A DNA stretch of 64,000 bases from Pelagicoccus sp. SDUM812005. Lineage in GTDB: Bacteria; Verrucomicrobiota; Verrucomicrobiia; Opitutales; Opitutaceae. A program made the translations under genes and the position numbers. Shown here piece after piece: positions 1-64,000 of this stretch. The stretch's first letter is position 1. Each line of letters begins with the position of its first letter. The notes below the pieces were generated by a model. That model did not search any database and was not told the DNA's origin. It saw nothing but the letters and a program-made list of their open reading frames with translations. The stretch covers positions 1 to 64,000 of the forward strand of contig NZ_JARXIA010000021.1 of the NCBI RefSeq assembly GCF_031127875.1, in the 5' to 3' direction.

Positions 1-159
1 CTTTGTTCGAGAAGTTTCACAAGTAAGCATAGTTCGGATACTTCGAGGCTCTAGGGACCTAGATCCAGCATTTGAAGAAGAATGAAGGCCATCAAGTCGC
101 TCCTTACAACTTCGGCCAGCGCTCCGCACTAGCCTACGCGCATCAGCTCGGCTATCGTC

Positions 160-208
160 GGGACACCAAAAGGGGGCAAACCGCGGGACACCAAAAGAGG
201 TCAAACCG
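160..208. repeat. Two tandem copies of a ~25-bp unit
   Basis: Two head-to-tail copies, starting at 160 and 185, share the core GGGACACCAAAAG followed by a CAAACCG tail, with two internal differences. Multiple short tandem repeats of this sort are known at the ends of some insertion sequences (for example the IS21 family), so this may be the edge of a mobile element lying left of the window. No transposase is visible, so the assignment is inference. Confidence 0.55.
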
Positions 209-373
209 TAATGTTTGAAAAGAACTCCAGATGGGACAGGGCCTCCTCCTTCCCCTGTCGGTAGAAAGAAGCATCTGGGACCGACTCAGAACCGCTCTCG
301 AGTAGGTAAGGGACTATGCCGATCGGAGAAGAGCGGGCGGTTCTTCCTGCCGCCTGACTGTCGGTCCTCTTGT

Positions 374-384
374 TTTACCGAAAA
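374..384. promoter_or_regulatory. Candidate operator, TTTAC-N-GTAAA type
   Basis: TTTACCGAAAA, one mismatch from the palindrome, about 80 bp before the start codon at 465. It would control the isomerase/FG-GAP/RidA operon. Confidence 0.5.
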
Positions 385-464
385 GCGACTTGGCAACTGG
401 CTCCCCAGCGTCCTCTTGCCCTACCTTGGAAGCTCGCTCCAACTTCCCATTCCCCTAACGCTAC

Positions 465-1280
465 ATGGAATTCTCAATCCTTTCCGACGAGATCTCTCTC
501 GACATCGAAGAAGCGCTCCAGCACGGAGCCGCCCTCGGCTTTCGCAAGTACGAAATCCGCTGCATCGACGACTACGAACATCGCATTCCCTACTTCAAAC
601 CGGGCCGCGAGCAATACCTGCAGGAGAAGGTCGACTCCGGGGAGATCGAGGTGACCGCCGTCACTCCCGGCGTATTCAAGATCGACCTCAGCGATCCTGC
701 CCGCGTGCGCAAGGAACTGGACGAAACCTTGCCGCTGAGCTGCGAAATGGCCGTCCGCCTCAAGGCTCCCACCGTGATCGTCTTCGGCTTCATGCGGGGC
801 CCCGGCTCCGATCGCGAGCAAGCCGTTTCCTTGCTCAAGGAAGCCGCCAGCGTGGCCAAGAAATACAATCTCAAGCTCGCGGTGGAAAACGAGCCAGGCT
901 CCTTTTGCGACACCGGGGCCGCTACCGCCGACATCGTGGAGGAAATCGGCATGGACCACGTCGGTATCAATTGGGACCCGGGCAACGCTCTCACGGTGGG
1001 CGAGGTCCCCTTCCCGATCGGCTACGAACGGGTCCGCCCTTACTTGCAAAACATGCACATCAAGGACACCATCCCGATCCCGCCCGACAAGTGGGAAAAC
1101 CGCCTCGTAGGCGACGGCGGGGTCAACTGGATCGGGCAGCTGCAGGCCGTCATCAAGGACCAAGCCCTTCCGTTCCTCACAATCGAAACCCATGTCTTTC
1201 CCGTCCTAGAATCTACCCGCGAAGAGCTGCGACGGCTGAAGATCTACCTCGAAACCATCAAGCAGCTCGACTCCGCCTAG
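465..1280 (+). CDS. Xylose-isomerase-like TIM-barrel protein (sugar phosphate isomerase/epimerase family)
   Basis: A 271-residue protein without a signal peptide, so cytoplasmic. It has the AP-endonuclease-2/xylose-isomerase-like TIM barrel pattern: a VENEPGS strand end near residue 145, a GINWDPGN segment near 170 and MHIKD near 200. In this family such Glu, Asp, His and Glu residues at strand ends bind a divalent metal and catalyse aldose-ketose isomerisation or epimerisation. IETHVF near 245 supplies a further Glu and His. Substrate cannot be told from sequence. It opens a tight three-gene plus-strand run (6-bp gap to the FG-GAP gene). Two more proteins of this superfamily lie at 37977-38753 and 38915-39790, which suggests several isomerisation steps in one pathway. 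Confidence 0.85.
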   Translation: MEFSILSDEISLDIEEALQHGAALGFRKYEIRCIDDYEHRIPYFKPGREQYLQEKVDSGEIEVTAVTPGVFKIDLSDPARVRKELDETLPLSCEMAVRLKAPTVIVFGFMRGPGSDREQAVSLLKEAASVAKKYNLKLAVENEPGSFCDTGAATADIVEEIGMDHVGINWDPGNALTVGEVPFPIGYERVRPYLQNMHIKDTIPIPPDKWENRLVGDGGVNWIGQLQAVIKDQALPFLTIETHVFPVLESTREELRRLKIYLETIKQLDSA

Positions 1281-1286
1281 CTCGGT

Positions 1287-3248
1287 ATGGCCCCGCTCTT
1301 AAAAGGCTTCGCCCCCGCCGCGCTGGCCCTGATCGCCGTCGCCGTAGCCCCCACGCAGGCGACTGCCCGCGAATGGGAGCGCGCCACCGCAAGCGCCGGA
1401 CTCGACGGCATCGAGGCGTCCCGACTCAAATTCGTCGACCTCAACCAGGACCGACGGCCGGACGCAGTTATCCTGCCTGACAACAGCGCCTCCGCTCCCC
1501 GCATCTTTCTCAACCTAGCCCGCCCCAAGTCGCCACTCGGGTTTCGCTATATCGAAAAAACGGATACAGGCCTCCCGCTCCTCAGCAAGGCCGACATTAT
1601 CGCCTTCGCCGATATCGACAACGACGGCAAGCAAGACGCTCTCATCGGCCGCAACCTCGACATCTACCAGAGCAACTACGCACCGCCTGCGGAGGCCCCC
1701 AAAACCAGCGCCTGGCTGCCGGGGAAAGGCGACGGCTCCTTCGGCGCCCCAATCCCGATTCCCGCCGCAAGCCTCGCGACCACCTGCTCCATCGCAGTCG
1801 GCGACGTCAACGAAGACGGACTGCCCGATCTCTTCATCGGCAACTGGTACGAGCGCTACTTTTCTGGATACGAGGCCTTTGCCAACGACCTCCTTTTGCA
1901 ATACCGCCCTCCCGCAGGCAGCCCCGCCTTCGTTCGCTGGCCATTGCCCAACGAAACCGCCCCCACCGACTACACGACCGACCTAGGGGGACGTCCGACT
2001 TACGGTACGGCCTTCGCCCGCCTCGACGACGGTTTGCCGATGCTCGTCGAGCTCAACTACGGCCGCCGCTGGAACCGTCTCTACAAGATGGATACGCGCA
2101 AACCGCTGCGCGAGCTCAAGGACTATCCCGCCACGCCCTTCATCCTGCAAGAGCCCAAAGCCCTGGCCGCCCACCTCGTGCGCCACCTCAAAGGCCGCGA
2201 CATCGCCGCTGAAGCCGGAGTAGACGGCGACGCGATTCGCCATGGCCGTCACCAAAAGTGGCCGCTCGAGCTCGCCAACGACAAACCGCGCTCCCTGCGT
2301 CCCGACGAGCCTCCTTTCCGAGCCAACGGGAACACCTTCGACGTCGCAGTGGGCGATATCGACAACGACGGCGACTTCGACCTCTTCGTCAGCACCATCT
2401 TCCACGCTTGGGCAGGCGACTCCTCGGACCGCTCCCGCTTTCTCGTCAACCAATTCGCCGACAGCGGAACGGTCGCTTTCCAGGAGTCCGAGCGACTTTC
2501 GGTGGACCGCCTTCCCGAGCCACCGGGCCCGGGCGAAAAGTGGCAGTACCACCACGTGCGCCAGAACCAGGGCGACATCTTCGCGGAGTTGGCCGACCTC
2601 GACCAGGACGGGCGCCTCGACCTGATCCTTTGCTCCTCCGACTATGCCGACGAAGCGCCTTACGAAGAACGGCTGCGAATTTTCCTGCAGCAGCCCGACG
2701 GGAGCTTCGCCGATCGCACGGCCCAGCTCGGCATCGACCATATCGGGGCCGGCATGCCTTCCCTCGCGGACGTCGATCTCGACGGCGACCTGGACTTGCT
2801 GGTTGGCCAGAGCTTCAATCGCCTGACCCAAGACCAGCGCCAAGCGGCCTCCGTCGCCAGCGGGGCCCTCCCCCCCAACCACCCGGCAGACGCAGCTCCG
2901 GAACGACGGGCCAGCCTTTTCCTCAACCCCGCCAGCGAACAGAACCATTCCATTACCTTCACCCTCGTCGGCAGTCCGGAAGACAACGTCAGCCGCGACG
3001 CCTACGGAGCCATCGTCCGCCTGACCGCCGACCTGGACGGCGACCCCAGCACGCCCGAGGTCACGCAAGCGCGACAACTCCTCGGTCCCGGCGGTCATGC
3101 CGGAAAGCAGCACCCGCTTCTCATCCACTTCGGGCTCGGCCGCGCCACGCACGCTAGCGCGGTAGAGATCGTCTGGCCCAATCCGCAACGCGAAACCACT
3201 CGCCTCACTCAGCTCGCCCCCGGGCACCACGAAATCACGTATCCATGA
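1287..3248 (+). CDS. Exported FG-GAP/VCBS repeat protein with ASPIC/UnbV-like C-terminus
   Basis: This 653-residue protein starts with a Sec signal peptide (hydrophobic stretch ending near ATA at residues 26-28). At least six calcium-binding-like FG-GAP loops are visible, for example DLNQDRRPD, DIDNDGKQD, DVNEDGLPD, DIDNDGDFD, DLDQDGRLD and DVDLDGDLD, spaced through residues about 50-510. They imply a beta-propeller-like surface or periplasmic domain. The last 100 residues (VEIVWPNP and an adjacent G-rich stretch) resemble the ASPIC/UnbV module. Such proteins are common in Planctomycetes and Verrucomicrobia, and their roles are mostly unknown. Its stop overlaps the next start by an ATGA, so it is translationally coupled to the RidA-like lipoprotein. 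Confidence 0.85.
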   Translation: MAPLLKGFAPAALALIAVAVAPTQATAREWERATASAGLDGIEASRLKFVDLNQDRRPDAVILPDNSASAPRIFLNLARPKSPLGFRYIEKTDTGLPLLSKADIIAFADIDNDGKQDALIGRNLDIYQSNYAPPAEAPKTSAWLPGKGDGSFGAPIPIPAASLATTCSIAVGDVNEDGLPDLFIGNWYERYFSGYEAFANDLLLQYRPPAGSPAFVRWPLPNETAPTDYTTDLGGRPTYGTAFARLDDGLPMLVELNYGRRWNRLYKMDTRKPLRELKDYPATPFILQEPKALAAHLVRHLKGRDIAAEAGVDGDAIRHGRHQKWPLELANDKPRSLRPDEPPFRANGNTFDVAVGDIDNDGDFDLFVSTIFHAWAGDSSDRSRFLVNQFADSGTVAFQESERLSVDRLPEPPGPGEKWQYHHVRQNQGDIFAELADLDQDGRLDLILCSSDYADEAPYEERLRIFLQQPDGSFADRTAQLGIDHIGAGMPSLADVDLDGDLDLLVGQSFNRLTQDQRQAASVASGALPPNHPADAAPERRASLFLNPASEQNHSITFTLVGSPEDNVSRDAYGAIVRLTADLDGDPSTPEVTQARQLLGPGGHAGKQHPLLIHFGLGRATHASAVEIVWPNPQRETTRLTQLAPGHHEITYP

Positions 3249-3769
3249 AATCACGACTCATCGCATCTACCTTGGTCGCCTTCTCCTGCCTATCGCTCGC
3301 CTCTTGCGCCGATACGCCGGAAAGCCGGCTCCAAGCCCTCGACATTACGCTCGTCACCAAAAGCGCGCCCGTAGCCAACTACGTCAGCGCCGTGCGCTCC
3401 GGCAATCTGATCTTCCTCGCCGGGCATCTGCCCAAGCGGGAGGATGGGGCCCTGGTGACAGGCAAGCTCGGCGACGGCCTCGCCACGCAGGAAGGCTACG
3501 ACGCGGCCCGACTCACCGCCATTGCCCTGATCGCAACGCTCAAGTCTGAACTCGGCGAACTCAGCAAGGTAAAGCGAATCGTCAAGGTATCCGGCATGGT
3601 CAACGCAACGCCCGACTACACCGAGCACTCGCAAGTGATCAACGGCTGTTCGGACCTCCTGGTCGAGGTATTCGGAGATCGAGGACGGCACGCTCGGGTG
3701 GCTTGCGGCTACGCTTCGCTTCCCCTCAACGCCGCCGTCGAAATCGACCTCATCGTCGAGGTCGAGTAG
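3245..3769 (+). CDS. RidA/YjgF-family lipoprotein
   Basis: A 174-residue protein with an N-terminal lipoprotein signal (lipobox LASC, Cys about residue 21), followed by a full-length RidA/YjgF/UK114 domain. The family signature near the C-terminus (RVACGYASLPLNAAVEID) is intact, including the conserved Arg that binds the carboxylate of imine/enamine intermediates. RidA proteins deaminate reactive 2-aminoacrylate-type enamines and are usually cytoplasmic, so a lipid anchor in the envelope is unusual. The start overlaps the end of the FG-GAP gene (ATGA), which fixes the start. An exported class V PLP protein follows on the other strand (3777-5057). Whether the two act on a common periplasmic intermediate is only an inference. 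Confidence 0.85.
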   Translation: MKSRLIASTLVAFSCLSLASCADTPESRLQALDITLVTKSAPVANYVSAVRSGNLIFLAGHLPKREDGALVTGKLGDGLATQEGYDAARLTAIALIATLKSELGELSKVKRIVKVSGMVNATPDYTEHSQVINGCSDLLVEVFGDRGRHARVACGYASLPLNAAVEIDLIVEVE

Positions 3770-3776
3770 AACGTAT

Positions 3777-5057
3777 TTATAAGCTCGCTACGGTGGAGCG
3801 AACCGCATCCACGTAGCGAAGCGCGTCCGCTTCCTGATGATACACGTGCCAGGAAGCACGTACCCCGTTGAGATCCTCTTCCGTGACCACGCGGGTGCGG
3901 AACTTGAATTCCTTGGACAAGCGGCTGCTCACATCCATGCAGCTGACGCCCGGCACCCGGAAGGTCAGGATGGAGCTACGCATGGCGGAGTCGAGCGGGC
4001 TGAGAAGCTCCACGCCCTTGATTTCCTGCAAGCCTTGCGAGACCAGCTCCGACAAGCGAGCTCCGTGCTCGGCGATCCGTTCCCGGCCAATCTGTTCCTG
4101 CAGGGCGATCGCTTTCTCGAGCCCTACGACACTAGCCGCGTTGCGGGTGCCATACTCGTGGCGAGTCGCCGCTGCCGCGTACTCCAAAGTGTCCGGCAGT
4201 TCGTAGGCCGAATCTGAATACGCTCCGATGTGGCTGCATACGACTTCGTCGTTTCGCTCGGCTGCGATATAGAGAATGCCAGTCTCGATCGGTCCGTTGA
4301 GCCATTTGTGGCCGCTGGTCGCGTAGGAATCGCAGCCAAGATCCTTCACGTCGAAGGGAAACATACCGGCGCTTTGGGCCCCGTCCACATGAAACCAGAT
4401 CCCACGCCGCTTCGCTTCCGCCGCGATGGCCGGGATATCGAAAATCAATCCGGTAGTGGCCGTCACGTGACTCACTTGGATCACGCGGGTGCGGCGGGTC
4501 ACCTTGGCGAAGAGTCGCTCCAGGTTTTCCTCCACGCTGCGGGAAGACGGCTCGAAGATCTTCACCTTTACGCCATCCAGCTTTTGGCGATTCATCCAAG
4601 CGAAGGAGCCGCCAGGATGGGCGTGCGACTCGAAGAGCACTTCGTCGCCCTTGCGCAACTTCAGGCCGCTGGAGATGATGGAATTTCCTTCCGAGGCATT
4701 GCGCACGAAGGCGATCTCGTTCGGCTTGGCCCCCAGGAAAGCCGCCGCGCTTTCACGAGCCCCTGCGAAAAGCTTGTGGTAGTGCTCGCCGATGCGACCC
4801 TGCAGCTGGCACTGCTCCGCGACCGCGTCCAACACGGGTTGGGAGGCCGGCCCCAGACCGCCCGTATTCAAGTAGGTCACCTCGGAACGCAGCGGAAACA
4901 AGGCTCGCACCTCGTCCCAGTTGCCGACCGCCAAGCCGCTCGAGCCCGCGCTCTTTTGCGGGGTCAGCTTCGCCCCGAAAACCTTGGCTCCCGCCAGGGC
5001 GCTTGCTCCGCCGGCCGCGACCGTTCTAAGAAAACGTTTCCGATCCATATTTCCCAT
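3777..5057 (-). CDS. Exported class V aminotransferase-fold PLP enzyme
   Basis: This 426-residue protein has a Tat-like leader (DRKRFLRT then a small-residue-rich hydrophobic stretch), although the twin-arginine position is RK rather than RR. The class V aminotransferase/cysteine desulfurase/isopenicillin-N-epimerase fold follows. HVDGAQ (Asp about 225) would contact the PLP ring nitrogen and SGHKWLNGP (Lys about 251) would form the Schiff base. Both are intact, so an active PLP enzyme is expected. Reactions in the family include transamination, epimerisation, beta-elimination and desulfuration, and the exact one is not predictable. An internal ATG nine bases in (5048) is an alternative start. 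It is divergent from the peptidase E gene, with a palindromic site between them at 5105-5115. Confidence 0.85.
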   Translation of the reverse strand: MGNMDRKRFLRTVAAGGASALAGAKVFGAKLTPQKSAGSSGLAVGNWDEVRALFPLRSEVTYLNTGGLGPASQPVLDAVAEQCQLQGRIGEHYHKLFAGARESAAAFLGAKPNEIAFVRNASEGNSIISSGLKLRKGDEVLFESHAHPGGSFAWMNRQKLDGVKVKIFEPSSRSVEENLERLFAKVTRRTRVIQVSHVTATTGLIFDIPAIAAEAKRRGIWFHVDGAQSAGMFPFDVKDLGCDSYATSGHKWLNGPIETGILYIAAERNDEVVCSHIGAYSDSAYELPDTLEYAAAATRHEYGTRNAASVVGLEKAIALQEQIGRERIAEHGARLSELVSQGLQEIKGVELLSPLDSAMRSSILTFRVPGVSCMDVSSRLSKEFKFRTRVVTEEDLNGVRASWHVYHQEADALRYVDAVRSTVASL

Positions 5058-5104
5058 CCAAGCAACTTGAGAGATGAGCCCGGGAAATTGAAAGAAACTT
5101 CCGG

Positions 5105-5115
5105 TTTACGGTAAC
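5105..5115. promoter_or_regulatory. Candidate operator, TTTAC-N-GTAAA type
   Basis: TTTACGGTAAC, one mismatch from the palindrome. It lies in the divergent gap, about 48 bp before the minus-strand start at 5057 and about 98 bp before the plus-strand start at 5213. Confidence 0.55.
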
Positions 5116-5212
5116 GAAAACTTCGCTGGCAAATCCTCGCCTCGGGCCCGGGCATGAACTAGAGTGTGCCGCTCACAAACAAGCCCTAGCTGGGTTCCGC
5201 TTTTACGTTATC

Positions 5213-5914
5213 ATGATTCGCAAGCAAATCATCGCCATGGGGGGAGGCGGTTTTTCCATGGAGCCGGACAATCCCTTGCTCGACGCCTACATCGTAGCCG
5301 CTTCGCCCCAAAAACAGCCCACCGTCGGCCTGCTCCCTACCGCGAGCGGCGACTCCGACTGGCTCATCTCGCGCTTCTACCGGACCTTCAACAAGCTCCC
5401 TTGCCGACCGAAGCACCTGCCCCTTTTTCGCCAGCCCCCTGATCTTGCGGCCGAAGTCGCGGAATGCGATATCCTCTACGTGACGGGAGGCAATACCCGC
5501 AACCAACTCGCCATCTGGAAGGCCAGCGGCATGGACCTGCTGCTGCGGGAAGCCTGGGAACGCGGCGTAGTGCTGGCCGGGCTGAGCGCCGGCGCCATCT
5601 GCTGGTTCCAGCAAGGGCAGACCGATTCCACCGGAATGCTCACCGCCATCGATTGCCTCGGCTTCCTGCCCGGCAGCTGCTCGCCGCACTACGATGGCGA
5701 AGCCGAACGCCGCCGCTCCTACCACGCCCTGTTGAAATCGGGCCAGATTTGCGATGGCATCGCCCTCGACGACGGCGTCGCCGCCCACTATCACGGCACC
5801 AAGCGCGTCGCCATCGTGAGCTCCCGGCCCCAGGCTCGGGCCTTCGAGGTGAAACGGGTCGGCGACTCCATCCACGAAGACGCCCTCGAAACGCAGTTCC
5901 TTGGAAGAGCTTAA
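5213..5914 (+). CDS. Peptidase E-like serine dipeptidase (family S51)
   Basis: A 233-residue cytoplasmic protein with the class I glutamine-amidotransferase-like fold of peptidase E and cyanophycinase. The nucleophile elbow is AGLSAGAICWF (Ser about 125). An SPHYDGE segment near 157-163 supplies the catalytic His and an acidic residue, and TGGNTRNQL near 91-99 matches the conserved GGN turn of the family. Known members cleave Asp-X dipeptides or cyanophycin. The length matches peptidase E (about 230) rather than cyanophycinase. It is followed 15 bp later by the enolase-superfamily gene. That pairing hints at dipeptide salvage, since some MLE-type enolases are dipeptide epimerases, but the wider setting is sugar catabolism. 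Confidence 0.8.
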   Translation: MIRKQIIAMGGGGFSMEPDNPLLDAYIVAASPQKQPTVGLLPTASGDSDWLISRFYRTFNKLPCRPKHLPLFRQPPDLAAEVAECDILYVTGGNTRNQLAIWKASGMDLLLREAWERGVVLAGLSAGAICWFQQGQTDSTGMLTAIDCLGFLPGSCSPHYDGEAERRRSYHALLKSGQICDGIALDDGVAAHYHGTKRVAIVSSRPQARAFEVKRVGDSIHEDALETQFLGRA

Positions 5915-5929
5915 CCACACCCCGAAACC

Positions 5930-7366
5930 ATGATCCGACTCATCGATAGCCGTATCCACTTTTTGCCTATCAACACCCGTATGCCCTTCCGCTACGGAAT
6001 TGCGACCATGACCCACCTGCCGGTCGCCTTCGTGTTTCTCAAGTTCCGGTTTGGTAAGGACAATGCGGATACGCAGTGGGGATTCGCCTCGGACCTGCTG
6101 CCGCCCCGTTGGTTCAAGAAGGACCCCCAACAATCTCCCGATGCGGAAATCGAGGAAATGAAATCCGTCCTGCAGCATGCCCTCGCGGCCGCGGCCAAGC
6201 TCGAGGCGGAAATCCCCTTTGCCTTTTGGGACCAGCTCTACCGGCTGCAGCTCGAATGGGCCCAAGGGCAGCAGATCCCGCCTCTCCTCGCCAACTTCGG
6301 TACCACCTTCGTGGAACGGGCCTTGCTGGACGCCTTCGCTCGCTTCCAGCAAAAACCGTTCTCCCAGTTTCTCCTCACGGAAAAGCTGAAAGTGGAGCTC
6401 GGCCCGCTGCACCCCGAACTTTACGGCCTCTCCGCCGCCCAGCTGCTTCCCTCCGCGCCCTTGCCGCGTATCCAGGCAAGGCATACGGTGGGCTTCGGCG
6501 ATCCCCTGCTCGAAGCCGATATCTCCGCCGAGGATCGCGTAGCGGACGCTTTGCCGCAATCCCTCGAGACAGCGATCCAGCGCTACGGGCTTTCCCAGTT
6601 TAAGGTGAAGATCAACGGACGGCTGCCCGAAGACCTGGCCCGTTTGCAGGCCCTGACTGATATCTTTGCCCGGCTCTGCCCCAGCGGCTACGCGCTTTCT
6701 TTGGACGGGAACGAGCAGTTCGAGTCTTGGAGCCAGTTCGCCGACTTCTGGAGCGCCGCCCAAGCTCAGCCTAAGCTGCGTCCGCTGCTGCAAAACGTAC
6801 GCTTCATCGAGCAACCCCTTTCCCGCCAAAGCGCCCTTTCCTCCACCCAAATCGGCCGGCTGCCGGACGGGTCCGCAACGCCGCCGGTGATTATCGACGA
6901 ATCCGACGATGGGCCGGAAACCTTCCGCCATGCTATCGACTGCGGCTATCGCGGGGTGAGCCACAAGAACTGCAAAGGCATCTTCAAGGGCATCGCCAAT
7001 CGCTGCCTCATCGAATACCGCAACCAAAATTCGGATACGCAGCTATTCATGAGCGGCGAAGACCTTTGCAACATCGGTCCCGTCTCCCTGCAGCAAGACC
7101 TCGCCATGCAAAGCTTGCTCGGCAACGCCAGCGTCGAGCGCAACGGTCACCACTACTTTTACGGCCTTTCGCAATTTCCAAGCTCCGTGCAGGAACTGCT
7201 CTGCGAGCGACATCCGGAGCTCTACCAGCGGGACGACGCAGGCACCGCGACCTTGCAGATCGCGAAGGGCGAGATCCCTACCGCGGACCTTCACCAGCTT
7301 CCCTTCGCAAGCGGATTCAGTCCGCAGGAGCTGGCGGCCTCCCTCGGCTTGCCGCCGTTAGGCTAG
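5930..7366 (+). CDS. Enolase-superfamily enzyme, muconate-lactonizing subgroup-like
   Basis: A 478-residue protein, about 100 longer than typical members. It has a capping-domain start (RMPFRYGIATM) and then barrel motifs in the right order: FKVKING (KxK, Lys about 225/227), LSLDGNE (Asp about 259), FIEQPL (Glu about 294), IIDESDD (Asp about 323) and SHKNCKGI (Lys about 346/349). These are the three carboxylate magnesium ligands and the two opposing lysine bases of the MLE subgroup. Known reactions are cycloisomerisation, dipeptide epimerisation, o-succinylbenzoate synthesis and, in sister subgroups, acid-sugar dehydration. All catalytic residues are present. In this island it is the best candidate for a dehydratase or epimerase step. 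Extra residues lie between the cap and the barrel. Confidence 0.8.
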   Translation: MIRLIDSRIHFLPINTRMPFRYGIATMTHLPVAFVFLKFRFGKDNADTQWGFASDLLPPRWFKKDPQQSPDAEIEEMKSVLQHALAAAAKLEAEIPFAFWDQLYRLQLEWAQGQQIPPLLANFGTTFVERALLDAFARFQQKPFSQFLLTEKLKVELGPLHPELYGLSAAQLLPSAPLPRIQARHTVGFGDPLLEADISAEDRVADALPQSLETAIQRYGLSQFKVKINGRLPEDLARLQALTDIFARLCPSGYALSLDGNEQFESWSQFADFWSAAQAQPKLRPLLQNVRFIEQPLSRQSALSSTQIGRLPDGSATPPVIIDESDDGPETFRHAIDCGYRGVSHKNCKGIFKGIANRCLIEYRNQNSDTQLFMSGEDLCNIGPVSLQQDLAMQSLLGNASVERNGHHYFYGLSQFPSSVQELLCERHPELYQRDDAGTATLQIAKGEIPTADLHQLPFASGFSPQELAASLGLPPLG

Positions 7367-7397
7367 GCCACCCGTTTCCGCCCGCCTCGTCCCAGAC

Positions 7398-7408
7398 TTT
7401 ATCGTAAA
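7398..7408. promoter_or_regulatory. Candidate operator, TTTAC-N-GTAAA type
   Basis: TTTATCGTAAA, one mismatch from the palindrome, 55 bp before the start at 7464. Confidence 0.5.
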
Positions 7409-7463
7409 CTCAAAACCCTCTCGATTCCCCTCTCCACCTAGGGTCGGATAGGGCTCCTCATTC

Positions 7464-9821
7464 ATGCCCCAGGACCCCTTCCCGGCGACAATCTCAAACG
7501 AGGCCTACTTAAAAATGAAGCTTTCAGAACTCTTTCAAAGCGCCAGCGACATCCAAACCGTCCACGACAGCCTACCCGTGGAAAAGACCGCGGCAGCGCT
7601 GCTCCAGCAACACCTTCCTGAGGCGGGATCCGCCCCAGGAACCAAGGGCATTCCGGTCACCGTAGCCGTGCTCACTCCCGCGGAAGCAGCAGAGCGCAAG
7701 GTCGATCCGCAAGGCAAGGAGGAGTGGATGTACCTGCGGGCCAGCGAAGCCTCCGGTATCGAACTCTACGCCTCCCACACCTGGTTCCTCTACCGGCTCG
7801 CCTACCAGTTCCTGCACGATTTCGGCGATCGGGAGGTCCAGGAATTGGCCCAAGGCGAAGTCCGCCAAGCGACTTTCAAGAACCTGCGTCCTTCCTACGA
7901 TTCCCTGCTCAACAACCACGCCCGTACCGCTAAGGATTTCGACGCGGAAGACCATATTCGCGAAATGGCCCAGCTCGGCTTCACCCATGTGGAAGTCAAC
8001 GGCCTGGCAACGACTTTCCCGGCCGAGGAAAACGCTCCCGGCGAACTGCTGTATTTGTTCTACACCTACTGCGCCGCGCTCGACCAGTTCGTATACAGCA
8101 AGCTGAACAAGGGCATCTACCCTTACCACTACTTGCAGGCCAACCTCAACAAGCTCGTGCGCTCCGCCCAGCTTGCCGAGAAGTACGGCCTGCGAGCCGG
8201 ACTGGTCTGCTTCGAACCACGCTCCGTATCGGAAAAACTGCTCGAGCGCTACCCGATGTTGCGCGGAGCCCGCGTCGACCATCCGCTGCGCAGCTTCCGT
8301 CCGCGCTACAACCTTTGCACGTCCCACCCGGTGGTGCTCGACCACTACCAGGAGATGCTGGAAAAGATCATGCGGGCGGCGCCCAACATCGACTTCATGT
8401 CCATTTGGTCCAACGACAGCGGAGCGGGCTTCGAGTACACCGCCTCCCTCTACGTCGGCCGCAATGGCGGCGGCTACGAGATCCGCGAGTGGAAGGGCGA
8501 AAACGAGATCGTGGAAGCAGCCGCCAACAACATCCTGCGCTTCATGAAAACCTTGCGGACCGCGGGCCGGAAGGTGAACCCCGACTTTCGCTGCATCCTC
8601 AAGAACGAAGTTTTCTACGCGGAGCAGGAGCACCTGCGAGCCAACCTCGAGCCCGGGCTCGAATTCGAGACCAGTACCCTGGATACCAAAGGCTTCGAAG
8701 GCGGCTACCACCATCCGAAATACGATTGGGCCGACGACTTCATGTTCACCGGGCTCTTCAACCAGTTCCACGAAAAGGAGCGTCGCCACATGGACGCCAT
8801 CCAGGCCAAGGGCTCCAACGTGCACATCTATATCAATTCCGGCGCCTTCTGGAACCTGGAGCCCATCAAGGCCGTTCCCTATCCCAAGCTGATGTGGGAA
8901 AAGCTCCGCGACCTGCGGCAGCAAGGCGTCGACTACGTGGCCAACATGACCGGCACCCTGCCCGAATCGCTGGCCCCCTACAACATCAACCAGGAAGTCC
9001 TGCGGGCGTTCCAGGCCGATCCCGAGCTGCCGCTCGACGCGGTGCTCAAGCGGGCCGCCCGGCGCTGGATCGGCGAAGAGGACGCCGACTTGCTGGTGAA
9101 AGCCTGGCTCTTGGTGGACGAGGCCTACCGCAGCTATCCGCCCCCTGTCAGCGTGCTGTCCTTCTGGAGCACCTGGTACCGGATCCTAGTACGGCCTTTC
9201 GTGCCCAACTTCGAGGCCCTCAGCGAGGAAGACCGCGCCTTCTACGAAAACTTCCACCTCGGCCACGCCAACAATCGCGTGCGGGTCGATTTCCGGCGCG
9301 AGGTCAACTTCGACTTCTGCACTCCGGAGTACGGCAACAAGTGTCGCCACGCCATCACCGACAACGTCTTTCCCGCCATCGAGCAAGCCATCGAGCTGGC
9401 TCGCAACGCCCGCAACCGGGCTCCGGAAGGCTCCCAGCGCCGCGAGGTCTGGACCGTGCTGCTGGACCGCTTCACGCCCATGAAGAACTGGTTCCGCACC
9501 CAACGCAACGTGGCGGCCTGGATCGAAGGCGTGCACGGCTACATGGAAGCAAGCGACGAGCAGGCCAAGGCCGCGGCCCGTGAGCTGACCAAGCTCACCG
9601 TGCTCGACGAAAAGCAGAACGCCATCGAACTGCTCGAGCACGTGCGCACGGCTACCACCGAGTGGATGATCCAGTCCGCGGTGGGCGAAACCACTTTCAT
9701 TTACGGGTCCAACCTAGAGGAGCTGCTCGAAAAGAAAATCGCCCTTATGGAAGGACGCGAGGAGGACGAACCGTTTGTCGACCCCGACTACATGTGGCGC
9801 GTCCCTGGAATCAACTGCTAA
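7464..9821 (+). CDS. Large cytoplasmic GH67-like TIM-barrel glycosidase candidate
   Basis: This 785-residue protein has no signal peptide. The N-terminal ~130 residues end in an ASHTWFLYRLAYQFL helix like the non-catalytic alpha/beta domain that precedes the barrel in GH20/GH67/GH115 enzymes. A TIM barrel then begins at RPSYDSLLNNHARTAK and GFTHVEVNGLA (residues about 140-190), with acidic strand ends such as SIWSNDSGAGFEY near 315. The C-terminal ~200 residues are helical. Alpha-glucuronidase-like activity on imported uronic-acid oligosaccharides is a reasonable family-level guess, and I do not recognise a specific family. An internal ATG at 7515 (MKLSELF) is a plausible alternative start. 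A strong hairpin terminator follows. Confidence 0.65.
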   Translation: MPQDPFPATISNEAYLKMKLSELFQSASDIQTVHDSLPVEKTAAALLQQHLPEAGSAPGTKGIPVTVAVLTPAEAAERKVDPQGKEEWMYLRASEASGIELYASHTWFLYRLAYQFLHDFGDREVQELAQGEVRQATFKNLRPSYDSLLNNHARTAKDFDAEDHIREMAQLGFTHVEVNGLATTFPAEENAPGELLYLFYTYCAALDQFVYSKLNKGIYPYHYLQANLNKLVRSAQLAEKYGLRAGLVCFEPRSVSEKLLERYPMLRGARVDHPLRSFRPRYNLCTSHPVVLDHYQEMLEKIMRAAPNIDFMSIWSNDSGAGFEYTASLYVGRNGGGYEIREWKGENEIVEAAANNILRFMKTLRTAGRKVNPDFRCILKNEVFYAEQEHLRANLEPGLEFETSTLDTKGFEGGYHHPKYDWADDFMFTGLFNQFHEKERRHMDAIQAKGSNVHIYINSGAFWNLEPIKAVPYPKLMWEKLRDLRQQGVDYVANMTGTLPESLAPYNINQEVLRAFQADPELPLDAVLKRAARRWIGEEDADLLVKAWLLVDEAYRSYPPPVSVLSFWSTWYRILVRPFVPNFEALSEEDRAFYENFHLGHANNRVRVDFRREVNFDFCTPEYGNKCRHAITDNVFPAIEQAIELARNARNRAPEGSQRREVWTVLLDRFTPMKNWFRTQRNVAAWIEGVHGYMEASDEQAKAAARELTKLTVLDEKQNAIELLEHVRTATTEWMIQSAVGETTFIYGSNLEELLEKKIALMEGREEDEPFVDPDYMWRVPGINC

Positions 9822-9847
9822 GTTAGAGAAGAACTCGGGGATCCAAC

Positions 9848-9900
9848 AAGCCAATCCGCTCTGCGCTACCAACCCGCAGGCGGATTGGCTTCAACTTTTA
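9848..9900 (+). terminator. Intrinsic terminator after the GH67-like gene
   Basis: A 12-bp perfect stem (AAGCCAATCCGC, 9848-9859, with 9880-9891) encloses an inner CTGCG/CGCAG stem and is followed by a T-rich tail (ACTTTTA). Confidence 0.75.
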
Positions 9901-9921
9901 TAAACAAGACCTGCTGCCATA

Positions 9922-12333
9922 ATGCTCCAGTCCGACAACCTGCTCGACACGCCTGACCTCGATCCCCCCATGGGGGACCTCTTTTCCTTCCGCACCTTGT
10001 CGGAATGCCGTTCGCTCTGGACCGCTCCGCTCCCGTCGGAAGACAGCGCCCCCGCCCGGCGCATCATCCACTGCCGAGCCTTCACCCCCAGCGGGAAAGC
10101 GACCGTAAGGAGAGTTGGATACAAAAGCGCCCAAGGCTACCACAAGTGCGGAAGCCACCAGGAGAACGACTGGATCGTAGACCTGCGTATCCTAACGCTC
10201 GATACGCCAAACGGGGATTGGCGAGAGCTCGCCTACCTGCAGGACCTGCCGCCTCAGGAAGAAGGACAAATCGAATGGATCGAACTGGGCGAGCTGAATA
10301 CCTACGGCCTCATTCTGGAAATACGCCGCTGCGGCATCGACGATTGGTGGACCCCTTGGAACCTCGCCGCCCAGGCCTTTACGGTTCTCGGCGAGCTGCA
10401 CGACCCCATCGCGCCGCGAAACGAAACCCTCATCGAAACCAAATCCATCGATCTCGCCGGACTCCCTGAGGGCCTGCGAGCCGAACGCAAGGACGGCCAG
10501 ATCCGTTTCCGATCCGACTACCTGCAGGTCGGTTTCTACCTTAGCCGCAGTGGATTTTCCCACTTGGGAATCGACCAGTCCGGTAAGGGGCAAACGGATA
10601 CGAACCTGCTGCAAGTTGGCCCCGGATCCTTCCACCAAGGCCCCATGCTCAGTCCGCTCGGCGACACGCCGGTTGCCGATCCGGCGGTTCGCTTTCGCTT
10701 CACCGGCAGCGTTTCCGTAAAAGCCAACACCTTAGTCTACGAGCTGCGCAACGAGCGCTGCGACCAGAGCTACCGGCTCGAGTGGACGGTGCTGCCCGAC
10801 AAGTTGCGTTTCACCTCCCTGCGCCAGTCGGGCAAGCCTTTGCGAGCTTGGAATAGCGCCGCGTGGAGGATGAGCTTCCACGCTCCGACTTCTCCGAGCC
10901 AAGTGATTGCCAAAGTCGACCCCCGCGGCCAAAGCGGCAGCTTCCAAAGCCCAGCCATCCTGCACGCTCCCACTCAAGGCAGCCTTGCCATGACAGCGGA
11001 AGGAACAACCTCCGCCAGGCTGGAGGTCTTCCGACCGAGGGACCGCATCGAGCTCGAACTGAAAACCGGCGAAAGCCCTTGTCCGGAAGGAGATTGGCTG
11101 CTGGAGGCTGGGAGCCACCCTGCGAGCTGGATTCTCGAAGTCACCCACCCGAGCTTTCCATTGATCCCCGAGGCGCCTGCCAGCGCCCGAGCGGCCTTGC
11201 GGCAAGCTGGCTTTACGGGCCTTAACTTTCGTCCCGATACCGCAACGCTGAGCAACAACGGGGCCTCGATCCACTGTCCTATTTCCATGGATACCTGGGC
11301 CTGCCAGTGCTTACGCATGGGCGAGCTGCAGCCTGGGCTGCGCAGCGAAGACCTGCTGCGCCTTTCTCTTGAACGCTGGTTGGACGGCGGTCCCGGCTAC
11401 GCAGGCGGCAACCTCAAGCAGCAAGGGGAACTGCACTCCGGCGAGGACGAATACCTCATGACCGGTACCGCGGCCCTACTCGGACTGGCGGAGTACCTGC
11501 GCAAGTCCGCCACCCTCGAGTGGAAACGCGAATACGCCCTCCCCATCGAGCGCAAGCTGCAAGAGATGCAGGCGCGCGACCTAGATGGCGACGGCCTCGT
11601 CGAGAGCGCCTACCGGACCGGCACATCCGGCTCGCTGCAGTGGAGCACCTGCTGGTACGACGTGATTTCCTACGGCTGGAAAGATGCCTTTTCCAATGCC
11701 TTGCTCTACGAGGCCCTGGCCCACCTTTGCCAAGCGGTGCCGCACTCTCCCCTCGCCCATTGGCAGGATCCGCTCACGCAGTGGAAAGAGAAGCTCAAAC
11801 GGGCCTACGCTCCCACCTTCCTCACCCCGGAAACGGGTTGGCTGGCAGGCTGGGTTTGTCGCGAAGGAAAACGGCACGACTACGCCTTTCTAGCCTGCAA
11901 CGGAGCTGCCGTGGCGGCCGGTCTCCTCGAAATGGATACAGCGAAAAAGGCCATGCGCGGCTTGCTCGAAGATGCGAAAGCGGTCGGCATGCCATCCGCT
12001 CGCCTTGGCCTCCCGGGCAATCTCCGTTCCATCCCGGACCACGACCTTTCCGACATTATCCAAGGGTATCCGTTCGGCTACTACCAAAACGGAGGCCGCA
12101 CTCATGCCCAGGCCCGCCATTTCCTGCGAGGCCTTTACGCAGTCGGCCTGCAAGCGGAAGCCGACGCGCTGCTGGAAGAGCTCTGCGAAGGTTTTGCCGA
12201 GGCGGAAGTATTCGGCGGCTGCAAAAGCGGTCTGGATTGGCGCTACTGGGACGATCGTCCCTGCGGCTACGAAGGACTGCTCACCGACCAGTTCGGCATC
12301 ATCGGCCTCATCCTGGAACGCTACGGCTGCTGA
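9922..12333 (+). CDS. Six-hairpin (alpha/alpha toroid) glycosidase-like protein
   Basis: This 803-residue protein has no signal peptide, so it is cytoplasmic. Residues 1-400 are beta-rich and the C-terminal half is an alpha/alpha toroid. Toroid signatures are ARDLDGDGLVES (about 555), a WSTCWYDVISYGWKDAFSN helix (about 575), YPFGYYQNGGRTHAQARHFLRG (shown in part as YYQNGGRTHA, about 715) and CGYEGLLTDQFG (about 785). In GH63, GH78, GH94 and GH116-type toroid enzymes, acidic residues in equivalent loops act as acid and base. The exact family is not recognised. It lies 100 bp after the GH67-like gene but beyond a terminator, so it may have its own promoter. Both would act on imported oligosaccharides. 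Confidence 0.65.
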   Translation: MLQSDNLLDTPDLDPPMGDLFSFRTLSECRSLWTAPLPSEDSAPARRIIHCRAFTPSGKATVRRVGYKSAQGYHKCGSHQENDWIVDLRILTLDTPNGDWRELAYLQDLPPQEEGQIEWIELGELNTYGLILEIRRCGIDDWWTPWNLAAQAFTVLGELHDPIAPRNETLIETKSIDLAGLPEGLRAERKDGQIRFRSDYLQVGFYLSRSGFSHLGIDQSGKGQTDTNLLQVGPGSFHQGPMLSPLGDTPVADPAVRFRFTGSVSVKANTLVYELRNERCDQSYRLEWTVLPDKLRFTSLRQSGKPLRAWNSAAWRMSFHAPTSPSQVIAKVDPRGQSGSFQSPAILHAPTQGSLAMTAEGTTSARLEVFRPRDRIELELKTGESPCPEGDWLLEAGSHPASWILEVTHPSFPLIPEAPASARAALRQAGFTGLNFRPDTATLSNNGASIHCPISMDTWACQCLRMGELQPGLRSEDLLRLSLERWLDGGPGYAGGNLKQQGELHSGEDEYLMTGTAALLGLAEYLRKSATLEWKREYALPIERKLQEMQARDLDGDGLVESAYRTGTSGSLQWSTCWYDVISYGWKDAFSNALLYEALAHLCQAVPHSPLAHWQDPLTQWKEKLKRAYAPTFLTPETGWLAGWVCREGKRHDYAFLACNGAAVAAGLLEMDTAKKAMRGLLEDAKAVGMPSARLGLPGNLRSIPDHDLSDIIQGYPFGYYQNGGRTHAQARHFLRGLYAVGLQAEADALLEELCEGFAEAEVFGGCKSGLDWRYWDDRPCGYEGLLTDQFGIIGLILERYGC

Positions 12334-12482
12334 GCCGCGTCTCAGGCTTGTTTCTAAGCAGGCCGCAGCGCGATCGCCATTTTCTAAAGCAGTGGGATTG
12401 CCCTCTTAGCTGTAAGGAGGCCTCCCATGGCGCCAGCCCTGCACTCGAGAGCGGCTCCCCGGAAAAGGGTTACGAACGCAAA

Positions 12483-12512
12483 AATAGGGGCTCCCTTGCG
12501 GGAGCCCCTATT
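12483..12512 (-). terminator. Intrinsic terminator for the first TonB receptor gene
   Basis: A perfect 13-bp stem (12483-12495 with 12500-12512), TTGC loop, preceded on the plus strand by an A-run, so the minus-strand transcript ends in a T-run. Confidence 0.8.
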
Positions 12513-12550
12513 GCAAAGCTACTACCTAAATTTTTGGATACGCTCGAGGC

Positions 12551-15500
12551 TTACCACTCGTAGGTGGCGGAGAGCGATACCAGGCGTCCGCGCATGAAGC
12601 GGTAGACCATGGAGCCGTCCGGATTCGCGTAGATGGGCACCAGGTCGTCGTTGTCGAAGAGGTCCTTGATGTTCAACTGGACCGCCAGACTCCGGTCGTC
12701 CTTCAAGCTGTATTCGGAACGGAAGAACAGGTCGATGAAGTCCTGGGATCCGGCGTAGAACGGCTTGTTGGGATCGAAGTCCATATCGCCAAACTCGTTT
12801 TCGCTGATGCCGAAGCCGATACCGGCCTTGTCCTGCCAGCGGTAGCCGCCACCCACGGTGAACTTGCCGAGGAAGTCGGGGATGGATCCGCTACCAGCTT
12901 CGAAGCCGTAGCTGGTGTTCAGGTTGAAGCGCCACTCTCTCTGCTCGATCGAAGGAATGCCTTCCTGCGTCAGGGCGGCCGCTACAGGGGTGACGATCGC
13001 ATCAGTCGCTTGCTCGGCCAAGGTCTTGGTGCCGAGATCGTCGATGTAGTAGTTCTTGGCGAAATCGCTGTTGACCCAATTTGGAATGACGAAGTCGTTA
13101 ACGTACTGGCGCAGCGTCGGGTAGATGTTCGAGAGAACCGTCTGCTGCTTGCCTACGGTGACCATGGTGGTCCAGCGCTCGTTGGGATTGAGGGCGAGCT
13201 CGAGCTCGTAACCTTTCGCGGTGAAGTCCTGGGTGCCGGTATCGCCGGAGTTGCGATCGGTCGTGGCAGTGAAGTTCGTCCAGTCTGGCACGAAACCATT
13301 GACGTCGATCACGCCTTGCGGAGGAAGCACCGCTTGCGCATCCGCAGCGGTGAAGCCCTGCACTGTGTTGGCAGGATTGTCGAGCTGCTCGACGAGACCC
13401 TTCAGGATGCCTTCGCTGGCGGAAACGCCGCCGGCGTCGAAGGTGTTGTTGAGGATGCCGGTTTCGTACTTGTTCAAGCGAGCGGAGATCTTGCCGTCCG
13501 AACTGCGGTAGATGATGCCCTGCTCCTCGGTGGAACCGGTTACCGGAGCGATGGACTCGTTGAAGACGTTTACGCGGCCGCCGCTAGGCTGGAAGTTGTC
13601 GGACTCCGTCATGTAGAGGGAGATGTCCGGCACGTCGCCGCCAAACATGTCGCGCAGGTGCACCGTGGCGCTCCAGGAGGTGGTGTCATCGTTGGCGTCT
13701 TCCTCCAGGTCTTCCGCGAGAGGTCCCACTTGGAAGGTCGGATCGTAGAGCCTATCGCCTTCGCTAGTGATGCCCACGCCGCCGGGGGCGCTGATGGAGG
13801 TGCTGCTCAGCTTGTCGTTGCGCCAGGTACCCATCAGGACGATGGAGTTGTCCCAGAGGTAGTGCTGGGCCACGACCACTTGCGACTCGAGCTCTTCGAG
13901 GCCTTTGCCGGCAAAGAAGGAAGCGGGATAGTTGCCGCCGTCGTCCATGTTGTAGGTGGTGGCGTCGAACTCGACGTATTCGCCGGCGCTTTGGGACCAC
14001 CCGGTCCAGGTACCGCCTACCACGGGTCGATCCCGCTCCTGCCCGAAGGGCACGCCGCCAATGTTCGCTCCCTTGAGGTCGTCGAGGGAAGTGATAGCGA
14101 GGTAGTCGATGTTGGGATTATGCGGCAGCTCGAAGATGCTGCCGGTGCGGATGGTGGCGAAGCTGAGGGGGGTGTCGCCCTGAAGAGCTTGCACGACCGA
14201 GTTGGGATCGATCTTGTAGCGACCGTAGGACTCGGAATCGCGCAGCTCGCGCTCCTGCAGTACGCCGGTGAACTTCAGGCGGCCGAGGATGCGGGACAGC
14301 TTGCTCTCGTCCATGAAGTCCTCGAAGCGGATTTCGCCGTAGCCGGTGAGGCGGGTCGAATCGCGATCGGCGGACAGGTTGTTGCCCTGCCACCAGCCGC
14401 CGATTACCGGCTTGCCGAAGTGCGGATTGGGAACCAAGGCCCCGTCCGGCGTGCCGTCTACGGTGGCGTTGAGATACATGTTGGGATCGATGTAGATCGT
14501 GCGCTGGCTCAAGCCTTGCAAGGGGTTGGAGGACTTGGAGAACTGCTCTTGCTTGAACATCGCCAACTCGAAGCCGAGCTGGTTGTCGAACCAGGAGCCT
14601 TCCAAGGCGGCATCCATCACGCTCCAGTCGGAGTTCTGGGAGTGGGCCCCACCGGTGTAGAGGTGCTTGCGATAGTCGAAGATGCTGGTGTCGGTGAGCT
14701 GGGTCGCCACGAAGCCGCCGATGTAGAAGCCTCCCGTGCCTGCCTCGACCGGCGTGCCGTCGGGGTAGTGGCCGGAGCGACGGATGATGTCCTCGCGAGT
14801 ACGGGGCTGGAAAAGCATCAGCTCGCCAGTGACGTCCCCGCCGGGAGCGCCGCGATTTGCTCGGATGAAGGTGTTGCCGCCGAAGAAAGGCGCCACGTCC
14901 GTGTTGTTGAAGTAGCTGACGAAGCCGCTGGACGCTCCTGGGCCGGCGAGATCGAGGAAGGCGTTGTTGGCGACGCCGGGCACGAAGTCGCCCGAGCTGC
15001 GCCAGAGATCGGAACCGTCGGCTCCTCCCATGGAAATCGGCTTGCCCATCTCGATCCAAGGCGTGATCCCGTCATTGGGAGGCGTCTGGTCCGGGTTGGC
15101 GGAGTGGCGGGAACCGGCCTCGATGCTCGCATGGGCCCGCAGGTTCTCGTTGATCTTCCAGGTCACCGCCGCGTAGATGCGCTCGTCTTCGAGGAAAGCT
15201 TCCTTTTGCTCGTATTCGCGGTCCTCCATGAGGCCGGCCACGCGGATGGCGAGCTTGTCCTCGATGATGACATGGTTGTGCCTGAAGGAAGCGCGACGCG
15301 TACCGTGCTCGTCCGTCTCCAAGCGTACGCGTCCAAAATCTGAATACAGGTTCGCCCGCAGTGTAGTGTTATTTACAATACCGCCTGGACTGCCGATGCC
15401 GAAGAGCGCGGAGTTGGCGCCGCGCTGCACTTCCACGCGTTCCGTATTGTAGGTGTCGAAGGGAACTTCCGTGTTGAAGTAGTTGCGAGTCAAGTCCGCC

Positions 15501-15913
15501 TCGGCCAAGCCGCGTACGCGGGAGGTTCCGCCTTGAGGACGGTCCGTTTCCGTTTCCGGAATCGCGTTTCCCGCCGAGGATTGGTAGCCTGAAAAGTTGC
15601 CGTTGATCCCGGATACTTCCGTGTTCGGGGTAAACAGGAGGGCGTCGCCGATCGTGTTGGAACCGGTATCGTCCAGGAAGTCCTCGTTGAGGATGGAGAC
15701 GGACGCCGCAATGTCTCGCATGTTGGTGCTGAGGCGCGTGCCGGCAAGGGACGAGGTCGATAGATAACCAACATCCTGCGAGCCATCCACCGAGAAAGGC
15801 GAAAGCTCGAAGACCTCTTCATCGTCAGAGGCGGCGTTTTGGGCATATAGTCCCGAAAACGCGGGTAGACTGGACGCCATGAGGCTCAGTCCGAGTATTT
15901 TTTGTAGGCTCAT
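12551..15913 (-). CDS. TonB-dependent outer-membrane receptor (paralogue 1)
   Basis: A protein of about 1120 residues: signal peptide ending near LYAQN, an acidic linker with ELSPFSV, then a plug domain. The plug shows GTRLSTNMRDIAASVSI, an RVRGLAEADLTRNYF segment and VEVQRGANSALFGIGSPGG. A long beta-barrel ends in an aromatic residue (YEW) as usual for outer-membrane insertion. There is no CarboxypepD/SusC-type N-terminal domain and no SusD partner, so it is a TonB receptor of the Verrucomicrobia/Proteobacteria style. Likely substrate is an oligosaccharide of the island. The ATG at 15913 is chosen over a TTG two codons upstream (15919). A nearby paralogue is at 16502-19858. Confidence 0.92.
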   Translation of the reverse strand: MSLQKILGLSLMASSLPAFSGLYAQNAASDDEEVFELSPFSVDGSQDVGYLSTSSLAGTRLSTNMRDIAASVSILNEDFLDDTGSNTIGDALLFTPNTEVSGINGNFSGYQSSAGNAIPETETDRPQGGTSRVRGLAEADLTRNYFNTEVPFDTYNTERVEVQRGANSALFGIGSPGGIVNNTTLRANLYSDFGRVRLETDEHGTRRASFRHNHVIIEDKLAIRVAGLMEDREYEQKEAFLEDERIYAAVTWKINENLRAHASIEAGSRHSANPDQTPPNDGITPWIEMGKPISMGGADGSDLWRSSGDFVPGVANNAFLDLAGPGASSGFVSYFNNTDVAPFFGGNTFIRANRGAPGGDVTGELMLFQPRTREDIIRRSGHYPDGTPVEAGTGGFYIGGFVATQLTDTSIFDYRKHLYTGGAHSQNSDWSVMDAALEGSWFDNQLGFELAMFKQEQFSKSSNPLQGLSQRTIYIDPNMYLNATVDGTPDGALVPNPHFGKPVIGGWWQGNNLSADRDSTRLTGYGEIRFEDFMDESKLSRILGRLKFTGVLQERELRDSESYGRYKIDPNSVVQALQGDTPLSFATIRTGSIFELPHNPNIDYLAITSLDDLKGANIGGVPFGQERDRPVVGGTWTGWSQSAGEYVEFDATTYNMDDGGNYPASFFAGKGLEELESQVVVAQHYLWDNSIVLMGTWRNDKLSSTSISAPGGVGITSEGDRLYDPTFQVGPLAEDLEEDANDDTTSWSATVHLRDMFGGDVPDISLYMTESDNFQPSGGRVNVFNESIAPVTGSTEEQGIIYRSSDGKISARLNKYETGILNNTFDAGGVSASEGILKGLVEQLDNPANTVQGFTAADAQAVLPPQGVIDVNGFVPDWTNFTATTDRNSGDTGTQDFTAKGYELELALNPNERWTTMVTVGKQQTVLSNIYPTLRQYVNDFVIPNWVNSDFAKNYYIDDLGTKTLAEQATDAIVTPVAAALTQEGIPSIEQREWRFNLNTSYGFEAGSGSIPDFLGKFTVGGGYRWQDKAGIGFGISENEFGDMDFDPNKPFYAGSQDFIDLFFRSEYSLKDDRSLAVQLNIKDLFDNDDLVPIYANPDGSMVYRFMRGRLVSLSATYEW

Positions 15914-16142
15914 AGTCAAACGTAACTTACGTAGATTGTAGGTTGAGGTTAGGGGTGTATAAGGGGTTACGGGGTAATTCTCGTTGCCCTATTCAGGAGC
16001 CGAGGAACGTTTCGACGTTCGGTGTCGGAATAAGGGGTCGTTCCGACAAGGGGTTCCCTTTTCAGGGAAGACGATACTCGATCATCAAATGAGGGCGGGG
16101 GTTAAATATGGGTAAAACCTAGCTGACGAGGGCCCTGCCCGG

Positions 16143-16174
16143 CTAACTCTTTACTGTTTTACGGTAATCCGTAA
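16143..16174 (-). promoter_or_regulatory. Conserved upstream element of TonB receptor gene 1, with operator
   Basis: A 32-bp block matching 20056-20087 at 28 of 32 positions. It contains TTTACGGTAAT at 16158-16168 and an overlapping inverted repeat TTACGG/CCGTAA (16159-16174), so two regulator dimers might bind side by side. It lies about 245 bp before the start. Confidence 0.6.
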
Positions 16175-16410
16175 GACCGAAGCAGAAGTCGCTCGCCCAT
16201 GGAACGATGGCGCCATGGGCCGAATCTAGCAACTTGCTGGCCTGAAACGGCTAAGCCGCGAGCCGTGCTCCGCGCGCTTGCGCCTGCCTAGCAGCGCGTA
16301 GAAACGCGGCGAACGCTTGTATTCGTTTTAAAAGCACAGCCGAGAAATCGCTCTTACGGCTAAAATCGATTCCCTCTGCGAGGCGCTTCGCTCGCGTGGC
16401 GCCGACGCGC

Positions 16411-16441
16411 AAAAAAGGCGAGAGCTCAACGCCCTCGCCTT
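16411..16441 (-). terminator. Intrinsic terminator for the second TonB receptor gene
   Basis: Stem AAGGCGAG/CTCGCCTT (16415-16422 with 16434-16441); on the minus strand it is followed by a run of six T from 16411-16416, partly shared with the stem. Confidence 0.7.
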
Positions 16442-16501
16442 CTTGAATTGCGATTTCCCGCTCCCGCCGCAGCGGAAGCGAGCCTTGCTTAAATCTTCGA
16501 C

Positions 16502-19500
16502 CTAGAAGCTGTAGGTCGCGGACAGCGATACGACGCGACCTTCCGAGATGCGGTAGGTCTGCGAACCGTCGGGATTCGCGTAGATGCCCACGAGGTCCGT
16601 GTGGTCGGTCAGGTCCGAAACGTAGAGCTGCAAGGACAGGTCTTGCTCGAACACCTTCGTATCGAAGCTGACGAACATGTCCAAGTAGGTTTCGGACGGC
16701 GTGTAGTAAGGATTCGAGAGGTCGCGAATAACCTGGCCAGCCACGTTGGTGGTGGCCGCGAATCCGATGATCGCCTCGTCCTGGTAGCGTACGGTACCGC
16801 CTACTTCGAAGTTGGATATGTTGTAGTCTCCGAGGAAGTCCTCGAAACGGTACTTGGATGTCGCGATCACGCTCCACTCGCGCTGCTCCGGAGCGGGCGA
16901 ACCGTCCAGTTGCTTGGAAGCTTGCAGCGGGATGGCGATGGCTTGCTCGGCGTACTGGGCCAAGGTCGTGTCGGAGGTGTCGTTGATGTAGTAGTTCTGG
17001 GCGAAGTCGCTGTCGATCCAAGTCGGCTTCACGAACTCTTCGTACCACTGGGTGAGCACGGGAGAGGTGTTGTCGAAGCTGGTCTTTTGCTTGGAAACCT
17101 TGATCACGTTGGTCCAGTTGTCCGTCGGGCTGTAAAACACTTCCACTTCGACGCCCTTGGACAAGGTGTCCTGGGTGCTGTTGCGGAAGGAGTTGGCGTT
17201 GGAGGTAGCCTCCGCGTTGGCCCAATCGAATATCACGCCTTGCAGGTCGATGACTCCTTGCTCCGGCAGCATCGCTTGGGCGTCGGCCGCCGTGAAGCCT
17301 TGGTCGACGTTGTCCGGGTTGTCCAGCTGTCGAGCGAGGTTAACCAGAATGTTTTCCGGGGCAACTACGGCGCTGGTGTAATAGGAGCTGTAGAGCGTGC
17401 CGGTCTCGTACCAGTTGAACTTCGCGAGGAAGTTCCCTTGCGGGGACGTGAGGGAGAAGCCCATTTCCTTGGTGCTGCCGGTTTCGGGCGTGATGTCGCC
17501 ATTGAGCACGTTCTTGCGACCGGAGGTCACGCGGAAGTTCTCGCCGGTGCCGTAGTGCAGGGAAACGTCCCAGTTCTTCAAGCGCTCGAGCAGGAAGTCA
17601 GGGGTGTGCATCACCACGCCCCAGGTGCGGATCTGGCCGGAAGTCGGATCTCCGTAATCGCCCAGCACGTAGCTGTCCGCGTCGAGGTTGTCCAAGCTGG
17701 AGTAGTCCGAACGGCCCGGAGCGCCGACTCCGACGCTCTTGACGGTGTCCTCTCTCCAAGCCCGCTGAACTACGATGTTGTCGTCCCACAGGTAGAAGAT
17801 CCCGTTGAGCACCTTGGACTCGATCTTTTCGCGATTCTTGGAAGCGCTGAAGGTGACGTTTTCGTAGTCGCCGGCCCTGGCGGTGTAGGTGTTGATGACC
17901 GCGTCGTCCCAAGTCTGGGTCGCCGTGTTGAACAGCTGGAAGGTCCCGCTGGAAGGCAGCACTTGGGAACCGTTGATGGGCTGGATGTTGATGCCGCCCA
18001 ACTCCGAGATGTCGTTGTAGTCCAGCAAGCTCATTCCGTCCGGCAGGCCGGGGATGCTCAAGGCATGGTACTGCCCGAGACGGCCGCCCCAGGTGTCGAT
18101 GGTGCCGACGGCGCCGACCATGTCGGAGATGTCCGGCGAATCACGCGTGTAGAACTCCTCGGTGCTGAGCTCGCGCTCCTGGTAGACACCCGTCAGGTCG
18201 GCGTGGCCGAGCAGGCGTTCCCAGAAGGAATCTTCCTCGAAGAAGTCGGAGAAACGGAAATCGTAGCCGACCGTGCCACGCAAGGACGAGCGGTCCGCCC
18301 AGCTGATGCCGTTTTCGGCTCGGCTGACCACCGCGACGCCGCCGTAGTTGGGATTGGGGATCAGTTCCCCGCCAGTGCTTTCCTCGGAGATGCCGAGGTA
18401 CGGGTTGAAGTCGATCATGATCGATTCGCCCGATGGGTCGCCGCGCAGGATGTTGAACTGCCCTTCCTGGAATTCCTCGGAATTGTAGGCGAGCTCGAAG
18501 GCCAAGCGATTGTCGAACATGAGCTTTTCCATGGAAACGCTGTACTGCTGGAAGTCCGAAAAGCTGGTGCTCAGGCCGCCGTCCAGGAGGTGCTTGCGGT
18601 AGTCGAAGATGCTGCGGTCCGTGATCTGGGCGCCGGTGTATTGGTCGTAGAGCGAACCGCTGCCGGCGTACGGGATGGGCGTACCGTCCGGATAGATGCC
18701 GAGTTGCTGGATGGTGTAGTTGATCGGACGCATGGAGAGCATGGTCGAGTACCAGGAACCGGCCGCCGTGTCGGATCCTCCGTCCACGAAGCTAGTCGGC
18801 ATGTAGATGCGTCCCGCGTAGGTCGGCTCGGAGCTGTTCGGATCCATGAAGAAGTACGTCGGACCGAGCGAACCGAGCGGAGCTACGATCTGGCGGCTGT
18901 TGGCGAGGCCGTTGATGCCCTCCGTCTCGAAGTAGGCGTCGGCCGCTTCGGTAGGCGTATCGTAGATGGGCTTGCCGAAATCGTACCAGCCGGAGATCAA
19001 GTCGCCGGGAGGAATGGCCCGCGGCGAGGCTCCGGAACGTTCGCCGTCCTCGATGCTGGCGCGGATCGAGAAGGTGTCGTCGAATGGGCGAAACAGGGCG
19101 CTCAAGTAGAGGCGGTCGTCGTTGTAGTAGGCTTCCTTCTGCTCGTACTTCTCGTCTTCCTTCAGGCCAGCAACAACGATGGCAAACTTGTCCTCGACGA
19201 TTTCCTTGTTGTAGCGGAATTCGCCGCGAAGAGTGCCGAACTCGTCCGTCTTCAGCTTCACGTGGCCGAAGTCGTACATGCGGGCCTTGATGAGGCTGTT
19301 GTTCACGATGCCGCCGGGGCTGCCGAGGCCGAAAAGAACCGCGTTGGCCCCTCTCTGTACCGTGACGCGATCGATGTTGTAGGCGTCAAAGGCGATGTCG
19401 GTGCGGAAGTAGTCACGGGTCAGGTCCGCCGAAGCCAGACCGCGTACGCGCGTCACGCCGCCTGAAGTATTGTCGCGGGCCAGTTCGCCGATAACCAAGC

Positions 19501-19858
19501 CGGTGCCGGCTCCCTGGGATCCGGAAAAGTTTCCGCCCAGGCCGCTCACTTCCGTATTGGCTTGAAACAACAGGACTCCTTCCAAGTCCGTTGCATTGGT
19601 GTCCTTCATGAAGTCTTCGGTGACGATGGAGAGCGAAGCCGACAGGTCCTTCGTTGCAGTCTTCAAGCGACTTCCCGCAAGGGTCTGAGTCGCGTAGTAG
19701 CCATTGTCCTCGCGGCTACTGACAGTAAAAGGAGACAGCTCGAATATTTCGTCGTCGTCGTCTCCTTCTGACAGGGTAGAATTTTGGGCGTAGCTGCCAA
19801 TCCCCGTAAACAGACCAAAGGCCAGAGGCACTAGTCCAAGTTTGTTATTTAAGCGCAT
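16502..19858 (-). CDS. TonB-dependent outer-membrane receptor (paralogue 2)
   Basis: A 1118-residue protein built like its neighbour at 12551-15913: signal peptide ending near GSYAQN, acidic linker (DDDDEIFELSPFTV), plug with GSRLKTATKDLSASLSIV and VTVQRGANAVLFGLGSPGG, barrel, and terminal aromatic F. Internal stretches match paralogue 1 closely (FDYRKHL, GIYANPDGS, RVVSLSATY), which points to an old tandem duplication with divergence of the extracellular loops, hence perhaps different ligands. The ATG at 19858 fits the signal peptide. The gene has its own terminator and its own upstream copy of the shared 32-bp element, so the two receptors are separate transcription units under common control. 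Confidence 0.92.
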   Translation of the reverse strand: MRLNNKLGLVPLAFGLFTGIGSYAQNSTLSEGDDDDEIFELSPFTVSSREDNGYYATQTLAGSRLKTATKDLSASLSIVTEDFMKDTNATDLEGVLLFQANTEVSGLGGNFSGSQGAGTGLVIGELARDNTSGGVTRVRGLASADLTRDYFRTDIAFDAYNIDRVTVQRGANAVLFGLGSPGGIVNNSLIKARMYDFGHVKLKTDEFGTLRGEFRYNKEIVEDKFAIVVAGLKEDEKYEQKEAYYNDDRLYLSALFRPFDDTFSIRASIEDGERSGASPRAIPPGDLISGWYDFGKPIYDTPTEAADAYFETEGINGLANSRQIVAPLGSLGPTYFFMDPNSSEPTYAGRIYMPTSFVDGGSDTAAGSWYSTMLSMRPINYTIQQLGIYPDGTPIPYAGSGSLYDQYTGAQITDRSIFDYRKHLLDGGLSTSFSDFQQYSVSMEKLMFDNRLAFELAYNSEEFQEGQFNILRGDPSGESIMIDFNPYLGISEESTGGELIPNPNYGGVAVVSRAENGISWADRSSLRGTVGYDFRFSDFFEEDSFWERLLGHADLTGVYQERELSTEEFYTRDSPDISDMVGAVGTIDTWGGRLGQYHALSIPGLPDGMSLLDYNDISELGGINIQPINGSQVLPSSGTFQLFNTATQTWDDAVINTYTARAGDYENVTFSASKNREKIESKVLNGIFYLWDDNIVVQRAWREDTVKSVGVGAPGRSDYSSLDNLDADSYVLGDYGDPTSGQIRTWGVVMHTPDFLLERLKNWDVSLHYGTGENFRVTSGRKNVLNGDITPETGSTKEMGFSLTSPQGNFLAKFNWYETGTLYSSYYTSAVVAPENILVNLARQLDNPDNVDQGFTAADAQAMLPEQGVIDLQGVIFDWANAEATSNANSFRNSTQDTLSKGVEVEVFYSPTDNWTNVIKVSKQKTSFDNTSPVLTQWYEEFVKPTWIDSDFAQNYYINDTSDTTLAQYAEQAIAIPLQASKQLDGSPAPEQREWSVIATSKYRFEDFLGDYNISNFEVGGTVRYQDEAIIGFAATTNVAGQVIRDLSNPYYTPSETYLDMFVSFDTKVFEQDLSLQLYVSDLTDHTDLVGIYANPDGSQTYRISEGRVVSLSATYSF

Positions 19859-20055
19859 ATTAGATATTTGATTTCGATTGTTTGATGCTAACCGACTGCC
19901 ACGCGCAGAAACTCGATAGAAGAAGATCTTCCACTCGAAGACAACCTAGAGAGAGGAACGGGGTTTTCGATGATGTTTCCTAGCTTCAAGCTTCGTGCTT
20001 AGTGGTAATGTAGCGTGCGTTCGAGGCTGCACTATCCGCATTCCCACGGTCTCCA

Positions 20056-20087
20056 CTAACCCTTTGCCGTTTTACAGTAATCCGTAA
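20056..20087 (-). promoter_or_regulatory. Conserved upstream element of TonB receptor gene 2, with operator
   Basis: Matches 16143-16174 at 28 of 32 positions; contains TTTACAGTAAT at 20071-20081, about 213 bp before the receptor start. Confidence 0.6.
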
Positions 20088-20173
20088 ACCAACGGAACGA
20101 TTTGCCAACAAAGCCCCCGCTCCGCCCGCGAACAAGGCTCCCTACCCTTTGACCGCGCCTTCGACCGCGCAAA

Positions 20174-20192
20174 GCGCTTTACAGTAAAGCGC
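20174..20192. promoter_or_regulatory. Perfect 19-bp palindromic operator
   Basis: GCGCTTTACAGTAAAGCGC is a perfect palindrome about an odd centre and contains the only exact TTTAC-N-GTAAA match found. It lies 88 bp before the start at 20281 of the gene next to the LacI regulator, so it is the likeliest high-affinity site of the regulon. Confidence 0.7.
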
Positions 20193-20280
20193 AGCTCGCT
20201 ATTTAACCTTACGGGTGCCCGCGTTGTTCTTTGCCTGTCGGCGACTATCGTCCGGCGCGACCACCAGGACCGTTCTTACA

Positions 20281-21291
20281 ATGAGTATCAAGACAGCCAT
20301 CGTCGGCTTCGGGCAAAGCGGAGAGCTCTCCCACGCATACGGAATCCAAGCGAACCGTGAATTCGACCTCGTCGCCACCTGCGACCTTTCGCCCGAGCGT
20401 CGCAACTACGCTCGGCAAAACCTCTCCTGCGAGAGCTACCCCGACCATCGCGAACTGCTCGCGGCCCGCTCCGACCTCGAACTGGCCGCCATCGTCACTC
20501 GCTCGGATACGCATTGCGCAGTCGCCTGCGAACTTCTGGAAGCGGGAGTCAACGTTCTGGTAACCAAGCCCTGGGCCCTCAACGCCATCGAGGCCGAAAA
20601 GATGATGCAGGCCCAGCAATCAAGCGGCAAACGCATCTTTCCTTGGATACCAATGTATTGGTCGCCCGAATACACGAAGATCAAGGAACTGGTCGCCGAC
20701 GGGGCGATCGGCCGCGTTTTCGCGATCCGTCGCTACATCGCCCAATTCAGCCAGCGCTCGGACTGGCAAACCCACCTCAAGTACGGCGGCGGCTACCTCA
20801 ACAACTGGGGAGCCCATATCGTGCAGCCCTTGCTGGACCTCGCCGACAGCCCCGTAAGCCGCGTTTCCGGACACCTACAACAAGCGATCAACGGTGGCGA
20901 CGGGGACGACAATTTTCTAGCTGTCATGGAATTCGAAAACGGCATCCTCGGCATCGCCGAATACGCCCAAGCCATGGAGGGCTTGCCCTCCTTCCTGGTC
21001 CAGGGCACCCACGGCACCATCGTATCCGACGGAAGCGCCATCACGCTGCTGCAGAAAGATCCGGCCCAAAGCGGCGATGCGAAGCGTTCCCAATTCGCTA
21101 TCCACGGCAAGCGCTTCGGCGACGAGGCCGACATCTACCGCGACGTAGCTCGCAGCTTGCTGGAGGGAGTTCCGTTTCGCGCGAGCGTGGAGGACGCCTA
21201 CTACGGAACCGACGTGCTCGACGCCATACGCGAGTCCCATTTGAAAAAAACGGCCGTATCCAAATTTCCGTCACTCAATTCCCTCGTTTGA
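20281..21291 (+). CDS. Gfo/Idh/MocA-family oxidoreductase
   Basis: A 336-residue cytoplasmic enzyme. The N-terminal Rossmann fold has VGFGQSGE for NAD(P). The family Lys lies in VTKPWALNAIEAEKM (about residue 95, the EKP position reads TKP), and the substrate domain has GGGYLNNWGAHIVQPLLDL with the usual His (about 180). Members oxidise or reduce sugar hydroxyls or carbonyls. Its likely role is a dehydrogenase early in the sugar pathway. ATG 20281 is chosen because the Rossmann strand follows at once (MSIKTAIVGFG); the frame could extend to a GTG at 20215 without homology. The LacI gene follows after 165 bp, possibly in the same transcript. Confidence 0.88.
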   Translation: MSIKTAIVGFGQSGELSHAYGIQANREFDLVATCDLSPERRNYARQNLSCESYPDHRELLAARSDLELAAIVTRSDTHCAVACELLEAGVNVLVTKPWALNAIEAEKMMQAQQSSGKRIFPWIPMYWSPEYTKIKELVADGAIGRVFAIRRYIAQFSQRSDWQTHLKYGGGYLNNWGAHIVQPLLDLADSPVSRVSGHLQQAINGGDGDDNFLAVMEFENGILGIAEYAQAMEGLPSFLVQGTHGTIVSDGSAITLLQKDPAQSGDAKRSQFAIHGKRFGDEADIYRDVARSLLEGVPFRASVEDAYYGTDVLDAIRESHLKKTAVSKFPSLNSLV

Positions 21292-21456
21292 ACGTATCCA
21301 AAGCATTGAAACACGCCGCACAGCAAACTTCCTCCGCCGCTAACGTAAACGCCCCCTTCCTGGCTGACGCATTCACCCCTCGTCACTACCGCGCAGCCCC
21401 TAAAACGCTTCTCGAAACCCAATCAAACACCCCAACGAACTAGCCCCCAAAAAACG

Positions 21457-22536
21457 ATGAACAAAGTACAACCATCCTGTAAGACCATCGCGAAAGAAGC
21501 CGGCGTAAGCCGCATGACCGTATCCATGGCCCTGCGAGATCACCCTCGCGTGGCTCCGGAGACTCGCGAGCGCATCAAGGAAATCGCCAAGCGCCAAGGC
21601 TACACCCCCGACCCCAACCTCACCGAGCTCATGCGCTACCTGCGCAAGCGGGACATCAGCAAGGAAGAACCCGTCATCGCCATCCTCAACCCGAAGCGGG
21701 CCCCCTTGAAGAAACTTTGCAAAGACTCCCTCCTCATCCGCGAAGGCGTCAAGCAACGCGCCGAGGAACTGGGATTCAAGACGGAAGACTTTTGGCTGCA
21801 CGAACCGGGCATGCGCCTCAAGCGCATCGTGCAAATCCTGGAAACGCGCGGCATCCGCGGCATCGTAGTCCTCCCGGTCGAAGACTTGCACGACGTCTTT
21901 TCCTTGCCGGAAGAAAATTTCACCGGAGTCGCCACCTGCGGCGTAGCAGCGAAACTTGGATACAACCAAGTTCATCCTCACTTCTACCAATCCATGCACA
22001 TGGGCGTGTCCAGCTTGATGAACCAAGGTTTCAAGCGTATCGGATTTTGCATTACAGACTCCGAGGACGAACGCTCCAACCACCTCTACCAAAGCTACCT
22101 GCTCTGGCATCAGAAGAATACGCCCGCGAAAGACCGGGTCCCCATCCTCTCCAGCAAGGAGATCACCAAGGACGCCCTGGTGAAGTGGGTGAAGAAGGGC
22201 AAGCCGGACGTGGTGCTCAGCCCCAACGTGGAGCACTACCAGTGGCTCAAGGAGGCGGGTTTCAACATTCCCGAGGACCTCAGCTTCGCCGCCCTCAATC
22301 CCGCTACCGACGACACCGGCGAAATCGCCCAGGTGCGCATCGGCTTCCGCAAGATCGGAGCCACTGCCGTTGACCTGCTCAAGTCCAAGCTGGCCAACGA
22401 GCAGGTCGGTCCCCTGCAGAACCCAGCCGTCACCCTCATTCGCGGCGAATGGGTCGACGGCAAGAGCGTCAAAGCTCCCAAGGCTCCCGAAAAGCAGGAC
22501 AAGGACGCCTCCGCACCCCTGCAGAAGGCAGGCTGA
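21457..22536 (+). CDS. LacI-family transcriptional regulator
   Basis: A 359-residue regulator. The N-terminal helix-turn-helix is AKEAGVSRMTVSMALRDH (about residues 11-28), followed by a hinge segment ending RQGYTPDPN and a periplasmic-binding-protein-like effector domain (residues about 65-340). The SMALR recognition helix is the type common in Verrucomicrobia and differs from the VSRVL of enterobacterial LacI proteins. It is the only regulator inside the island and sits among its transporters and enzymes. It is therefore the best candidate reader of the TTTAC-N-GTAAA sites, with a sugar or sugar acid as inducer. No good copy of the site lies directly before its own start. A strong terminator follows. 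Confidence 0.9.
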   Translation: MNKVQPSCKTIAKEAGVSRMTVSMALRDHPRVAPETRERIKEIAKRQGYTPDPNLTELMRYLRKRDISKEEPVIAILNPKRAPLKKLCKDSLLIREGVKQRAEELGFKTEDFWLHEPGMRLKRIVQILETRGIRGIVVLPVEDLHDVFSLPEENFTGVATCGVAAKLGYNQVHPHFYQSMHMGVSSLMNQGFKRIGFCITDSEDERSNHLYQSYLLWHQKNTPAKDRVPILSSKEITKDALVKWVKKGKPDVVLSPNVEHYQWLKEAGFNIPEDLSFAALNPATDDTGEIAQVRIGFRKIGATAVDLLKSKLANEQVGPLQNPAVTLIRGEWVDGKSVKAPKAPEKQDKDASAPLQKAG

Positions 22537-22565
22537 TTCTTTTTTAGTTTGGTTCCTACACGAAG

Positions 22566-22606
22566 GAAGCGACCTTCCCGGTTTCGGGAATGGTCGCTTC
22601 TTTTTT
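22566..22606 (+). terminator. Intrinsic terminator after the LacI gene
   Basis: Stem GAAGCGACC/GGTCGCTTC (22566-22574 with 22592-22600) continued by TTCCCG/CGGGAA, followed by six T. Confidence 0.85.
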
Positions 22607-22651
22607 CCTAAAGCGGGGCAAGGCGCCCCGCCTGCGTCAATGCAGTCGGCC

Positions 22652-24757
22652 CTAGTGGATCGACACCATCGCCCACAGCAGGAGGATAACGCCTCCGACC
22701 GCTAGCCAGCTGCCGCCGAAGCCGAGGATGTCCATCTTGTCCGGCTTGGCGATTTCCCAGTTGCTGTTCGGAAACATCTTCTTGGCCTCGCGCTCGCTTG
22801 GGTTCTCGGCCGCATAGGCGACTGCCTTAGCATCCTCTTCGGGCGTGGGCTGCACCGGCGTATAGATCTTGCCGAAGAAGTAGTCGAGGCGACGCTTGCT
22901 CACCGGTTGGGTAAAGAGCGAAACCACGATCAGGATGACGAAGGGGAAGATCGCGTTGAAGAAGAAGCGGGCCGCTACCAGCTGCGACTTCTTGAAGCCG
23001 GTGAAATCGACTCCGAACCAGCTCAACACCCAGAGCTCCGACTCGAAGCGTCCAATGCCGATCAGCGGCGAGTTCGGATCTTCCGGATCCTGGCGGGCCA
23101 CCTTCTCGAAGAAGATTCCCTTCGGCTCGATAAAGACTTCCTTCTCGACGCTATCTCCCACCTTGTCCGCTCGGCCGAGCTCCACGTCCTCGTTCAAGGC
23201 CGGAGCCTTGTAGACGTGCGAGTACGAATCGGTCTGCACTAGAAAATCAGGATTGGTGCGAGCCCAGTCCAAGGACATGAATACGTTGGGCACGATCGCG
23301 AAGATCGCGAAACACACGACCACTTCCACCATGACCGCGACCTTCGTCAGACGGCGCCAGATGAAGCCTAGCCAGATCGGCGCTCCGAAGATTGCCGGAA
23401 TGGAGATGAAGTACTTGAAGAGCTCCAGGAGGTTGTCGACGTACACCGCGGCGCCAATGCCTCCGAACAAGGTGACGCCGATCACGGCTCGTCCCACCGT
23501 GATGTAATGCTTCTCGGTTTTGTCCGGACAGAAAGGCTGATACAAGTTCTTGATAAACAGGGCGGAATTCGAAACCGACAGAGCGTCCAGGGTCGACATG
23601 TTCGCCGCCAAGATCCCCACCAGCATCAGGCCAATGGCCCCGGGCAAAAGCAGGTCGCGACTCATATGGCCCCAAGCCAAGTCAGGGTCGTGCAGCTTGC
23701 CCGCATACAGGCCTACCGCTATCAAGCCCGCCAGGATCCACGACAGCATCAGCAAGCGCTTGAAGAACATCCCGCCGATGATACCGAAGCGGGCGGAGTT
23801 TTCGTTGGTCGCGGATCCGGCCGTCTGCATGCCTTGGGCCACTGCGACGATGGCCACCAAGTTGGAGCAGGCCATCGCGGCAATCGTGTACCAGCCGTAT
23901 TCGCTCAGCGACACGGAGCCGAACAGTTCGAACTTGAAGGCCGGCACTGCTGCATGAAGTCCCGAGAAGCCGCCTAGCTTGGCGAGTCCCAAGGGGATCA
24001 GTATCATGGAAAACAATACGATCAGAAAGCCCTGTATGACGTCCGTAATGGCTGCCGCTCGGAAGCCGCCCATCATCGTATAGATCGCCACGATCAAGCC
24101 GTAGCCGATATAGAAGACCAAAGGATCCGTGTAGGAGTAGAAGGAGCGCAGCTCGCCGCGCAGGTTCTTCTGGTGCAAGACTTCGTAGCGAAGCTGCTGA
24201 GCTTCCGTGCGCTCGTTCATGGTCAAGGCATCCAGCTCGTGGTACTCGTTGAACTCCTCCACTGTCGTGCGCTCTTCCACGGTCAGCACTTCCGCTGGCT
24301 TCGGCGTGATCGCCATCATGGTCTTGCCTGCTACCATGTAGCCGACTCCTCCGCCTACGAAGGCCATCAGCAAGGTGAAGACCGCGTAGCTTCCGCCCAA
24401 AAGCGGACTCTTGAACCGCTCCGTAAAATAGTCTCCCAAAGTGGTGAGGCGCACCCGACGAAAGAAAAGCGCCGTGAACCAGTAGAACGGCGTGATAAAC
24501 AGCACCAAAAACTGTATCCACATTCCTCCCACGCCTTGGCGATAGGTTTCGCGGGTTACCGCCACGGCTTGGTCCGCATTGGTCGATGCCCCGAAGTTGA
24601 GGAAGAACTGGTAGAACTTGCCCAGCGAACGGCCTGCCAGGAAAAACTCGGACGTGTCCGAATTCCCTTCGCCAGCTTTCTTGCCCAACCACAGGATCAC
24701 TACGAGGTAGATGAGCAGAACAATGATATCAAAAACGTGAAGTCCTAGAAATTCCAT
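22652..24757 (-). CDS. Sodium:solute symporter (SSS family), long form
   Basis: This 701-residue polytopic inner-membrane protein belongs to the SSS/SSF family: first helix FDIIVLLIYLVVILWLG, then the GRSL and GASTNADQAV segments and the helix-5 signature GGFRAAAITDVIQGFLIVL. Members import sugars, sugar acids, amino acids or nucleosides with sodium. It exceeds the usual 500-600 residues because of a soluble insertion near 170-220 and a larger one near 500-585 (rich in D, E, P) between late helices. The ATG at 24757 gives a clean first helix; an upstream in-frame start at 24814 would add a non-membrane tail. It is divergent from the 24954 glycosidase gene, with an operator in the gap. Confidence 0.88.
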   Translation of the reverse strand: MEFLGLHVFDIIVLLIYLVVILWLGKKAGEGNSDTSEFFLAGRSLGKFYQFFLNFGASTNADQAVAVTRETYRQGVGGMWIQFLVLFITPFYWFTALFFRRVRLTTLGDYFTERFKSPLLGGSYAVFTLLMAFVGGGVGYMVAGKTMMAITPKPAEVLTVEERTTVEEFNEYHELDALTMNERTEAQQLRYEVLHQKNLRGELRSFYSYTDPLVFYIGYGLIVAIYTMMGGFRAAAITDVIQGFLIVLFSMILIPLGLAKLGGFSGLHAAVPAFKFELFGSVSLSEYGWYTIAAMACSNLVAIVAVAQGMQTAGSATNENSARFGIIGGMFFKRLLMLSWILAGLIAVGLYAGKLHDPDLAWGHMSRDLLLPGAIGLMLVGILAANMSTLDALSVSNSALFIKNLYQPFCPDKTEKHYITVGRAVIGVTLFGGIGAAVYVDNLLELFKYFISIPAIFGAPIWLGFIWRRLTKVAVMVEVVVCFAIFAIVPNVFMSLDWARTNPDFLVQTDSYSHVYKAPALNEDVELGRADKVGDSVEKEVFIEPKGIFFEKVARQDPEDPNSPLIGIGRFESELWVLSWFGVDFTGFKKSQLVAARFFFNAIFPFVILIVVSLFTQPVSKRRLDYFFGKIYTPVQPTPEEDAKAVAYAAENPSEREAKKMFPNSNWEIAKPDKMDILGFGGSWLAVGGVILLLWAMVSIH

Positions 24758-24881
24758 AAGGGGTATTGTAGTGTAAACAGCTATACCGAACCTCCCTCGC
24801 CGCGCCGGCGACACAAGGAGGATCGCTCGATTTCAACACAGTGTCACCAATTCAACCTACGTAAACAACCGATCTGAACGA

Positions 24882-24892
24882 TGTACGGTAAA
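24882..24892. promoter_or_regulatory. Candidate operator, TTTAC-N-GTAAA type
   Basis: TGTACGGTAAA, one mismatch from the palindrome, 61 bp before the start at 24954 and 124 bp before the divergent symporter start. Confidence 0.55.
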
Positions 24893-24953
24893 CTGGGCCG
24901 CCCCTTGGGAAAGCCCTCGGGCCGCGGATAATCGAGGCCTTAATTCCACTTCT

Positions 24954-26537
24954 ATGCAAAACCTCACCTACACCAAGACCGGACGCCCGGAATTCGATAC
25001 CCTCATCCCCCAGATTCGCGGATTCCTGGAAAAGGACACCATGGAAATGCTCATCGACGGAGACCGCATCCGTGGCTACCGCTCGCCCGACACGCCCGCC
25101 GTTTGGATACGCGACCACAGCGACATCATGCGCGGGGCCCGCTTCTTCGAGCAGGACCTGACCTCCGCCGTAACCCACTTCGCCGATACCCAGGCCCGCA
25201 ACGGTCGCATCTTCGACTACTTCACCGTACAACCGGAAAAGGTCCCCTGCGAAAAGGAGAACTGGACCAAGTACGTGCGCGTGCCCGTCGAGGCCGACGT
25301 GGAATACCGCTTCATCAAGGCAACCTTCCTCGCCTGGCAAGCCACCGGCGACGACCTCTGGATGGCCTCCCTCATTCCCTCCATGGAAAAGGCCCTCAAC
25401 TACGCCTTCACCCACCCGTGGCGCTGGGATTCCGAACTCCAACTGGTCAAGCGCCCCTACACCATCGACTCCTGGGACTTCGCCTACTCGGCCGGCAGCC
25501 ACGATTGGCTGCAGTTCCAGATCGACGAAAACACCTTCTGGGGAATCATGCACGGCGACAACAGCGGCTTCTACGAAGCTTGCATCCTGCTGGCCAAGAT
25601 GCTTACCCGCGACCAGCAGGAAGAAAAGGCTGCCCACTGGACCCGATTCGCTGGCGAGCTCAAGAAGCGCATGAACGAAACCTGCTGGAACGGCAGCTTC
25701 TACACCCACTTCGTCAAGCGCACCCCGGTGGAAATCGAAGGTCTCGACGAAGCCAGCCAGCTAAGCTTCAGCAATCCCATGAACGTCAACCGCGGCGCCA
25801 CCAGCCACGAGCAAGCCGTGTCCTTGCTGAACGAATACCAACGCCGCAACGCCGACGGCAACGCTTTCGCCGAATGGTATTCCATCACCCCACCCTTCCC
25901 GGACGGCATCTTCGGCGAGGAAAAGATGGTCGGCGGTGCCTACTGCAACGGCGGCATCATGCCGCTCGTCGGCGGGGAGCTGGCTCGAGCCTACCTCGAG
26001 CACGGTTTCGAGGAGCAAGGAATCAACACCCTCAAAACCTACCAACAGCTCATCTCCAAGAACAACGAAACCTATCTCTGGTACTTCCCCGACGGAACCG
26101 CCTCCAGCATCGACACCAGCACGAGCCCCGACGCCATGCCCACCGACGGTTGGGGCTCCAGTTCCATGCTGCACGCCTACATCGAAGGACTGGTCGGAGT
26201 GCAGGACCAGCAAAGCCTCCTGCAAGACCTCGTCATCGCTCCCCGCTGGCACGCCGCTGGCGTTGCCGAGGCGGAAGCGGGCGTTGGCTACGAATGCTCC
26301 GGAGCTCAGCTCCAATACGCGTATCGCGAAACTGGAGACAGCGTTTCCCTTTCTTTGCAAAGCTCCCAAAGCCGCTGCAAGTGCCACCTGCAGATTCCGG
26401 AGGGCGTCACCGTCGCCAGCGTAAAAGCGGCCGGCGAATCGATCGACTTTCGACAAAGCAAGGTACAAGCCAGCAACTACGTCGACTTCAGCCTCAAGGT
26501 TGCAGGCGGCGCCGACGTAGAAATCAGCTTCCAATAG
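24954..26537 (+). CDS. Cytoplasmic six-hairpin glycosidase-like protein
   Basis: A 527-residue protein without a signal peptide. Its helical repeats fit an (alpha/alpha)6 toroid. Conserved-looking loops include PAVWIRDHSDIMRG (about 43-57), VEADVEYRFIKATFLAWQ (about 105), IMHGDNSGFYEA (about 198) and DGWGSSSMLHAYIEG (about 398). In toroid glycosidases the D/E in loops like WIRD and GDNS serve as acid and base. A small beta domain ends the protein (about 440-527). Exact family and substrate are not recognised. It probably cleaves imported oligosaccharides together with the 7464 and 9922 products. It has its own operator upstream and terminator downstream, so it is monocistronic. Confidence 0.7.
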   Translation: MQNLTYTKTGRPEFDTLIPQIRGFLEKDTMEMLIDGDRIRGYRSPDTPAVWIRDHSDIMRGARFFEQDLTSAVTHFADTQARNGRIFDYFTVQPEKVPCEKENWTKYVRVPVEADVEYRFIKATFLAWQATGDDLWMASLIPSMEKALNYAFTHPWRWDSELQLVKRPYTIDSWDFAYSAGSHDWLQFQIDENTFWGIMHGDNSGFYEACILLAKMLTRDQQEEKAAHWTRFAGELKKRMNETCWNGSFYTHFVKRTPVEIEGLDEASQLSFSNPMNVNRGATSHEQAVSLLNEYQRRNADGNAFAEWYSITPPFPDGIFGEEKMVGGAYCNGGIMPLVGGELARAYLEHGFEEQGINTLKTYQQLISKNNETYLWYFPDGTASSIDTSTSPDAMPTDGWGSSSMLHAYIEGLVGVQDQQSLLQDLVIAPRWHAAGVAEAEAGVGYECSGAQLQYAYRETGDSVSLSLQSSQSRCKCHLQIPEGVTVASVKAAGESIDFRQSKVQASNYVDFSLKVAGGADVEISFQ

Positions 26538-26587
26538 CTACCGACCCAGGCGAGCGAACGTTCGCCGCATTCAGGACAATCACAAAA

Positions 26588-26613
26588 AGGCCGGAGCTCT
26601 GCAGCTCCGGCCT
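26588..26613. terminator. Bidirectional intrinsic terminator
   Basis: Stem AGGCCGGAGCT/AGCTCCGGCCT (26588-26598 with 26603-26613), CTGC loop, flanked by an A-run on the left and CTTTTTAT on the right. It serves the 24954 gene and possibly the convergent 26697 gene. Confidence 0.8.
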
Positions 26614-26696
26614 CTCACTTTTTATAGACGCTCCCCAGAACGTCTAACCCAATACCGATAAACAAACGGCGAAATTGGTCATCCCTTCCTCTCCCA

Positions 26697-28364
26697 TCAG
26701 CGATACGCGTTGTAGTCCACCGGGTCCGACTCTTGCAGGTAGCGGCGTTCATAGGTTTGGCGACTAGCGGCAAGCTTCAGGAAGACGTCGAGCGGCACCA
26801 CTTCCATCTCCTCCGAAACGCCTTCCAAGATATCGGCAACCCGATCGATCGTAGTCGATTCCCTCACGTGGATGAGGAGGAAATAGGGCCGCTTCCGGTT
26901 GAGTTGGATCAGCTCCTCCAGATCCGCGATGGCTTCCACCGTAGGGCGATGCAAGCCGAGGTAGTAGTCGTAGGAAAGCATCGGACGTTCCCCTCGAAGA
27001 TCGAAGGTGCGAGCCGAACCGTACCCGTTCACGAAACCGATGACATCCGGAAAGGCCTTGTAGTAGCGGTCTACCAACTCCCGGGGCAGATCCGTATTCC
27101 CCACGTGTCGATTCCCCTCTGAGTAGTCCATGATCTCCATCACTCGAAGATCGAGCGTATCCATCAGCTCCCTCGCCTCCGCCATCAGCGGCCAGAAACG
27201 CCGCTCGGGAATGGGCTTGGGATACATGTAGCCTGGACCGGAGAGGCCCCCGATAAAGTAGTCGTTCGGAGTCGCCGCCTCCGCGAAATACTGCAATGCC
27301 CCGGGCGAGGTTCGACTCCAACTCATGGATACTTGCCAAGCGTAAGGAATACGCCCGCGGCCGGGCTTGGTCCACGCTCCGATCCCCATGCTATCGGTTT
27401 GGATGAGCGACACGTAAACCTTGCCCTCCGCCTCCAAGCGCTGGTCGGCTTCCACGTTGTGGTTATTTTTGAATACAAAGTCGTCCGTAAATGGGATCTG
27501 CGAGTTAAAGCTGATATTGGGCAAGCTGTTCAGCCCTTCCATCTTCAAGCCGTAGCTCGAGAGCAGGCTGACGTGCTGCCCTTCCGTATCCTTAGCGTAG
27601 GAATGCCAACCCATAATCGTAGCATCGGGCTCGAGCCCGTCCAGGATGCGCTTGTGCAAGGCGAGCTCCTCCACGTCCTCCGGACTCGCCGACAAGTCGC
27701 AAAAGAAGGCCCCGCGATAAATTCCATAGTCGGCCAGTCCCGGCTCCATGCGAGCGCCGTGGACGCCTCCCATCCAGATTGCCACCTCCTTGCTGGTCCG
27801 GTCCCAATAGCGATCGTAGGCGATGCCATAGATCTCCGCGTCGTCCATTCCCCGGAATTCGCCTCGCAAGTCGGCTACGCGGCTCAACCCCGCCGCCTCG
27901 ACCATCGGAATCAGATCCTCGCTTACCGCGATCGCATTTTCCAAGCCGCATACCGTGAAAGCCACGATCAAAGAGGTTCGAACCTCCTTGTCCCAGACCA
28001 CGTATCCATCCACTTCCGACGCGTAGGCTTCCAGGGCGGCCTTCGCGCTCGGCAACGCTTCAAACTCAATACCGTGTCGCGCTTCGTAAAATCCCTTTAG
28101 CTCGCCCGTGATCTTCCAAGGCCAGGAATCTGGATACAGAAAATACAGCTCCGGACCGTCTTTGTTCACCACGCCCTGCAAGCTGATCAGCATCGCCTTC
28201 TCCGGCAAGCCGCCTGCCAGGTTCCACTCGGAATCGAACTCCATCACCCTGGCTTCCTTCGCTTGACCGACGCCAGCAAACGCCAGCCCGAGGGCCAATA
28301 CCGCAGCTCTGCCCGCCCTGCTCGTACGAGCCGCAACGCCCAGTTTCCTTATTCCTTCAATCAT
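26697..28364 (-). CDS. Exported GxGYxYP-domain protein (putative glycoside hydrolase)
   Basis: A 555-residue protein with an N-terminal signal segment (hydrophobic AAVLALGLAFAGVG, cleavage near QAKEA). The C-terminal domain carries the naming motif of the GxGYxYP family as SGPGYMYP (about residue 355), preceded by the matching N-terminal domain. The family is predicted to be a glycosidase from its association with carbohydrate loci, but to my knowledge lacks a defined activity. The ATG at 28364 is preferred: it starts 7 bp after the upstream stop and gives a normal signal peptide; an ATG at 28394 would overlap the upstream gene. It is co-transcribed with the small secreted protein at 28372-28905. 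Confidence 0.75.
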   Translation of the reverse strand: MIEGIRKLGVAARTSRAGRAAVLALGLAFAGVGQAKEARVMEFDSEWNLAGGLPEKAMLISLQGVVNKDGPELYFLYPDSWPWKITGELKGFYEARHGIEFEALPSAKAALEAYASEVDGYVVWDKEVRTSLIVAFTVCGLENAIAVSEDLIPMVEAAGLSRVADLRGEFRGMDDAEIYGIAYDRYWDRTSKEVAIWMGGVHGARMEPGLADYGIYRGAFFCDLSASPEDVEELALHKRILDGLEPDATIMGWHSYAKDTEGQHVSLLSSYGLKMEGLNSLPNISFNSQIPFTDDFVFKNNHNVEADQRLEAEGKVYVSLIQTDSMGIGAWTKPGRGRIPYAWQVSMSWSRTSPGALQYFAEAATPNDYFIGGLSGPGYMYPKPIPERRFWPLMAEARELMDTLDLRVMEIMDYSEGNRHVGNTDLPRELVDRYYKAFPDVIGFVNGYGSARTFDLRGERPMLSYDYYLGLHRPTVEAIADLEELIQLNRKRPYFLLIHVRESTTIDRVADILEGVSEEMEVVPLDVFLKLAASRQTYERRYLQESDPVDYNAYR

Positions 28365-28371
28365 CTCAGTA

Positions 28372-28905
28372 TCAGTTCTCGCGGTTAAAGACATAAAGAA
28401 CAGGACGGGGGCGGGAGGAGCGAAGCTCCATCACTATCAGTTGGTCTCCATCCGCCGATGGACGAAATTCCTTATGGGAGCGAACCGGAGTCGAACCTTG
28501 AGACGTATCCAAAACGTAGTGACACTCCAGGGCCAAGGTGCGTCCTTCGTCTACGAGGTCCGCATCCACCCGCATCGTGCCAGCCCCTCCGATGTAGGCG
28601 CCGATATGGCGGTTGCCCGTCCAAAGGGATACGGGAACCACATTGCTCGCCTTGCCCAAATCGAGCTCGTACACCTGAGCGCTCCGCCGCCGCCCCGTCG
28701 TATGGAGTTCCTCGATCGTAACTCGAGACCCATCGACCTCGATCTCCAGCTCGATGCTTCGCCAGGGGTCGAAGGCCGTGCTCAAATCCCTGTCGATCTT
28801 CCATTTTCCCGCAAGCTGCGGATTGGCCTCAGCCAGCGAAAGCGCAAACAAGGACAAGAAGCAGAAAATGGGGGCAATCTTCGCTTTCATCATACGCCAC
28901 AGCAT
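28372..28905 (-). CDS. Small secreted beta-rich protein of unknown function
   Basis: About 177 residues, with a clear signal peptide (IAPIFCFLSLFALSLAEA) and then LAGKWKIDRDLS, reminiscent of the start of lipocalin-like or YCE-type domains that open with a GxW strand. No catalytic motif is evident. Internal ATGs at 28893 and 28890 (MMKAKIAPIF) give a tidier signal peptide and may be the real start. It lies directly upstream of, and only 7 bp from, the GxGYxYP gene, so the two exported proteins are probably made together. A divergent operator-like site lies at 28942-28952. Confidence 0.65.
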   Translation of the reverse strand: MLWRMMKAKIAPIFCFLSLFALSLAEANPQLAGKWKIDRDLSTAFDPWRSIELEIEVDGSRVTIEELHTTGRRRSAQVYELDLGKASNVVPVSLWTGNRHIGAYIGGAGTMRVDADLVDEGRTLALECHYVLDTSQGSTPVRSHKEFRPSADGDQLIVMELRSSRPRPVLYVFNREN

Positions 28906-28941
28906 CGCCGATAAAAGCGCTGGCGCACACCTTGCCGGCGT

Positions 28942-28952
28942 TTTACGGTCAA
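28942..28952. promoter_or_regulatory. Candidate operator, TTTAC-N-GTAAA type
   Basis: TTTACGGTCAA, one mismatch from the palindrome, in the 101-bp divergent gap, 36 bp before the minus-strand and 54 bp before the plus-strand start. Confidence 0.5.
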
Positions 28953-29006
28953 ACAGTCCAGCAGTGTCAAAGGCCAGGATGCTCTGGCAGGCTCCGATAA
29001 ACTCGC

Positions 29007-29774
29007 ATGAAAATCATCGACGTCCACGCCCACCCTGTCTTTTTCGGAAAGGGAAAAACCAAGCCGGAAACGGACAAACTGGTAGCCTACGCCAAGTCTC
29101 TCGGCATCGAAAAGATGGTCTGCCTGGGCGACGTCCTCGTGCATGGCCCCAATCCCTCCGCCGAGCAACTCGAGGCCATCAACACGCAAAGCGAGCAACT
29201 GCTGGCCTGGCACCCGGATTTCTTCATTCCCTTCTGCTACCTGAATCCCACCCTTGGAGAGAAATCGCTGCGAAGCGAGCTAGACCGCTGCCTCGCCGCC
29301 GGTTTCCAAGGCATCAAACTGGAGATCGCCAACAACGCCCGCGATCCGGTCATGGAGCCGCTCATGCGAGCAGCAGCGGAACACGACATCCCCGTGCTCC
29401 AACACACCTGGGACACCCTCGGCAAAGCCATGCGAAAAACGCACAGCGACCCCAGCGACACCTGCCTGCTCGCCCGCCGCTTTCCCGACACCAAGGTCAT
29501 CATGGCCCATCTCTACGGATTCGGAGTCCGCGGCGTGCTGGAAGCCATAGGCTTGCCCAACCTCTATATAGATACGTCCAGTTGCTTGCCCTTTGCTGGG
29601 CTTATAGAATACGCCGTCGAAAAGCTGGGGCCGGATCGCATCCTCTACGGTTCCGACATCCCCATCCGCGAACTCGGGCAATGCATCGGACGGGTCACCG
29701 GTTCCGACATCAGCCCATCCGCCAAGGAAAAGATCCTGTATTCAAACGCCCATACGCTCTTCAAGCTCGCTTAG
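29007..29774 (+). CDS. Amidohydrolase-superfamily (TIM-barrel) hydrolase
   Basis: A 255-residue cytoplasmic protein with the full set of amidohydrolase-2 metal ligands: DVHAHP (His 7 and 9), LQHTW (His about 133), MAHLYG (His about 168) and YGSDIP (Asp about 217). GIKLE near 104 is an extra strand-end Lys. Superfamily members hydrolyse lactones, amides and esters or decarboxylate; L-fuconolactonase and related sugar-lactonases belong to it. A lactonase role would fit a non-phosphorylative sugar pathway, but substrate is inferred only from context. It is followed after 4 bp by a related gene that lacks the ligands. Confidence 0.82.
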   Translation: MKIIDVHAHPVFFGKGKTKPETDKLVAYAKSLGIEKMVCLGDVLVHGPNPSAEQLEAINTQSEQLLAWHPDFFIPFCYLNPTLGEKSLRSELDRCLAAGFQGIKLEIANNARDPVMEPLMRAAAEHDIPVLQHTWDTLGKAMRKTHSDPSDTCLLARRFPDTKVIMAHLYGFGVRGVLEAIGLPNLYIDTSSCLPFAGLIEYAVEKLGPDRILYGSDIPIRELGQCIGRVTGSDISPSAKEKILYSNAHTLFKLA

Positions 29775-29778
29775 CCGC

Positions 29779-30537
29779 ATGACCTTCATCGATAGCAACC
29801 TTTCCCTAGGACCCTGGCCCTTCGCTAGCCTTCCCAAGCGCAGCCCTGCCCAACTCGTCGCCCACCTGAAAAAGCACGACATCGGAAGCGGGCTCGTTTC
29901 GCAGCTCGAAACGCTCTTCCTGCCCGACCCCGACCCCGCCAACCAGGAACTCATCCGGGCCTGCAAAAAACAGCCCAAGCTCATCCCCGTCCCCGTTCTC
30001 AACCTGAGCCTGCCGAACTGGCGAGACCAGCTCGAAGGCTATCGCGAGCAAGCCGACATAAAAGCCGTCAAGCTGTATCCAAATTTCCATAACTATTCCC
30101 TCGAGTCAAAGGCCTGCAAGGAGCTAGTCCGATACCTGCAAGGCTCGAACATTCGCCTCGTCGTCAACGCTCGCATGCTGGACGAGCGCCACCAATACCA
30201 CGGGCTTAAAGTGAGAGGCCTCACCGTCAAGCAGCTCTCAGCCTTCGCCAGCCGTTTCCCCGACTTCGAATTTCTCTGCACCGGACTTTTCCGTCCCGAG
30301 ATTCTGGAGCTCGCCCCCCAGTGCCCGAACCTCTGCGTCGACCTTTCCTTCGCCGACTGGCACGACCTGATAAACGGCCTCCTGGAAGTGATGGCCCCGG
30401 AACGCCTCTTCTTCGGTTCCCACACTCCGCTCATGGTCACCCAAGCCAATACCTACAAGCTGCAAGCTTCCGACATCCCGGCCGCCCTCAAGACCCAAAT
30501 TGGCAGCGGAAACGCCAACGCCTTCTTCGGCCTCTAA
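29779..30537 (+). CDS. Amidohydrolase-fold protein lacking metal ligands
   Basis: A 252-residue paralogue of the preceding protein. The fold pattern is kept (strand starts FIDSNLSLG, IKAVKLYPN, ERLFFGSHTP), but the HxH is NLS, the third His position reads VVNARM, the fourth reads LCTGLF and the terminal Asp is His (GSHTP). Only the strand-end Lys is kept. It therefore cannot bind the usual metal pair and is likely a non-catalytic partner, a ligand binder, or an enzyme with a changed mechanism. The 4-bp gap to the intact copy argues for a heteromeric complex. Confidence 0.75.
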   Translation: MTFIDSNLSLGPWPFASLPKRSPAQLVAHLKKHDIGSGLVSQLETLFLPDPDPANQELIRACKKQPKLIPVPVLNLSLPNWRDQLEGYREQADIKAVKLYPNFHNYSLESKACKELVRYLQGSNIRLVVNARMLDERHQYHGLKVRGLTVKQLSAFASRFPDFEFLCTGLFRPEILELAPQCPNLCVDLSFADWHDLINGLLEVMAPERLFFGSHTPLMVTQANTYKLQASDIPAALKTQIGSGNANAFFGL

Positions 30538-30596
30538 CTCGTAGGCAACTTTGCCGAGACGGGCCTCCGGCTCCGCTTCCGAAGCCCTTCGATCGG

Positions 30597-30607
30597 TTTA
30601 CCATAAA
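30597..30607. promoter_or_regulatory. Candidate operator, TTTAC-N-GTAAA type
   Basis: TTTACCATAAA, one mismatch from the palindrome, 65 bp before the start at 30673; controls the symporter/lyase/aminotransferase operon. Confidence 0.5.
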
Positions 30608-30672
30608 GCGGCGTGCCGGTCACGATTCGAGCCCCACTACCCTTATATGGTGACCTTCCTCATTGGATCACC

Positions 30673-32538
30673 ATGCCTGAACTCCACTTTCTCAACGCGC
30701 TCGACTACACCATTCTGGGCGGATACATGGTCATGATCGTGGCCATCGGACTCTACGTCGCTCGCTTCAACAAGAAGACGACCGACTATTTCAAGGGCGG
30801 AGGACACATCCCTTGGCAGCTTTCCATGGTGTCGCTCTTCATCTCCGGCTTCTCCGCCTTCATGTTCGTAGGCGCCTCGGGCATCACCTACCAAAACGGC
30901 GGCGGAGCCATTCTGCTGTTCAGCCTCGCCCTACCGGCCTACCTCATCGGCTACTTCTTTTTCGCGGTGCTGTGGCGCCGCACCCGCCTCGACACCCCCT
31001 TGCAGTTCCTCACCCGGCGCTTCTCCCGCGAGACCACCTACTTCTACACCTTGCTCGCCGTCATCCCCAACACCCTGGTGCTGGGCATCATGATCTACAC
31101 CCTTTGCATCTTCACCTCGACCGCACTGGGCATCAGCGAACAAGTCTTCGACCTTGGACTATTTACCATAAAAGGCTTCGAGCTCTCCATTCTGATCACA
31201 GGGGGCGTCATTGTGATCTACACCACGCTCGGGGGACTCTGGGCCGTCATGGTAACGGACGGGATCCAATTCCTGATCGTCCTGCTCGTCACCCTCATCA
31301 TCACGCCCCTCTCCTATTCCTACATTGGAGACGGCAACCTCATCGAAGGCCTCAAACGAATGGCGAGCGACACCCCAGAAGGCTACTTCTCGATCAATCT
31401 CGAAGGAAAGCCGCTCCTATTCTGGCCCGTGTATTTCGTGTATATCGTTTTCGGATACAACGTGAACTGGCATATCGCCCAGCGCTACTATAGCGTGGCG
31501 GACGAGCGCGACACCCGAAAGATGGCCCTCTGGTGCGCCGGGCTGTCCTTCGTCCTGCCTATGCTTTGGATCCTGCCCATCTTCACTACGCCAATCATCT
31601 TCCCGGATATCGCCAGCCTCTGGCCGAGCCTCACCAACCCCGAGGAAGCGTCCTTCGTCACCCTGGCCTTGGCCGTGCTTCCCCATGGCATGCTGGGACT
31701 GCTCACCGCCGCCATCTTCGCGGCCACCATGAGCTCCACCGACACCCTTTTCAACTGGCTCGGCGCCGTGATCACCAAGGACGTCTACGTGCCGATATCC
31801 ACTTCGCTCAAAGGCGATGCTCCAAGCGAGAAAACCCAGCTCTGGTTCGGCAAGGCCACGGTCGCCTGCCTGGGCGTCTTCTCCATCTTCGTCGCCTTCA
31901 ATATCAAGCGCTTCGGGGGCGCCTTCGACGTCTACATGAAGGCGGAGTCCCTCTACAAGATCACCCTCTTCATTCCGGTCTTCTTTGGCCTGCTCTACAC
32001 CAAGACGCCCTGGTGGTCGGCGATCGCTTCCGTTTCCGCCGGCGTGATCGGAGTCCTTGGAGTCGGCATCGCCGCGGCCATGGGCGCCGCGGATGGCTTT
32101 AGCGTGATGAACATTCTCTTCGCGGACCTCAACGTGGTTTGGCTCGGCTTCGAGCTATCGCGCTACGAACTCAACGCCATCGTCGGCATCCTTACCAGCG
32201 GCAGCGTATTCCTCGCTTCCGCCTTCTTCGACAAACGGGAAGGGGCCTTCAAAACCAGTATCGAGTCTTTGGAGACAGACTTGAAGACTCCAGCCCACGC
32301 CGCCGTCGACGCCAAGATCGGTTCCGAAGGCCTCATCGCCTATCGCCTCCTCGGCTACCTTTCCATACTGATCGGCGTCGTTCTCTTCCTCGTGACCTTT
32401 CTCACCATCGACCGCAACGGTTGGCTCAACTCCCTCGCAGGACTGATCGCAGCCGTCATCGGAATAACGATTCTCAAGGCAGTCCGCTCCTACGAGCGTC
32501 GCCACCTCGCTCCACCACCAGCACCCGTGCAACCATGA
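30673..32538 (+). CDS. Sodium:solute symporter (SSS family)
   Basis: A 621-residue polytopic transporter with DYTILGGYMVMIVAIGLYVARF as a first helix region (residues about 10-30), FNKKTTDYFKGG (the family GGR-like loop), SGFSAFMFVGASG and the helix-5 signature GGLWAVMVTDGIQFLIVLL (about residue 200). It most resembles sugar-type SSS carriers. The ATG at 30673 is used; an upstream GTG at 30613 adds a non-hydrophobic tail. The gene ends in an ATGA overlap with the heparinase II/III-like gene, so import and polymer cleavage are translationally coupled. A second symporter lies at 22652-24757. Confidence 0.88.
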   Translation: MPELHFLNALDYTILGGYMVMIVAIGLYVARFNKKTTDYFKGGGHIPWQLSMVSLFISGFSAFMFVGASGITYQNGGGAILLFSLALPAYLIGYFFFAVLWRRTRLDTPLQFLTRRFSRETTYFYTLLAVIPNTLVLGIMIYTLCIFTSTALGISEQVFDLGLFTIKGFELSILITGGVIVIYTTLGGLWAVMVTDGIQFLIVLLVTLIITPLSYSYIGDGNLIEGLKRMASDTPEGYFSINLEGKPLLFWPVYFVYIVFGYNVNWHIAQRYYSVADERDTRKMALWCAGLSFVLPMLWILPIFTTPIIFPDIASLWPSLTNPEEASFVTLALAVLPHGMLGLLTAAIFAATMSSTDTLFNWLGAVITKDVYVPISTSLKGDAPSEKTQLWFGKATVACLGVFSIFVAFNIKRFGGAFDVYMKAESLYKITLFIPVFFGLLYTKTPWWSAIASVSAGVIGVLGVGIAAAMGAADGFSVMNILFADLNVVWLGFELSRYELNAIVGILTSGSVFLASAFFDKREGAFKTSIESLETDLKTPAHAAVDAKIGSEGLIAYRLLGYLSILIGVVLFLVTFLTIDRNGWLNSLAGLIAAVIGITILKAVRSYERRHLAPPPAPVQP

Positions 32539-34529
32539 CCCGACGCGACCTAATCCGCTACGCCAGCTCCAGCCTCCTCCTTGCCAGCTTGCCCAAGAGC
32601 CTAGCTGGTCGCACGACAACGCCCGCCGGAGGCAAAGCGCGACTCTTCTTCGACTTGGAGGAAATTCCGCAAATCAGGGCAAACGCCCGCTCCACCCTCC
32701 TAGCCCCGACCCTGCGACTGTGGAAGCAGCGCACGCCCGAGGACTTGGAGAGGGCCCTCGCCACTTTCGAATCCTCAGGCGACATCGTTCGACACTTCGC
32801 CACCATCCTCAATCTCCTGACCGAGATCTCCGTGGCCCAACTGATCGATCCGCAAGCCTCACGCCGCGACGCCCTCCTTTCCGGCATCCAGCGTCTGATC
32901 GGATACGAAAAGTGGGACTACTTCCTCGACGGCGACCAGCCCATCGGCATCCAACGAGCCTCCATGGCCACCGTTCGCATCCTCTTCGCCCGTGAGGTTC
33001 TGGATGCCGAAATCGACGCCGCCTTCGACAAAGAGATTCTCAAGGCCGTGGCCGACAAAGGCTGCCTCCCCTGCTATCGGGCCGTTTACGGTATGGACCA
33101 TCCGGATACGGTGATCGGCTGGTCCTTCGACGAGAAGCACGAAGGTTTTTACGACCTTTCCATGGAACGTTGGCCCATGATACTAGGCGACAACAACCTG
33201 CGATCCGCCCCGAGCAGCGCCCTCGGCATCGGAGCCATCGCCTTGCTGGGACAAGATCCGCGGGCCGAGGAATGGCTCGCCACCGCGGAGGCTAGCTTCG
33301 ACCGCGTACTCAGACTTTTCTCTTCCGATGGAAGCTACTTCGAAGGGCTCAGCTACGCGGGCTACACCTTGCGCACCGCCCTCAACTTCTTCGATGCCCA
33401 CGCCCGCAACCTCGGCGACATCGACTGGATCAAGAAAGCCAACTTCGACGGCATGCTCGATTTCATCGCGACCATGCAAGCCGGACAAAACGAGGACGGA
33501 ACTCCGGATATCGTCAACTTCAGCGATGCCCGCAACAGCGTCTATTCCTGCGTTCCGGCCTGGATCGGCAAGCGAACCGGCAATCCGCTGGGACAATTCG
33601 AGGCCGAAAAGCTCAGCCTGCCCATCTACTTTCTCGACTTCCTTTGGTACGAACCGGGAAAGCCATCCTCGCCGCCTCCCAAAGCCCTGGAAAACGTGCG
33701 CAACAACCTCGATTGGGTGCTCTGCCGCAGCGGCTGGGAGCCTCAGGACGCGGTGCTCGCTTTCCGGAGCGGCGGCCCCTGCAATCACGAACACGCCGAC
33801 CGCAACCACATCACCTACAAGATCCATGACGAGCGCCTGCTGACCGATCTCTTCGGGGCCGCCTACGACAGGCGCCACTCGGGATGGGAAATGCGAAAGA
33901 CCAAGGCCCACAACTCCGTTCTGGTAAACGGCATGGGCAACCACTACCACGACGGGGCGGAAGGAACCAACGACAGCAAGTCCTACGCAGCCATCACCCA
34001 ATTCGAGGACCACGGCGATACGGTTTGGTGGACGAGCGACGCCTCCGCTGCCTACCTGATCGACAACGACCATATCACCAAGGTTTTACGCACCATCGTT
34101 TTCGCAAAGCCGGACATCATCGTAGTGCTGGACCAAGTACAGCTTCACCTCGGCGCCCAGCCAATGAGCCTGCGCTTCTTCCCCGACAACCGCGACGGCC
34201 TCGCCGAACTAAGTTTCGACAACGAGCAGTTCACGATCCGTCGTCCCCAAGCCACCTTGCACGGCTCCGTGCACTGCAAAACTGAAACCGCGATCGCCGC
34301 CTCGAGGCTGGACGTCACCCCCGAAACGGGAGACTTCCCCTTCATCGAGATCAGCAAGGCACCCGCCTTCTCGCATGAGATCGTAACCGTACTGCGAGCC
34401 GCTCCGACGGGCAAAAAGCCCCGCGCCGTGAATATCAAGCCAAGCCCGAACGGGTGGCAGGCAAGGGCAGGCCAGCTCAAAATCGACATCGACACGCGGC
34501 GCACCACACCTGCGATCTCGCTCCTGTGA
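32535..34529 (+). CDS. Exported heparinase II/III-like polysaccharide lyase
   Basis: A 664-residue protein with a Tat-type leader (TRRDLIRYASSSLLLASLP). Residues about 100-390 are a helical toroid containing SYFEGLSYAGYTL, and the C-terminal half is the beta-sandwich of heparinase II/III family proteins with GPCNHEHADRNHITY (about 415-430) and KTKAHNSVLVNG. The His and Tyr residues in these segments match those that abstract the C5 proton and bind metal in alginate and heparin lyases. It would cleave a uronic-acid-containing polymer in the periplasm by beta-elimination. The start is fixed by the ATGA overlap with the symporter stop; the open frame extends further upstream only as a shadow. 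Confidence 0.8.
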   Translation: MTRRDLIRYASSSLLLASLPKSLAGRTTTPAGGKARLFFDLEEIPQIRANARSTLLAPTLRLWKQRTPEDLERALATFESSGDIVRHFATILNLLTEISVAQLIDPQASRRDALLSGIQRLIGYEKWDYFLDGDQPIGIQRASMATVRILFAREVLDAEIDAAFDKEILKAVADKGCLPCYRAVYGMDHPDTVIGWSFDEKHEGFYDLSMERWPMILGDNNLRSAPSSALGIGAIALLGQDPRAEEWLATAEASFDRVLRLFSSDGSYFEGLSYAGYTLRTALNFFDAHARNLGDIDWIKKANFDGMLDFIATMQAGQNEDGTPDIVNFSDARNSVYSCVPAWIGKRTGNPLGQFEAEKLSLPIYFLDFLWYEPGKPSSPPPKALENVRNNLDWVLCRSGWEPQDAVLAFRSGGPCNHEHADRNHITYKIHDERLLTDLFGAAYDRRHSGWEMRKTKAHNSVLVNGMGNHYHDGAEGTNDSKSYAAITQFEDHGDTVWWTSDASAAYLIDNDHITKVLRTIVFAKPDIIVVLDQVQLHLGAQPMSLRFFPDNRDGLAELSFDNEQFTIRRPQATLHGSVHCKTETAIAASRLDVTPETGDFPFIEISKAPAFSHEIVTVLRAAPTGKKPRAVNIKPSPNGWQARAGQLKIDIDTRRTTPAISLL

Positions 34530-34539
34530 ACCGACTTTC

Positions 34540-35766
34540 ATGAACCCATCCATCGACCTCTCCTCCATGAGCCCCCGCCACGCGGCTCACTATGCAAGCG
34601 CCCTCAAGCGCATTCCTTGGGCGACCCAAACCAACGCCAAGCGCTACGACGGCGAACTCGTTCCCTCGCGCCCACCTTTCCTGAAACGGGCTAAAGGATG
34701 CCGCGTTTGGGACCTGGACAACAAGGAATACATCGACTACAAGGCCTCCCTCGGCCCTATCATTCTCGGCTATCAGTATCCAGATGTTGACGACGCGGTA
34801 TCAAGGCAGATGTTCGAAGGCGTGCTTTTCAGCATGGCCAGCCCACTCGAACTCGAAGCGGCGGAGGCGATTCTCAATACCTTAGGTTGGGCGGACAAAA
34901 TACGTTTCATGAAAACCGGGGCCGACGTCTGCGCCTCCTGCCTGCGACTAGCCCGCAGCAAGACGAAGCGAAACCACTTCCTCTCAAGCGGCTACCACGG
35001 CTATCAAGATTGGTTCGCCCTTGCCTGGCCGAACAATGGTATCCCTCAAGATTTGAACGCCTACTCCCATGCAATCGAGTACGGAGATCTTCAAGCGGTT
35101 GACGACGTATTCGAGACCTGGGGACACGACCTAGCGGCAGTCATCGTCTCTCCGGTTGAATGGCACAAGGAACCGGACCCTGCCTTCCTCAAGAAGCTGC
35201 GCGAAAAATGCGACGCTTACGGTTCCGTTCTAATTTTCGACGAAGTCCTTACCGGTTTCCGACTCGCCAAAGGCGGAGCCCAGGAATTCTTCGGCGTTAC
35301 TCCGGATCTCGCAGCGTATGCCAAAGGCATCGCAAACGGGTATCCGCTCTCCGCATACGCTGGCAAGGCAGACTTCATGAACGCCTTAGACCAGACCATA
35401 ATCACTACCACCTACGCGGGAGAAACCCTCTCCCTCGCCGCCTCCAAGGCAACCATGCAGGTTTTTCAGCAAGAGCCGGTCTTCGAACACATCGCGAAAC
35501 TCGGGCAAACGCTAAGGGATGGCTTCGATTCTATCTTCCAGGAATTCAGCTATCCGGCTCGCACCGTTGGACTCGCTCCTGCGGTCACCATCCGGTTCGA
35601 AGGCGACAGCGCCGCGCAAAGCGCCGCCCGCATCAAACTCTTCGACCAGCTCTACCAGCGCGGCATCTTTGCCAACAAGGAATGGTTCATCACCTACTCC
35701 CATCAAGAGAGCGACATCGCCGAGACCCTCGAAAAGCTTCGAGACTCCCTTAAAGCGATCCTCTAA
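34540..35766 (+). CDS. Class III aminotransferase (glutamate-1-semialdehyde aminomutase-like)
   Basis: A 408-residue cytoplasmic PLP enzyme. IFDEVLTGFR (Asp about 234) and AYAKGIANGYPLSA (Schiff-base Lys about 262) match class III aminotransferases; SSGYHGYQDWF near 150 resembles glutamate-1-semialdehyde 2,1-aminomutases. Its location, 10 bp after the lyase gene in a catabolic operon, makes a role in heme synthesis unlikely. Amination or deamination of a keto- or amino-sugar acid is more plausible, but the substrate is unknown. It is the last gene of the symporter-lyase-aminotransferase run and is convergent with the DapA-like gene (11-bp gap). Confidence 0.85.
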   Translation: MNPSIDLSSMSPRHAAHYASALKRIPWATQTNAKRYDGELVPSRPPFLKRAKGCRVWDLDNKEYIDYKASLGPIILGYQYPDVDDAVSRQMFEGVLFSMASPLELEAAEAILNTLGWADKIRFMKTGADVCASCLRLARSKTKRNHFLSSGYHGYQDWFALAWPNNGIPQDLNAYSHAIEYGDLQAVDDVFETWGHDLAAVIVSPVEWHKEPDPAFLKKLREKCDAYGSVLIFDEVLTGFRLAKGGAQEFFGVTPDLAAYAKGIANGYPLSAYAGKADFMNALDQTIITTTYAGETLSLAASKATMQVFQQEPVFEHIAKLGQTLRDGFDSIFQEFSYPARTVGLAPAVTIRFEGDSAAQSAARIKLFDQLYQRGIFANKEWFITYSHQESDIAETLEKLRDSLKAIL

Positions 35767-35777
35767 CGCTAAGCTGC

Positions 35778-36842
35778 CTAACTGAGCCAACGATCGATGT
35801 TTTCCTTAACGAAAGCATCGTCGTTGAGGCTTGGATACGCCGCGTAAACCCGATCCAAGGCTTCCATCTGTCCGGGCGAAAGCTCCTCATGCGGATTCAG
35901 GCACCATCGCCCTTCCAGCAAGCCTTGACGGCGTAGGACTTCATGAATGCCGGGGATGCACCCAGCGAAGCCATTGGCGACGTCGAAGATCGCGGCGTTG
36001 GCATCGGTGAGCTGGTGAGCGCGGGTCAGCAAGTCTCCTGACAAAGCTCCGCCTTGCATGGCTTTGACCGCTTCGAGATCCCGGACGGCTTGATGCGTCC
36101 AAACCGCCCACTGCCCCAGCAACCCGCCGCGAATACGTAGCGGTTCCTCTCCCTCCGAAAAGCGGAACTCGCTCGCTAGATCCACGATGATGTTGTCGTC
36201 ATTGCCCGTGTAGAGAGCGATTTCCTCCGCTCGCCCTGAATCTCGCACAGCTCGGATGACGTTCAAGGTTTCGTAGCGGTTGAAGGGGGCCATCTTGATC
36301 CCCACTAGGTTCTCGACCTCCGCTGCTTTACGCCAAAACGCATAGTCGAGAGGAATCCCTCCGACCGAAGGCTGTAGGTAAAAGCCAAATACGGGAATGA
36401 CTTCCGACACTGCCCTCAAGTGATCGACCAGCTCCTCGCAAGTCGACCCTTTCATGGCCGCTAGGCTCACAAGCCCGATGTCGTAGCCCAGCTCCGAGGC
36501 GATCCCGGCCTCGTCTACCGCTTGAGCAGTCTTTCCAGCGATACCAGCCACCCGAACTAGGTCTCGCGGCGTTTCGCGCTCGCAGGCATCCATCGCGGAA
36601 GCCGCCAGCTCGAGCACGGGACGATACAGTCCATACTGCGGCTCGCGAATCTCGAACTGAGTGGTATGCACTCCCACCGCGATTCCCCCCGCTCCCGACT
36701 CGCTGTAGTAGCGAGTCAGGGCTACCTGACGCCGTTCGTCCAGCTTTCGGGAGCTATTCAAGGCCAAGGGATGGGCCGGTATAACGATCCCTTCCATCAA
36801 TCGCTGACGGAGGGAATTCACGCGAGTCTCTGCTCTGCTCAT
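35778..36842 (-). CDS. DapA/NanA-superfamily aldolase
   Basis: A 354-residue TIM-barrel lyase, about 60 residues longer than typical DapA. FGFYLQPSVGG holds the catalytic Tyr (about 155) and VGIKMAPFNR the Schiff-base Lys (about 183). The usual DapA GTTGE motif is replaced by GVHTTQF, which argues against dihydrodipicolinate synthase itself and for an aldolase or dehydratase acting on a sugar-derived keto acid. It would supply the retro-aldol step giving pyruvate. It is transcribed 12 bp after the epimerase-like gene in a two-gene operon. Confidence 0.82.
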   Translation of the reverse strand: MSRAETRVNSLRQRLMEGIVIPAHPLALNSSRKLDERRQVALTRYYSESGAGGIAVGVHTTQFEIREPQYGLYRPVLELAASAMDACERETPRDLVRVAGIAGKTAQAVDEAGIASELGYDIGLVSLAAMKGSTCEELVDHLRAVSEVIPVFGFYLQPSVGGIPLDYAFWRKAAEVENLVGIKMAPFNRYETLNVIRAVRDSGRAEEIALYTGNDDNIIVDLASEFRFSEGEEPLRIRGGLLGQWAVWTHQAVRDLEAVKAMQGGALSGDLLTRAHQLTDANAAIFDVANGFAGCIPGIHEVLRRQGLLEGRWCLNPHEELSPGQMEALDRVYAAYPSLNDDAFVKENIDRWLS

Positions 36843-36854
36843 GTATTCAAATTT

Positions 36855-37901
36855 CTAGAATTTACCATCTCGCTTCTCGAATCCAGTCGGCTTCCCGTAG
36901 GTTCCGCCTCCTGAAGTCAGCCAAGCCGCCACCCAGTCGATCATGGTATCTACCTCGACCGAAGGCTCTCCAAACAAGCGATGGGACCGGGCTGCATTGC
37001 TGAGCCAGGCCGTTTCGCCTTCTTCGCCGTCGATCTTAACCGGACGGCCAAACTTTTTTCCGAACTCCTCCGCCAGCTCCCTCACGCTCAAAATATCGGC
37101 GCCCGTTATATTGAGCGGGATCGCTGGCGCTTGGGCCAGGGCCAAGGATTGAACGATTTGGCAAAGGGCATCGTTCTGCCAAATGAAGTTAACGAACCCT
37201 GTGGATACGTCGACCGCTTCCCCGCGCAGCACCTTGGAGGCGATGTCGACCAGAACTCCGTATCGAAACTCCACCGCGTAATTCAGGCGGATCAGTACAA
37301 CCGGCGTGTCGTAGCGTTGCGAGGCGGCTTCGAAGCAGGCCTCCCGCTGCAGGCAGGATTGCGCGTATTCACCCACTGGATTCGTCGGCGACCCTTCGTG
37401 GGAGCCACCGGAGCCTGGCGTGACGAAGGAATATACGCAGCCTGTGGAGAATGCGACGATGCGAGCGTTGCGATACCGATACGCCAAACGTTCCGCCAGC
37501 ACGACATTCGTTTCATGCAACAGGTCGGGGCGGTCGGCGGTACCGAACTTGGCTCCCACTAAATAGAAGACCGTGGGCGCCTCCGGCAGCGATTTCACGA
37601 AAGCCTCGTCCCGCAGGTCTCCCGCCACCGTTTCGATTCCGTGCTGCTCGTATTCGGTTTTCGACTTCAGGTTGCCGAATCGCGACACAGCGATTACCCG
37701 GTTGGCTTGACCGAGTTCGTCCACCGCGAACTTCAGCATCAGGCTCAGGTGCAGGCCCATTTTTCCTCCTGCCCCTAAGACGACGATATCGCCTTCCAAG
37801 TTGCGGAGCGCGTCACACACTGCCTCGTTGGGCCGAGAGAGAAATAAGTCGATTTCGGCGGGCGAGACAGGCAATTCAGGGGTTGCTTCAGGAAATGCCA
37901 T
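36855..37901 (-). CDS. NAD-dependent epimerase/dehydratase-like protein without catalytic Lys
   Basis: A 348-residue extended-SDR protein. The nucleotide site IVVLGAGGKMGLHL (about 39-52) is intact. The active-site region has FSTGCVYS (Ser about 152), and the YxxxK motif reads YAQSC (Tyr about 179, Cys in place of Lys about 183). Lys normally lowers the Tyr pKa and orients the ribose, so activity may be altered or lost. The ATG at 37901 is chosen over a TTG at 37916. It is the first gene of a two-gene operon with the DapA-like aldolase, with an operator-like site about 50 bp upstream. Confidence 0.8.
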   Translation of the reverse strand: MAFPEATPELPVSPAEIDLFLSRPNEAVCDALRNLEGDIVVLGAGGKMGLHLSLMLKFAVDELGQANRVIAVSRFGNLKSKTEYEQHGIETVAGDLRDEAFVKSLPEAPTVFYLVGAKFGTADRPDLLHETNVVLAERLAYRYRNARIVAFSTGCVYSFVTPGSGGSHEGSPTNPVGEYAQSCLQREACFEAASQRYDTPVVLIRLNYAVEFRYGVLVDIASKVLRGEAVDVSTGFVNFIWQNDALCQIVQSLALAQAPAIPLNITGADILSVRELAEEFGKKFGRPVKIDGEEGETAWLSNAARSHRLFGEPSVEVDTMIDWVAAWLTSGGGTYGKPTGFEKRDGKF

Positions 37902-37950
37902 AAGGGGAATTTTCAAGGATCCGGATGCAGTCCCGCAACCTTGCCCTCGG

Positions 37951-37961
37951 TTTACAGAAAA
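37951..37961. promoter_or_regulatory. Candidate operator, TTTAC-N-GTAAA type
   Basis: TTTACAGAAAA, one mismatch from the palindrome, 50 bp before the epimerase-like gene start at 37901. Confidence 0.45.
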
Positions 37962-37976
37962 CTCTGCGGAGCGTCC

Positions 37977-38753
37977 CTAGCCCTTGGCCCATTTCCGCAA
38001 GGTTTCCGCGTCCTTGCGAAAGTTTTCGACCGAATGGTCCTTCACGTGCTCGATACTGATCCATCGCTCGCGACCATCGGACCGCAAAATCTCCAGATAC
38101 TCCGACCAAACCTGCTCCCCCTCGCTCAACAACAAGGAGTGCGGCCACCCTTCTTTGGCGAAGTGGTTGCAATGCACGTTGCCAATCTTGGCAAGGAGCT
38201 GTCCTAAGCCCCGCAACCGGTAGTCCTGCTCCACCGACAGGTACGGCTGCCACAGGGTGAAAACGTTCTCGTGCCCAACCTCCTCCAGGAAGCGAGCCGT
38301 CGACTCGTTCGAGTCGGTCAAGGTATTGTCGTGGAACTCGAGGCCAACCGCGACTCCGCGACGCTGGGACTGCTCGCCGATTTCGCGGCAACGCTCGACG
38401 ATGCGCTGCCGATGTTCGCCAGCAATCTCCTTCGACCCCAACGTTCCCGCCCAAACCCGAATGCTTGGAGCCCCCAGTTCGCAGGCCGTATCCAACACCG
38501 CATTCCACGAAGGTTCATCCTCCGCCCAACGCGAAACGCACCCGTCGAAGCGATAGTAGGAACCGTAGCAGGATACCGCCAGGCCCGCCGCCTCTGTCAG
38601 CAGACGCACTTCTCTCGCTCGGGCCAGGTGTCCGTGCGGGACATGCACATCGCCGCCCCACTCGATTCCTTCGAGTCCCGCCTCGGCGACTAGCCGCACC
38701 AGCTCCTCTACGTCTAAGTCCCTAAAAGTGATGGATACTAAACCTGTTTTCAT
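37977..38753 (-). CDS. Xylose-isomerase-like TIM-barrel protein
   Basis: A 258-residue cytoplasmic protein of the sugar phosphate isomerase/epimerase family. GLEGIEWGGDVHVPHG (about 23-38), VAVGLEFHDNT (about 130) and WISIEHVKDH near the C-terminus supply Glu, His and Asp at barrel strand ends. The ATG at 38753 gives the family start MKTGLVSITF; a longer frame to 38807 has no homology. It is divergent from a second gene of the same superfamily (38915), sharing a 161-bp control region. Confidence 0.85.
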   Translation of the reverse strand: MKTGLVSITFRDLDVEELVRLVAEAGLEGIEWGGDVHVPHGHLARAREVRLLTEAAGLAVSCYGSYYRFDGCVSRWAEDEPSWNAVLDTACELGAPSIRVWAGTLGSKEIAGEHRQRIVERCREIGEQSQRRGVAVGLEFHDNTLTDSNESTARFLEEVGHENVFTLWQPYLSVEQDYRLRGLGQLLAKIGNVHCNHFAKEGWPHSLLLSEGEQVWSEYLEILRSDGRERWISIEHVKDHSVENFRKDAETLRKWAKG

Positions 38754-38847
38754 TTCGAAATCCGCTCGAGCTAGCCATTCAAGGGCCGGCCCCGTAGCGA
38801 CCACCACTTACGGAGGCGCTTCGACCCAGTGACGAGTTTTTCCAAGG

Positions 38848-38858
38848 CTTACGATAAA
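38848..38858. promoter_or_regulatory. Weak candidate operator, TTTAC-N-GTAAA type
   Basis: CTTACGATAAA, two mismatches from the palindrome, in the divergent gap between two isomerase-like genes, 56 bp before the start at 38915. Confidence 0.35.
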
Positions 38859-38914
38859 CCGGAGACCGACGGGACAGTCCGCCTTCTTCACAGCACTCTA
38901 CTCCGTACAATACG

Positions 38915-39790
38915 ATGAGTATCCCCAATACCAACGATCGCTCTCTGCGCCCGCCAGCCCTGAAGCTCTTCCTGAACAGCGGCACCCTGAGAGACTTGCC
39001 GGAAGACTGCCCGCTCGCCGGGTTAAGCGTCCCGCAACAATACGAGGCGATCCGGACCGCTGCCTTCGTTGGCCTGCAAGATGGGGATAAGAGCGCCTGC
39101 TCCCAGCTGGGACTCGAACGCTGCGGCAGCGGCAGGATCAACCAGCCGTCGGAACTCGAAGCTCTCGTCGAAAGCCACCTGAGCGAAGGCTTGCTCGCTA
39201 CCACCTTGCACGTCGGCTGGGGTAACGAAAGCGATGCCGAAATCGATCGCTTGCTTTCCAAGATCATCGAAACCGCCAGCGCCTACCGCTATCCACTCTA
39301 CTTGGAAACGCACCGGGCCACCATCACCCAAGACAATTGGCGCACCGTACAGTTCACCAAACGTTTTCCTGACATTCGCTTCAACGGCGACTTTTCACAT
39401 TGGTACACCGGGCACGAAATGGTCTACGGCGATTGGGAGGAAAAGCTCTCCTTCATCCAGCCCGTGCTGGAACGGGTGCGCTTCCTGCACGGCAGGATCG
39501 CAAGCCCCGGATCCATACAAGCTCCACTGACGAGGTATCCGGAACCAGACTACGTTGAACATTTTCGCCAACTATGGCGGCTTTGTTTCGAAGGCTTCCT
39601 CAAAACGGCCCAGCCCGGCGACACCCTTATCTTTGCCCCCGAGCTCCTGCCTCCCTCCATCTACTACGCACAGACTTACGCCGACGCTGCCGGGAATATG
39701 CGGGAACACTCCGACCGCTGGACCGACGCTCTCGCTCTCGCAAAAATCGCCGAGGAGGAATTCGAGAACGCCCGAAAAAACACCGCCTAA
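38915..39790 (+). CDS. TIM-barrel sugar isomerase-like protein (divergent member)
   Basis: A 291-residue cytoplasmic protein. Barrel-end segments LHVGWGNE (about 98-105), YLETHRATITQDNW (Glu/His about 130), FNGDFSHWYTGHEM (Asp/His about 154) and RFLHGRIASP (about 190) resemble the metal site of xylose-isomerase-like barrels, but the order is not that of a well-known subfamily. A C-terminal FAPELLPP follows. The function cannot be named. Its stop overlaps that of the convergent aldo/keto-reductase-like gene (39787-39790). Confidence 0.7.
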   Translation: MSIPNTNDRSLRPPALKLFLNSGTLRDLPEDCPLAGLSVPQQYEAIRTAAFVGLQDGDKSACSQLGLERCGSGRINQPSELEALVESHLSEGLLATTLHVGWGNESDAEIDRLLSKIIETASAYRYPLYLETHRATITQDNWRTVQFTKRFPDIRFNGDFSHWYTGHEMVYGDWEEKLSFIQPVLERVRFLHGRIASPGSIQAPLTRYPEPDYVEHFRQLWRLCFEGFLKTAQPGDTLIFAPELLPPSIYYAQTYADAAGNMREHSDRWTDALALAKIAEEEFENARKNTA

Positions 39791-40728
39791 ATCCGCAGCG
39801 TTTGCCAGTCCGCTTCCTCCAGGGGCTCTTCGCCATCACCGCTCAGGACGAACTCTTCCGCTCGCGGACAATGGGGCGGAAGGGCGCACTGCAAGTAGGC
39901 GTCTTCGATACTAGCCAGCGCCTCTGGGGCGAACTCAACGCGAGCCGCTTCGATGGCCGCGAGCAATTGCGACTTCACCTTGGGGCTGAATTGCACCGAA
40001 CAGATGCTCTCCCTCGAAAACAGCCACGCCATTCCCACCTGGAAAGAGGTCCTGCCAAAGACCCTGCGGGCCGCGCTGAACAGCGGCTCGTAGCCGTCCG
40101 TGAACGGCCAACGAACCACGAGCGAAACGCGATGTTCCTTCGACAATTCCTCCAGGCAACAGCGAGTAAACGGTCCGTCCAAGTGAGCGGACTCAAGCCG
40201 CATGCGCGAAGGTTGCGCTCCCCTTCCCAACCACTCCGCGATGCGCCAGCACGGAAATCCGATCGAACCCACGTGACGCAAGAGTCCACGATCCGACAAG
40301 CGCTCCATCACCGACATAACCTCATAGGTCGGAAAAAAGCCATTCGACCAGTCCAAAAGGGCGATGTCCAGGTAGCCAACCCCTAGCCGCTTGGCGGCAA
40401 GCTCTACCTGCTGCCGCATCGAGTATTCCAGTTCCAGTCCGCTGGCTCCTTCGGGACAACGTATTCTCGTACTCAATACAAGTTCATCCCTTAGGTTTGG
40501 ATTTCCCCTCAGCCATTCGCCCACCAGCGATTCGGACTTATCGGGATTGCACTCCAAGGAAGGCAGATAGGCGTGAGAAGTGGTTTGAATGAAATTCCCC
40601 CCTTGCTCCAGGTAGGTATCCAGCACCTCGAACGCGGACGACCGATCGCTTAGATAGCCAATCCTTCCCGTTCCTAGGCAAAGATTCGAAACGCGCAGAT
40701 TCGTTCTTCCGTATTGATTCTTCTTCAT
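39787..40728 (-). CDS. Aldo/keto-reductase-fold protein with substituted catalytic tetrad
   Basis: A 313-residue protein with the AKR start (YGRTNLRVSNLCLGTGRIGY) and barrel pattern. The canonical Asp-Tyr-Lys-His tetrad is mostly lost: the D of DTA..Y reads Q (FIQTTSHAY, Tyr about 54 kept), the strand-end Lys reads R (LVLSTRIR), and the His before the substrate pocket reads D (IALLDWSN). It may be a non-reductase ligand binder or use another chemistry. No TTTAC-N-GTAAA site is seen before it, and it stands at the right edge of the island. Confidence 0.75.
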   Translation of the reverse strand: MKKNQYGRTNLRVSNLCLGTGRIGYLSDRSSAFEVLDTYLEQGGNFIQTTSHAYLPSLECNPDKSESLVGEWLRGNPNLRDELVLSTRIRCPEGASGLELEYSMRQQVELAAKRLGVGYLDIALLDWSNGFFPTYEVMSVMERLSDRGLLRHVGSIGFPCWRIAEWLGRGAQPSRMRLESAHLDGPFTRCCLEELSKEHRVSLVVRWPFTDGYEPLFSAARRVFGRTSFQVGMAWLFSRESICSVQFSPKVKSQLLAAIEAARVEFAPEALASIEDAYLQCALPPHCPRAEEFVLSGDGEEPLEEADWQTLRI

Positions 40729-40750
40729 AAGGCGCCGATATTTTGCCTGC

Positions 40751-41176
40751 CTAAACCAGGCTGTAGGGACCGTGAACCGATGCTTTCTTCGATTCTCGCG
40801 TTACGCGAACCACCCGTAACCGCCTCAAGCCTCCCGGCGTATTCCAAACGAAGTCCTCGCCTGCCCGCACGCCCAGCAAAGCCACCCCCAAAGGGGCAAG
40901 GATAGAGACGCGATTCAAGTCGGGATTCGCTCGGCTCGGCAAACTCAGCTCGTAGGTCTCCACTTCGCCTAAGTCCAAGTCCTCGAGCTCGACCTTGCTA
41001 TTCAGGCCAACCGAATCGGAAGGCACCTGAGAATCGCCCAAGACGATCGCTCGCGAAAGCTCTTCTTTCAGCTTCAAAGCGGACCCTTGCGGGAATTTTA
41101 TCGAGCGCAGCAATAAGGTAATCACTTGATGGTCCTCGGTCGATAAGTACAAACTTGGGTTTTCTTTCATTTTCAT
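40751..41176 (-). CDS. Rnk/GreA-C-terminal-like RNA polymerase-binding protein
   Basis: A 141-residue cytoplasmic protein. Residues 1-50 form a short helical N-terminus, and the C-terminal ~80 residues match the GreA/GreB C-terminal FKBP-like domain of Rnk-type regulators (VSILAPLGVALLGVRAGED, then WNTPGG and RLRVVRV). Rnk proteins bind RNA polymerase secondary-channel regions and were first noted for effects on nucleoside diphosphate kinase. A GreA coiled coil is absent, so transcript cleavage is not expected. It is not obviously tied to sugar use and marks the change to region 2. Confidence 0.8.
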   Translation of the reverse strand: MKMKENPSLYLSTEDHQVITLLLRSIKFPQGSALKLKEELSRAIVLGDSQVPSDSVGLNSKVELEDLDLGEVETYELSLPSRANPDLNRVSILAPLGVALLGVRAGEDFVWNTPGGLRRLRVVRVTRESKKASVHGPYSLV

Positions 41177-41286
41177 ATTCTGAATTTAGTTATCGCTGTT
41201 CCTGCCTCCTCATCCGGAAGCTCTTGTTTTCATATTAATAAATCCTGACCGATCGCTTCTTTGAGCGTGTTCCCAAACATTATAAA

Positions 41287-41314
41287 AGCCACCGGACCCC
41301 TAGATCCGGTGACT
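41287..41314 (-). terminator. Minus-strand terminator without an assigned gene
   Basis: Stem CACCGGA/TCCGGTG (41290-41296 with 41305-41311), extended by AG/CT outside one mismatch; the minus strand continues into TTTTA. It lies upstream of the Rnk-like gene, so it must end some other minus-strand transcript coming from the right. Confidence 0.5.
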
Positions 41315-41389
41315 CCTTATTCCACTAGCGGGACAACCAGATGACCATGACAGCACCTGTATCTGGCTCCTCTCGCCCTTTCTAGTTTG

Positions 41390-41620
41390 CTAACAGCGCT
41401 CCAATAACGCTGTACGCGGAAAGTCTTCTCCCAGGTTCGGTTTCGAGTGAACCAAGGCTAATTGCAACGAAGGCAACTCCAGCATCGCGCTTCGTCCAAG
41501 AACATCACCCCAAACCAGGAGGCAGCGAGGCTGACCGACGACGCGCCTAAGCGCTGCTCGCCACCGTTTACCCACAGTTCCCCTCAACTTAGAACGATTC
41601 AAATAATACAAAATAAACAT
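41390..41620 (-). CDS. Possible small basic protein, unknown
   Basis: A 76-residue frame with an ATG start and an Arg-rich N-terminal half (KLRGTVGKRWRAALRRVVG). I recognise no family. In its favour, a minus-strand terminator lies about 75 bp past its stop with no other gene to serve, and its upstream DNA is AT-rich. Against it, there is no evident ribosome-binding site and the length could arise by chance. An untranslated RNA ending at the same terminator is an alternative. Confidence 0.25.
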   Translation of the reverse strand: MFILYYLNRSKLRGTVGKRWRAALRRVVGQPRCLLVWGDVLGRSAMLELPSLQLALVHSKPNLGEDFPRTALLERC

Positions 41621-42030
41621 AATTCACTCTTGGCCTTTTAGGCACACTTACCCCCTTAAACTGCAAACACAGTTATACAGTCCCCCGAATGGGATTCTAT
41701 AAACGACAAAGTTGGTCATCCTCGGCCTAAGCAGGCAAGACGACAAGCAGGTCCACCTTCACGAATTAAAATTCATCGAAGGCGTATTTATTATCATAAC
41801 AGGAAGCGGTACCCGCCCGCGACGCCTCCCGCCGATCGAGCCACCAAGGCGTTTTCTACACAGCGAATCCAATTCGCTTGCTGCAAATCAGCCTCAATCA
41901 AATTTTCGCTATAACCAATGTTACAAATCGTTTTCATTCCTGACGCCGCTCATAATACCCGAGACTCTATCCTTTGTCTATTACTATAAATGAGTTGTTA
42001 TCTTAGTTTTAAGTTATACGTTCCTTCAGC

Positions 42031-42933
42031 ATGGACTTCCTGAACTATCATCACCTCCGCTACTTCTGGACCGTTGCCAAGACGGGGAGCATTCGAAAAT
42101 CCGCAGAAGAGCTCGGCGTGTCCCAACCGTCCATCAGCGCCCAAATTCGCTTGCTCGAGGAATCCATCGGGGAAAAGCTTTTCCACCGCAGCGGACGCAA
42201 TCTCGTATTGAGCGAAGCGGGCCAGGTCGCCCTGACCTATGCCGACGAAATCTTCTCGCTGGGACGCGAGCTGACCAACGCGGTGGGCAACGATTCCTCC
42301 AGCCGATCCCTGCGACTGAACGTCGGCATGACCGACTCGCTCTCCAAGCTGATCGCCTTCGAGTGCTTGAAGCCAGCCTACCATTTTCCGCGCTCCACCC
42401 AGATCGTCGCCAGGCAGGGCGAGCTGTCCGTCTTGATAAATCAACTACAGGCCCACCGCTTGGACCTGGTCCTTGCGGACGAACCTGCGACAAGCATCCA
42501 CAAAGCGAAAACCTACAACCACCGACTTGGACGCTCGGGCGTAACCTTCTGCGCTGTCCCCGCCCTTGCCCGCAAGCTCGCCCGCAATTTCCCGCAATCC
42601 CTGCACGAGGCCCCCGCCTTGCTGCCCAGCGAAAACATGGGCATGAGATGGGCCCTCGAGACCTGGTTCGACAAACAGGAGATTCGCCCCCGGATCGTAG
42701 GAGAATTCGAGGACTCCACCCTCATGGAAGTCGCTGCGGCCGGCGGTCTCGGCTTCACCACCGTCCATACCGTAGTCGATCAAGCGGCCCTCAAGCACTA
42801 CGGCCTAAAAGTCATCGAAAAGGTGGAGGAATGCGGAAGCGACTTCTACGCCATCACGGGCGAACGCCGCGTCAAGAATCCCGTCGCCGCCAAGATCACT
42901 GAACACGCTTTCTCGCAGCTCTTTACCAACTGA
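42031..42933 (+). CDS. LysR-family regulator, NhaR-like
   Basis: A 300-residue LysR protein. The N-terminal winged helix FLNYHHLRYFWTVAKTGSI followed by AAxxLGVSQPSIS-type residues (here SAEELGVSQPSISAQI) is close to NhaR, which starts with the same NYxHLxYFW pattern. The effector domain follows from about residue 90. NhaR activates sodium/proton antiporter genes in response to sodium, plausible in a marine bacterium with sodium-driven symporters. No antiporter gene is adjacent, so the regulated target is unknown. Its AT-rich upstream region is not shared with another gene start. Confidence 0.85.
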   Translation: MDFLNYHHLRYFWTVAKTGSIRKSAEELGVSQPSISAQIRLLEESIGEKLFHRSGRNLVLSEAGQVALTYADEIFSLGRELTNAVGNDSSSRSLRLNVGMTDSLSKLIAFECLKPAYHFPRSTQIVARQGELSVLINQLQAHRLDLVLADEPATSIHKAKTYNHRLGRSGVTFCAVPALARKLARNFPQSLHEAPALLPSENMGMRWALETWFDKQEIRPRIVGEFEDSTLMEVAAAGGLGFTTVHTVVDQAALKHYGLKVIEKVEECGSDFYAITGERRVKNPVAAKITEHAFSQLFTN

Positions 42934-42990
42934 TCCCTCCAGAGAGTGCCCCATTCGGGAGTCGCTAATTGAAGGCGTCGCCTCGCCGAA

Positions 42991-43344
42991 CTAGGACTCT
43001 CCTTCCGCGTCGCTAAGCTCGCGCTCGTGGGATTGGGAGCCGTTCACTTCAAGCTCCAGGGCTTGAATTCCCGCTACCGTTTTCGACAGCAAAGGGCTAG
43101 GCCCGTAAATCCAGCTTGCCATCGATACCACCAGCAACTGCTTCGAAACGCGCTTCTTCCAGGCTATGCCTCCGGAGCGTACCGTTTTTAAGATTTGAGG
43201 TAGCTCCACCGCCAGCAGTCCTCGCAGGCTAATAGGCAACCAAGATTCCTTTGCCAACGAGCTCTCGAGCTCCTCAACGCGCTGAGCAATTCGCTTCCCC
43301 AGCAAATTTTCTTTCCCCGCAAAATACCATCTCTTCGTATTCAT
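42991..43344 (-). CDS. Hypothetical small protein
   Basis: A 117-residue protein I do not recognise. It starts with ATG preceded by a good purine-rich ribosome-binding site (AAGGAA), which supports it being real. It begins with MNTKRWYFAGKENLLGKR, continues with a predicted helix rich in E and L, and has a central hydrophobic segment (KQLLVVSMASWIYGPSPLL) that could be a membrane-touching helix. The tail is acidic. It is convergent with the LysR gene and follows the trans-sulfuration gene by 74 bp on the same strand, so it may be co-transcribed. Confidence 0.55.
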   Translation of the reverse strand: MNTKRWYFAGKENLLGKRIAQRVEELESSLAKESWLPISLRGLLAVELPQILKTVRSGGIAWKKRVSKQLLVVSMASWIYGPSPLLSKTVAGIQALELEVNGSQSHERELSDAEGES

Positions 43345-43418
43345 TTTTCCTTCCCCTTGCTCAACGGCCCAGCGCCGGCTTCTACTTCAAGCAATCGCTC
43401 CTTTCCTCCTTTAAAATC

Positions 43419-44600
43419 CTATTCCCCCAAGGCCCGCTCCAAATCCTCCAGCAAATCCTCGATCGCCTCGGTTCCTACTGAGAGGCGGATCAAGCCTTCG
43501 GCGATCCCGGCAGCCTGACGCTCCTCGACGCTTAAACCCCGGTGGCTCGACATGGCTGGCCGCGTCGCCAAACTTTCCATACCGCCAAGGCTCACCGCAT
43601 GAGTGATCAATTCCATACGATCCAAAAAGCGCTCCGCCGCCGGACCGCCTCCTTTTAGCTCAAAGGCGAGAAAGCCGCTCCCGCCCTCCATCTGCTGCTT
43701 GAAGATCTCGCCCTGCCTGCTCCCACCCAAGCCCGGGTAATAAACTTTGGATACAGCTTTCTGCTGCCCTAACCACTCCGCTACGAGTCGCCCGTTTCGA
43801 TTGTGAGCCTCCATGCGCAAGGCGAAGCTACGCATTCCGCGCAGTACCAACCAGGCCTCCATCGCGTTCACGGTTCCGCCTAAATTCTTATGTATCCGAC
43901 GGTCCTGAGCCGTCAGCTTCTCACGCTTCACCAAGCAGCCCCCTACGACATCCGAGTGTCCGTTGAGGTATTTGGTAGTCGATTGCACCACCCAGTCCGC
44001 CCCGAAGGAAAAGGGCTTTTGGTTGAAAGGCGTGGCCACCGTATTGTCCACGATCACCGCCGCGCCGTTGCCATGAGCCGCATCGACCGTCGACTTCAAG
44101 TCGATCAAGCGCATCAAAGGGTTCGAAGGGGTCTCCAGCAAAACCGCCCCCGCTTGCCACACCGCCTTCAACCACCGAGCCTCGTCGCTGGGATCCACAA
44201 TCTCTACCGGCAAGCCATAGACTTCCCTTAATATAGAAAGCAGCTCGTGACTCCCCCCATAAAGGTCCGGGTGGGTAACCAAGCTGCCCTTGCGTCCGGC
44301 CATAGCTATCGTCACCGCGCAGAGCGTCGCTGCGTTTCCGGAGCTCGTCACTAGGGCGCCGGAGCCTCCTTCCAGCTCTTGCACTGCGTCGGCCAGCTTC
44401 TGCACCGTGGGGTTTCCGAAGCGCGTGTAGGCGTAACCCGGCGTCTCTCCGGCAAAGATAGCCTCCGCTTCCGCCGCCGTCCCTAGGTTGAACACCGTAC
44501 TCTGGGCGATGGCAGGTACGAACGGTTCGTTACCGGTCGGACGTCCGCCCAAGTGGGCGCATTGCGTTTGCATGCGGGTCGAGTTCTCCTTGCTGCTCAT
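43419..44600 (-). CDS. Cys/Met metabolism PLP enzyme (cystathionine gamma-synthase-like)
   Basis: A 393-residue cytoplasmic enzyme of the trans-sulfuration PLP family. Visible motifs are YAYTRFGNPT (about 45), VTSSGNAA, VDNTVATPF with the cofactor Asp, and QSTTKYLNGHSDVVGG with the Schiff-base Lys (about 210). The C-terminal SLGGMESLATRPAMSSH is the usual family region. Cystathionine gamma-synthase, O-acylhomoserine sulfhydrylase and methionine gamma-lyase cannot be told apart here. ATG 44600 (MSSKENSTRMQTQCAHLG) is chosen; a GTG at 44621 would add seven residues. Confidence 0.88.
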   Translation of the reverse strand: MSSKENSTRMQTQCAHLGGRPTGNEPFVPAIAQSTVFNLGTAAEAEAIFAGETPGYAYTRFGNPTVQKLADAVQELEGGSGALVTSSGNAATLCAVTIAMAGRKGSLVTHPDLYGGSHELLSILREVYGLPVEIVDPSDEARWLKAVWQAGAVLLETPSNPLMRLIDLKSTVDAAHGNGAAVIVDNTVATPFNQKPFSFGADWVVQSTTKYLNGHSDVVGGCLVKREKLTAQDRRIHKNLGGTVNAMEAWLVLRGMRSFALRMEAHNRNGRLVAEWLGQQKAVSKVYYPGLGGSRQGEIFKQQMEGGSGFLAFELKGGGPAAERFLDRMELITHAVSLGGMESLATRPAMSSHRGLSVEERQAAGIAEGLIRLSVGTEAIEDLLEDLERALGE

Positions 44601-45283
44601 CTGTCGCCTAAGCTTGACCACGCTCGCTCCTTTGCCAAGGTTTATATCGCATTACGCTATTTAATTAAGAGAATGAATCTCCACCTTTACTCGGCCCTGG
44701 CCGCGCCCCCTACCTAAGCGACCGTGCGGGCAAGTTGAGATTTGGCCAAAGCGTTCCACTCTCTGCATTCAGAAACCGGCAACGGTCGTAGCCTTAGCAA
44801 GCGCGCGCAGGTAGCCGGAGCGCGCCTCCAACGCCCTTTCCCTATATTTCATCATTATATATTGTTTTTAGGGGAACAATTTGCGCAGGCCTTGACTAAG
44901 ATCTTAGCGAAACGCTATATAAGAATGCCATGAGTCCAATGAGAGCAGAAAACCGACGCGTCTTTGCCGAAGGCCAAAACGCCCCGCTCATCTACCTCGA
45001 CTAGGCCGGTAGCCCTATCGGCGGTTGCACAGCCGCGCAGAGAAGAGGCACGGAGGCTACCGGACACGCCAAACATCGCCTACGCCGCTTGCCCATTTAG
45101 CGAGTGGGCCCTGTTTTCAGCCTACACAACCGGCATATCAAGAGCGCCGCAGCGCCACGCAGCCGTACCTGGCTATGCCCAGTCGCGTCTACTGCATTCC
45201 ATGTGGGCGCACCCCTTGGCGGGAGGCGATCGTCGCCTCGCCTAGAACGACAATCAACAGCCCTAATACGCAATAACTTAAAA
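44601..45283. other. Long intergenic region with the hpf promoter and leader
   Basis: About 680 bp without a clear gene. It contains a sigma-70-like promoter at 44892-44921, a 24-codon frame directly after it (44930-45004) and a GC-rich hairpin at 45223-45239, all in the leader of the hpf gene. The left 250 bp is the upstream region of the trans-sulfuration gene. Confidence 0.5.
44892..44921 (+). promoter_or_regulatory. Sigma-70-like promoter upstream of hpf
   Basis: -35 TTGACT (44892-44897), 18-bp spacer, -10 TATATA (44916-44921). It is the best-looking classical promoter in the window. It lies about 360 bp before the hpf start, implying a long leader or an unseen small gene. Confidence 0.55.
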
Positions 45284-45661
45284 ATGAATAGAATTATAAT
45301 AAGCTGTAACCACTTCGAAATCACCGACTCCGTAAAAACCTTCGTAAACTCAAAATTCAGTCGCCTGTTCCACCACTACGATGACGTGATCCGCATTCGA
45401 GTGGAACTCGACCTCGACTCGGGAAACGCTGCCGATAAGCGATTCCAGACCCGCACCATCACCGAACTGCGGGGACCTGACATCGTGGCCAGCGCCGAAT
45501 CCGAAAACGCATACGCGGCTCTCGACGCCGCATTCGAGAAGACCGAGCGCCAACTGCGGCATCGCGTAAGGCTCGCTCGCTACAAACGGGAACGCGTCAT
45601 CCATCGCATGAGGCGCACAGCTCGCTTGCCGCGGGCCCTGCGTCAGCTCGCCAAAGCATAG
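45284..45661 (+). CDS. hpf: Ribosome hibernation promoting factor (short HPF/YfiA type)
   Basis: A 125-residue protein with the S30AE fold: start MNRIIISCNHFEITDSVKTFV, conserved RVELDLD near residue 45, VASAESENAYAALDAAFEKTERQLRHRV (read in part as ENAYAALDAA and ERQLRHR), then a basic tail (RYKRERVIHRMRR). It binds the 30S decoding region and inactivates ribosomes in stationary phase. It lacks the C-terminal dimerisation domain of long HPF. The ATG at 45284 matches the family start; the open frame extends upstream without homology. A strong terminator follows 52 bp after the stop. Confidence 0.88.
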   Translation: MNRIIISCNHFEITDSVKTFVNSKFSRLFHHYDDVIRIRVELDLDSGNAADKRFQTRTITELRGPDIVASAESENAYAALDAAFEKTERQLRHRVRLARYKRERVIHRMRRTARLPRALRQLAKA

Positions 45662-45713
45662 CGCCACCAACCCGCAAGGGCGCCAGGCCAAACCCTGCAG
45701 GAGCGAAACCAAC

Positions 45714-45743
45714 AGGAGCGACCCATCACAGTCGCTCCTTTTT
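45714..45743 (+). terminator. Intrinsic terminator after hpf
   Basis: Stem AGGAGCGAC/GTCGCTCCT (45714-45722 with 45731-45739), 8-nt loop, followed by a T-run. Confidence 0.85.
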
Positions 45744-46433
45744 CGTGCCAACCCGTTACCGGCCTGCTTCGCTTTCGCCTTTTGAAGTCACCTGCGCGTT
45801 TAGCGCAGTTGACATGCCCCCTTCGTTCGTCATCAAAACCTGAGTTACGGGAACCCGACAAATACTTTGAGCGCACTTTGGCAGTTAATCATAGCGGCAT
45901 TTATCGCATTCGCGCCGAGCGGATACGAGAGCCCTAACCTGCCCTACGCCAGCGACGACGCCACGGCCACGATCTCAAGCCCCAGCCACCCCGGCTGCCG
46001 GGCGATCGGTCGGCACGACGATATACCGACGCTGCAAATTCCCCTCCTAAAGGAATCCCCGCAGACGGATTTCTTTTTCGCGAGCGAGCGGAACAGGCTG
46101 AGGCCTCCGTCAACCGCCATCGCCCCACGCCGCGCCGAGATTGCAGATTCGCCGCATAGCGCCTTCGCTCCTTCGAGCACTGGCTGTCGGTCACCGCCGC
46201 CTTCCGCCATACTTCCAAGCTAAAAGCAGTCCCACAGCACGCGCGCCGCGATGCTAGGGTAACGGGTTCGCCCATCGGTTGATCGGGTTCCCCGCGAGCG
46301 AAGCCCTCGCCTTGCCACCGCACTTTCAAGTAGCGGAGCGAGCTCTGCGACTGCGACTAAACCAAACCTTCGGCATGGCGGCTCCAGGACAGCCGTCCCC
46401 TGCCAACCCATTTTTATATAAACTGATTTTACC
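45744..46433. other. Intergenic region, no recognised gene
   Basis: About 690 bp. A TTG-started frame at 45867-46223 begins with a signal-like segment but then becomes low-complexity Pro/Ser-rich sequence, and two overlapping minus-strand frames are equally unconvincing. The right end (46411-46424) has a TATATAA-like -10 box just before the small gene at 46434. Confidence 0.4.
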
Positions 46434-46649
46434 ATGATAAAACAATGGTGGAGGCGATTAGCATCCCTCTATGAAGTAGCAACCGACAACGTGTCATTGA
46501 AAAATCAATACGCGTCCAAGACTACGGTTTACCTGCAACAACTCGATCCGAAGCAGCTCACGCCACAAGCGCGATCGCTTCTTGCGGAGGAACTCGCACG
46601 CCGAGAACAAAAGCGACAAAAGCGAGCACGAGCTTTGGCTCAGCAATAA
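46434..46649 (+). CDS. Small basic helical protein, unknown
   Basis: A 71-residue frame with an ATG start. It opens MIKQWWRRLASLYEV and ends in a very basic helix (EELARREQKRQKRARAL). I do not recognise a family. Support for a real gene: it is followed within 10 bp by a 10-bp-stem terminator with a T-rich tail, an AT-rich -10-like box lies 10-20 bp before the start, and the codon composition is even along its length. Possible roles include nucleic-acid or membrane association, but nothing decides this. Confidence 0.55.
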   Translation: MIKQWWRRLASLYEVATDNVSLKNQYASKTTVYLQQLDPKQLTPQARSLLAEELARREQKRQKRARALAQQ

Positions 46650-46657
46650 CATGCAGG

Positions 46658-46687
46658 AGGGAGAGACGCCAAGTCTCTCCCTTCTTT
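46658..46687 (+). terminator. Intrinsic terminator after the small basic gene
   Basis: Stem AGGGAGAGAC/GTCTCTCCCT (46658-46667 with 46673-46682), 5-nt loop, tail TCTTT. Confidence 0.8.
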
Positions 46688-46720
46688 GCGGCGTCCGCAT
46701 CGGCCTCAGCCACCGCGAAC

Positions 46721-47644
46721 CTAGTGTTGGTTTCCCTTCCGATACTGGGCCGGCGACACACCCATGATTCGCTTGAACACTCTGGAAAAGTAGTAGGGAT
46801 CAGCGTAACCGAGAGCGGCCGCCACTTCCTGCACTGCCATGTCACTAAAATCTAAATACTGGCAGGCTCGCTGAATCTTCAGACGAATAAAGTAGTCGAT
46901 CGGAGCCTGTTCGATGCGCTGCTTGAACAGGCGGCAAAAGTAAGTCGGAGTTAGGCCCAGCTCGCTCGCAAGCTCACCCAGCGTCAGAGTCTCCTCCACT
47001 CGGGCCTTCATGATCTCCAAGGAACGCTCGATCACCTTCCCTTCGCCTCCCAAATCGAAGCGGCGCCGGTAAACCATATCGCCCAGAAGGTGCCAAAGCC
47101 GGGCGTTCGCAAAGGAGTAAGCCTCGCGGGAAGCCTCCTGCTCGAGGTCGGAGATGGTCTGCTGGAACAACTGCAATAGCTCCCGCCGAGGAGCCAGCGG
47201 AATCCCCACCCCATACCTGCCTCCGCACAGGCGCTCCGCCATTACCACCGATTGCTCTCCTCTAAAATGCACCCAGTAAATTTCCCAGGACTCTCCTTCC
47301 CGGTTGCCGTAGGCGTGGGGAGCGCCGGCGGGAAGCACCACGAAGCTGTGCCGCTTCACCCACTGGCGACGGCCTTCAAACTCGCACCACCCTTGGCCAC
47401 CGACGCAGTAGATCAAGACGTGGCTCTGCAGCGCTTCACGTCGATCCACTCGATGCAAGTCGACCGGCGGATAGAAGCCCACATCGGTTAAATAGAGCTG
47501 CCTCGACATCTGGCCTTCCGCGAAACTCTGCTCCAAATCCGCAGGGATGCGTATCAACTTTTGACCGCGAAATCCCTCCATGCGAGTCGCCGCATCAGCG
47601 CCATCCGAGAGCTTCCGTTCCATTCTTTCTACGCGATCGGTCAT
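46721..47644 (-). CDS. AraC-family transcriptional regulator
   Basis: A 307-residue regulator. The N-terminal half is a cupin-like AraC ligand domain (residues about 45-190, with the GQGWCEFEGR and LPAGAPHAYG strands). The C-terminal ~100 residues carry two helix-turn-helix motifs: LTLGELASELGLTPTYFCRLFKQ (seen as LASELGLTPTYFCRLF) and VQEVAAALGYADPYYFSRVFKR (seen as ALGYADPYYFSRVFK). This arrangement is typical of sugar-responsive activators. It is divergent from the third TonB receptor gene across a 520-bp gap and is the obvious local regulator for the 48-64 kb locus. Confidence 0.9.
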   Translation of the reverse strand: MTDRVERMERKLSDGADAATRMEGFRGQKLIRIPADLEQSFAEGQMSRQLYLTDVGFYPPVDLHRVDRREALQSHVLIYCVGGQGWCEFEGRRQWVKRHSFVVLPAGAPHAYGNREGESWEIYWVHFRGEQSVVMAERLCGGRYGVGIPLAPRRELLQLFQQTISDLEQEASREAYSFANARLWHLLGDMVYRRRFDLGGEGKVIERSLEIMKARVEETLTLGELASELGLTPTYFCRLFKQRIEQAPIDYFIRLKIQRACQYLDFSDMAVQEVAAALGYADPYYFSRVFKRIMGVSPAQYRKGNQH

Positions 47645-48165
47645 TTTATCAAGTTATACCATTAGGATAATTTCGTCTAAAAGAAAGGAGCATTCCTTTA
47701 ACAGGCCTCGTCATTTTCGCGAAGCAAGCAATCACTTTTGCTGATTTTTCGAATGAACTCCCCTACTGCTGACAGTCAAAAGGAGCGGCAAAATCACCGG
47801 CGACAGGACGGAACGCTGCCGTTTCGAGCCTTCGCGGTCAACGTATCACTGGGGGGAATCACGTTTTATACAACCACTTCCGCATTCCGACATCCCACAA
47901 CCCTGATTCGAACGCTCCCACCTGGTAGGTGCAAAATATTCCATTATTTCGTTATGTTTCATCCATTCAATTTTTAGGACAAACGATTTATCATACTGCG
48001 ACGAACACCCCCCAAAGAAAGCGATGGCCCCTGATCGAGCTGCTAGAGAACGTAGCGTCTCCCCTTGCCCCTCATTGGCTACCCGCGCTCCGAACCGCGA
48101 GCTCTCGCTTGCCCCTTTCACCCCCTATCAAACTCACCCGACACATCAGGTTAACAAATAATCAC
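47645..48165. other. Divergent control region, AraC regulator / TonB receptor 3
   Basis: A 521-bp gap with no supported gene. A central AT-rich stretch (about 47930-47995) and a small inverted repeat CACCT/AGGTG (47919-47931) are visible. No TTTAC-N-GTAAA site is present. AraC sites are expected but cannot be picked by eye. Confidence 0.4.
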
Positions 48166-51087
48166 ATGAAAGACACCCCCCCACGAAATACCTTACGCTG
48201 GAAAAGCCTCTCGCTTTGTCCGCTTGCCCTGCTCGCCCTCCCGATCGCCGCTTTCGCCCAAACGTCAGACGAGGATGAAGTCTACGAACTTAGCCCCTTC
48301 GTAGTGGATGGATCCGAGGACAACGGCTACCGCGCCGCAAATACCTTGGCCGGCACCCGCATGAACGCCCAGCTCAAGGACACCGCCGCCTCCGTATCCA
48401 CTTTTACTAAAGCCTTCCTGGAAGACCTTGGCGCCACCGACCTAGAGTCGGTCATGAACTACTCCGCCAGCGCCGAAAAGAGCGTCGGCGACACGTCGCC
48501 GAACCCAGGGGGTAACGACAACGTGGATTCAAAGCCTGGATACAACTTCCGCGTACGCGGATTCCAGTCTTCCCGAGCGCGAAACTTCTTCCGCTACGAT
48601 CTTCCAGTCGACGTGTTCAACACGGAACGGCTCGACGAATCCCGCGGCCCGAATTCCATTCTATTCGGCGTCGGCTCCGCCGGCGGCATCGTGAACGTTG
48701 CTACCAAGCAAGCTTTCACGAACCAGGACTTCACCCGCCTGCAGTTCCAGCTCGCCTCCGAAAATGGACGCCGCGGCGCCCTCGACCTCAACAAGACCTT
48801 AATCGAGGACAAGCTCGCCATCCGTTTCAACCTGCTCAAGGACAGCTCGGACGGCTGGCGCTACAGCACCAACGAGGAAGACGAACGTATCCACGCTGCC
48901 GCTACCTACAAGCTTGCCGAAAAGACGACCTTGCGTGCCGAATTCGAACTGGGCGCGGTCGACGACGTAGTCGCTCGCCCCTACCAGATCACCGACGACT
49001 ACAGCCAATGGGACGGCACCACCTTCGCCTCCGGCGTGTGGACAACCCCTCCCGGCGCCCGTCGTTCGCAGTGGTGGGGCGGCACGGTTCCGACCTACGT
49101 TTCCAATAGCGGGACTGTGGTGGACACCCGCTCCCAGATGGAAACCATCAATTCCCACAACCCGATCAGCGACTTCCCCAACTACTCGGCATGGTGGAAC
49201 GCAGCCTCGGGCGATACCAACGTCATTCCGGAATCCATCATCCCCGCCAGCGTCAACGTTGCCGGCCCTGGAGCAAAGCGGGAACTCGACTACAATACCC
49301 ACACCTTCATTGCGGAGCAACAGCTCGGCGACCTCTTCGTCGAGCTCGCCTACCACCGCACCGAGTCAGACTGGGTAAGCCATTGGACGGAATCCAGCAG
49401 CCTGCAGATCGATCCCAACGAAAATCGGATCGACGGCAGTCCTAACCCCTTCGTTGGACAGTACTACCTCGAAGGCCGCTGGGACAAGCGTACCCGTAAC
49501 ATCTCCTCGGATACGTACCGAGCCACCCTCGGCTACAAGCTCGATACCGAGCGCATGGGTACCCATAACTTCGTAGCCATGTGGTCCAAGGACGACCAAA
49601 TCCAGGCCTTCACCAACGAAACTTTGGCGATAACAGACGAAGACATTATCGGCTCTTGGGGCGCCACCCCCGACAACGCTCGCTACCGTCCCGCATTCCG
49701 CCAGTATTTCACCGAACTGGGAGACTGGGAAAACTTCCACATTCCGAGCTGGGAAACGCGTATCAACGGAGCCCCTACGCTGAGCAACAACGCGCTCTAC
49801 GACGACAAGACCGTATCCATGGACTGGATCATTCGCGACCAGAACCAAAACGACGACCGCGTCGATACTGACTCCATCCTCCTCGGGGCCCAAAGCTACT
49901 GGATGGACAAGAAGCTGGTCACCACCCTCGGTTACCGCAGCGACAAGGTTGAGAACCTCACCCACGACACCGTGCGCGGCGACGATGGCTACTACATGAT
50001 CGACTACGACTCCCCTAACCTGCAGGATTTCGATTCGGAAACGATCACCGCAGGCGGCGTTTACCACCTCACCGACACGTTCAGCCTCTTCTACAACCGT
50101 TCGGAAAACACCAACTACCCGAACTTCCTCATCTCGGTTCTGCCGGAAGACCTCACCCGTCCCATCCAGACCGGAACTCCCGAGCCTCCGCAAGGCAGCG
50201 GTTGGGACGCTGGCATCATGTTCCAATTGATGGACAACAAGATCACCGGCCGCCTCACCTACTACGAAGCTGAGGTGATGGATACGGAAAACTGGTCCTA
50301 CGGCTGGAACATTACCACCTCCCGCGAAAATGGCATCCTCAACCTCCTCGTCGATCGCGATTTCATCGACCAGGAAACCGCGGACATTCGCTACATCGAT
50401 TCCAACGGCACCCTCTTCGACGAGGAATCCTCCGGTTGGGAGCTAACCTCCACCGCGAATCTGAGCAAAAACTGGCGCCTGAACTTCAACGCCTCCTCCA
50501 CCGACCGCATTCGCTTCAACGCCTATGCAGACGCGGAACGACTCTTGGATTCATCCAAGGAATGGGTGCTCGGCCTAGACGGAATCAACGGCAGCACTGA
50601 AGTTGGCTCTTCCCCCACTCCTGGCGAGCCCGGCGAAACGGTCGACCAATTCTACGATCGCTGGATGAGCGACCTCCTCTTCTACCGTCGCGGCGAGGAA
50701 GTGAAGCGTGGCCTGCGCGAGTTCAAGTACAACCTCTTCACCGCCTACGACTTCACCGAGGGCAAAGCCAAGGGACTCACCATCGGAGGCGGCCTACGCT
50801 ACCAGAGCGCCAACATCGTAGGCGTCGACGGAGAGGGCAACATCCTCAAGGGCGACGACCTAAGCTACGTCGACCTCATGCTCCGCTACCGCTTCAAGCA
50901 AAAGCTCTTCGGCAAAGCGGCCACCAGCATACAGCTGAACGTGAACAACCTCTTCGAAAAGGAAGGCCTAATTCCCGTTCGCTACGCTCCCGTCCAAGGA
51001 GAGAACTACAGCAATCCAGACATCGTCGACGCGGCAACCTTCCACGACCCGCAATCGGTTCGTCTCACCTTCAACGTCCATATGTAG
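48166..51087 (+). CDS. TonB-dependent outer-membrane receptor (locus 3)
   Basis: A 973-residue receptor. It has a signal peptide (CPLALLALPIAAFAQ), the acidic linker DEDEVYELSPFVV, a plug with GTRMNAQLKDTAASVSTF, FRVRGFQSSRARNFFRYD and SRGPNSILFGVGSAGG, then a barrel. The last residue is Met after FNVH rather than an aromatic, which is unusual for barrel insertion. It belongs to the same broad family as the two receptors of region 1 but is shorter and clearly diverged. ATG 48166 is chosen because the signal peptide follows; the frame is open to 47929 without homology. It heads the sulfatase/GH locus. Confidence 0.9.
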   Translation: MKDTPPRNTLRWKSLSLCPLALLALPIAAFAQTSDEDEVYELSPFVVDGSEDNGYRAANTLAGTRMNAQLKDTAASVSTFTKAFLEDLGATDLESVMNYSASAEKSVGDTSPNPGGNDNVDSKPGYNFRVRGFQSSRARNFFRYDLPVDVFNTERLDESRGPNSILFGVGSAGGIVNVATKQAFTNQDFTRLQFQLASENGRRGALDLNKTLIEDKLAIRFNLLKDSSDGWRYSTNEEDERIHAAATYKLAEKTTLRAEFELGAVDDVVARPYQITDDYSQWDGTTFASGVWTTPPGARRSQWWGGTVPTYVSNSGTVVDTRSQMETINSHNPISDFPNYSAWWNAASGDTNVIPESIIPASVNVAGPGAKRELDYNTHTFIAEQQLGDLFVELAYHRTESDWVSHWTESSSLQIDPNENRIDGSPNPFVGQYYLEGRWDKRTRNISSDTYRATLGYKLDTERMGTHNFVAMWSKDDQIQAFTNETLAITDEDIIGSWGATPDNARYRPAFRQYFTELGDWENFHIPSWETRINGAPTLSNNALYDDKTVSMDWIIRDQNQNDDRVDTDSILLGAQSYWMDKKLVTTLGYRSDKVENLTHDTVRGDDGYYMIDYDSPNLQDFDSETITAGGVYHLTDTFSLFYNRSENTNYPNFLISVLPEDLTRPIQTGTPEPPQGSGWDAGIMFQLMDNKITGRLTYYEAEVMDTENWSYGWNITTSRENGILNLLVDRDFIDQETADIRYIDSNGTLFDEESSGWELTSTANLSKNWRLNFNASSTDRIRFNAYADAERLLDSSKEWVLGLDGINGSTEVGSSPTPGEPGETVDQFYDRWMSDLLFYRRGEEVKRGLREFKYNLFTAYDFTEGKAKGLTIGGGLRYQSANIVGVDGEGNILKGDDLSYVDLMLRYRFKQKLFGKAATSIQLNVNNLFEKEGLIPVRYAPVQGENYSNPDIVDAATFHDPQSVRLTFNVHM

Positions 51088-51120
51088 TCGATGGTCTGAT
51101 ACGATAAATTTCTTTTAAAC

Positions 51121-51169
51121 GGGGCTCCTGGGACCGAGATCGAAATCTCACCTTGGAGCCCTTGCTATT
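51121..51169 (+). terminator. Possible terminator after TonB receptor 3
   Basis: Outer stem GGGCTCC/GGAGCCC (51122-51128 with 51155-51161) and inner GAGAT/ATCTC with a CGAA loop; the tail is only weakly T-rich, so attenuation rather than full termination is possible. Confidence 0.4.
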
Positions 51170-51208
51170 CCCGCTTTCGAAAAAACCGGTATCCACACGA
51201 TCAACACA

Positions 51209-52777
51209 ATGATTAACAAACTCACGCTCTTAACAATCGGCCTCGCGCTTTCGAGCCCACTCGCAACACCGCAGGCCCAAGCCGCCCAGAAGCGCCCGAA
51301 CGTAGTGCTCATCGTCGCCGACGACCTCGGATGGAAAGACCTTTCGGTCCAAGGCAGCGAATTCTACGAATCTCCAAACTTGGACCGGCTCGCTAATTCC
51401 GGGGCCCGTTTCACCGACGGCTACGCCGCCTGCCAGGTCTGCAGCCCCTCGCGCGCCAGCCTCATGAGCGGACAGTATCCCGCTCGCCTCGGCGTCACCG
51501 ACTGGATCGGCGCTCCCGAAGAAGAGGAGTGGGACCGCAACACCCGCATGCTTCCGCCTACCTACCGACACGAACTCCCGCACGAGCGCACCACCATCGC
51601 CGAAGCGCTCAAGGAAGCCGGATACGCCACCTTCTTCGCGGGCAAATGGCACCTCGGCGACCGCGAAACCGATTGGCCCGAGCACCACGGCTTCGATATC
51701 AACAAGGGTGGCTTCGACCGCGGAGGCCCTCCTGGCGGCTACTTCTCGCCCTACGGCAACCCGCGTCTCGAAGACGGCCCTGACGGCGAGTACCTGCCGC
51801 TGCGCCTCGGCCGCGAGACCGCCCAATTCATCGAGAGCAACGCAGACCGTCCCTTCTTCGCCACCCTCTGCTTCTACTCCGTGCACGGTCCCGCCCAAAC
51901 CACCAAGGAGCTCTGGGAAAAGTACCGCCAAAAAGCCGCCCAACAACCCCAGCCCGCCCATCGCATGGGAGTCGAAGCCCGCAATCCGATCCGCATCGTT
52001 CAGGACAACCCCATCTACGGCGGCATGATCGAAGCCATGGACCAAGCCGTCGGCATCGTGATGGAAGCCCTCGAGAAGAACGGCCTCGCGGAAGACACCA
52101 TCATCGTCTTCACCTCCGACAACGGCGGCGTCGCTTCCGGCGACCACTGGGCCACCTCAGCCCTGCCCCTGCGCGGCGGCAAAGGCTACCAGTGGGAGGG
52201 CGGCATACGCGTCCCCTTCTTCGTCTCCTGGCCCGGCACCATCCCTGCCGGTACCGTATCCGACCAGCCCGTCATCGGCACCGACGTCTACCCAACCATC
52301 CTGGACCTCGCCGGACTGCCGCTCCGTCCCGAGGAGCACGCCGACGGCGTTAGCCTCGCCCCTGCCCTCCAGAACAAGCCCCTTCCCGACCGAGCCCTCT
52401 ACTGGCACTACCCGCACTACGGCAACCAAGGAGGCGATCCCGTATCCATTATTCGTGACGGACACTGGAAGCTCGTCCTATTCCACGAAACCAAGTCCAT
52501 CGAGCTCTACCACCTCGACCAGGACCCGGGCGAACGCAACAACCTCGTCGCCATGTACCCAGAGCAGTCCCAGCGACTCCACCAAAAGCTCCAAAACTGG
52601 CTCTCGGGTATGGACGCCAAAATGCCGCTGCCTAACGAAAACTTCGACGAGAAGCGATTTGCCGAAGCCCAGGCCCGCATCCCCGGTCCCTACAAGGAGC
52701 GTCAGGAGAAGGCCGCCGCCCAAATCCTCGAAGAAGACTGGAGCCCGAACCCCAGCTGGTGGGGCAGCCAAAAGTAA
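51209..52777 (+). CDS. Secreted type I sulfatase (arylsulfatase family S1)
   Basis: A 522-residue protein with a signal peptide cleaved near AQAAQ. NVVLIVADDLGWKDL supplies the metal-binding Asp pair, CQVCSPSRASLMSG holds the formylglycine Cys (about 78) in CxPxR, and FFAGKWHLGD gives the conserved Lys and His. FTSDNGG near 300 is the distal metal site. All are intact, so it should be active once the Cys is oxidised by a maturase, which is not encoded here. It would remove sulfate esters from a marine polysaccharide in the periplasm. Confidence 0.92.
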   Translation: MINKLTLLTIGLALSSPLATPQAQAAQKRPNVVLIVADDLGWKDLSVQGSEFYESPNLDRLANSGARFTDGYAACQVCSPSRASLMSGQYPARLGVTDWIGAPEEEEWDRNTRMLPPTYRHELPHERTTIAEALKEAGYATFFAGKWHLGDRETDWPEHHGFDINKGGFDRGGPPGGYFSPYGNPRLEDGPDGEYLPLRLGRETAQFIESNADRPFFATLCFYSVHGPAQTTKELWEKYRQKAAQQPQPAHRMGVEARNPIRIVQDNPIYGGMIEAMDQAVGIVMEALEKNGLAEDTIIVFTSDNGGVASGDHWATSALPLRGGKGYQWEGGIRVPFFVSWPGTIPAGTVSDQPVIGTDVYPTILDLAGLPLRPEEHADGVSLAPALQNKPLPDRALYWHYPHYGNQGGDPVSIIRDGHWKLVLFHETKSIELYHLDQDPGERNNLVAMYPEQSQRLHQKLQNWLSGMDAKMPLPNENFDEKRFAEAQARIPGPYKERQEKAAAQILEEDWSPNPSWWGSQK

Positions 52778-52789
52778 GCCTAACTTCCA

Positions 52790-52814
52790 GCGTCGCCTCG
52801 CTTCGGGGCGACGC
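52790..52814 (+). terminator. Possible terminator or leader hairpin
   Basis: Stem GCGTCGCC/GGCGACGC (52790-52797 with 52807-52814), 9-nt loop; the following sequence is not strongly T-rich. Confidence 0.4.
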
Positions 52815-52959
52815 CACCTTACTTAGGCAATATAATCCATCTTTTCTAACAGTTTAGGATATTGGGATTTGGGCAGTTTTTAGCTAATATCGTCCCGTCC
52901 TCCGCTCACCCCATCGAGCGAGAAATCTCACCCGAACCTCAATTTACCTTCAATCACGC

Positions 52960-55900
52960 ATGAGCACAATCAAGCCAGTCGAAATCTGGGAGGAAACCGT
53001 ATCCCTCCCGACTTACGGAATCGGAAAGCCCAACCGCAATCCGATGTTTCTCGAGAAGCGCGTCTACCAAGGCAGCTCCGGCGCCGTCTACCCGCACCCA
53101 GTCATCGAGAAGATTTTCGACGAAAAGCAGGACAAGGACTATCAAGCCGTGTACCTTGAAAACGAATACATCAAGGTCATGCTCCTTCCCGAGCTGGGAG
53201 GCCGCGTCCACTCCGCCTACGACAAGACGAACGACTACAACTTCGTCTACCAAAACGACGTCATCAAGCCCGCCCTCGTCGGGCTCACCGGACCCTGGAT
53301 CTCCGGCGGCATCGAATTCAACTGGCCGCAGCACCACCGTCCGAGCACCTTCGACCCGACCGACCATCGCCTAGAAAAGCACGACGACGGATCCGCCACC
53401 GTCTGGATCGGCGAAATCGAACGCATGTTCCGCACCAAGGCGCTTGTAGGCTTCCGCCTGTATCCAGGAAAGGCCTACCTCGAGCTGGACGTTCGCCTCT
53501 ACAACCGCACCAGCGAGCCGCAAACTTTCCTCTGGTGGGCGAATCCCGCCGTTGCCGTCAACGACGACTACCAATCCGTATTCCCACCCGACGTGCACGC
53601 TGTCATGGACCACGGCAAGCGCGCCGTATCCGATTTCCCGATCGCCACCGGCGAGTACTACAAGATGGACTACTCTCCCGGCACCGATATCTCCCGCTAC
53701 AAGAATATCCCGGTGCCAACCTCCTACATGGCCTACCACTCCGACTTCGACTTCGTGGGCTGCTACGACCATGGCCCGCAAGCAGGCATGCTGCACGTCG
53801 CCAACCACCACGTGGTTCCCGGCAAGAAGCAGTGGACCTGGGGCAACGGCGACTTCGGCCGCGTCTGGGATCGTCAGCTCACCGACGAAAACGGCCCCTA
53901 CATCGAGCTCATGTGCGGCGCCTATACGGACAACCAACCGGACTTCACCTGGCTCATGCCTGGCGAGGAGAAACGCTTCACCCAAATCTTCATGCCGTAC
54001 AAAGGCATCGGCCCCGCGAGCAACGCGGACAAGAACGGCGTGCTCAGCCTCGACCGCAAGGGCGATTCCGCTCGTGTCGGCGTGTATCTAACATCCCATG
54101 ACACGGTTACCGTTACCTTAAGCGCCAAGGGCGACCAGATCTGGCAAAAGGAGCTGGAGCTGGATCCGACCTCACCGTTTATCGAAACCCTCTCCGTCGC
54201 CAAAGACCTCGCCGATCAAGACTTCACCCTCACCGTCCGCTCGGCCAAGCGGAAGCTCAGCTTTACGCCGCTCCCCGAAGAAAAGCCCCCCGTACCCGAC
54301 GCCGCCACACCGGCCAAGGTTCCGCAGGACATCGACTCGGTCGAAGAACTCTTCCTCAACGGCCTGCACCTCGAGCAGTACCGCCACGCCACCTACCGCC
54401 CGGAGCCCTTCTACGAAGAAGCCCTCCGCCGCGATCCGGGCGACAGCCGTTGCAACAACGCTATGGGTCTCCTGCTCCTGCGAGCCGGGAAACCCGCCTG
54501 CGCCGAAACCTATTTCCGCAAAGCGGTCGAACGCCAAACCCTGCGCAACCCGAACCCCTACGACGGCGAAGCCTACTACAACCTCGGCCTCGCCCTGAAG
54601 CGCCAAGGCAAGCGCCAGGAAGCATTCGACGCCTTGCACAAGTCGGTCTGGAACGACGCATGGCAGTGCGCCGGCTACTTCGAGCTAGCCCGTTTGTCCT
54701 GTCTCGACGGCAACTTCGAACAAGCCCTCGAGCAAGTTGACCGCTCCCTCAGCCGCAACATCCACCACCACAAGGCCCGTCACCTAAAAATCGCGGTCTT
54801 GCGTCAGCTGGATCGCGAGCAGGAAGCTAAAGCCGAAATCGAAACCGCCCTTTCCCATGACGCCATCGAATTCGGCGCCTTGCGCGAAAAGCTCCTGATT
54901 ACCGGCCAAAGCGAATTCGCGTCTCTCATTCGTGGATACGTGCACAACTACATTGAAATCGCCCTCGACTACACGGAAGCGGGCTTCTTCGAGGAAGCTG
55001 TAGCCCTCTTGGCGGAAGCGCCGCAAGACTACCCGATGGTCAACTACTACGCAGGCTGGATCGAGCTCGAGCGCGGCAACCAAGAAGCTGCAGGGGAAGC
55101 CTTCAAGAAAGCCTCCGCAGCCTCTCCCGACTACTGCTTCCCCAATCGCTACGAGTGCGTAGCCGCTCTCACCGCGGCGATCGAGACAGTGCCCGCCGAC
55201 TCCAAGGCTCCCTACTATCTCGGAAACTTCTGGTATTCGCGTCGTCAATACGACGATGCCATCCAAAACTGGGAACGTTCCGTCGAGCTGGATCCGAACT
55301 TCGCCATCCCTTGGCGCAACCTCGGCCTCGCCTACATGAACAAGCGCCAACACGCCGAAGCCGCGGAGCAAGGGCTGGAAACCGCCTTCACCCTGGCCCC
55401 CGACGACGCCCGCATCTTCTTCGAGCTCGACCAGCTCCGCAAGAAAACCGGCGTCTCGCTCGAAGAGCGCCTCGCCTCCATGGAGGCCCACCGCGAGCTG
55501 GTCCTGGAACGCGACGACCAAACCGTAGAACTCGTTTCCCTCTACAACCTGCAAGGCCGCTACCAGGATGCTCTCGCCATCCTCGAAACGCGCAACTTCC
55601 ATCCTTGGGAAGGCGGCGAAGGCAAGGTCGCCTACCAGTACACCGCCAGCCTGCTCGGCCTCGCCAAGCAAGCCCTGCAGGACGGCCAGTTCGCCGAGGC
55701 CATCGCTCACCTGGAAGAGACCCGCTCCTATCCAGACAACCTCGGCGAAGGCAAGCTGCACGGAGCCCAGGAGAACGACATCCTCTACTACCTCGGCTGC
55801 GCTTACGAAGGGCTGGGCGAAACGGACAAGGCGCGGGAGTGCTTCGAGTCCGCCTCCGTCGGCCTCACCGAACCCACCACCGCCATGTACTACAACGACC

Positions 55901-56259
55901 AGCCGCCGGAAAGCATCTTCTTCCAAGGCTTGGCCAAGCAAAAGCTGGGCCGCGAGGCGGACGCCCGCGCCATCTTCCAACGCTTGGTCAGCTACGCGGA
56001 CGAACATATCGACGACGAGGTGCAGATGGACTATTTCGCGGTTTCCCTCCCGGACTTTCTCGTGTTCGATGAAGACTTGAACGAGCAGAACCGTATCCAT
56101 TGCCTCTTCATCTCCGCCCTCGGCTACATCGGCCTCGGCGAAGCGGACAAGGCAAGCGAAACATTCGATCGCCTCCTTGCAGCAGCTCCCTTCCACCGTG
56201 GAGCGCTCCTGCGCAAATCTCTGCTAAACCTCGACACAAACGCTCCCGTCACCCCTTAG
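52960..56259 (+). CDS. DUF5107 domain protein with TPR repeats
   Basis: A 1099-residue protein without a signal peptide, so cytoplasmic. Residues 1-about 330 form a galactose-mutarotase-like beta-sandwich of DUF5107 type (LPELGGRVHSAYDKT, SGGIEFNWPQHH, GEYYKMDYSPG). From about 460 to the end it is tetratricopeptide repeats (for example AYYNLGLALKRQGKRQEAFDAL, read here as YYNLGLALKRQGK, and PWRNLGLAYMNK). Such fusions recur in polysaccharide loci of Verrucomicrobia and other bacteria. A sugar-binding or glycosidase role is likely, but no catalytic assignment can be made from sequence. The MFS gene starts 6 bp after its stop. Confidence 0.78.
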   Translation: MSTIKPVEIWEETVSLPTYGIGKPNRNPMFLEKRVYQGSSGAVYPHPVIEKIFDEKQDKDYQAVYLENEYIKVMLLPELGGRVHSAYDKTNDYNFVYQNDVIKPALVGLTGPWISGGIEFNWPQHHRPSTFDPTDHRLEKHDDGSATVWIGEIERMFRTKALVGFRLYPGKAYLELDVRLYNRTSEPQTFLWWANPAVAVNDDYQSVFPPDVHAVMDHGKRAVSDFPIATGEYYKMDYSPGTDISRYKNIPVPTSYMAYHSDFDFVGCYDHGPQAGMLHVANHHVVPGKKQWTWGNGDFGRVWDRQLTDENGPYIELMCGAYTDNQPDFTWLMPGEEKRFTQIFMPYKGIGPASNADKNGVLSLDRKGDSARVGVYLTSHDTVTVTLSAKGDQIWQKELELDPTSPFIETLSVAKDLADQDFTLTVRSAKRKLSFTPLPEEKPPVPDAATPAKVPQDIDSVEELFLNGLHLEQYRHATYRPEPFYEEALRRDPGDSRCNNAMGLLLLRAGKPACAETYFRKAVERQTLRNPNPYDGEAYYNLGLALKRQGKRQEAFDALHKSVWNDAWQCAGYFELARLSCLDGNFEQALEQVDRSLSRNIHHHKARHLKIAVLRQLDREQEAKAEIETALSHDAIEFGALREKLLITGQSEFASLIRGYVHNYIEIALDYTEAGFFEEAVALLAEAPQDYPMVNYYAGWIELERGNQEAAGEAFKKASAASPDYCFPNRYECVAALTAAIETVPADSKAPYYLGNFWYSRRQYDDAIQNWERSVELDPNFAIPWRNLGLAYMNKRQHAEAAEQGLETAFTLAPDDARIFFELDQLRKKTGVSLEERLASMEAHRELVLERDDQTVELVSLYNLQGRYQDALAILETRNFHPWEGGEGKVAYQYTASLLGLAKQALQDGQFAEAIAHLEETRSYPDNLGEGKLHGAQENDILYYLGCAYEGLGETDKARECFESASVGLTEPTTAMYYNDQPPESIFFQGLAKQKLGREADARAIFQRLVSYADEHIDDEVQMDYFAVSLPDFLVFDEDLNEQNRIHCLFISALGYIGLGEADKASETFDRLLAAAPFHRGALLRKSLLNLDTNAPVTP

Positions 56260-56265
56260 AACCCC

Positions 56266-57678
56266 GTGCAAACAAACCATAACTTCAACGGAAAATACAT
56301 CTTCTGCATCTCCCTCGTAGCCGCCATGGGCGGTCTGCTCTTCGGCTACGACTGGGTGGTCATTGGCGGGGCTCGCGCCTTCTACGAGCCCTTCTTCGGC
56401 CTCACCGGAGAGGAAAACGCCTGGATGGCCGGCTGGGCCGCTGGATCGGCCCTGCTCGGCTGCCTTGCGGGAGCTATCCTCTCCGGCGCCATCACCGACC
56501 GCTTAGGCAGAAAGCGCATCCTCATCCTCGCCGCCGTCATGTTCACCGCCTCCGCGGTTTGGACCGCCTTGGCGGGCAGCCTTACCGGATTCGTGCTCGC
56601 CCGCATCCTCGGAGGCGTGGGCATCGGCCTGGCTTCCAACGTCTCGCCCATGTACATCGCCGAGGTTTCGCCTTCCAGCATGCGAGGCAGGTTCGTATCC
56701 ATAAACCAACTCACCATCGTCATCGGCGTGCTCGCAGCCCAGCTGGTGAACCTCGCCATCTACAACTACGCGCCCATCGACACCGCCGCCACCGCCGCGA
56801 CGATCCTCGAATCCTGGAACGGACAACAAGGCTGGCGCTGGATGTTCGCCGCTGAAGCCCTCCCGGCCGCAGGTTTCCTTGTATTGGCATTTTTCATACC
56901 GGAATCGCCTCGCTGGCTGATCAAGAAAAACCGCCGCAGCGAAGCGGCCACCGTTTTGGAAAAGATCGGCGGCAAGGCCTACGCGGATTTCGAAGTCGAC
57001 GACATCGGTCAGACCCTCTCCAAGGACACCGACCGTTTCCGCCTCCGAGAACTGCTGCAAAAGAAGCTCTTCGGAGTCGTCCTGCTGGGCGTGTTCATCG
57101 CCATGTTCCAGCAATGGTGCGGCATCAATACCATCTTCTACTACGCCAGCGAAGTCTTCGCCTCCGCCGGCTACGACTTGAGCGACCAGATGACCAATAT
57201 CGTCTGGACCGGCGGCGTAAACCTTGTCTTCACCTTCGTCGCCATCTTCGTGGTCGACAAGCTGGGTCGCCGCCCCCTCATGCTCTTCGGAGCTGGCGGC
57301 TTGGCCGTGATCTACGCCATCATGGGCGCCCTGTATCTCTTCGAAGTGGAAGGCGCTTTCGTGCTGGTCATCGTACTCGCCGCTATCGCTTGCTACGCCA
57401 TGACCCTTGCCCCGATCACCTGGGTACTACTCTCCGAAATTTTCCCCAATCGCGTTCGCGGAGCCGCCATGGCGGTTTGCGTATCCAGCCTGTGGATCGC
57501 CAACTTCCTGCTGGTGCAGACCTTCCCACCGATCAACGCGGCCCTTGGCGCCTCAGGCACCTTCTGGCTCTACGGAATTATCTGCGCCGTCGGATTCTTC
57601 GTATTCGCTCTGAAAGTACCGGAAACCAAAGGCAAATCCCTCGAGGACATCGAACGCGAACTCACCTCTCAGAACTAG
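56266..57678 (+). CDS. MFS sugar porter (SP family)
   Basis: A 470-residue transporter with 12 predicted membrane helices. The sugar-porter signatures are present: GGLLFGYDWVVIGGA in helix 1, DRLGRKR in loop 2-3, PESPRWL in loop 6-7, QQWCGINTIFYYAS in helix 7 and PETKGKSLEDIE at the C-terminus. It imports a monosaccharide with protons. A GTG start at 56266 is used, since the first ATG lies inside helix 1. It lies 6 bp after the DUF5107 gene and 58 bp before the GH2 gene, so it is part of the same operon. Confidence 0.92.
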   Translation: MQTNHNFNGKYIFCISLVAAMGGLLFGYDWVVIGGARAFYEPFFGLTGEENAWMAGWAAGSALLGCLAGAILSGAITDRLGRKRILILAAVMFTASAVWTALAGSLTGFVLARILGGVGIGLASNVSPMYIAEVSPSSMRGRFVSINQLTIVIGVLAAQLVNLAIYNYAPIDTAATAATILESWNGQQGWRWMFAAEALPAAGFLVLAFFIPESPRWLIKKNRRSEAATVLEKIGGKAYADFEVDDIGQTLSKDTDRFRLRELLQKKLFGVVLLGVFIAMFQQWCGINTIFYYASEVFASAGYDLSDQMTNIVWTGGVNLVFTFVAIFVVDKLGRRPLMLFGAGGLAVIYAIMGALYLFEVEGAFVLVIVLAAIACYAMTLAPITWVLLSEIFPNRVRGAAMAVCVSSLWIANFLLVQTFPPINAALGASGTFWLYGIICAVGFFVFALKVPETKGKSLEDIERELTSQN

Positions 57679-57736
57679 TTCCCGCCCCCTGCCACGCCAT
57701 CACAGCGACGCAGCCTAAACGCCCAAAAATTAGTCC

Positions 57737-60700
57737 ATGCATTCCCAATCGTTCCACCTATTCATCCGCTGCTTCCTTGCCATCGGCCTAGCCGTCTTCG
57801 CTAACTACATGGCGAAGGCAAGCGATACCCTCGACCTGTCGGGCACCTGGGAGGTGCGTCTCGACACCGAGGAGCCGTTCGCCCCGAACCGCTGGCCCAA
57901 GGACATCGAAGCGAAGCCAATCCAGCTTCCCGGCACCATCGGCGAAGCCGGCCTCGGCACCCCGCTTGCCCTCGAGCCCGCCCTCACCAAGGAAGTCTTC
58001 GAATACCTCCACCAGCGCAATCGCTACATCGGGGCCGCCTGGTACTCGCGCGATTTCGAAGTGGACGCCTCCTGGGCCAAGGCGCCCGTCGAGCTCCTGC
58101 TGGAACGCGTCCTCTGGCGCAGCGACGTTTGGCTCAACGGCGAGAAGATCGATACCCATGACTCGCTCATCGCACCGCACCGCTTCGACCTTAGCGGCAA
58201 GATCCGCTCTGGAAAGAACACGCTGATGGTGCGCATCGACAATCGAATGCACGTAGACATCGGCACCCTCGGCCACGCCTACACCGAGCAAACCCAAAGC
58301 ATCTGGAACGGCATCCTCGGCCGCATGGAGCTCCGTAAGCTTGAGCCGCTCTCCCTCGCATGGCTATCGGTCGAACCGCAGCCGATCGACGGGAACGTCC
58401 AAGTCACCTTCGAAGTATCCAACGCCACCGGAGAAAGCCAAAAGGCTACCGTTCAGCTCACCGCCACAGCCAAGGGCGACAGAAAAGCGGCAGCCTCCAG
58501 CGAGCTTTCCCTCATCGCTCCTAGCGGCACCTCCCGTCACACCCTTACGCTACCTGCCGATAAACTCAGTTTCTGGTCCGAGTTCGCTCCCCAGCTCTAC
58601 ACGTTCGAAGCCCAACTCTCCGCCGGAAAAATCTCTGACAGCGAACAGCTCGTTTCCGGTATCCGCGAGATCCATACAGACGACCGCCACATTACGATCA
58701 ACGGCAAGGTCTCCTTCATGCGTGGAACCCTCGACTGCGCGATCTTTCCCAAAACTGGCTACCCGCCGACAGACGTCGCCAGCTGGGACAAGATTTTCAA
58801 GACGGTCCGCGAATACGGACTCAACCATGTCCGCTTCCACTCCTGGTGCCCACCCAAAGCCGCCTTCGAGTCCGCCGACAAGTTAGGCGTCTACCTGCAG
58901 CCGGAACTCCCCAACTGGACCTTCAAGAACGGTCAGGATCCCGTGGTGGACGCTTGGCTCGAAGAGGAAGGCTACCGCATCCTGCGCGAATACAGCCACC
59001 ACCCATCCTTTGTCTTCTTCAGCATGGGCAACGAACTCATCGGCGACTACCACTACCTCGACGGCCTCATTCGTCGCCTTCGCGAAAAGGCTCCCCACCT
59101 GCTTTACACCAGCACCACCTACTCCTTCTCCGAGCGAGGCGCCAAGGAAGGACCCGAAGACGACATCTTCATCACCCAGCGCACCAACACTGGCTGGGTT
59201 CGCGGCCAAGGGTTCATCAATACCACCTGGCCCACCACCGACAGCGACTACGCGGAAGGCATGTCCAGCATCGACGTCCCGCTTATCACCCACGAAGTCG
59301 GCCAGTACAACGTGTATCCAAATCTCGCCGAGCTTCCTAAATACGACGGAAACCTCCGCGCCCTCAACTTCGAGGCGATCAAGCAGGACCTCGAAGCCAA
59401 AGGTCGTCTCCACAAGGCCGACGACTACACGTTCAACTCCGGCAAACTCGCCGTTATCCTCTACAAGGAAGACATCGAACGCGCCCTCCGTACCGAAGAC
59501 CTATCCGGTATCCAACTTCTGAATCTCAACGACTTCCCCGGCCAAAGCACCGCTACGGTGGGAATCCTCGACGCGTTCTGGGAATCCAAGGGATTGGTTA
59601 CTCCTGAAGAGTTCCGCCAATTCACTTCGCCCGTGGTGCCCCTGATCAAGATGCCGAAGATGGCCTGGAGCAACGACGAGACTTTCGCCGCCGACATTGA
59701 AATTGCCAACTTCTCCGACGCCGCCCTCAAGAACGCTAGGATCGCCTGGAGCATAAAGACCGAAGACGGCAAGACGATCGCCAAGGCAAACTTGCCCGTC
59801 CGCGAGGTCCCGCTCGGAAACGGTCACGACCTAGGGGCCATCCGAGCGCCCCTCCACTCCATCAAAATGGCCAGCAAGCTCACGGTCGAGGTCGCTGTCA
59901 AAGGCACCGACTACCGCAACGCGTGGAATATCTGGGTCTACCCCCAGGAGCCCGCAAACGATCCAGCAGACGTCACCGTCATCCGCCGCTACGGCAAGCC
60001 GCTCTTCGACGCCCTCGCAGCGGGAGAAAACGTGCTCTTCCTGCCCGCCGTAGAGGAACTGACCAATCCATTGGCCGGCCGCTTCATTCCTGTATTCTGG
60101 AGTCCACTACACTTCCCGAACCAAGCAGGTTCGCTGGGAACGCTCATCGATAGCGACCACCCCGCCTTCGGATCCTTCCCGACCGATACCCACACCGACT
60201 GGCAATGGTGGGAACTGCTGGCTGAATCTACTTCCATCGCCGCCGACTCCCTCGGACCCGACTTCGAGCCGGTCATGCAATTTATCGACAAGTACAATCG
60301 CAACAGCCTCCCGGCGATCATGTGGGAAGCCAAGGTCGGTCCCGGCAAGCTCTTCGTCTGCACCCTCGACCTCGAGTCCGATCCGGAACGCCGCATCGTG
60401 GCCCGCCAACTGAAGGCCTCGCTGCTCGAATACCTTTCCAGCGATTCCTTCGCTCCGGACTTCCAGATCGATGCCAAGACTCTGGCCAGCTTCTTCCAGG
60501 TCAAGCCTTACAGCTTCGAACTGACTCGTGGCACGAGCCATCCCAACCACGACTTCAACAAGCTCTTCGACGGCAAGGCCGACACCTTTTGGCACAGCGA
60601 CTGGAACGATAAGGACACCGACCATCCTTACGCCATCACCATTGCGATGAAAGAGGAGCTGAAGGTCGCAGGACTTAAGTACCTCCCCCGTCAGAACAGC

Positions 60701-60967
60701 GCCAAAGCCCGCGTAGCCCACTACCGAATCGAAAGCAGCCTTGACGGCAAAAACTGGAAAACGGTCGCAAGCGGCACCCTGCCCAACAGCAAGCAGGTGC
60801 AAGAGATCAAGTTCAAGGAATCAGTATCCAGCCTTTACCTACGACTAACGATCCTCTCCGACGCCACCGATACCCAGCATGCGGCGATCGCCGAGCTCTC
60901 TCCTATCTTCGACGACGGAAACGCCGCCGTGGACGATCTCGGTCTCATCGACGGATTCAACAACTGA
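57737..60967 (+). CDS. Exported GH2-family glycosidase with discoidin-like C-terminus
   Basis: A 1076-residue protein with a signal peptide (LFIRCFLAIGLAVFANY). A jelly-roll sugar-binding domain (about 30-200, YIGAAWYSRDFEV, SDVWLNGEKI), an Ig-like domain and a TIM barrel follow. The acid/base is in FFSMGNELIG (Glu about 433) and the nucleophile in VPLITHEVGQY (Glu about 520). Family members act on beta-galactosides, beta-glucuronides or beta-mannosides. From about 930 a module with HDFNKLFDGKADTFWHS and an SLDGKNWK strand resembles an F5/8 type C carbohydrate-binding domain. In this setting it probably trims a desulfated marine polysaccharide in the periplasm. Confidence 0.88.
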   Translation: MHSQSFHLFIRCFLAIGLAVFANYMAKASDTLDLSGTWEVRLDTEEPFAPNRWPKDIEAKPIQLPGTIGEAGLGTPLALEPALTKEVFEYLHQRNRYIGAAWYSRDFEVDASWAKAPVELLLERVLWRSDVWLNGEKIDTHDSLIAPHRFDLSGKIRSGKNTLMVRIDNRMHVDIGTLGHAYTEQTQSIWNGILGRMELRKLEPLSLAWLSVEPQPIDGNVQVTFEVSNATGESQKATVQLTATAKGDRKAAASSELSLIAPSGTSRHTLTLPADKLSFWSEFAPQLYTFEAQLSAGKISDSEQLVSGIREIHTDDRHITINGKVSFMRGTLDCAIFPKTGYPPTDVASWDKIFKTVREYGLNHVRFHSWCPPKAAFESADKLGVYLQPELPNWTFKNGQDPVVDAWLEEEGYRILREYSHHPSFVFFSMGNELIGDYHYLDGLIRRLREKAPHLLYTSTTYSFSERGAKEGPEDDIFITQRTNTGWVRGQGFINTTWPTTDSDYAEGMSSIDVPLITHEVGQYNVYPNLAELPKYDGNLRALNFEAIKQDLEAKGRLHKADDYTFNSGKLAVILYKEDIERALRTEDLSGIQLLNLNDFPGQSTATVGILDAFWESKGLVTPEEFRQFTSPVVPLIKMPKMAWSNDETFAADIEIANFSDAALKNARIAWSIKTEDGKTIAKANLPVREVPLGNGHDLGAIRAPLHSIKMASKLTVEVAVKGTDYRNAWNIWVYPQEPANDPADVTVIRRYGKPLFDALAAGENVLFLPAVEELTNPLAGRFIPVFWSPLHFPNQAGSLGTLIDSDHPAFGSFPTDTHTDWQWWELLAESTSIAADSLGPDFEPVMQFIDKYNRNSLPAIMWEAKVGPGKLFVCTLDLESDPERRIVARQLKASLLEYLSSDSFAPDFQIDAKTLASFFQVKPYSFELTRGTSHPNHDFNKLFDGKADTFWHSDWNDKDTDHPYAITIAMKEELKVAGLKYLPRQNSAKARVAHYRIESSLDGKNWKTVASGTLPNSKQVQEIKFKESVSSLYLRLTILSDATDTQHAAIAELSPIFDDGNAAVDDLGLIDGFNN

Positions 60968-60978
60968 CTCCCTCCATC

Positions 60979-62625
60979 GTGAAACTCAGAAAGACGATAA
61001 ACCTCCTGCTCCTCGCCGCCTGTAACGCCGGACAGGGGAATGCGCAAGCGGCCTCAGCGGAATACCAGCAGGCTCCCTTCGAAGGTCTCGACACCTTCGC
61101 GGTCAACGACTGGTGGAACCGCAAGGAATGTTGGATCACTCCCATGAAGGTCGAGCGCGACGAGGTGCTGGCCTTCGGCCTCTACACCGTTGCCCGCCAG
61201 ACCCTCAAGCTCACCGCCCAGCTCTACCCGCTCTATCCCGACGAATCACGCGACGTCTACCTGGACATCAAGGAAAACGGACGCTGGAAACAAATAGCCA
61301 AGGCGCCCGTCTACGACCTCGGCTGGTCGGCCCATTTTCATATCGCCGACTGGGACGACACAAAAGACACGCCCTATCGCCTCCGCCATGGGGATGCGGC
61401 CAGCTTCGAGGGACTGATTCGAGCCAACCCCATCCACAAAGACGAAATCGTGCTCGCTTCGTTGTCCTGCAACTCCAACCAGGATCTCGGTCCACGCGAC
61501 AACTATGTCCGCAACCTTCGTATTCAAGATCCGGATATCCTCTTCTTCGCCGGCGACCAGTCCTACTTCCACAAGCAGCATACCGCCGGCTGGCTGCTCT
61601 GGGGCAAGCAGTTCAAGGAGTTGATCCGCGACCGGCCAACGATCACCATCCCCGACGACCACGATATCGGACAGGGCAACCTCTGGGGAGAAGGAGGCAA
61701 AAAAGCCTCCACTTACCACGGGGACGACGGCGGCTACTTCTACAGTCCCGATTACGTGCGCATGGTGGAGCGCTGCCAGACCTGGCACCTGCCTGACCCA
61801 TACGATTCCACTCCCGTCGAGCAAGGTATCGGCGTTTACTATTCCGCTTACCCGATCGGCGGAATCGAACTTGCCATCGTCGAAGACCGCAAGTTCAAGT
61901 CCGGCCCCACCGGACGCGTTCCCCTGATGGGCGAACGGATCGACCTCGTATTGAAAAAGGACTACAATCCGGAAGACCTGGACCCCGCCGGACTCACGCT
62001 GCTCGGCGAGCGACAACTGGCATTCCTCGAAAACTGGGCCCAAGACAGCGCCGCTAAACCGCTTCGAGCCGTGCTTTCCCAAACCGGTTTCGCAGGAGCG
62101 GCCCACTTTAGCGGCAACCTTGACAACCGCGTCTATGCAGACCTGGACAGCAACGGCTGGCCCCGCTCCGGACGTAACGAGGCGCTCGAAATCATCCGCA
62201 AAGCCGGAGCCGTGCATATCGCCGGCGACCAGCACCTGGCAACCGTGCTGCGACATGGCATCGACGAACACGACGACGGCCCCTGGTCCTTCGTCTCTCC
62301 TGCCATCGTGAACAATTACTGGAGCCGTTGGTGGAAGCCGAGCGAAGGAGAACTCGCGTCTACTTCACCCATTCCCGCCTCCGGCCTGCCTTGGACTGGC
62401 CGCTACAAGGACGGATTCGGCAATCCCATCACGCTGCACGCCTACGCCAACCCGGAAAATGCCGACCACGGGGCGGGCTACGGCCTCATTCGTTTTCGCA
62501 AAAGCGAGCGACAGGTCGTATTCGAATGCTGGGCACGTAGCGCCGACGTTTCCGACCCCAAAGCTTCCCAATTTCCCGGCTGGCCCGTCACCATCGATCT
62601 GACCACACAAGAGAGAGTCAAGTAG
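60979..62625 (+). CDS. PhoD-like metallophosphatase lipoprotein
   Basis: A 548-residue protein starting at GTG with a lipoprotein signal (lipobox LAAC, Cys about 15). Metallophosphatase motifs are spaced as in PhoD-like proteins: FAGDQSYFHK (metal Asp), TIPDDHDIGQGN and IAGDQHLATVL (Asp and His). It lacks the long PhoD N-terminal region but has a beta domain before residue 170. The family includes phosphodiesterase/alkaline phosphatase activity. Its place between GH2 and GH5-like genes suggests a phosphate or other ester on the polysaccharide, which is inference. The start is 11 bp after the GH2 stop. Confidence 0.8.
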   Translation: MKLRKTINLLLLAACNAGQGNAQAASAEYQQAPFEGLDTFAVNDWWNRKECWITPMKVERDEVLAFGLYTVARQTLKLTAQLYPLYPDESRDVYLDIKENGRWKQIAKAPVYDLGWSAHFHIADWDDTKDTPYRLRHGDAASFEGLIRANPIHKDEIVLASLSCNSNQDLGPRDNYVRNLRIQDPDILFFAGDQSYFHKQHTAGWLLWGKQFKELIRDRPTITIPDDHDIGQGNLWGEGGKKASTYHGDDGGYFYSPDYVRMVERCQTWHLPDPYDSTPVEQGIGVYYSAYPIGGIELAIVEDRKFKSGPTGRVPLMGERIDLVLKKDYNPEDLDPAGLTLLGERQLAFLENWAQDSAAKPLRAVLSQTGFAGAAHFSGNLDNRVYADLDSNGWPRSGRNEALEIIRKAGAVHIAGDQHLATVLRHGIDEHDDGPWSFVSPAIVNNYWSRWWKPSEGELASTSPIPASGLPWTGRYKDGFGNPITLHAYANPENADHGAGYGLIRFRKSERQVVFECWARSADVSDPKASQFPGWPVTIDLTTQERVK

Positions 62626-62699
62626 TCGGGCTTTCCAACCGTCGCACCCCCCCTTAGGAAAGTGCTCAAGCCTCACCCATAAAACATCAGTGTAAATCT

Positions 62700-63686
62700 G
62701 TGATATCTGCGGTTAAGAAAAAACACATCTCCCTGCTCAAAATAGCCATCGCACTCGTCCCGTTCGCGTTCTCCGCCTGCCTCATCGCGAGTGAAATAGA
62801 TACAGGACTCAACCTGCCCGCGACCAAGGGCACCTCCAATGCAGGCAATTTCGAGCCCGGCGTCTTCCCCTTCGACTACGCGCCAAAAATCCGACAAGGC
62901 ATAGTCGATTCGCATTTCACGCACCTGCGTCTCTCTCTCAACGTGGAAACCGCCCATGACGCCAGGGCCCTTGAGCAACTAGAATCCCTCGCCGCGCTCA
63001 CCGGTTTCCACGGGATCCTCTGCATGTGGGACACCAACCAGGGCGACGAAACCGGGCACGGCAACGGTCTCCCCAACGATCTCGACGCCCTCGCCGCCGC
63101 CTGGAAAAGCGTCCACGCAAAGTTCTCCCCGTATCCGCATTTACGCTACGAGATCTTCAACGAACCCTTTGGCTATCCTCGCAACGCTCAGGCCGCCAGA
63201 CGCTACCTCGCGGACATGCGCCGCATCATTGAAAAAGCGGGCTTGCCCAAAGAACGGTGCATCCTCGACGGGCTGGGTTACGCCGACAACGTTCGCCTCG
63301 TCGCCGAAGCGGGCTGGACCGGCACCCTCGCTTACCACATCTACCCAAACTGGCTGCCGGGACGAAACAACAGCGCAAGCGACTACGCCGCGCTTATGGA
63401 GTCCGAATTGGCCAATCTTTCCAACGAGATTCTCATCACCGAATTCGGAACCAACCTCAAACTGCAGGGGTATTCAGATTCCAGTACCAAAGGATCAGCC
63501 AGCCTTTTTCTCGGCATGCGCCAGGCCATCTCCACTCTTAACCAAAAGGGAGCGAGGATCACTGGAACCTACCATTGGCACGGCTGGGACAATGGCGACT
63601 CCTACAGCTACTGGCACCCCGACAACACCGCTGGCTCCACCTTCGTTCAAGAACTGCAACAGGACCTGAAATCCATTTCCGAATAA
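62700..63686 (+). CDS. GH5-like glycosidase, exported
   Basis: A 328-residue protein with a GTG start and an N-terminal hydrophobic segment (IAIALVPFAFSACLIAS); the Cys might be lipidated, but the lipobox is not canonical. The cellulase-like barrel carries the acid/base in YEIFNEPFGYP (Glu about 155) and the nucleophile in ILITEFGTN (Glu about 248); AYHIYPNW (about 211) is the usual His/Tyr segment between them. Family members hydrolyse beta-1,4-linked glucans, mannans or related backbones. It would act endo on the polysaccharide of this locus. Confidence 0.85.
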   Translation: MISAVKKKHISLLKIAIALVPFAFSACLIASEIDTGLNLPATKGTSNAGNFEPGVFPFDYAPKIRQGIVDSHFTHLRLSLNVETAHDARALEQLESLAALTGFHGILCMWDTNQGDETGHGNGLPNDLDALAAAWKSVHAKFSPYPHLRYEIFNEPFGYPRNAQAARRYLADMRRIIEKAGLPKERCILDGLGYADNVRLVAEAGWTGTLAYHIYPNWLPGRNNSASDYAALMESELANLSNEILITEFGTNLKLQGYSDSSTKGSASLFLGMRQAISTLNQKGARITGTYHWHGWDNGDSYSYWHPDNTAGSTFVQELQQDLKSISE

Positions 63687-63710
63687 AAGATACCCATCGA
63701 AACATTCTCC

Positions 63711-64000
63711 ATGAAATCACTCCGTCACCTCACTCTCGCGCTCGCTTGCATTATTTCACTAGCCGCCACGGCATCCGCCAAAGACACGCGTCCCAATATA
63801 ATCTGGGTCATGGGCGAAGACATGGGACCGGAATTGTCCTGCTACGGACACCCTGCCATCCACACCCCGCATTTCGACGCCCTCGCGGAACAAGGCACTC
63901 GCTTCACCCAAGCCTTCGGCACCGCCTCGAGCTGCACTCCGAACCGAAACGCGATGATGACCGGGCTCTACCAAACGCGGGTCGATCTCCAAGATCAGCG
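63711..64000 (+). CDS. Type I sulfatase, 5' part only (cut by window end)
   Basis: The first 96 residues of a sulfatase. It has a signal peptide (LALACIISLAATASA), IIWVMGEDMGPELSCYG with the metal-binding acidic pair, and SCTPNRNAMMTG holding the formylglycine Cys (about 75) in a CxPxR motif. The GEDMG start and CTPNR form differ from the sulfatase at 51209-52777, so it is a different subfamily, likely attacking another sulfate position. It begins 24 bp after the GH5-like gene and continues past position 64000. Confidence 0.9.
   Translation, partial: MKSLRHLTLALACIISLAATASAKDTRPNIIWVMGEDMGPELSCYGHPAIHTPHFDALAEQGTRFTQAFGTASSCTPNRNAMMTGLYQTRVDLQDQ

Follow-up and report, generated by a model that had tools for sequence, protein, structure and literature searches.

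What can a short palindrome, repeated in front of many genes of a single island, tell us about the regulator that reads it and about the direction in which this regulator acts? The question is raised by the window analysed here, a stretch of 64,000 nucleotides from the marine bacterium Pelagicoccus sp. SDUM812005 (contig NZ_JARXIA010000021.1). An original prediction proposed that eleven copies of the palindrome TTTAC-N-GTAAA define a regulon for uptake, depolymerisation and sugar-acid breakdown, read by the LacI-family protein encoded at 21457–22536; whether this protein represses or activates was left unstated. LacI-family proteins are textbook repressors, best known for switching genes off.

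A rescan of the window for the 11-bp core returned all eleven coordinates and their mismatch classes exactly: the copy at 20178 is exact, the one at 38848 has two mismatches, and those at 374, 5105, 7398, 16158, 20071, 24882, 28942, 30597 and 37951 have one each. An additional one-mismatch copy, absent from the first list, lies at 31162 within the SSF2 coding frame. At up to one mismatch the window holds 11 matches, whereas 100 dinucleotide-preserving shuffles average 0.45 and never exceed 3. The whole 6.65-Mb genome contains 94 such matches versus 103 for the reversed pattern (7 versus 3 for the exact core), so that the chance level given originally for single-mismatch copies, about one per 64 kb, describes the background fairly, and against it the island stands out as a sharp local cluster. 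Outside the window, 46 of 83 matches were inspected, with 11 found to be intergenic and 35 coding in DNA of which ORFs make up 86%. The stretch from 41 to 64 kb is free of the motif at up to one mismatch, as had been claimed, and its three two-mismatch matches (41980, 52943 and 60741) are at about the shuffle level. The fuller operator is predicted to span some 17 bp, [C/T]G-N-TTTAC-N-GTAAA-N-C[G/A]. A search for distant regulon members with the extended pattern GNTTTACNGTAAANC at up to one mismatch gave 16 matches versus 9 for the control, six of the 16 within the window and none convincing as a distant member.

Opitutales islands that carry a LacI protein 68–92% identical to the one in the window have these sites too, often with unchanged deviations. 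Across 18 islands, 86 motif sites are intergenic and 14 coding, compared to 1 and 12 for the control pattern; for this count the first 41.5 kb of the window were used, and the ORF caller scored the window's site 28942 as coding. A search for LacI orthologs found 18 loci, with two weak Flavobacteriia matches excluded, and 16 ortholog loci hold 61 motif matches versus 7 for the control. Four of these 16 repeat regions already taken (L041, L042, L043 and L054 are repeats of G002, G006, G015 and G019) and were omitted from the 18-island count and from the geometry scans. Orthologs of LacI and of h527 co-occur in the same 6 of 57 genomes. An equal density of the motif in coding DNA or across the genome, or a lack of conservation near orthologous islands, would have spoken against the original prediction; neither occurred, and an island-wide regulon defined by the palindrome is well supported.

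How are these sites placed relative to the genes they precede? The layout, read toward the gene, places a −35-like hexamer 12 bp after the 11-bp core and a −10-like hexamer 17 bp after that. It is exactly this combination of 12 bp and a 17-bp spacer that gives the peak of the offset scan, and none of 2000 shift nulls matched it in 16 homology-defined groups comprising 112 sites. The same holds without the 38848 family (0/2000) and for loci outside Pelagicoccus (0/2000), and single genomes give 1/2000 (window genome), 0/1000 (G002), 0/1000 (G007) and 5/1000 (G006). The layout ranks first in 9 of the 16 groups and among the best three of 52 in 11; the groups that fit poorly are S51 (rank 20), the LacI gene of L048 (16), SSF1 (8) and h177 (7), and the doubtful two-site group g47929 ranks 40th of 52. 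The two T-richest of 80 columns, +13 and +41, correspond to the base that opens the −35 and the base that closes the −10. The promoters are predicted ones, with weak hexamers scored by E. coli frequencies.

In the first scans, 98 oriented sites were placed in 13 groups by ORF length and orientation. These scans dropped unnamed groups (S51 included) and sites beyond 140 bp for MocA, 270 bp for TonB and 150 bp for AT5 and h785; the MocA sites of G006 and G007 were added by hand, as were site 38848 (five genomes) and the window's 28942 in a later length-grouped scan. No null of 2000 matched the peak, which was unchanged on leaving out any of the 13 groups. Site 38848 had been kept out of the first scan and itself showed the layout at rank 1 of 75 in both directions. 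Length grouping was partly wrong: the 'MocA' group contained three sites of other frames (G019, L045 and L051) and one LacI site (L048), and the 'SSF1' group one misplaced site (L050 2311). The scan was therefore repeated with groups made by homology, which omitted 20 of 105 sites with no homologous gene start within reach and dropped 21 assignments as the gene's farther or non-matching site. This regrouping keeps the peak and weakens the result for the window genome (from 0 to 1/2000) and for G006 (from 1 to 5/1000).

ATG starts cluster from 47 bp onward, a crowding that fits a transcription start at +48. The original range of 35–125 bp from most sites to the start codon needs correction at its lower end, as most genes begin from 47 bp up (ATG starts were tallied, GTG and TTG left out). 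Two ATG codons do lie at 36 bp, in the G019 frame after 23479 and in the window's h177, and both are followed 12 bp later by another ATG in frame. The larger distance of 210–245 bp proposed for the TonB genes agrees with the 212 and 244 bp measured to ATG.

Going through the putative operators in order, TTTACCGAAAA (374–384, plus strand) precedes the SPI1-ASPIC-YjgF gene run, with −35-like and −10-like hexamers at 397–402 and 420–425; its deviation is identical in G002 and G015, and the group ranks first of 52. The site at 5105–5115 (minus; GTTACCGTAAA facing the gene) serves AT5 (3777–5057, minus), with TTCAAT at 5087–5092 and a −10-like hexamer at 5064–5069. It ranks 2nd of 52 toward AT5 and 20th toward S51 on the opposite side. 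Here the ATG lies 47 bp from the operator in all four genomes where it was seen, and a leaderless AT5 mRNA is predicted. Upstream of h785-h803, TTTATCGTAAA (7398–7408, plus) is followed by TCGATT (7421–7426) and TCGGAT (7444–7449); it recurs as TTTATCGTAAA in G002, G007, G006, L048 and L056, as TTTATTGTAAA in G015 and as TTTATGGTAAA in L046. Both TonB operators are on the minus strand and have an additional half-site upstream. The first, ATTACCGTAAA (16158–16168), belongs to TonB1 (12551–15919), and the second, ATTACTGTAAA (20071–20081, additional half-site TTTAC), to TonB2 (16502–19858); the latter reads TTTACAGTAATccgtaaac in G002, G007, G006 and G015, and TTTACAGTAAT, without the additional half-site, in L044, L046, L048, L055 and L056.

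The exact core sits in a perfect 19-bp palindrome (20174–20192) before MocA-LacI, which predicts autoregulation. In relatives the core before MocA is exact in G002, G007, G006, G015, L044 and L046 and has one mismatch in L048, L055 and L056; in G019, L045 and L051 a motif copy precedes another frame, upstream of MocA. The MocA frame (20215–21291, plus; Gfo/Idh/MocA oxidoreductase, Pfam PF01408, PF22725 and PF02894) probably starts at ATG 20282 and not at GTG 20215, because the ATG matches the homologous frame better.

Two operators appear to be shared by divergent genes. Between SSF1 (minus) and h527 (plus) lies TGTACGGTAAA (24882–24892), with TTGGGA at 24905–24910 and a −10-like hexamer at 24928–24933 toward h527, and a −35-like hexamer at 24864–24869 toward SSF1. 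This site ranks first of 52 for h527 and 8th for SSF1, which favours 13 bp, and all 14 homology-assigned h527 sites read TGTAC or TATAC. Between h177-GxGYxYP (minus) and AH1-AH2 (plus) lies TTTACGGTCAA (28942–28952; rank 3 of 52 for AH1, 7 for h177), with the identical deviation in G002 and G007 and TTTACTATAAA in G006 and G019. Before SSF2-Hepar-AT3, TTTACCATAAA (30597–30607, plus) is followed by TCACGA (30620–30625) and TTATAT (30643–30648); the group ranks first of 52 and keeps TTTACCATAAA in nine of ten loci, with TTTACGATAAA in G019. The Epim-h354 operator (37951–37961, minus; TTTTCTGTAAA facing the gene) also ranks first, with TTGCGG at 37933–37938, a −10-like hexamer at 37910–37915, an ATG at 49 bp and its TTTTC deviation in six of six genomes. 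Even the weakest site, the two-mismatch copy at 38848–38858 between SPI2 (minus) and h291 (plus), is kept as C/GTTACGATAAA in four relatives (G002, G007, G006 and G015).

Which protein reads this word? The proposed reader and activator, encoded on the plus strand at 21457–22536, combines an N-terminal HTH (Pfam LacI PF00356, 1.6e-13) with a periplasmic-binding-protein-like sensor domain (Peripla_BP_3 PF13377, 7.2e-13), as expected of the LacI/GalR family, and the conserved palindrome at 20174–20192, a predicted operator, lies near its own operon. An even operator with a central CG is not what we find, the core being odd with a free centre; this does not exclude membership, because the even form is typical but not universal. 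The recognition helix GVSRMTVSMALR is identical in six of six aligned orthologs. LacI and the motif are linked by association. LacI is the only regulator seen conserved in the islands along with the motif, and among the window's island proteins with Pfam matches no other DNA-binding family was found. Background, intergenic bias and conservation in Opitutales all speak for the regulon as first proposed, and the island LacI is its likely reader. The LysR protein (42031) was considered as a reader and rejected, having no match above 35% identity in five ortholog regions.

The single coding copy at 31162 and the 83 genome copies elsewhere, which stay at background level, might suggest that the cluster arose by chance or from base composition and regulates nothing; the shuffles, the intergenic excess over the control pattern and the conservation of site-specific deviations make this exceedingly improbable. 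More deserving of attention, but still quite improbable, is that another regulator, encoded elsewhere, reads the motif, with LacI a bystander or in control of its own operon only. A second LacI-family gene (C96) is flanked by exact core copies, and genome-wide ratios of matches to control are 0.81–0.91 in four Pelagicoccus genomes with a LacI ortholog versus 0.36–0.60 in four without, which suggests that other proteins may read similar words. Island proteins without a Pfam match are also candidate regulators, and the link to LacI is one of co-occurrence. Against this, G006 and G015 keep the island motif yet lack an ortholog of the second LacI at E ≤ 1e-60, and neither the LysR gene nor the Pfam matches in the window supply a competitor.

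If the island LacI is the reader, does it repress or activate? With the core 12 bp upstream of the −35-like element, the operator centre falls near −53. LacI-type activators bind near this position and repressors usually do not, and the placement upstream of the −35-like elements thus points to activation. The same regulon and reader could operate as an ordinary repressor that leaves with inducer, blocking the polymerase alpha subunit or looping between operators. This reading was considered first and ranked second after the spacing scan. LacI-type proteins are typically repressors and sometimes activators in the sources cited here (PMC6882875, PMC2329647), and several operators within one island would permit looping. 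Yet operators that overlap the promoter or lie downstream of it, as local repressors have, are not what the joint scan describes: the core ends before the predicted −35-like hexamer and would leave the promoter uncovered. Repression also needs no fixed phase across many promoters, and the CcpA sites described in PMC2329647 repress at −9 and further downstream and activate at −21 and −31 from −35. We therefore regard the repressor as unlikely; judging by sequence features, the regulator is probably an activator of the LacI family that acts locally through an odd-length operator.

What was observed is a motif that is enriched in the island, conserved along with the LacI gene and set at a constant distance from promoter-like hexamers; building on this, we propose the following model for the LacI activator. 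The palindrome would serve as operator for the LacI-family protein that the island encodes, and a dimer of this protein would sit about 18 bp upstream of a weak −35 (measured from the centre of the core to the first base of the −35), near −53 from the transcription start and on a fixed helix face. If the hexamers are promoters, LacI bound there would most likely recruit or stabilise RNA polymerase and thereby activate, acting locally, some dozen transcription units, those of uptake, depolymerisation and sugar-acid breakdown. It would also activate its own operon in a positive feedback, and one operator between divergent genes would serve both directions. The signal may derive from the island's substrate and be a sugar or a sugar acid. 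We can only guess at this substrate, perhaps a polysaccharide with rhamnose and uronic acids: Hepar resembles an oligoalginate lyase (3a0o, 1.5e-9) and the h527 model (pLDDT 65) appears to fold like GH78 rhamnosidases. The h785 model is too poor to place (pLDDT 54; best match GH138, TM about 0.3), and PDB searches with h785, h803 and h527 gave no sequence relative at E ≤ 0.001.

Does the arrangement extend beyond this island? The genome has 39 LacI HTH matches, 37 above the curated cut-off. The second LacI, C96, in a PL8 lyase/sulfatase locus, is flanked on either side by the exact core, an arrangement that two further species conserve; its promoters show TTG at +13 on two sides with poor −10 scores, and the LacI-facing side showed no promoter-like geometry. 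Three other LacI proteins of the genome with the same helix methionine have no motif copy upstream. Among 17 LacI genes with a G007 or G002 ortholog, four besides the window's own (L063, L064, L065 and L075) showed conserved palindromes, in which no shared geometry was readable, so the case for generality is that of the C96 paralog. This paralog went unreported in the palindrome scan because its half-sites have 5 bases and the minimum was 6. It is a tentative idea, which we hold somewhat below even chances, that in Verrucomicrobiota LacI-family proteins have become specialised as local activators, with a single rigid promoter architecture and partly leaderless mRNAs. C96 would then use this word too, its TTG lying one base farther out, and the polysaccharide islands of the phylum may in general be switched on in this manner.

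If true, the island offers a clean, testable case of activation by the LacI fold, with about a dozen promoters at one distance. In Verrucomicrobiota, where LacI genes are numerous and readily labelled default repressors, the spacing rule would help to predict whether such a regulator activates or represses. Promoters and start sites can also be predicted for this island, several of whose enzymes match nothing in Pfam or the PDB by sequence.

What is new here is the geometry, the fixed spacing from core to promoter. The LacI-family activators CcpA, AraQ/MalR1 and, by mention, Cra are global and dual in the accounts consulted (PMC2329647, PMC5928203, PMC6882875). CcpA of Firmicutes resembles the regulator proposed here as a LacI-family protein acting upstream of −35 in a preferred helical phase, with binding predicted in our case; activation in L. 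lactis is described with the cre centre at −31 or −21 from −35 (PMC2329647), and binding 14 bp upstream of −35 is quoted in PMC6882875. In contrast to the global and dual CcpA, the island regulator would be local, with an activating place favoured island-wide by the joint scan, the core centre about 18 bp before −35 and an odd-length operator. Some sites of AraQ/MalR1 of bifidobacteria likewise lie upstream of −35 and are predicted to be activating (PMC5928203, PMC6882875), but these regulators are global and dual, use an even 20-bp operator and have sites 15–16 or 33–35 bp upstream of −35, a spacing that the authors describe as following no particular distance. The word Verrucomicrobia is absent from the main text on the RegPrecise LacI collection (PMC4052901), in which 1251 of 1303 motifs are even palindromes, usually with a central CG, and 4% are odd. 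Its local sugar regulators share with ours, for which autoregulation is predicted, a gene amid carbohydrate genes, autoregulation and palindromes mostly 30–140 bp from start codons; they differ from the island LacI in that its core is odd with a free central base and its operators stand off the promoter-like elements.

The original prediction placed eleven copies of the 11-bp palindrome TTTAC-N-GTAAA between 374 and 38858, and all of them were recovered with exactly the coordinates and mismatch classes listed. The window, which is contig C33 within a 6.65-Mb genome, contains 11 matches at no more than one mismatch versus a mean of 0.45 and a maximum of 3 in 100 shuffles, and the whole genome contains 94 matches versus 103 for the reversed control pattern. 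When 46 of the 83 matches outside the window were inspected, 11 were intergenic and 35 coding. The island is a local motif cluster above a genome background that behaves as chance. One further one-mismatch copy, at 31162, was missing from the original list; it lies within the coding frame of the gene SSF2, 565 bp past the SSF2 operator whose sequence, TTTACCATAAA, it shares, and is probably there by chance.

The island combines uptake proteins, namely two TonB-type receptors and two sodium-solute symporters, with a MocA oxidoreductase, two xylose-isomerase-like TIM barrels, two amidohydrolases, an enolase-superfamily protein, class III and class V aminotransferases, an epimerase, a GxGYxYP protein and a heparinase II/III-like lyase. 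For the protein h527 a GH78-like rhamnosidase fold is predicted with modest confidence. The same island is found in Pelagicoccus sp. SDUM812002, whose contig is the one of G002 and which belongs to the same genus as the window, in Verrucomicrobiae bacterium DG1235, Puniceicoccaceae bacterium K14 and thirteen metagenome bins from Opitutales and kin.

Is the motif conserved along with the genes? In 18 non-redundant islands, 86 sites fall into 57.0 kb of intergenic DNA versus 14 into 469.5 kb of coding DNA, with 1 and 12 for the control pattern, so that the density is far from equal in the two compartments. Relatives keep even the deviations of individual sites: TTTAT at h785 (8/8), TGTAC/TATAC at h527 (14/14), TTTTC at Epim (6/6), GTTAC at AT5 (4/4) and the SSF2 operator in nine of ten cases, and even at 38848, the weakest site with its two mismatches, the core is identical in four other genomes (G002, G006, G007 and G015). 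Both results bear out the proposed regulon, and the conserved deviations suggest that the strength of each operator is under selection. In G007 and G006 an exact operator stands between extra genes (loci L029, ~14322, and L032, ~13012), a 748-aa protein and a divergent 347/366-aa protein that look glycosidase-like by eye; whole gene pairs seem to be gained or lost by the regulon. The genome-wide ratio of motif matches to reversed control is 0.81–0.91 in four Pelagicoccus genomes with an ortholog of the island's LacI-family protein and 0.36–0.60 in four without (genomes G000–G007); elsewhere it is 0.71 (G015) and 0.47 (G019) with the ortholog, and 0.39 (G008) and 0.57 (G009) without. About ten island sites seem too few to explain the gap.

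In aligned promoters, a -35-like hexamer was first noticed 12 bp past the core. Every offset was then scored for -35 and -10 likeness over the promoter groups, with no offset chosen beforehand, and the optimum lay at 12 for the -35 and 35 for the -10, a 17-bp spacer. Random shifts of 13 groups never reached this peak (0/2000), which stays whichever group is left out. A repeat with 16 groups made by homology (112 sites) gave the same peak, reached by 0/2000 nulls overall, 0/2000 without the 38848 family and 0/2000 for loci outside Pelagicoccus; for single genomes the counts were 1/2000 (the window's genome), 0/1000 (G002), 0/1000 (G007) and 5/1000 (G006). The geometry ranks first of 52 in nine of the 16 groups (SPI1, h785, TonB, MocA, h527, SSF2, Epim, SPI2, h291), followed by AT5 (2), AH1 (3), h177 (7), SSF1 (8), the single LacI site of locus L048 (16), S51 (20) and a doubtful two-site group (40). 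At 38848, held out of the first scan, it comes out on top of 75 offsets whichever way the site is read. Of 80 columns, the two richest in T are +13, where the -35 begins, and +41, where the -10 ends, and the logo of the length-based groups extends the operator to [C/T]G-N-TTTAC-N-GTAAA-N-C[G/A]. The TonB operators (16158 and 20071) carry an extra upstream half-site, TTTACGG-ATTAC.., possibly a second dimer site, which four Pelagicoccus genomes and G015 have and more distant loci lack.

If the -10 ends at +41, transcription would start near +48. Measured between a site and the first ATG in a long frame (ATG starts only), 81 distances are 130 bp or shorter, and three of these are below 47 bp: two overlapping-frame artefacts and a 36-bp case in G019 with another ATG 12 bp later in the same frame, to which h177 of the window, outside these 81, adds a second such case. 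ATGs crowd at 47 bp and beyond, which supports the placement of the promoters independently of hexamer scores. The AT5 ATG lies exactly 47 bp from its site in 4/4 genomes and the Epim ATG at 47–50 bp in 5/6, and the mRNAs of these two genes (window positions 5057 and 37901) are predicted to be leaderless or nearly so, with leaders of 0 to 3 bases. Among the papers that a literature search listed, none treats leaderless transcripts in Verrucomicrobiota.

Which protein reads the operator? The LacI-family protein (21457-22536, forward strand) is the only regulator seen conserved across islands among proteins with a Pfam match. Its orthologs occupy syntenic islands in five other genomes (74–92% identity) and 16 loci of a named collection (68–92%), and co-occur with h527 orthologs in the same six of 57 genomes; remote h527 matches (≤36% identity) also occur in G003, G015 and G023. 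The recognition helix is unchanged among six aligned orthologs. A second LacI of the genome, on contig C96 (60000-73000, locus L005) next to genes for a sodium symporter, a sulfatase and a PL8 lyase, has exact TTTACNGTAAA copies on both flanks, before the symporter and the sulfatase-PL8 lyase pair (locus positions 6065 and 7199), both conserved in two further species (G002, G007); TTG occurs at +13 facing symporter and sulfatase but not on the LacI-gene side. The island motif does not require this paralog, because G006 and G015 keep the motif and yielded no C96 ortholog at E ≤ 1e-60. Nor does the recognition-helix methionine common to both proteins explain anything alone, as three others of 30 LacIs examined share it and have no motif upstream. 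Near 1417 of locus L075, a further LacI gene has an odd palindrome, TTCTGACAGTCAGAA, with the same AC-N-GT centre, identical in three species.

Operators that lie upstream, phase-locked, before weak -35 hexamers are an activation signature. Bound to a core centred about 18 bp before the -35-like hexamer, LacI would activate the island promoters and drive its own operon too. On this placement and the rule used in the literature on LacI-type regulators, we consider it likely that LacI is a local activator, its own operon included. New within a known kind of regulator is the combination of a local LacI-family protein, an odd operator and a predicted activating placement. In the open-access papers searched, none among the matches listed treats LacI operators in Verrucomicrobiota, and no paper was found with 'LacI family activator' or close variants of the phrase. 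LacI motifs are even palindromes in 1251 of 1303 cases according to PMC4052901, in whose main text Verrucomicrobia do not appear. CcpA, as quoted in PMC2329647, activates when the cre centre lies at -21 or -31 relative to the -35 and represses from -9 on; the island operator is centred about 18 bp before the -35. For AraQ and MalR1, PMC5928203 and PMC6882875 infer activation because sites lie upstream of the -35, though their distance to it varies; the island operators, in contrast, favour one spacing in the joint scan.
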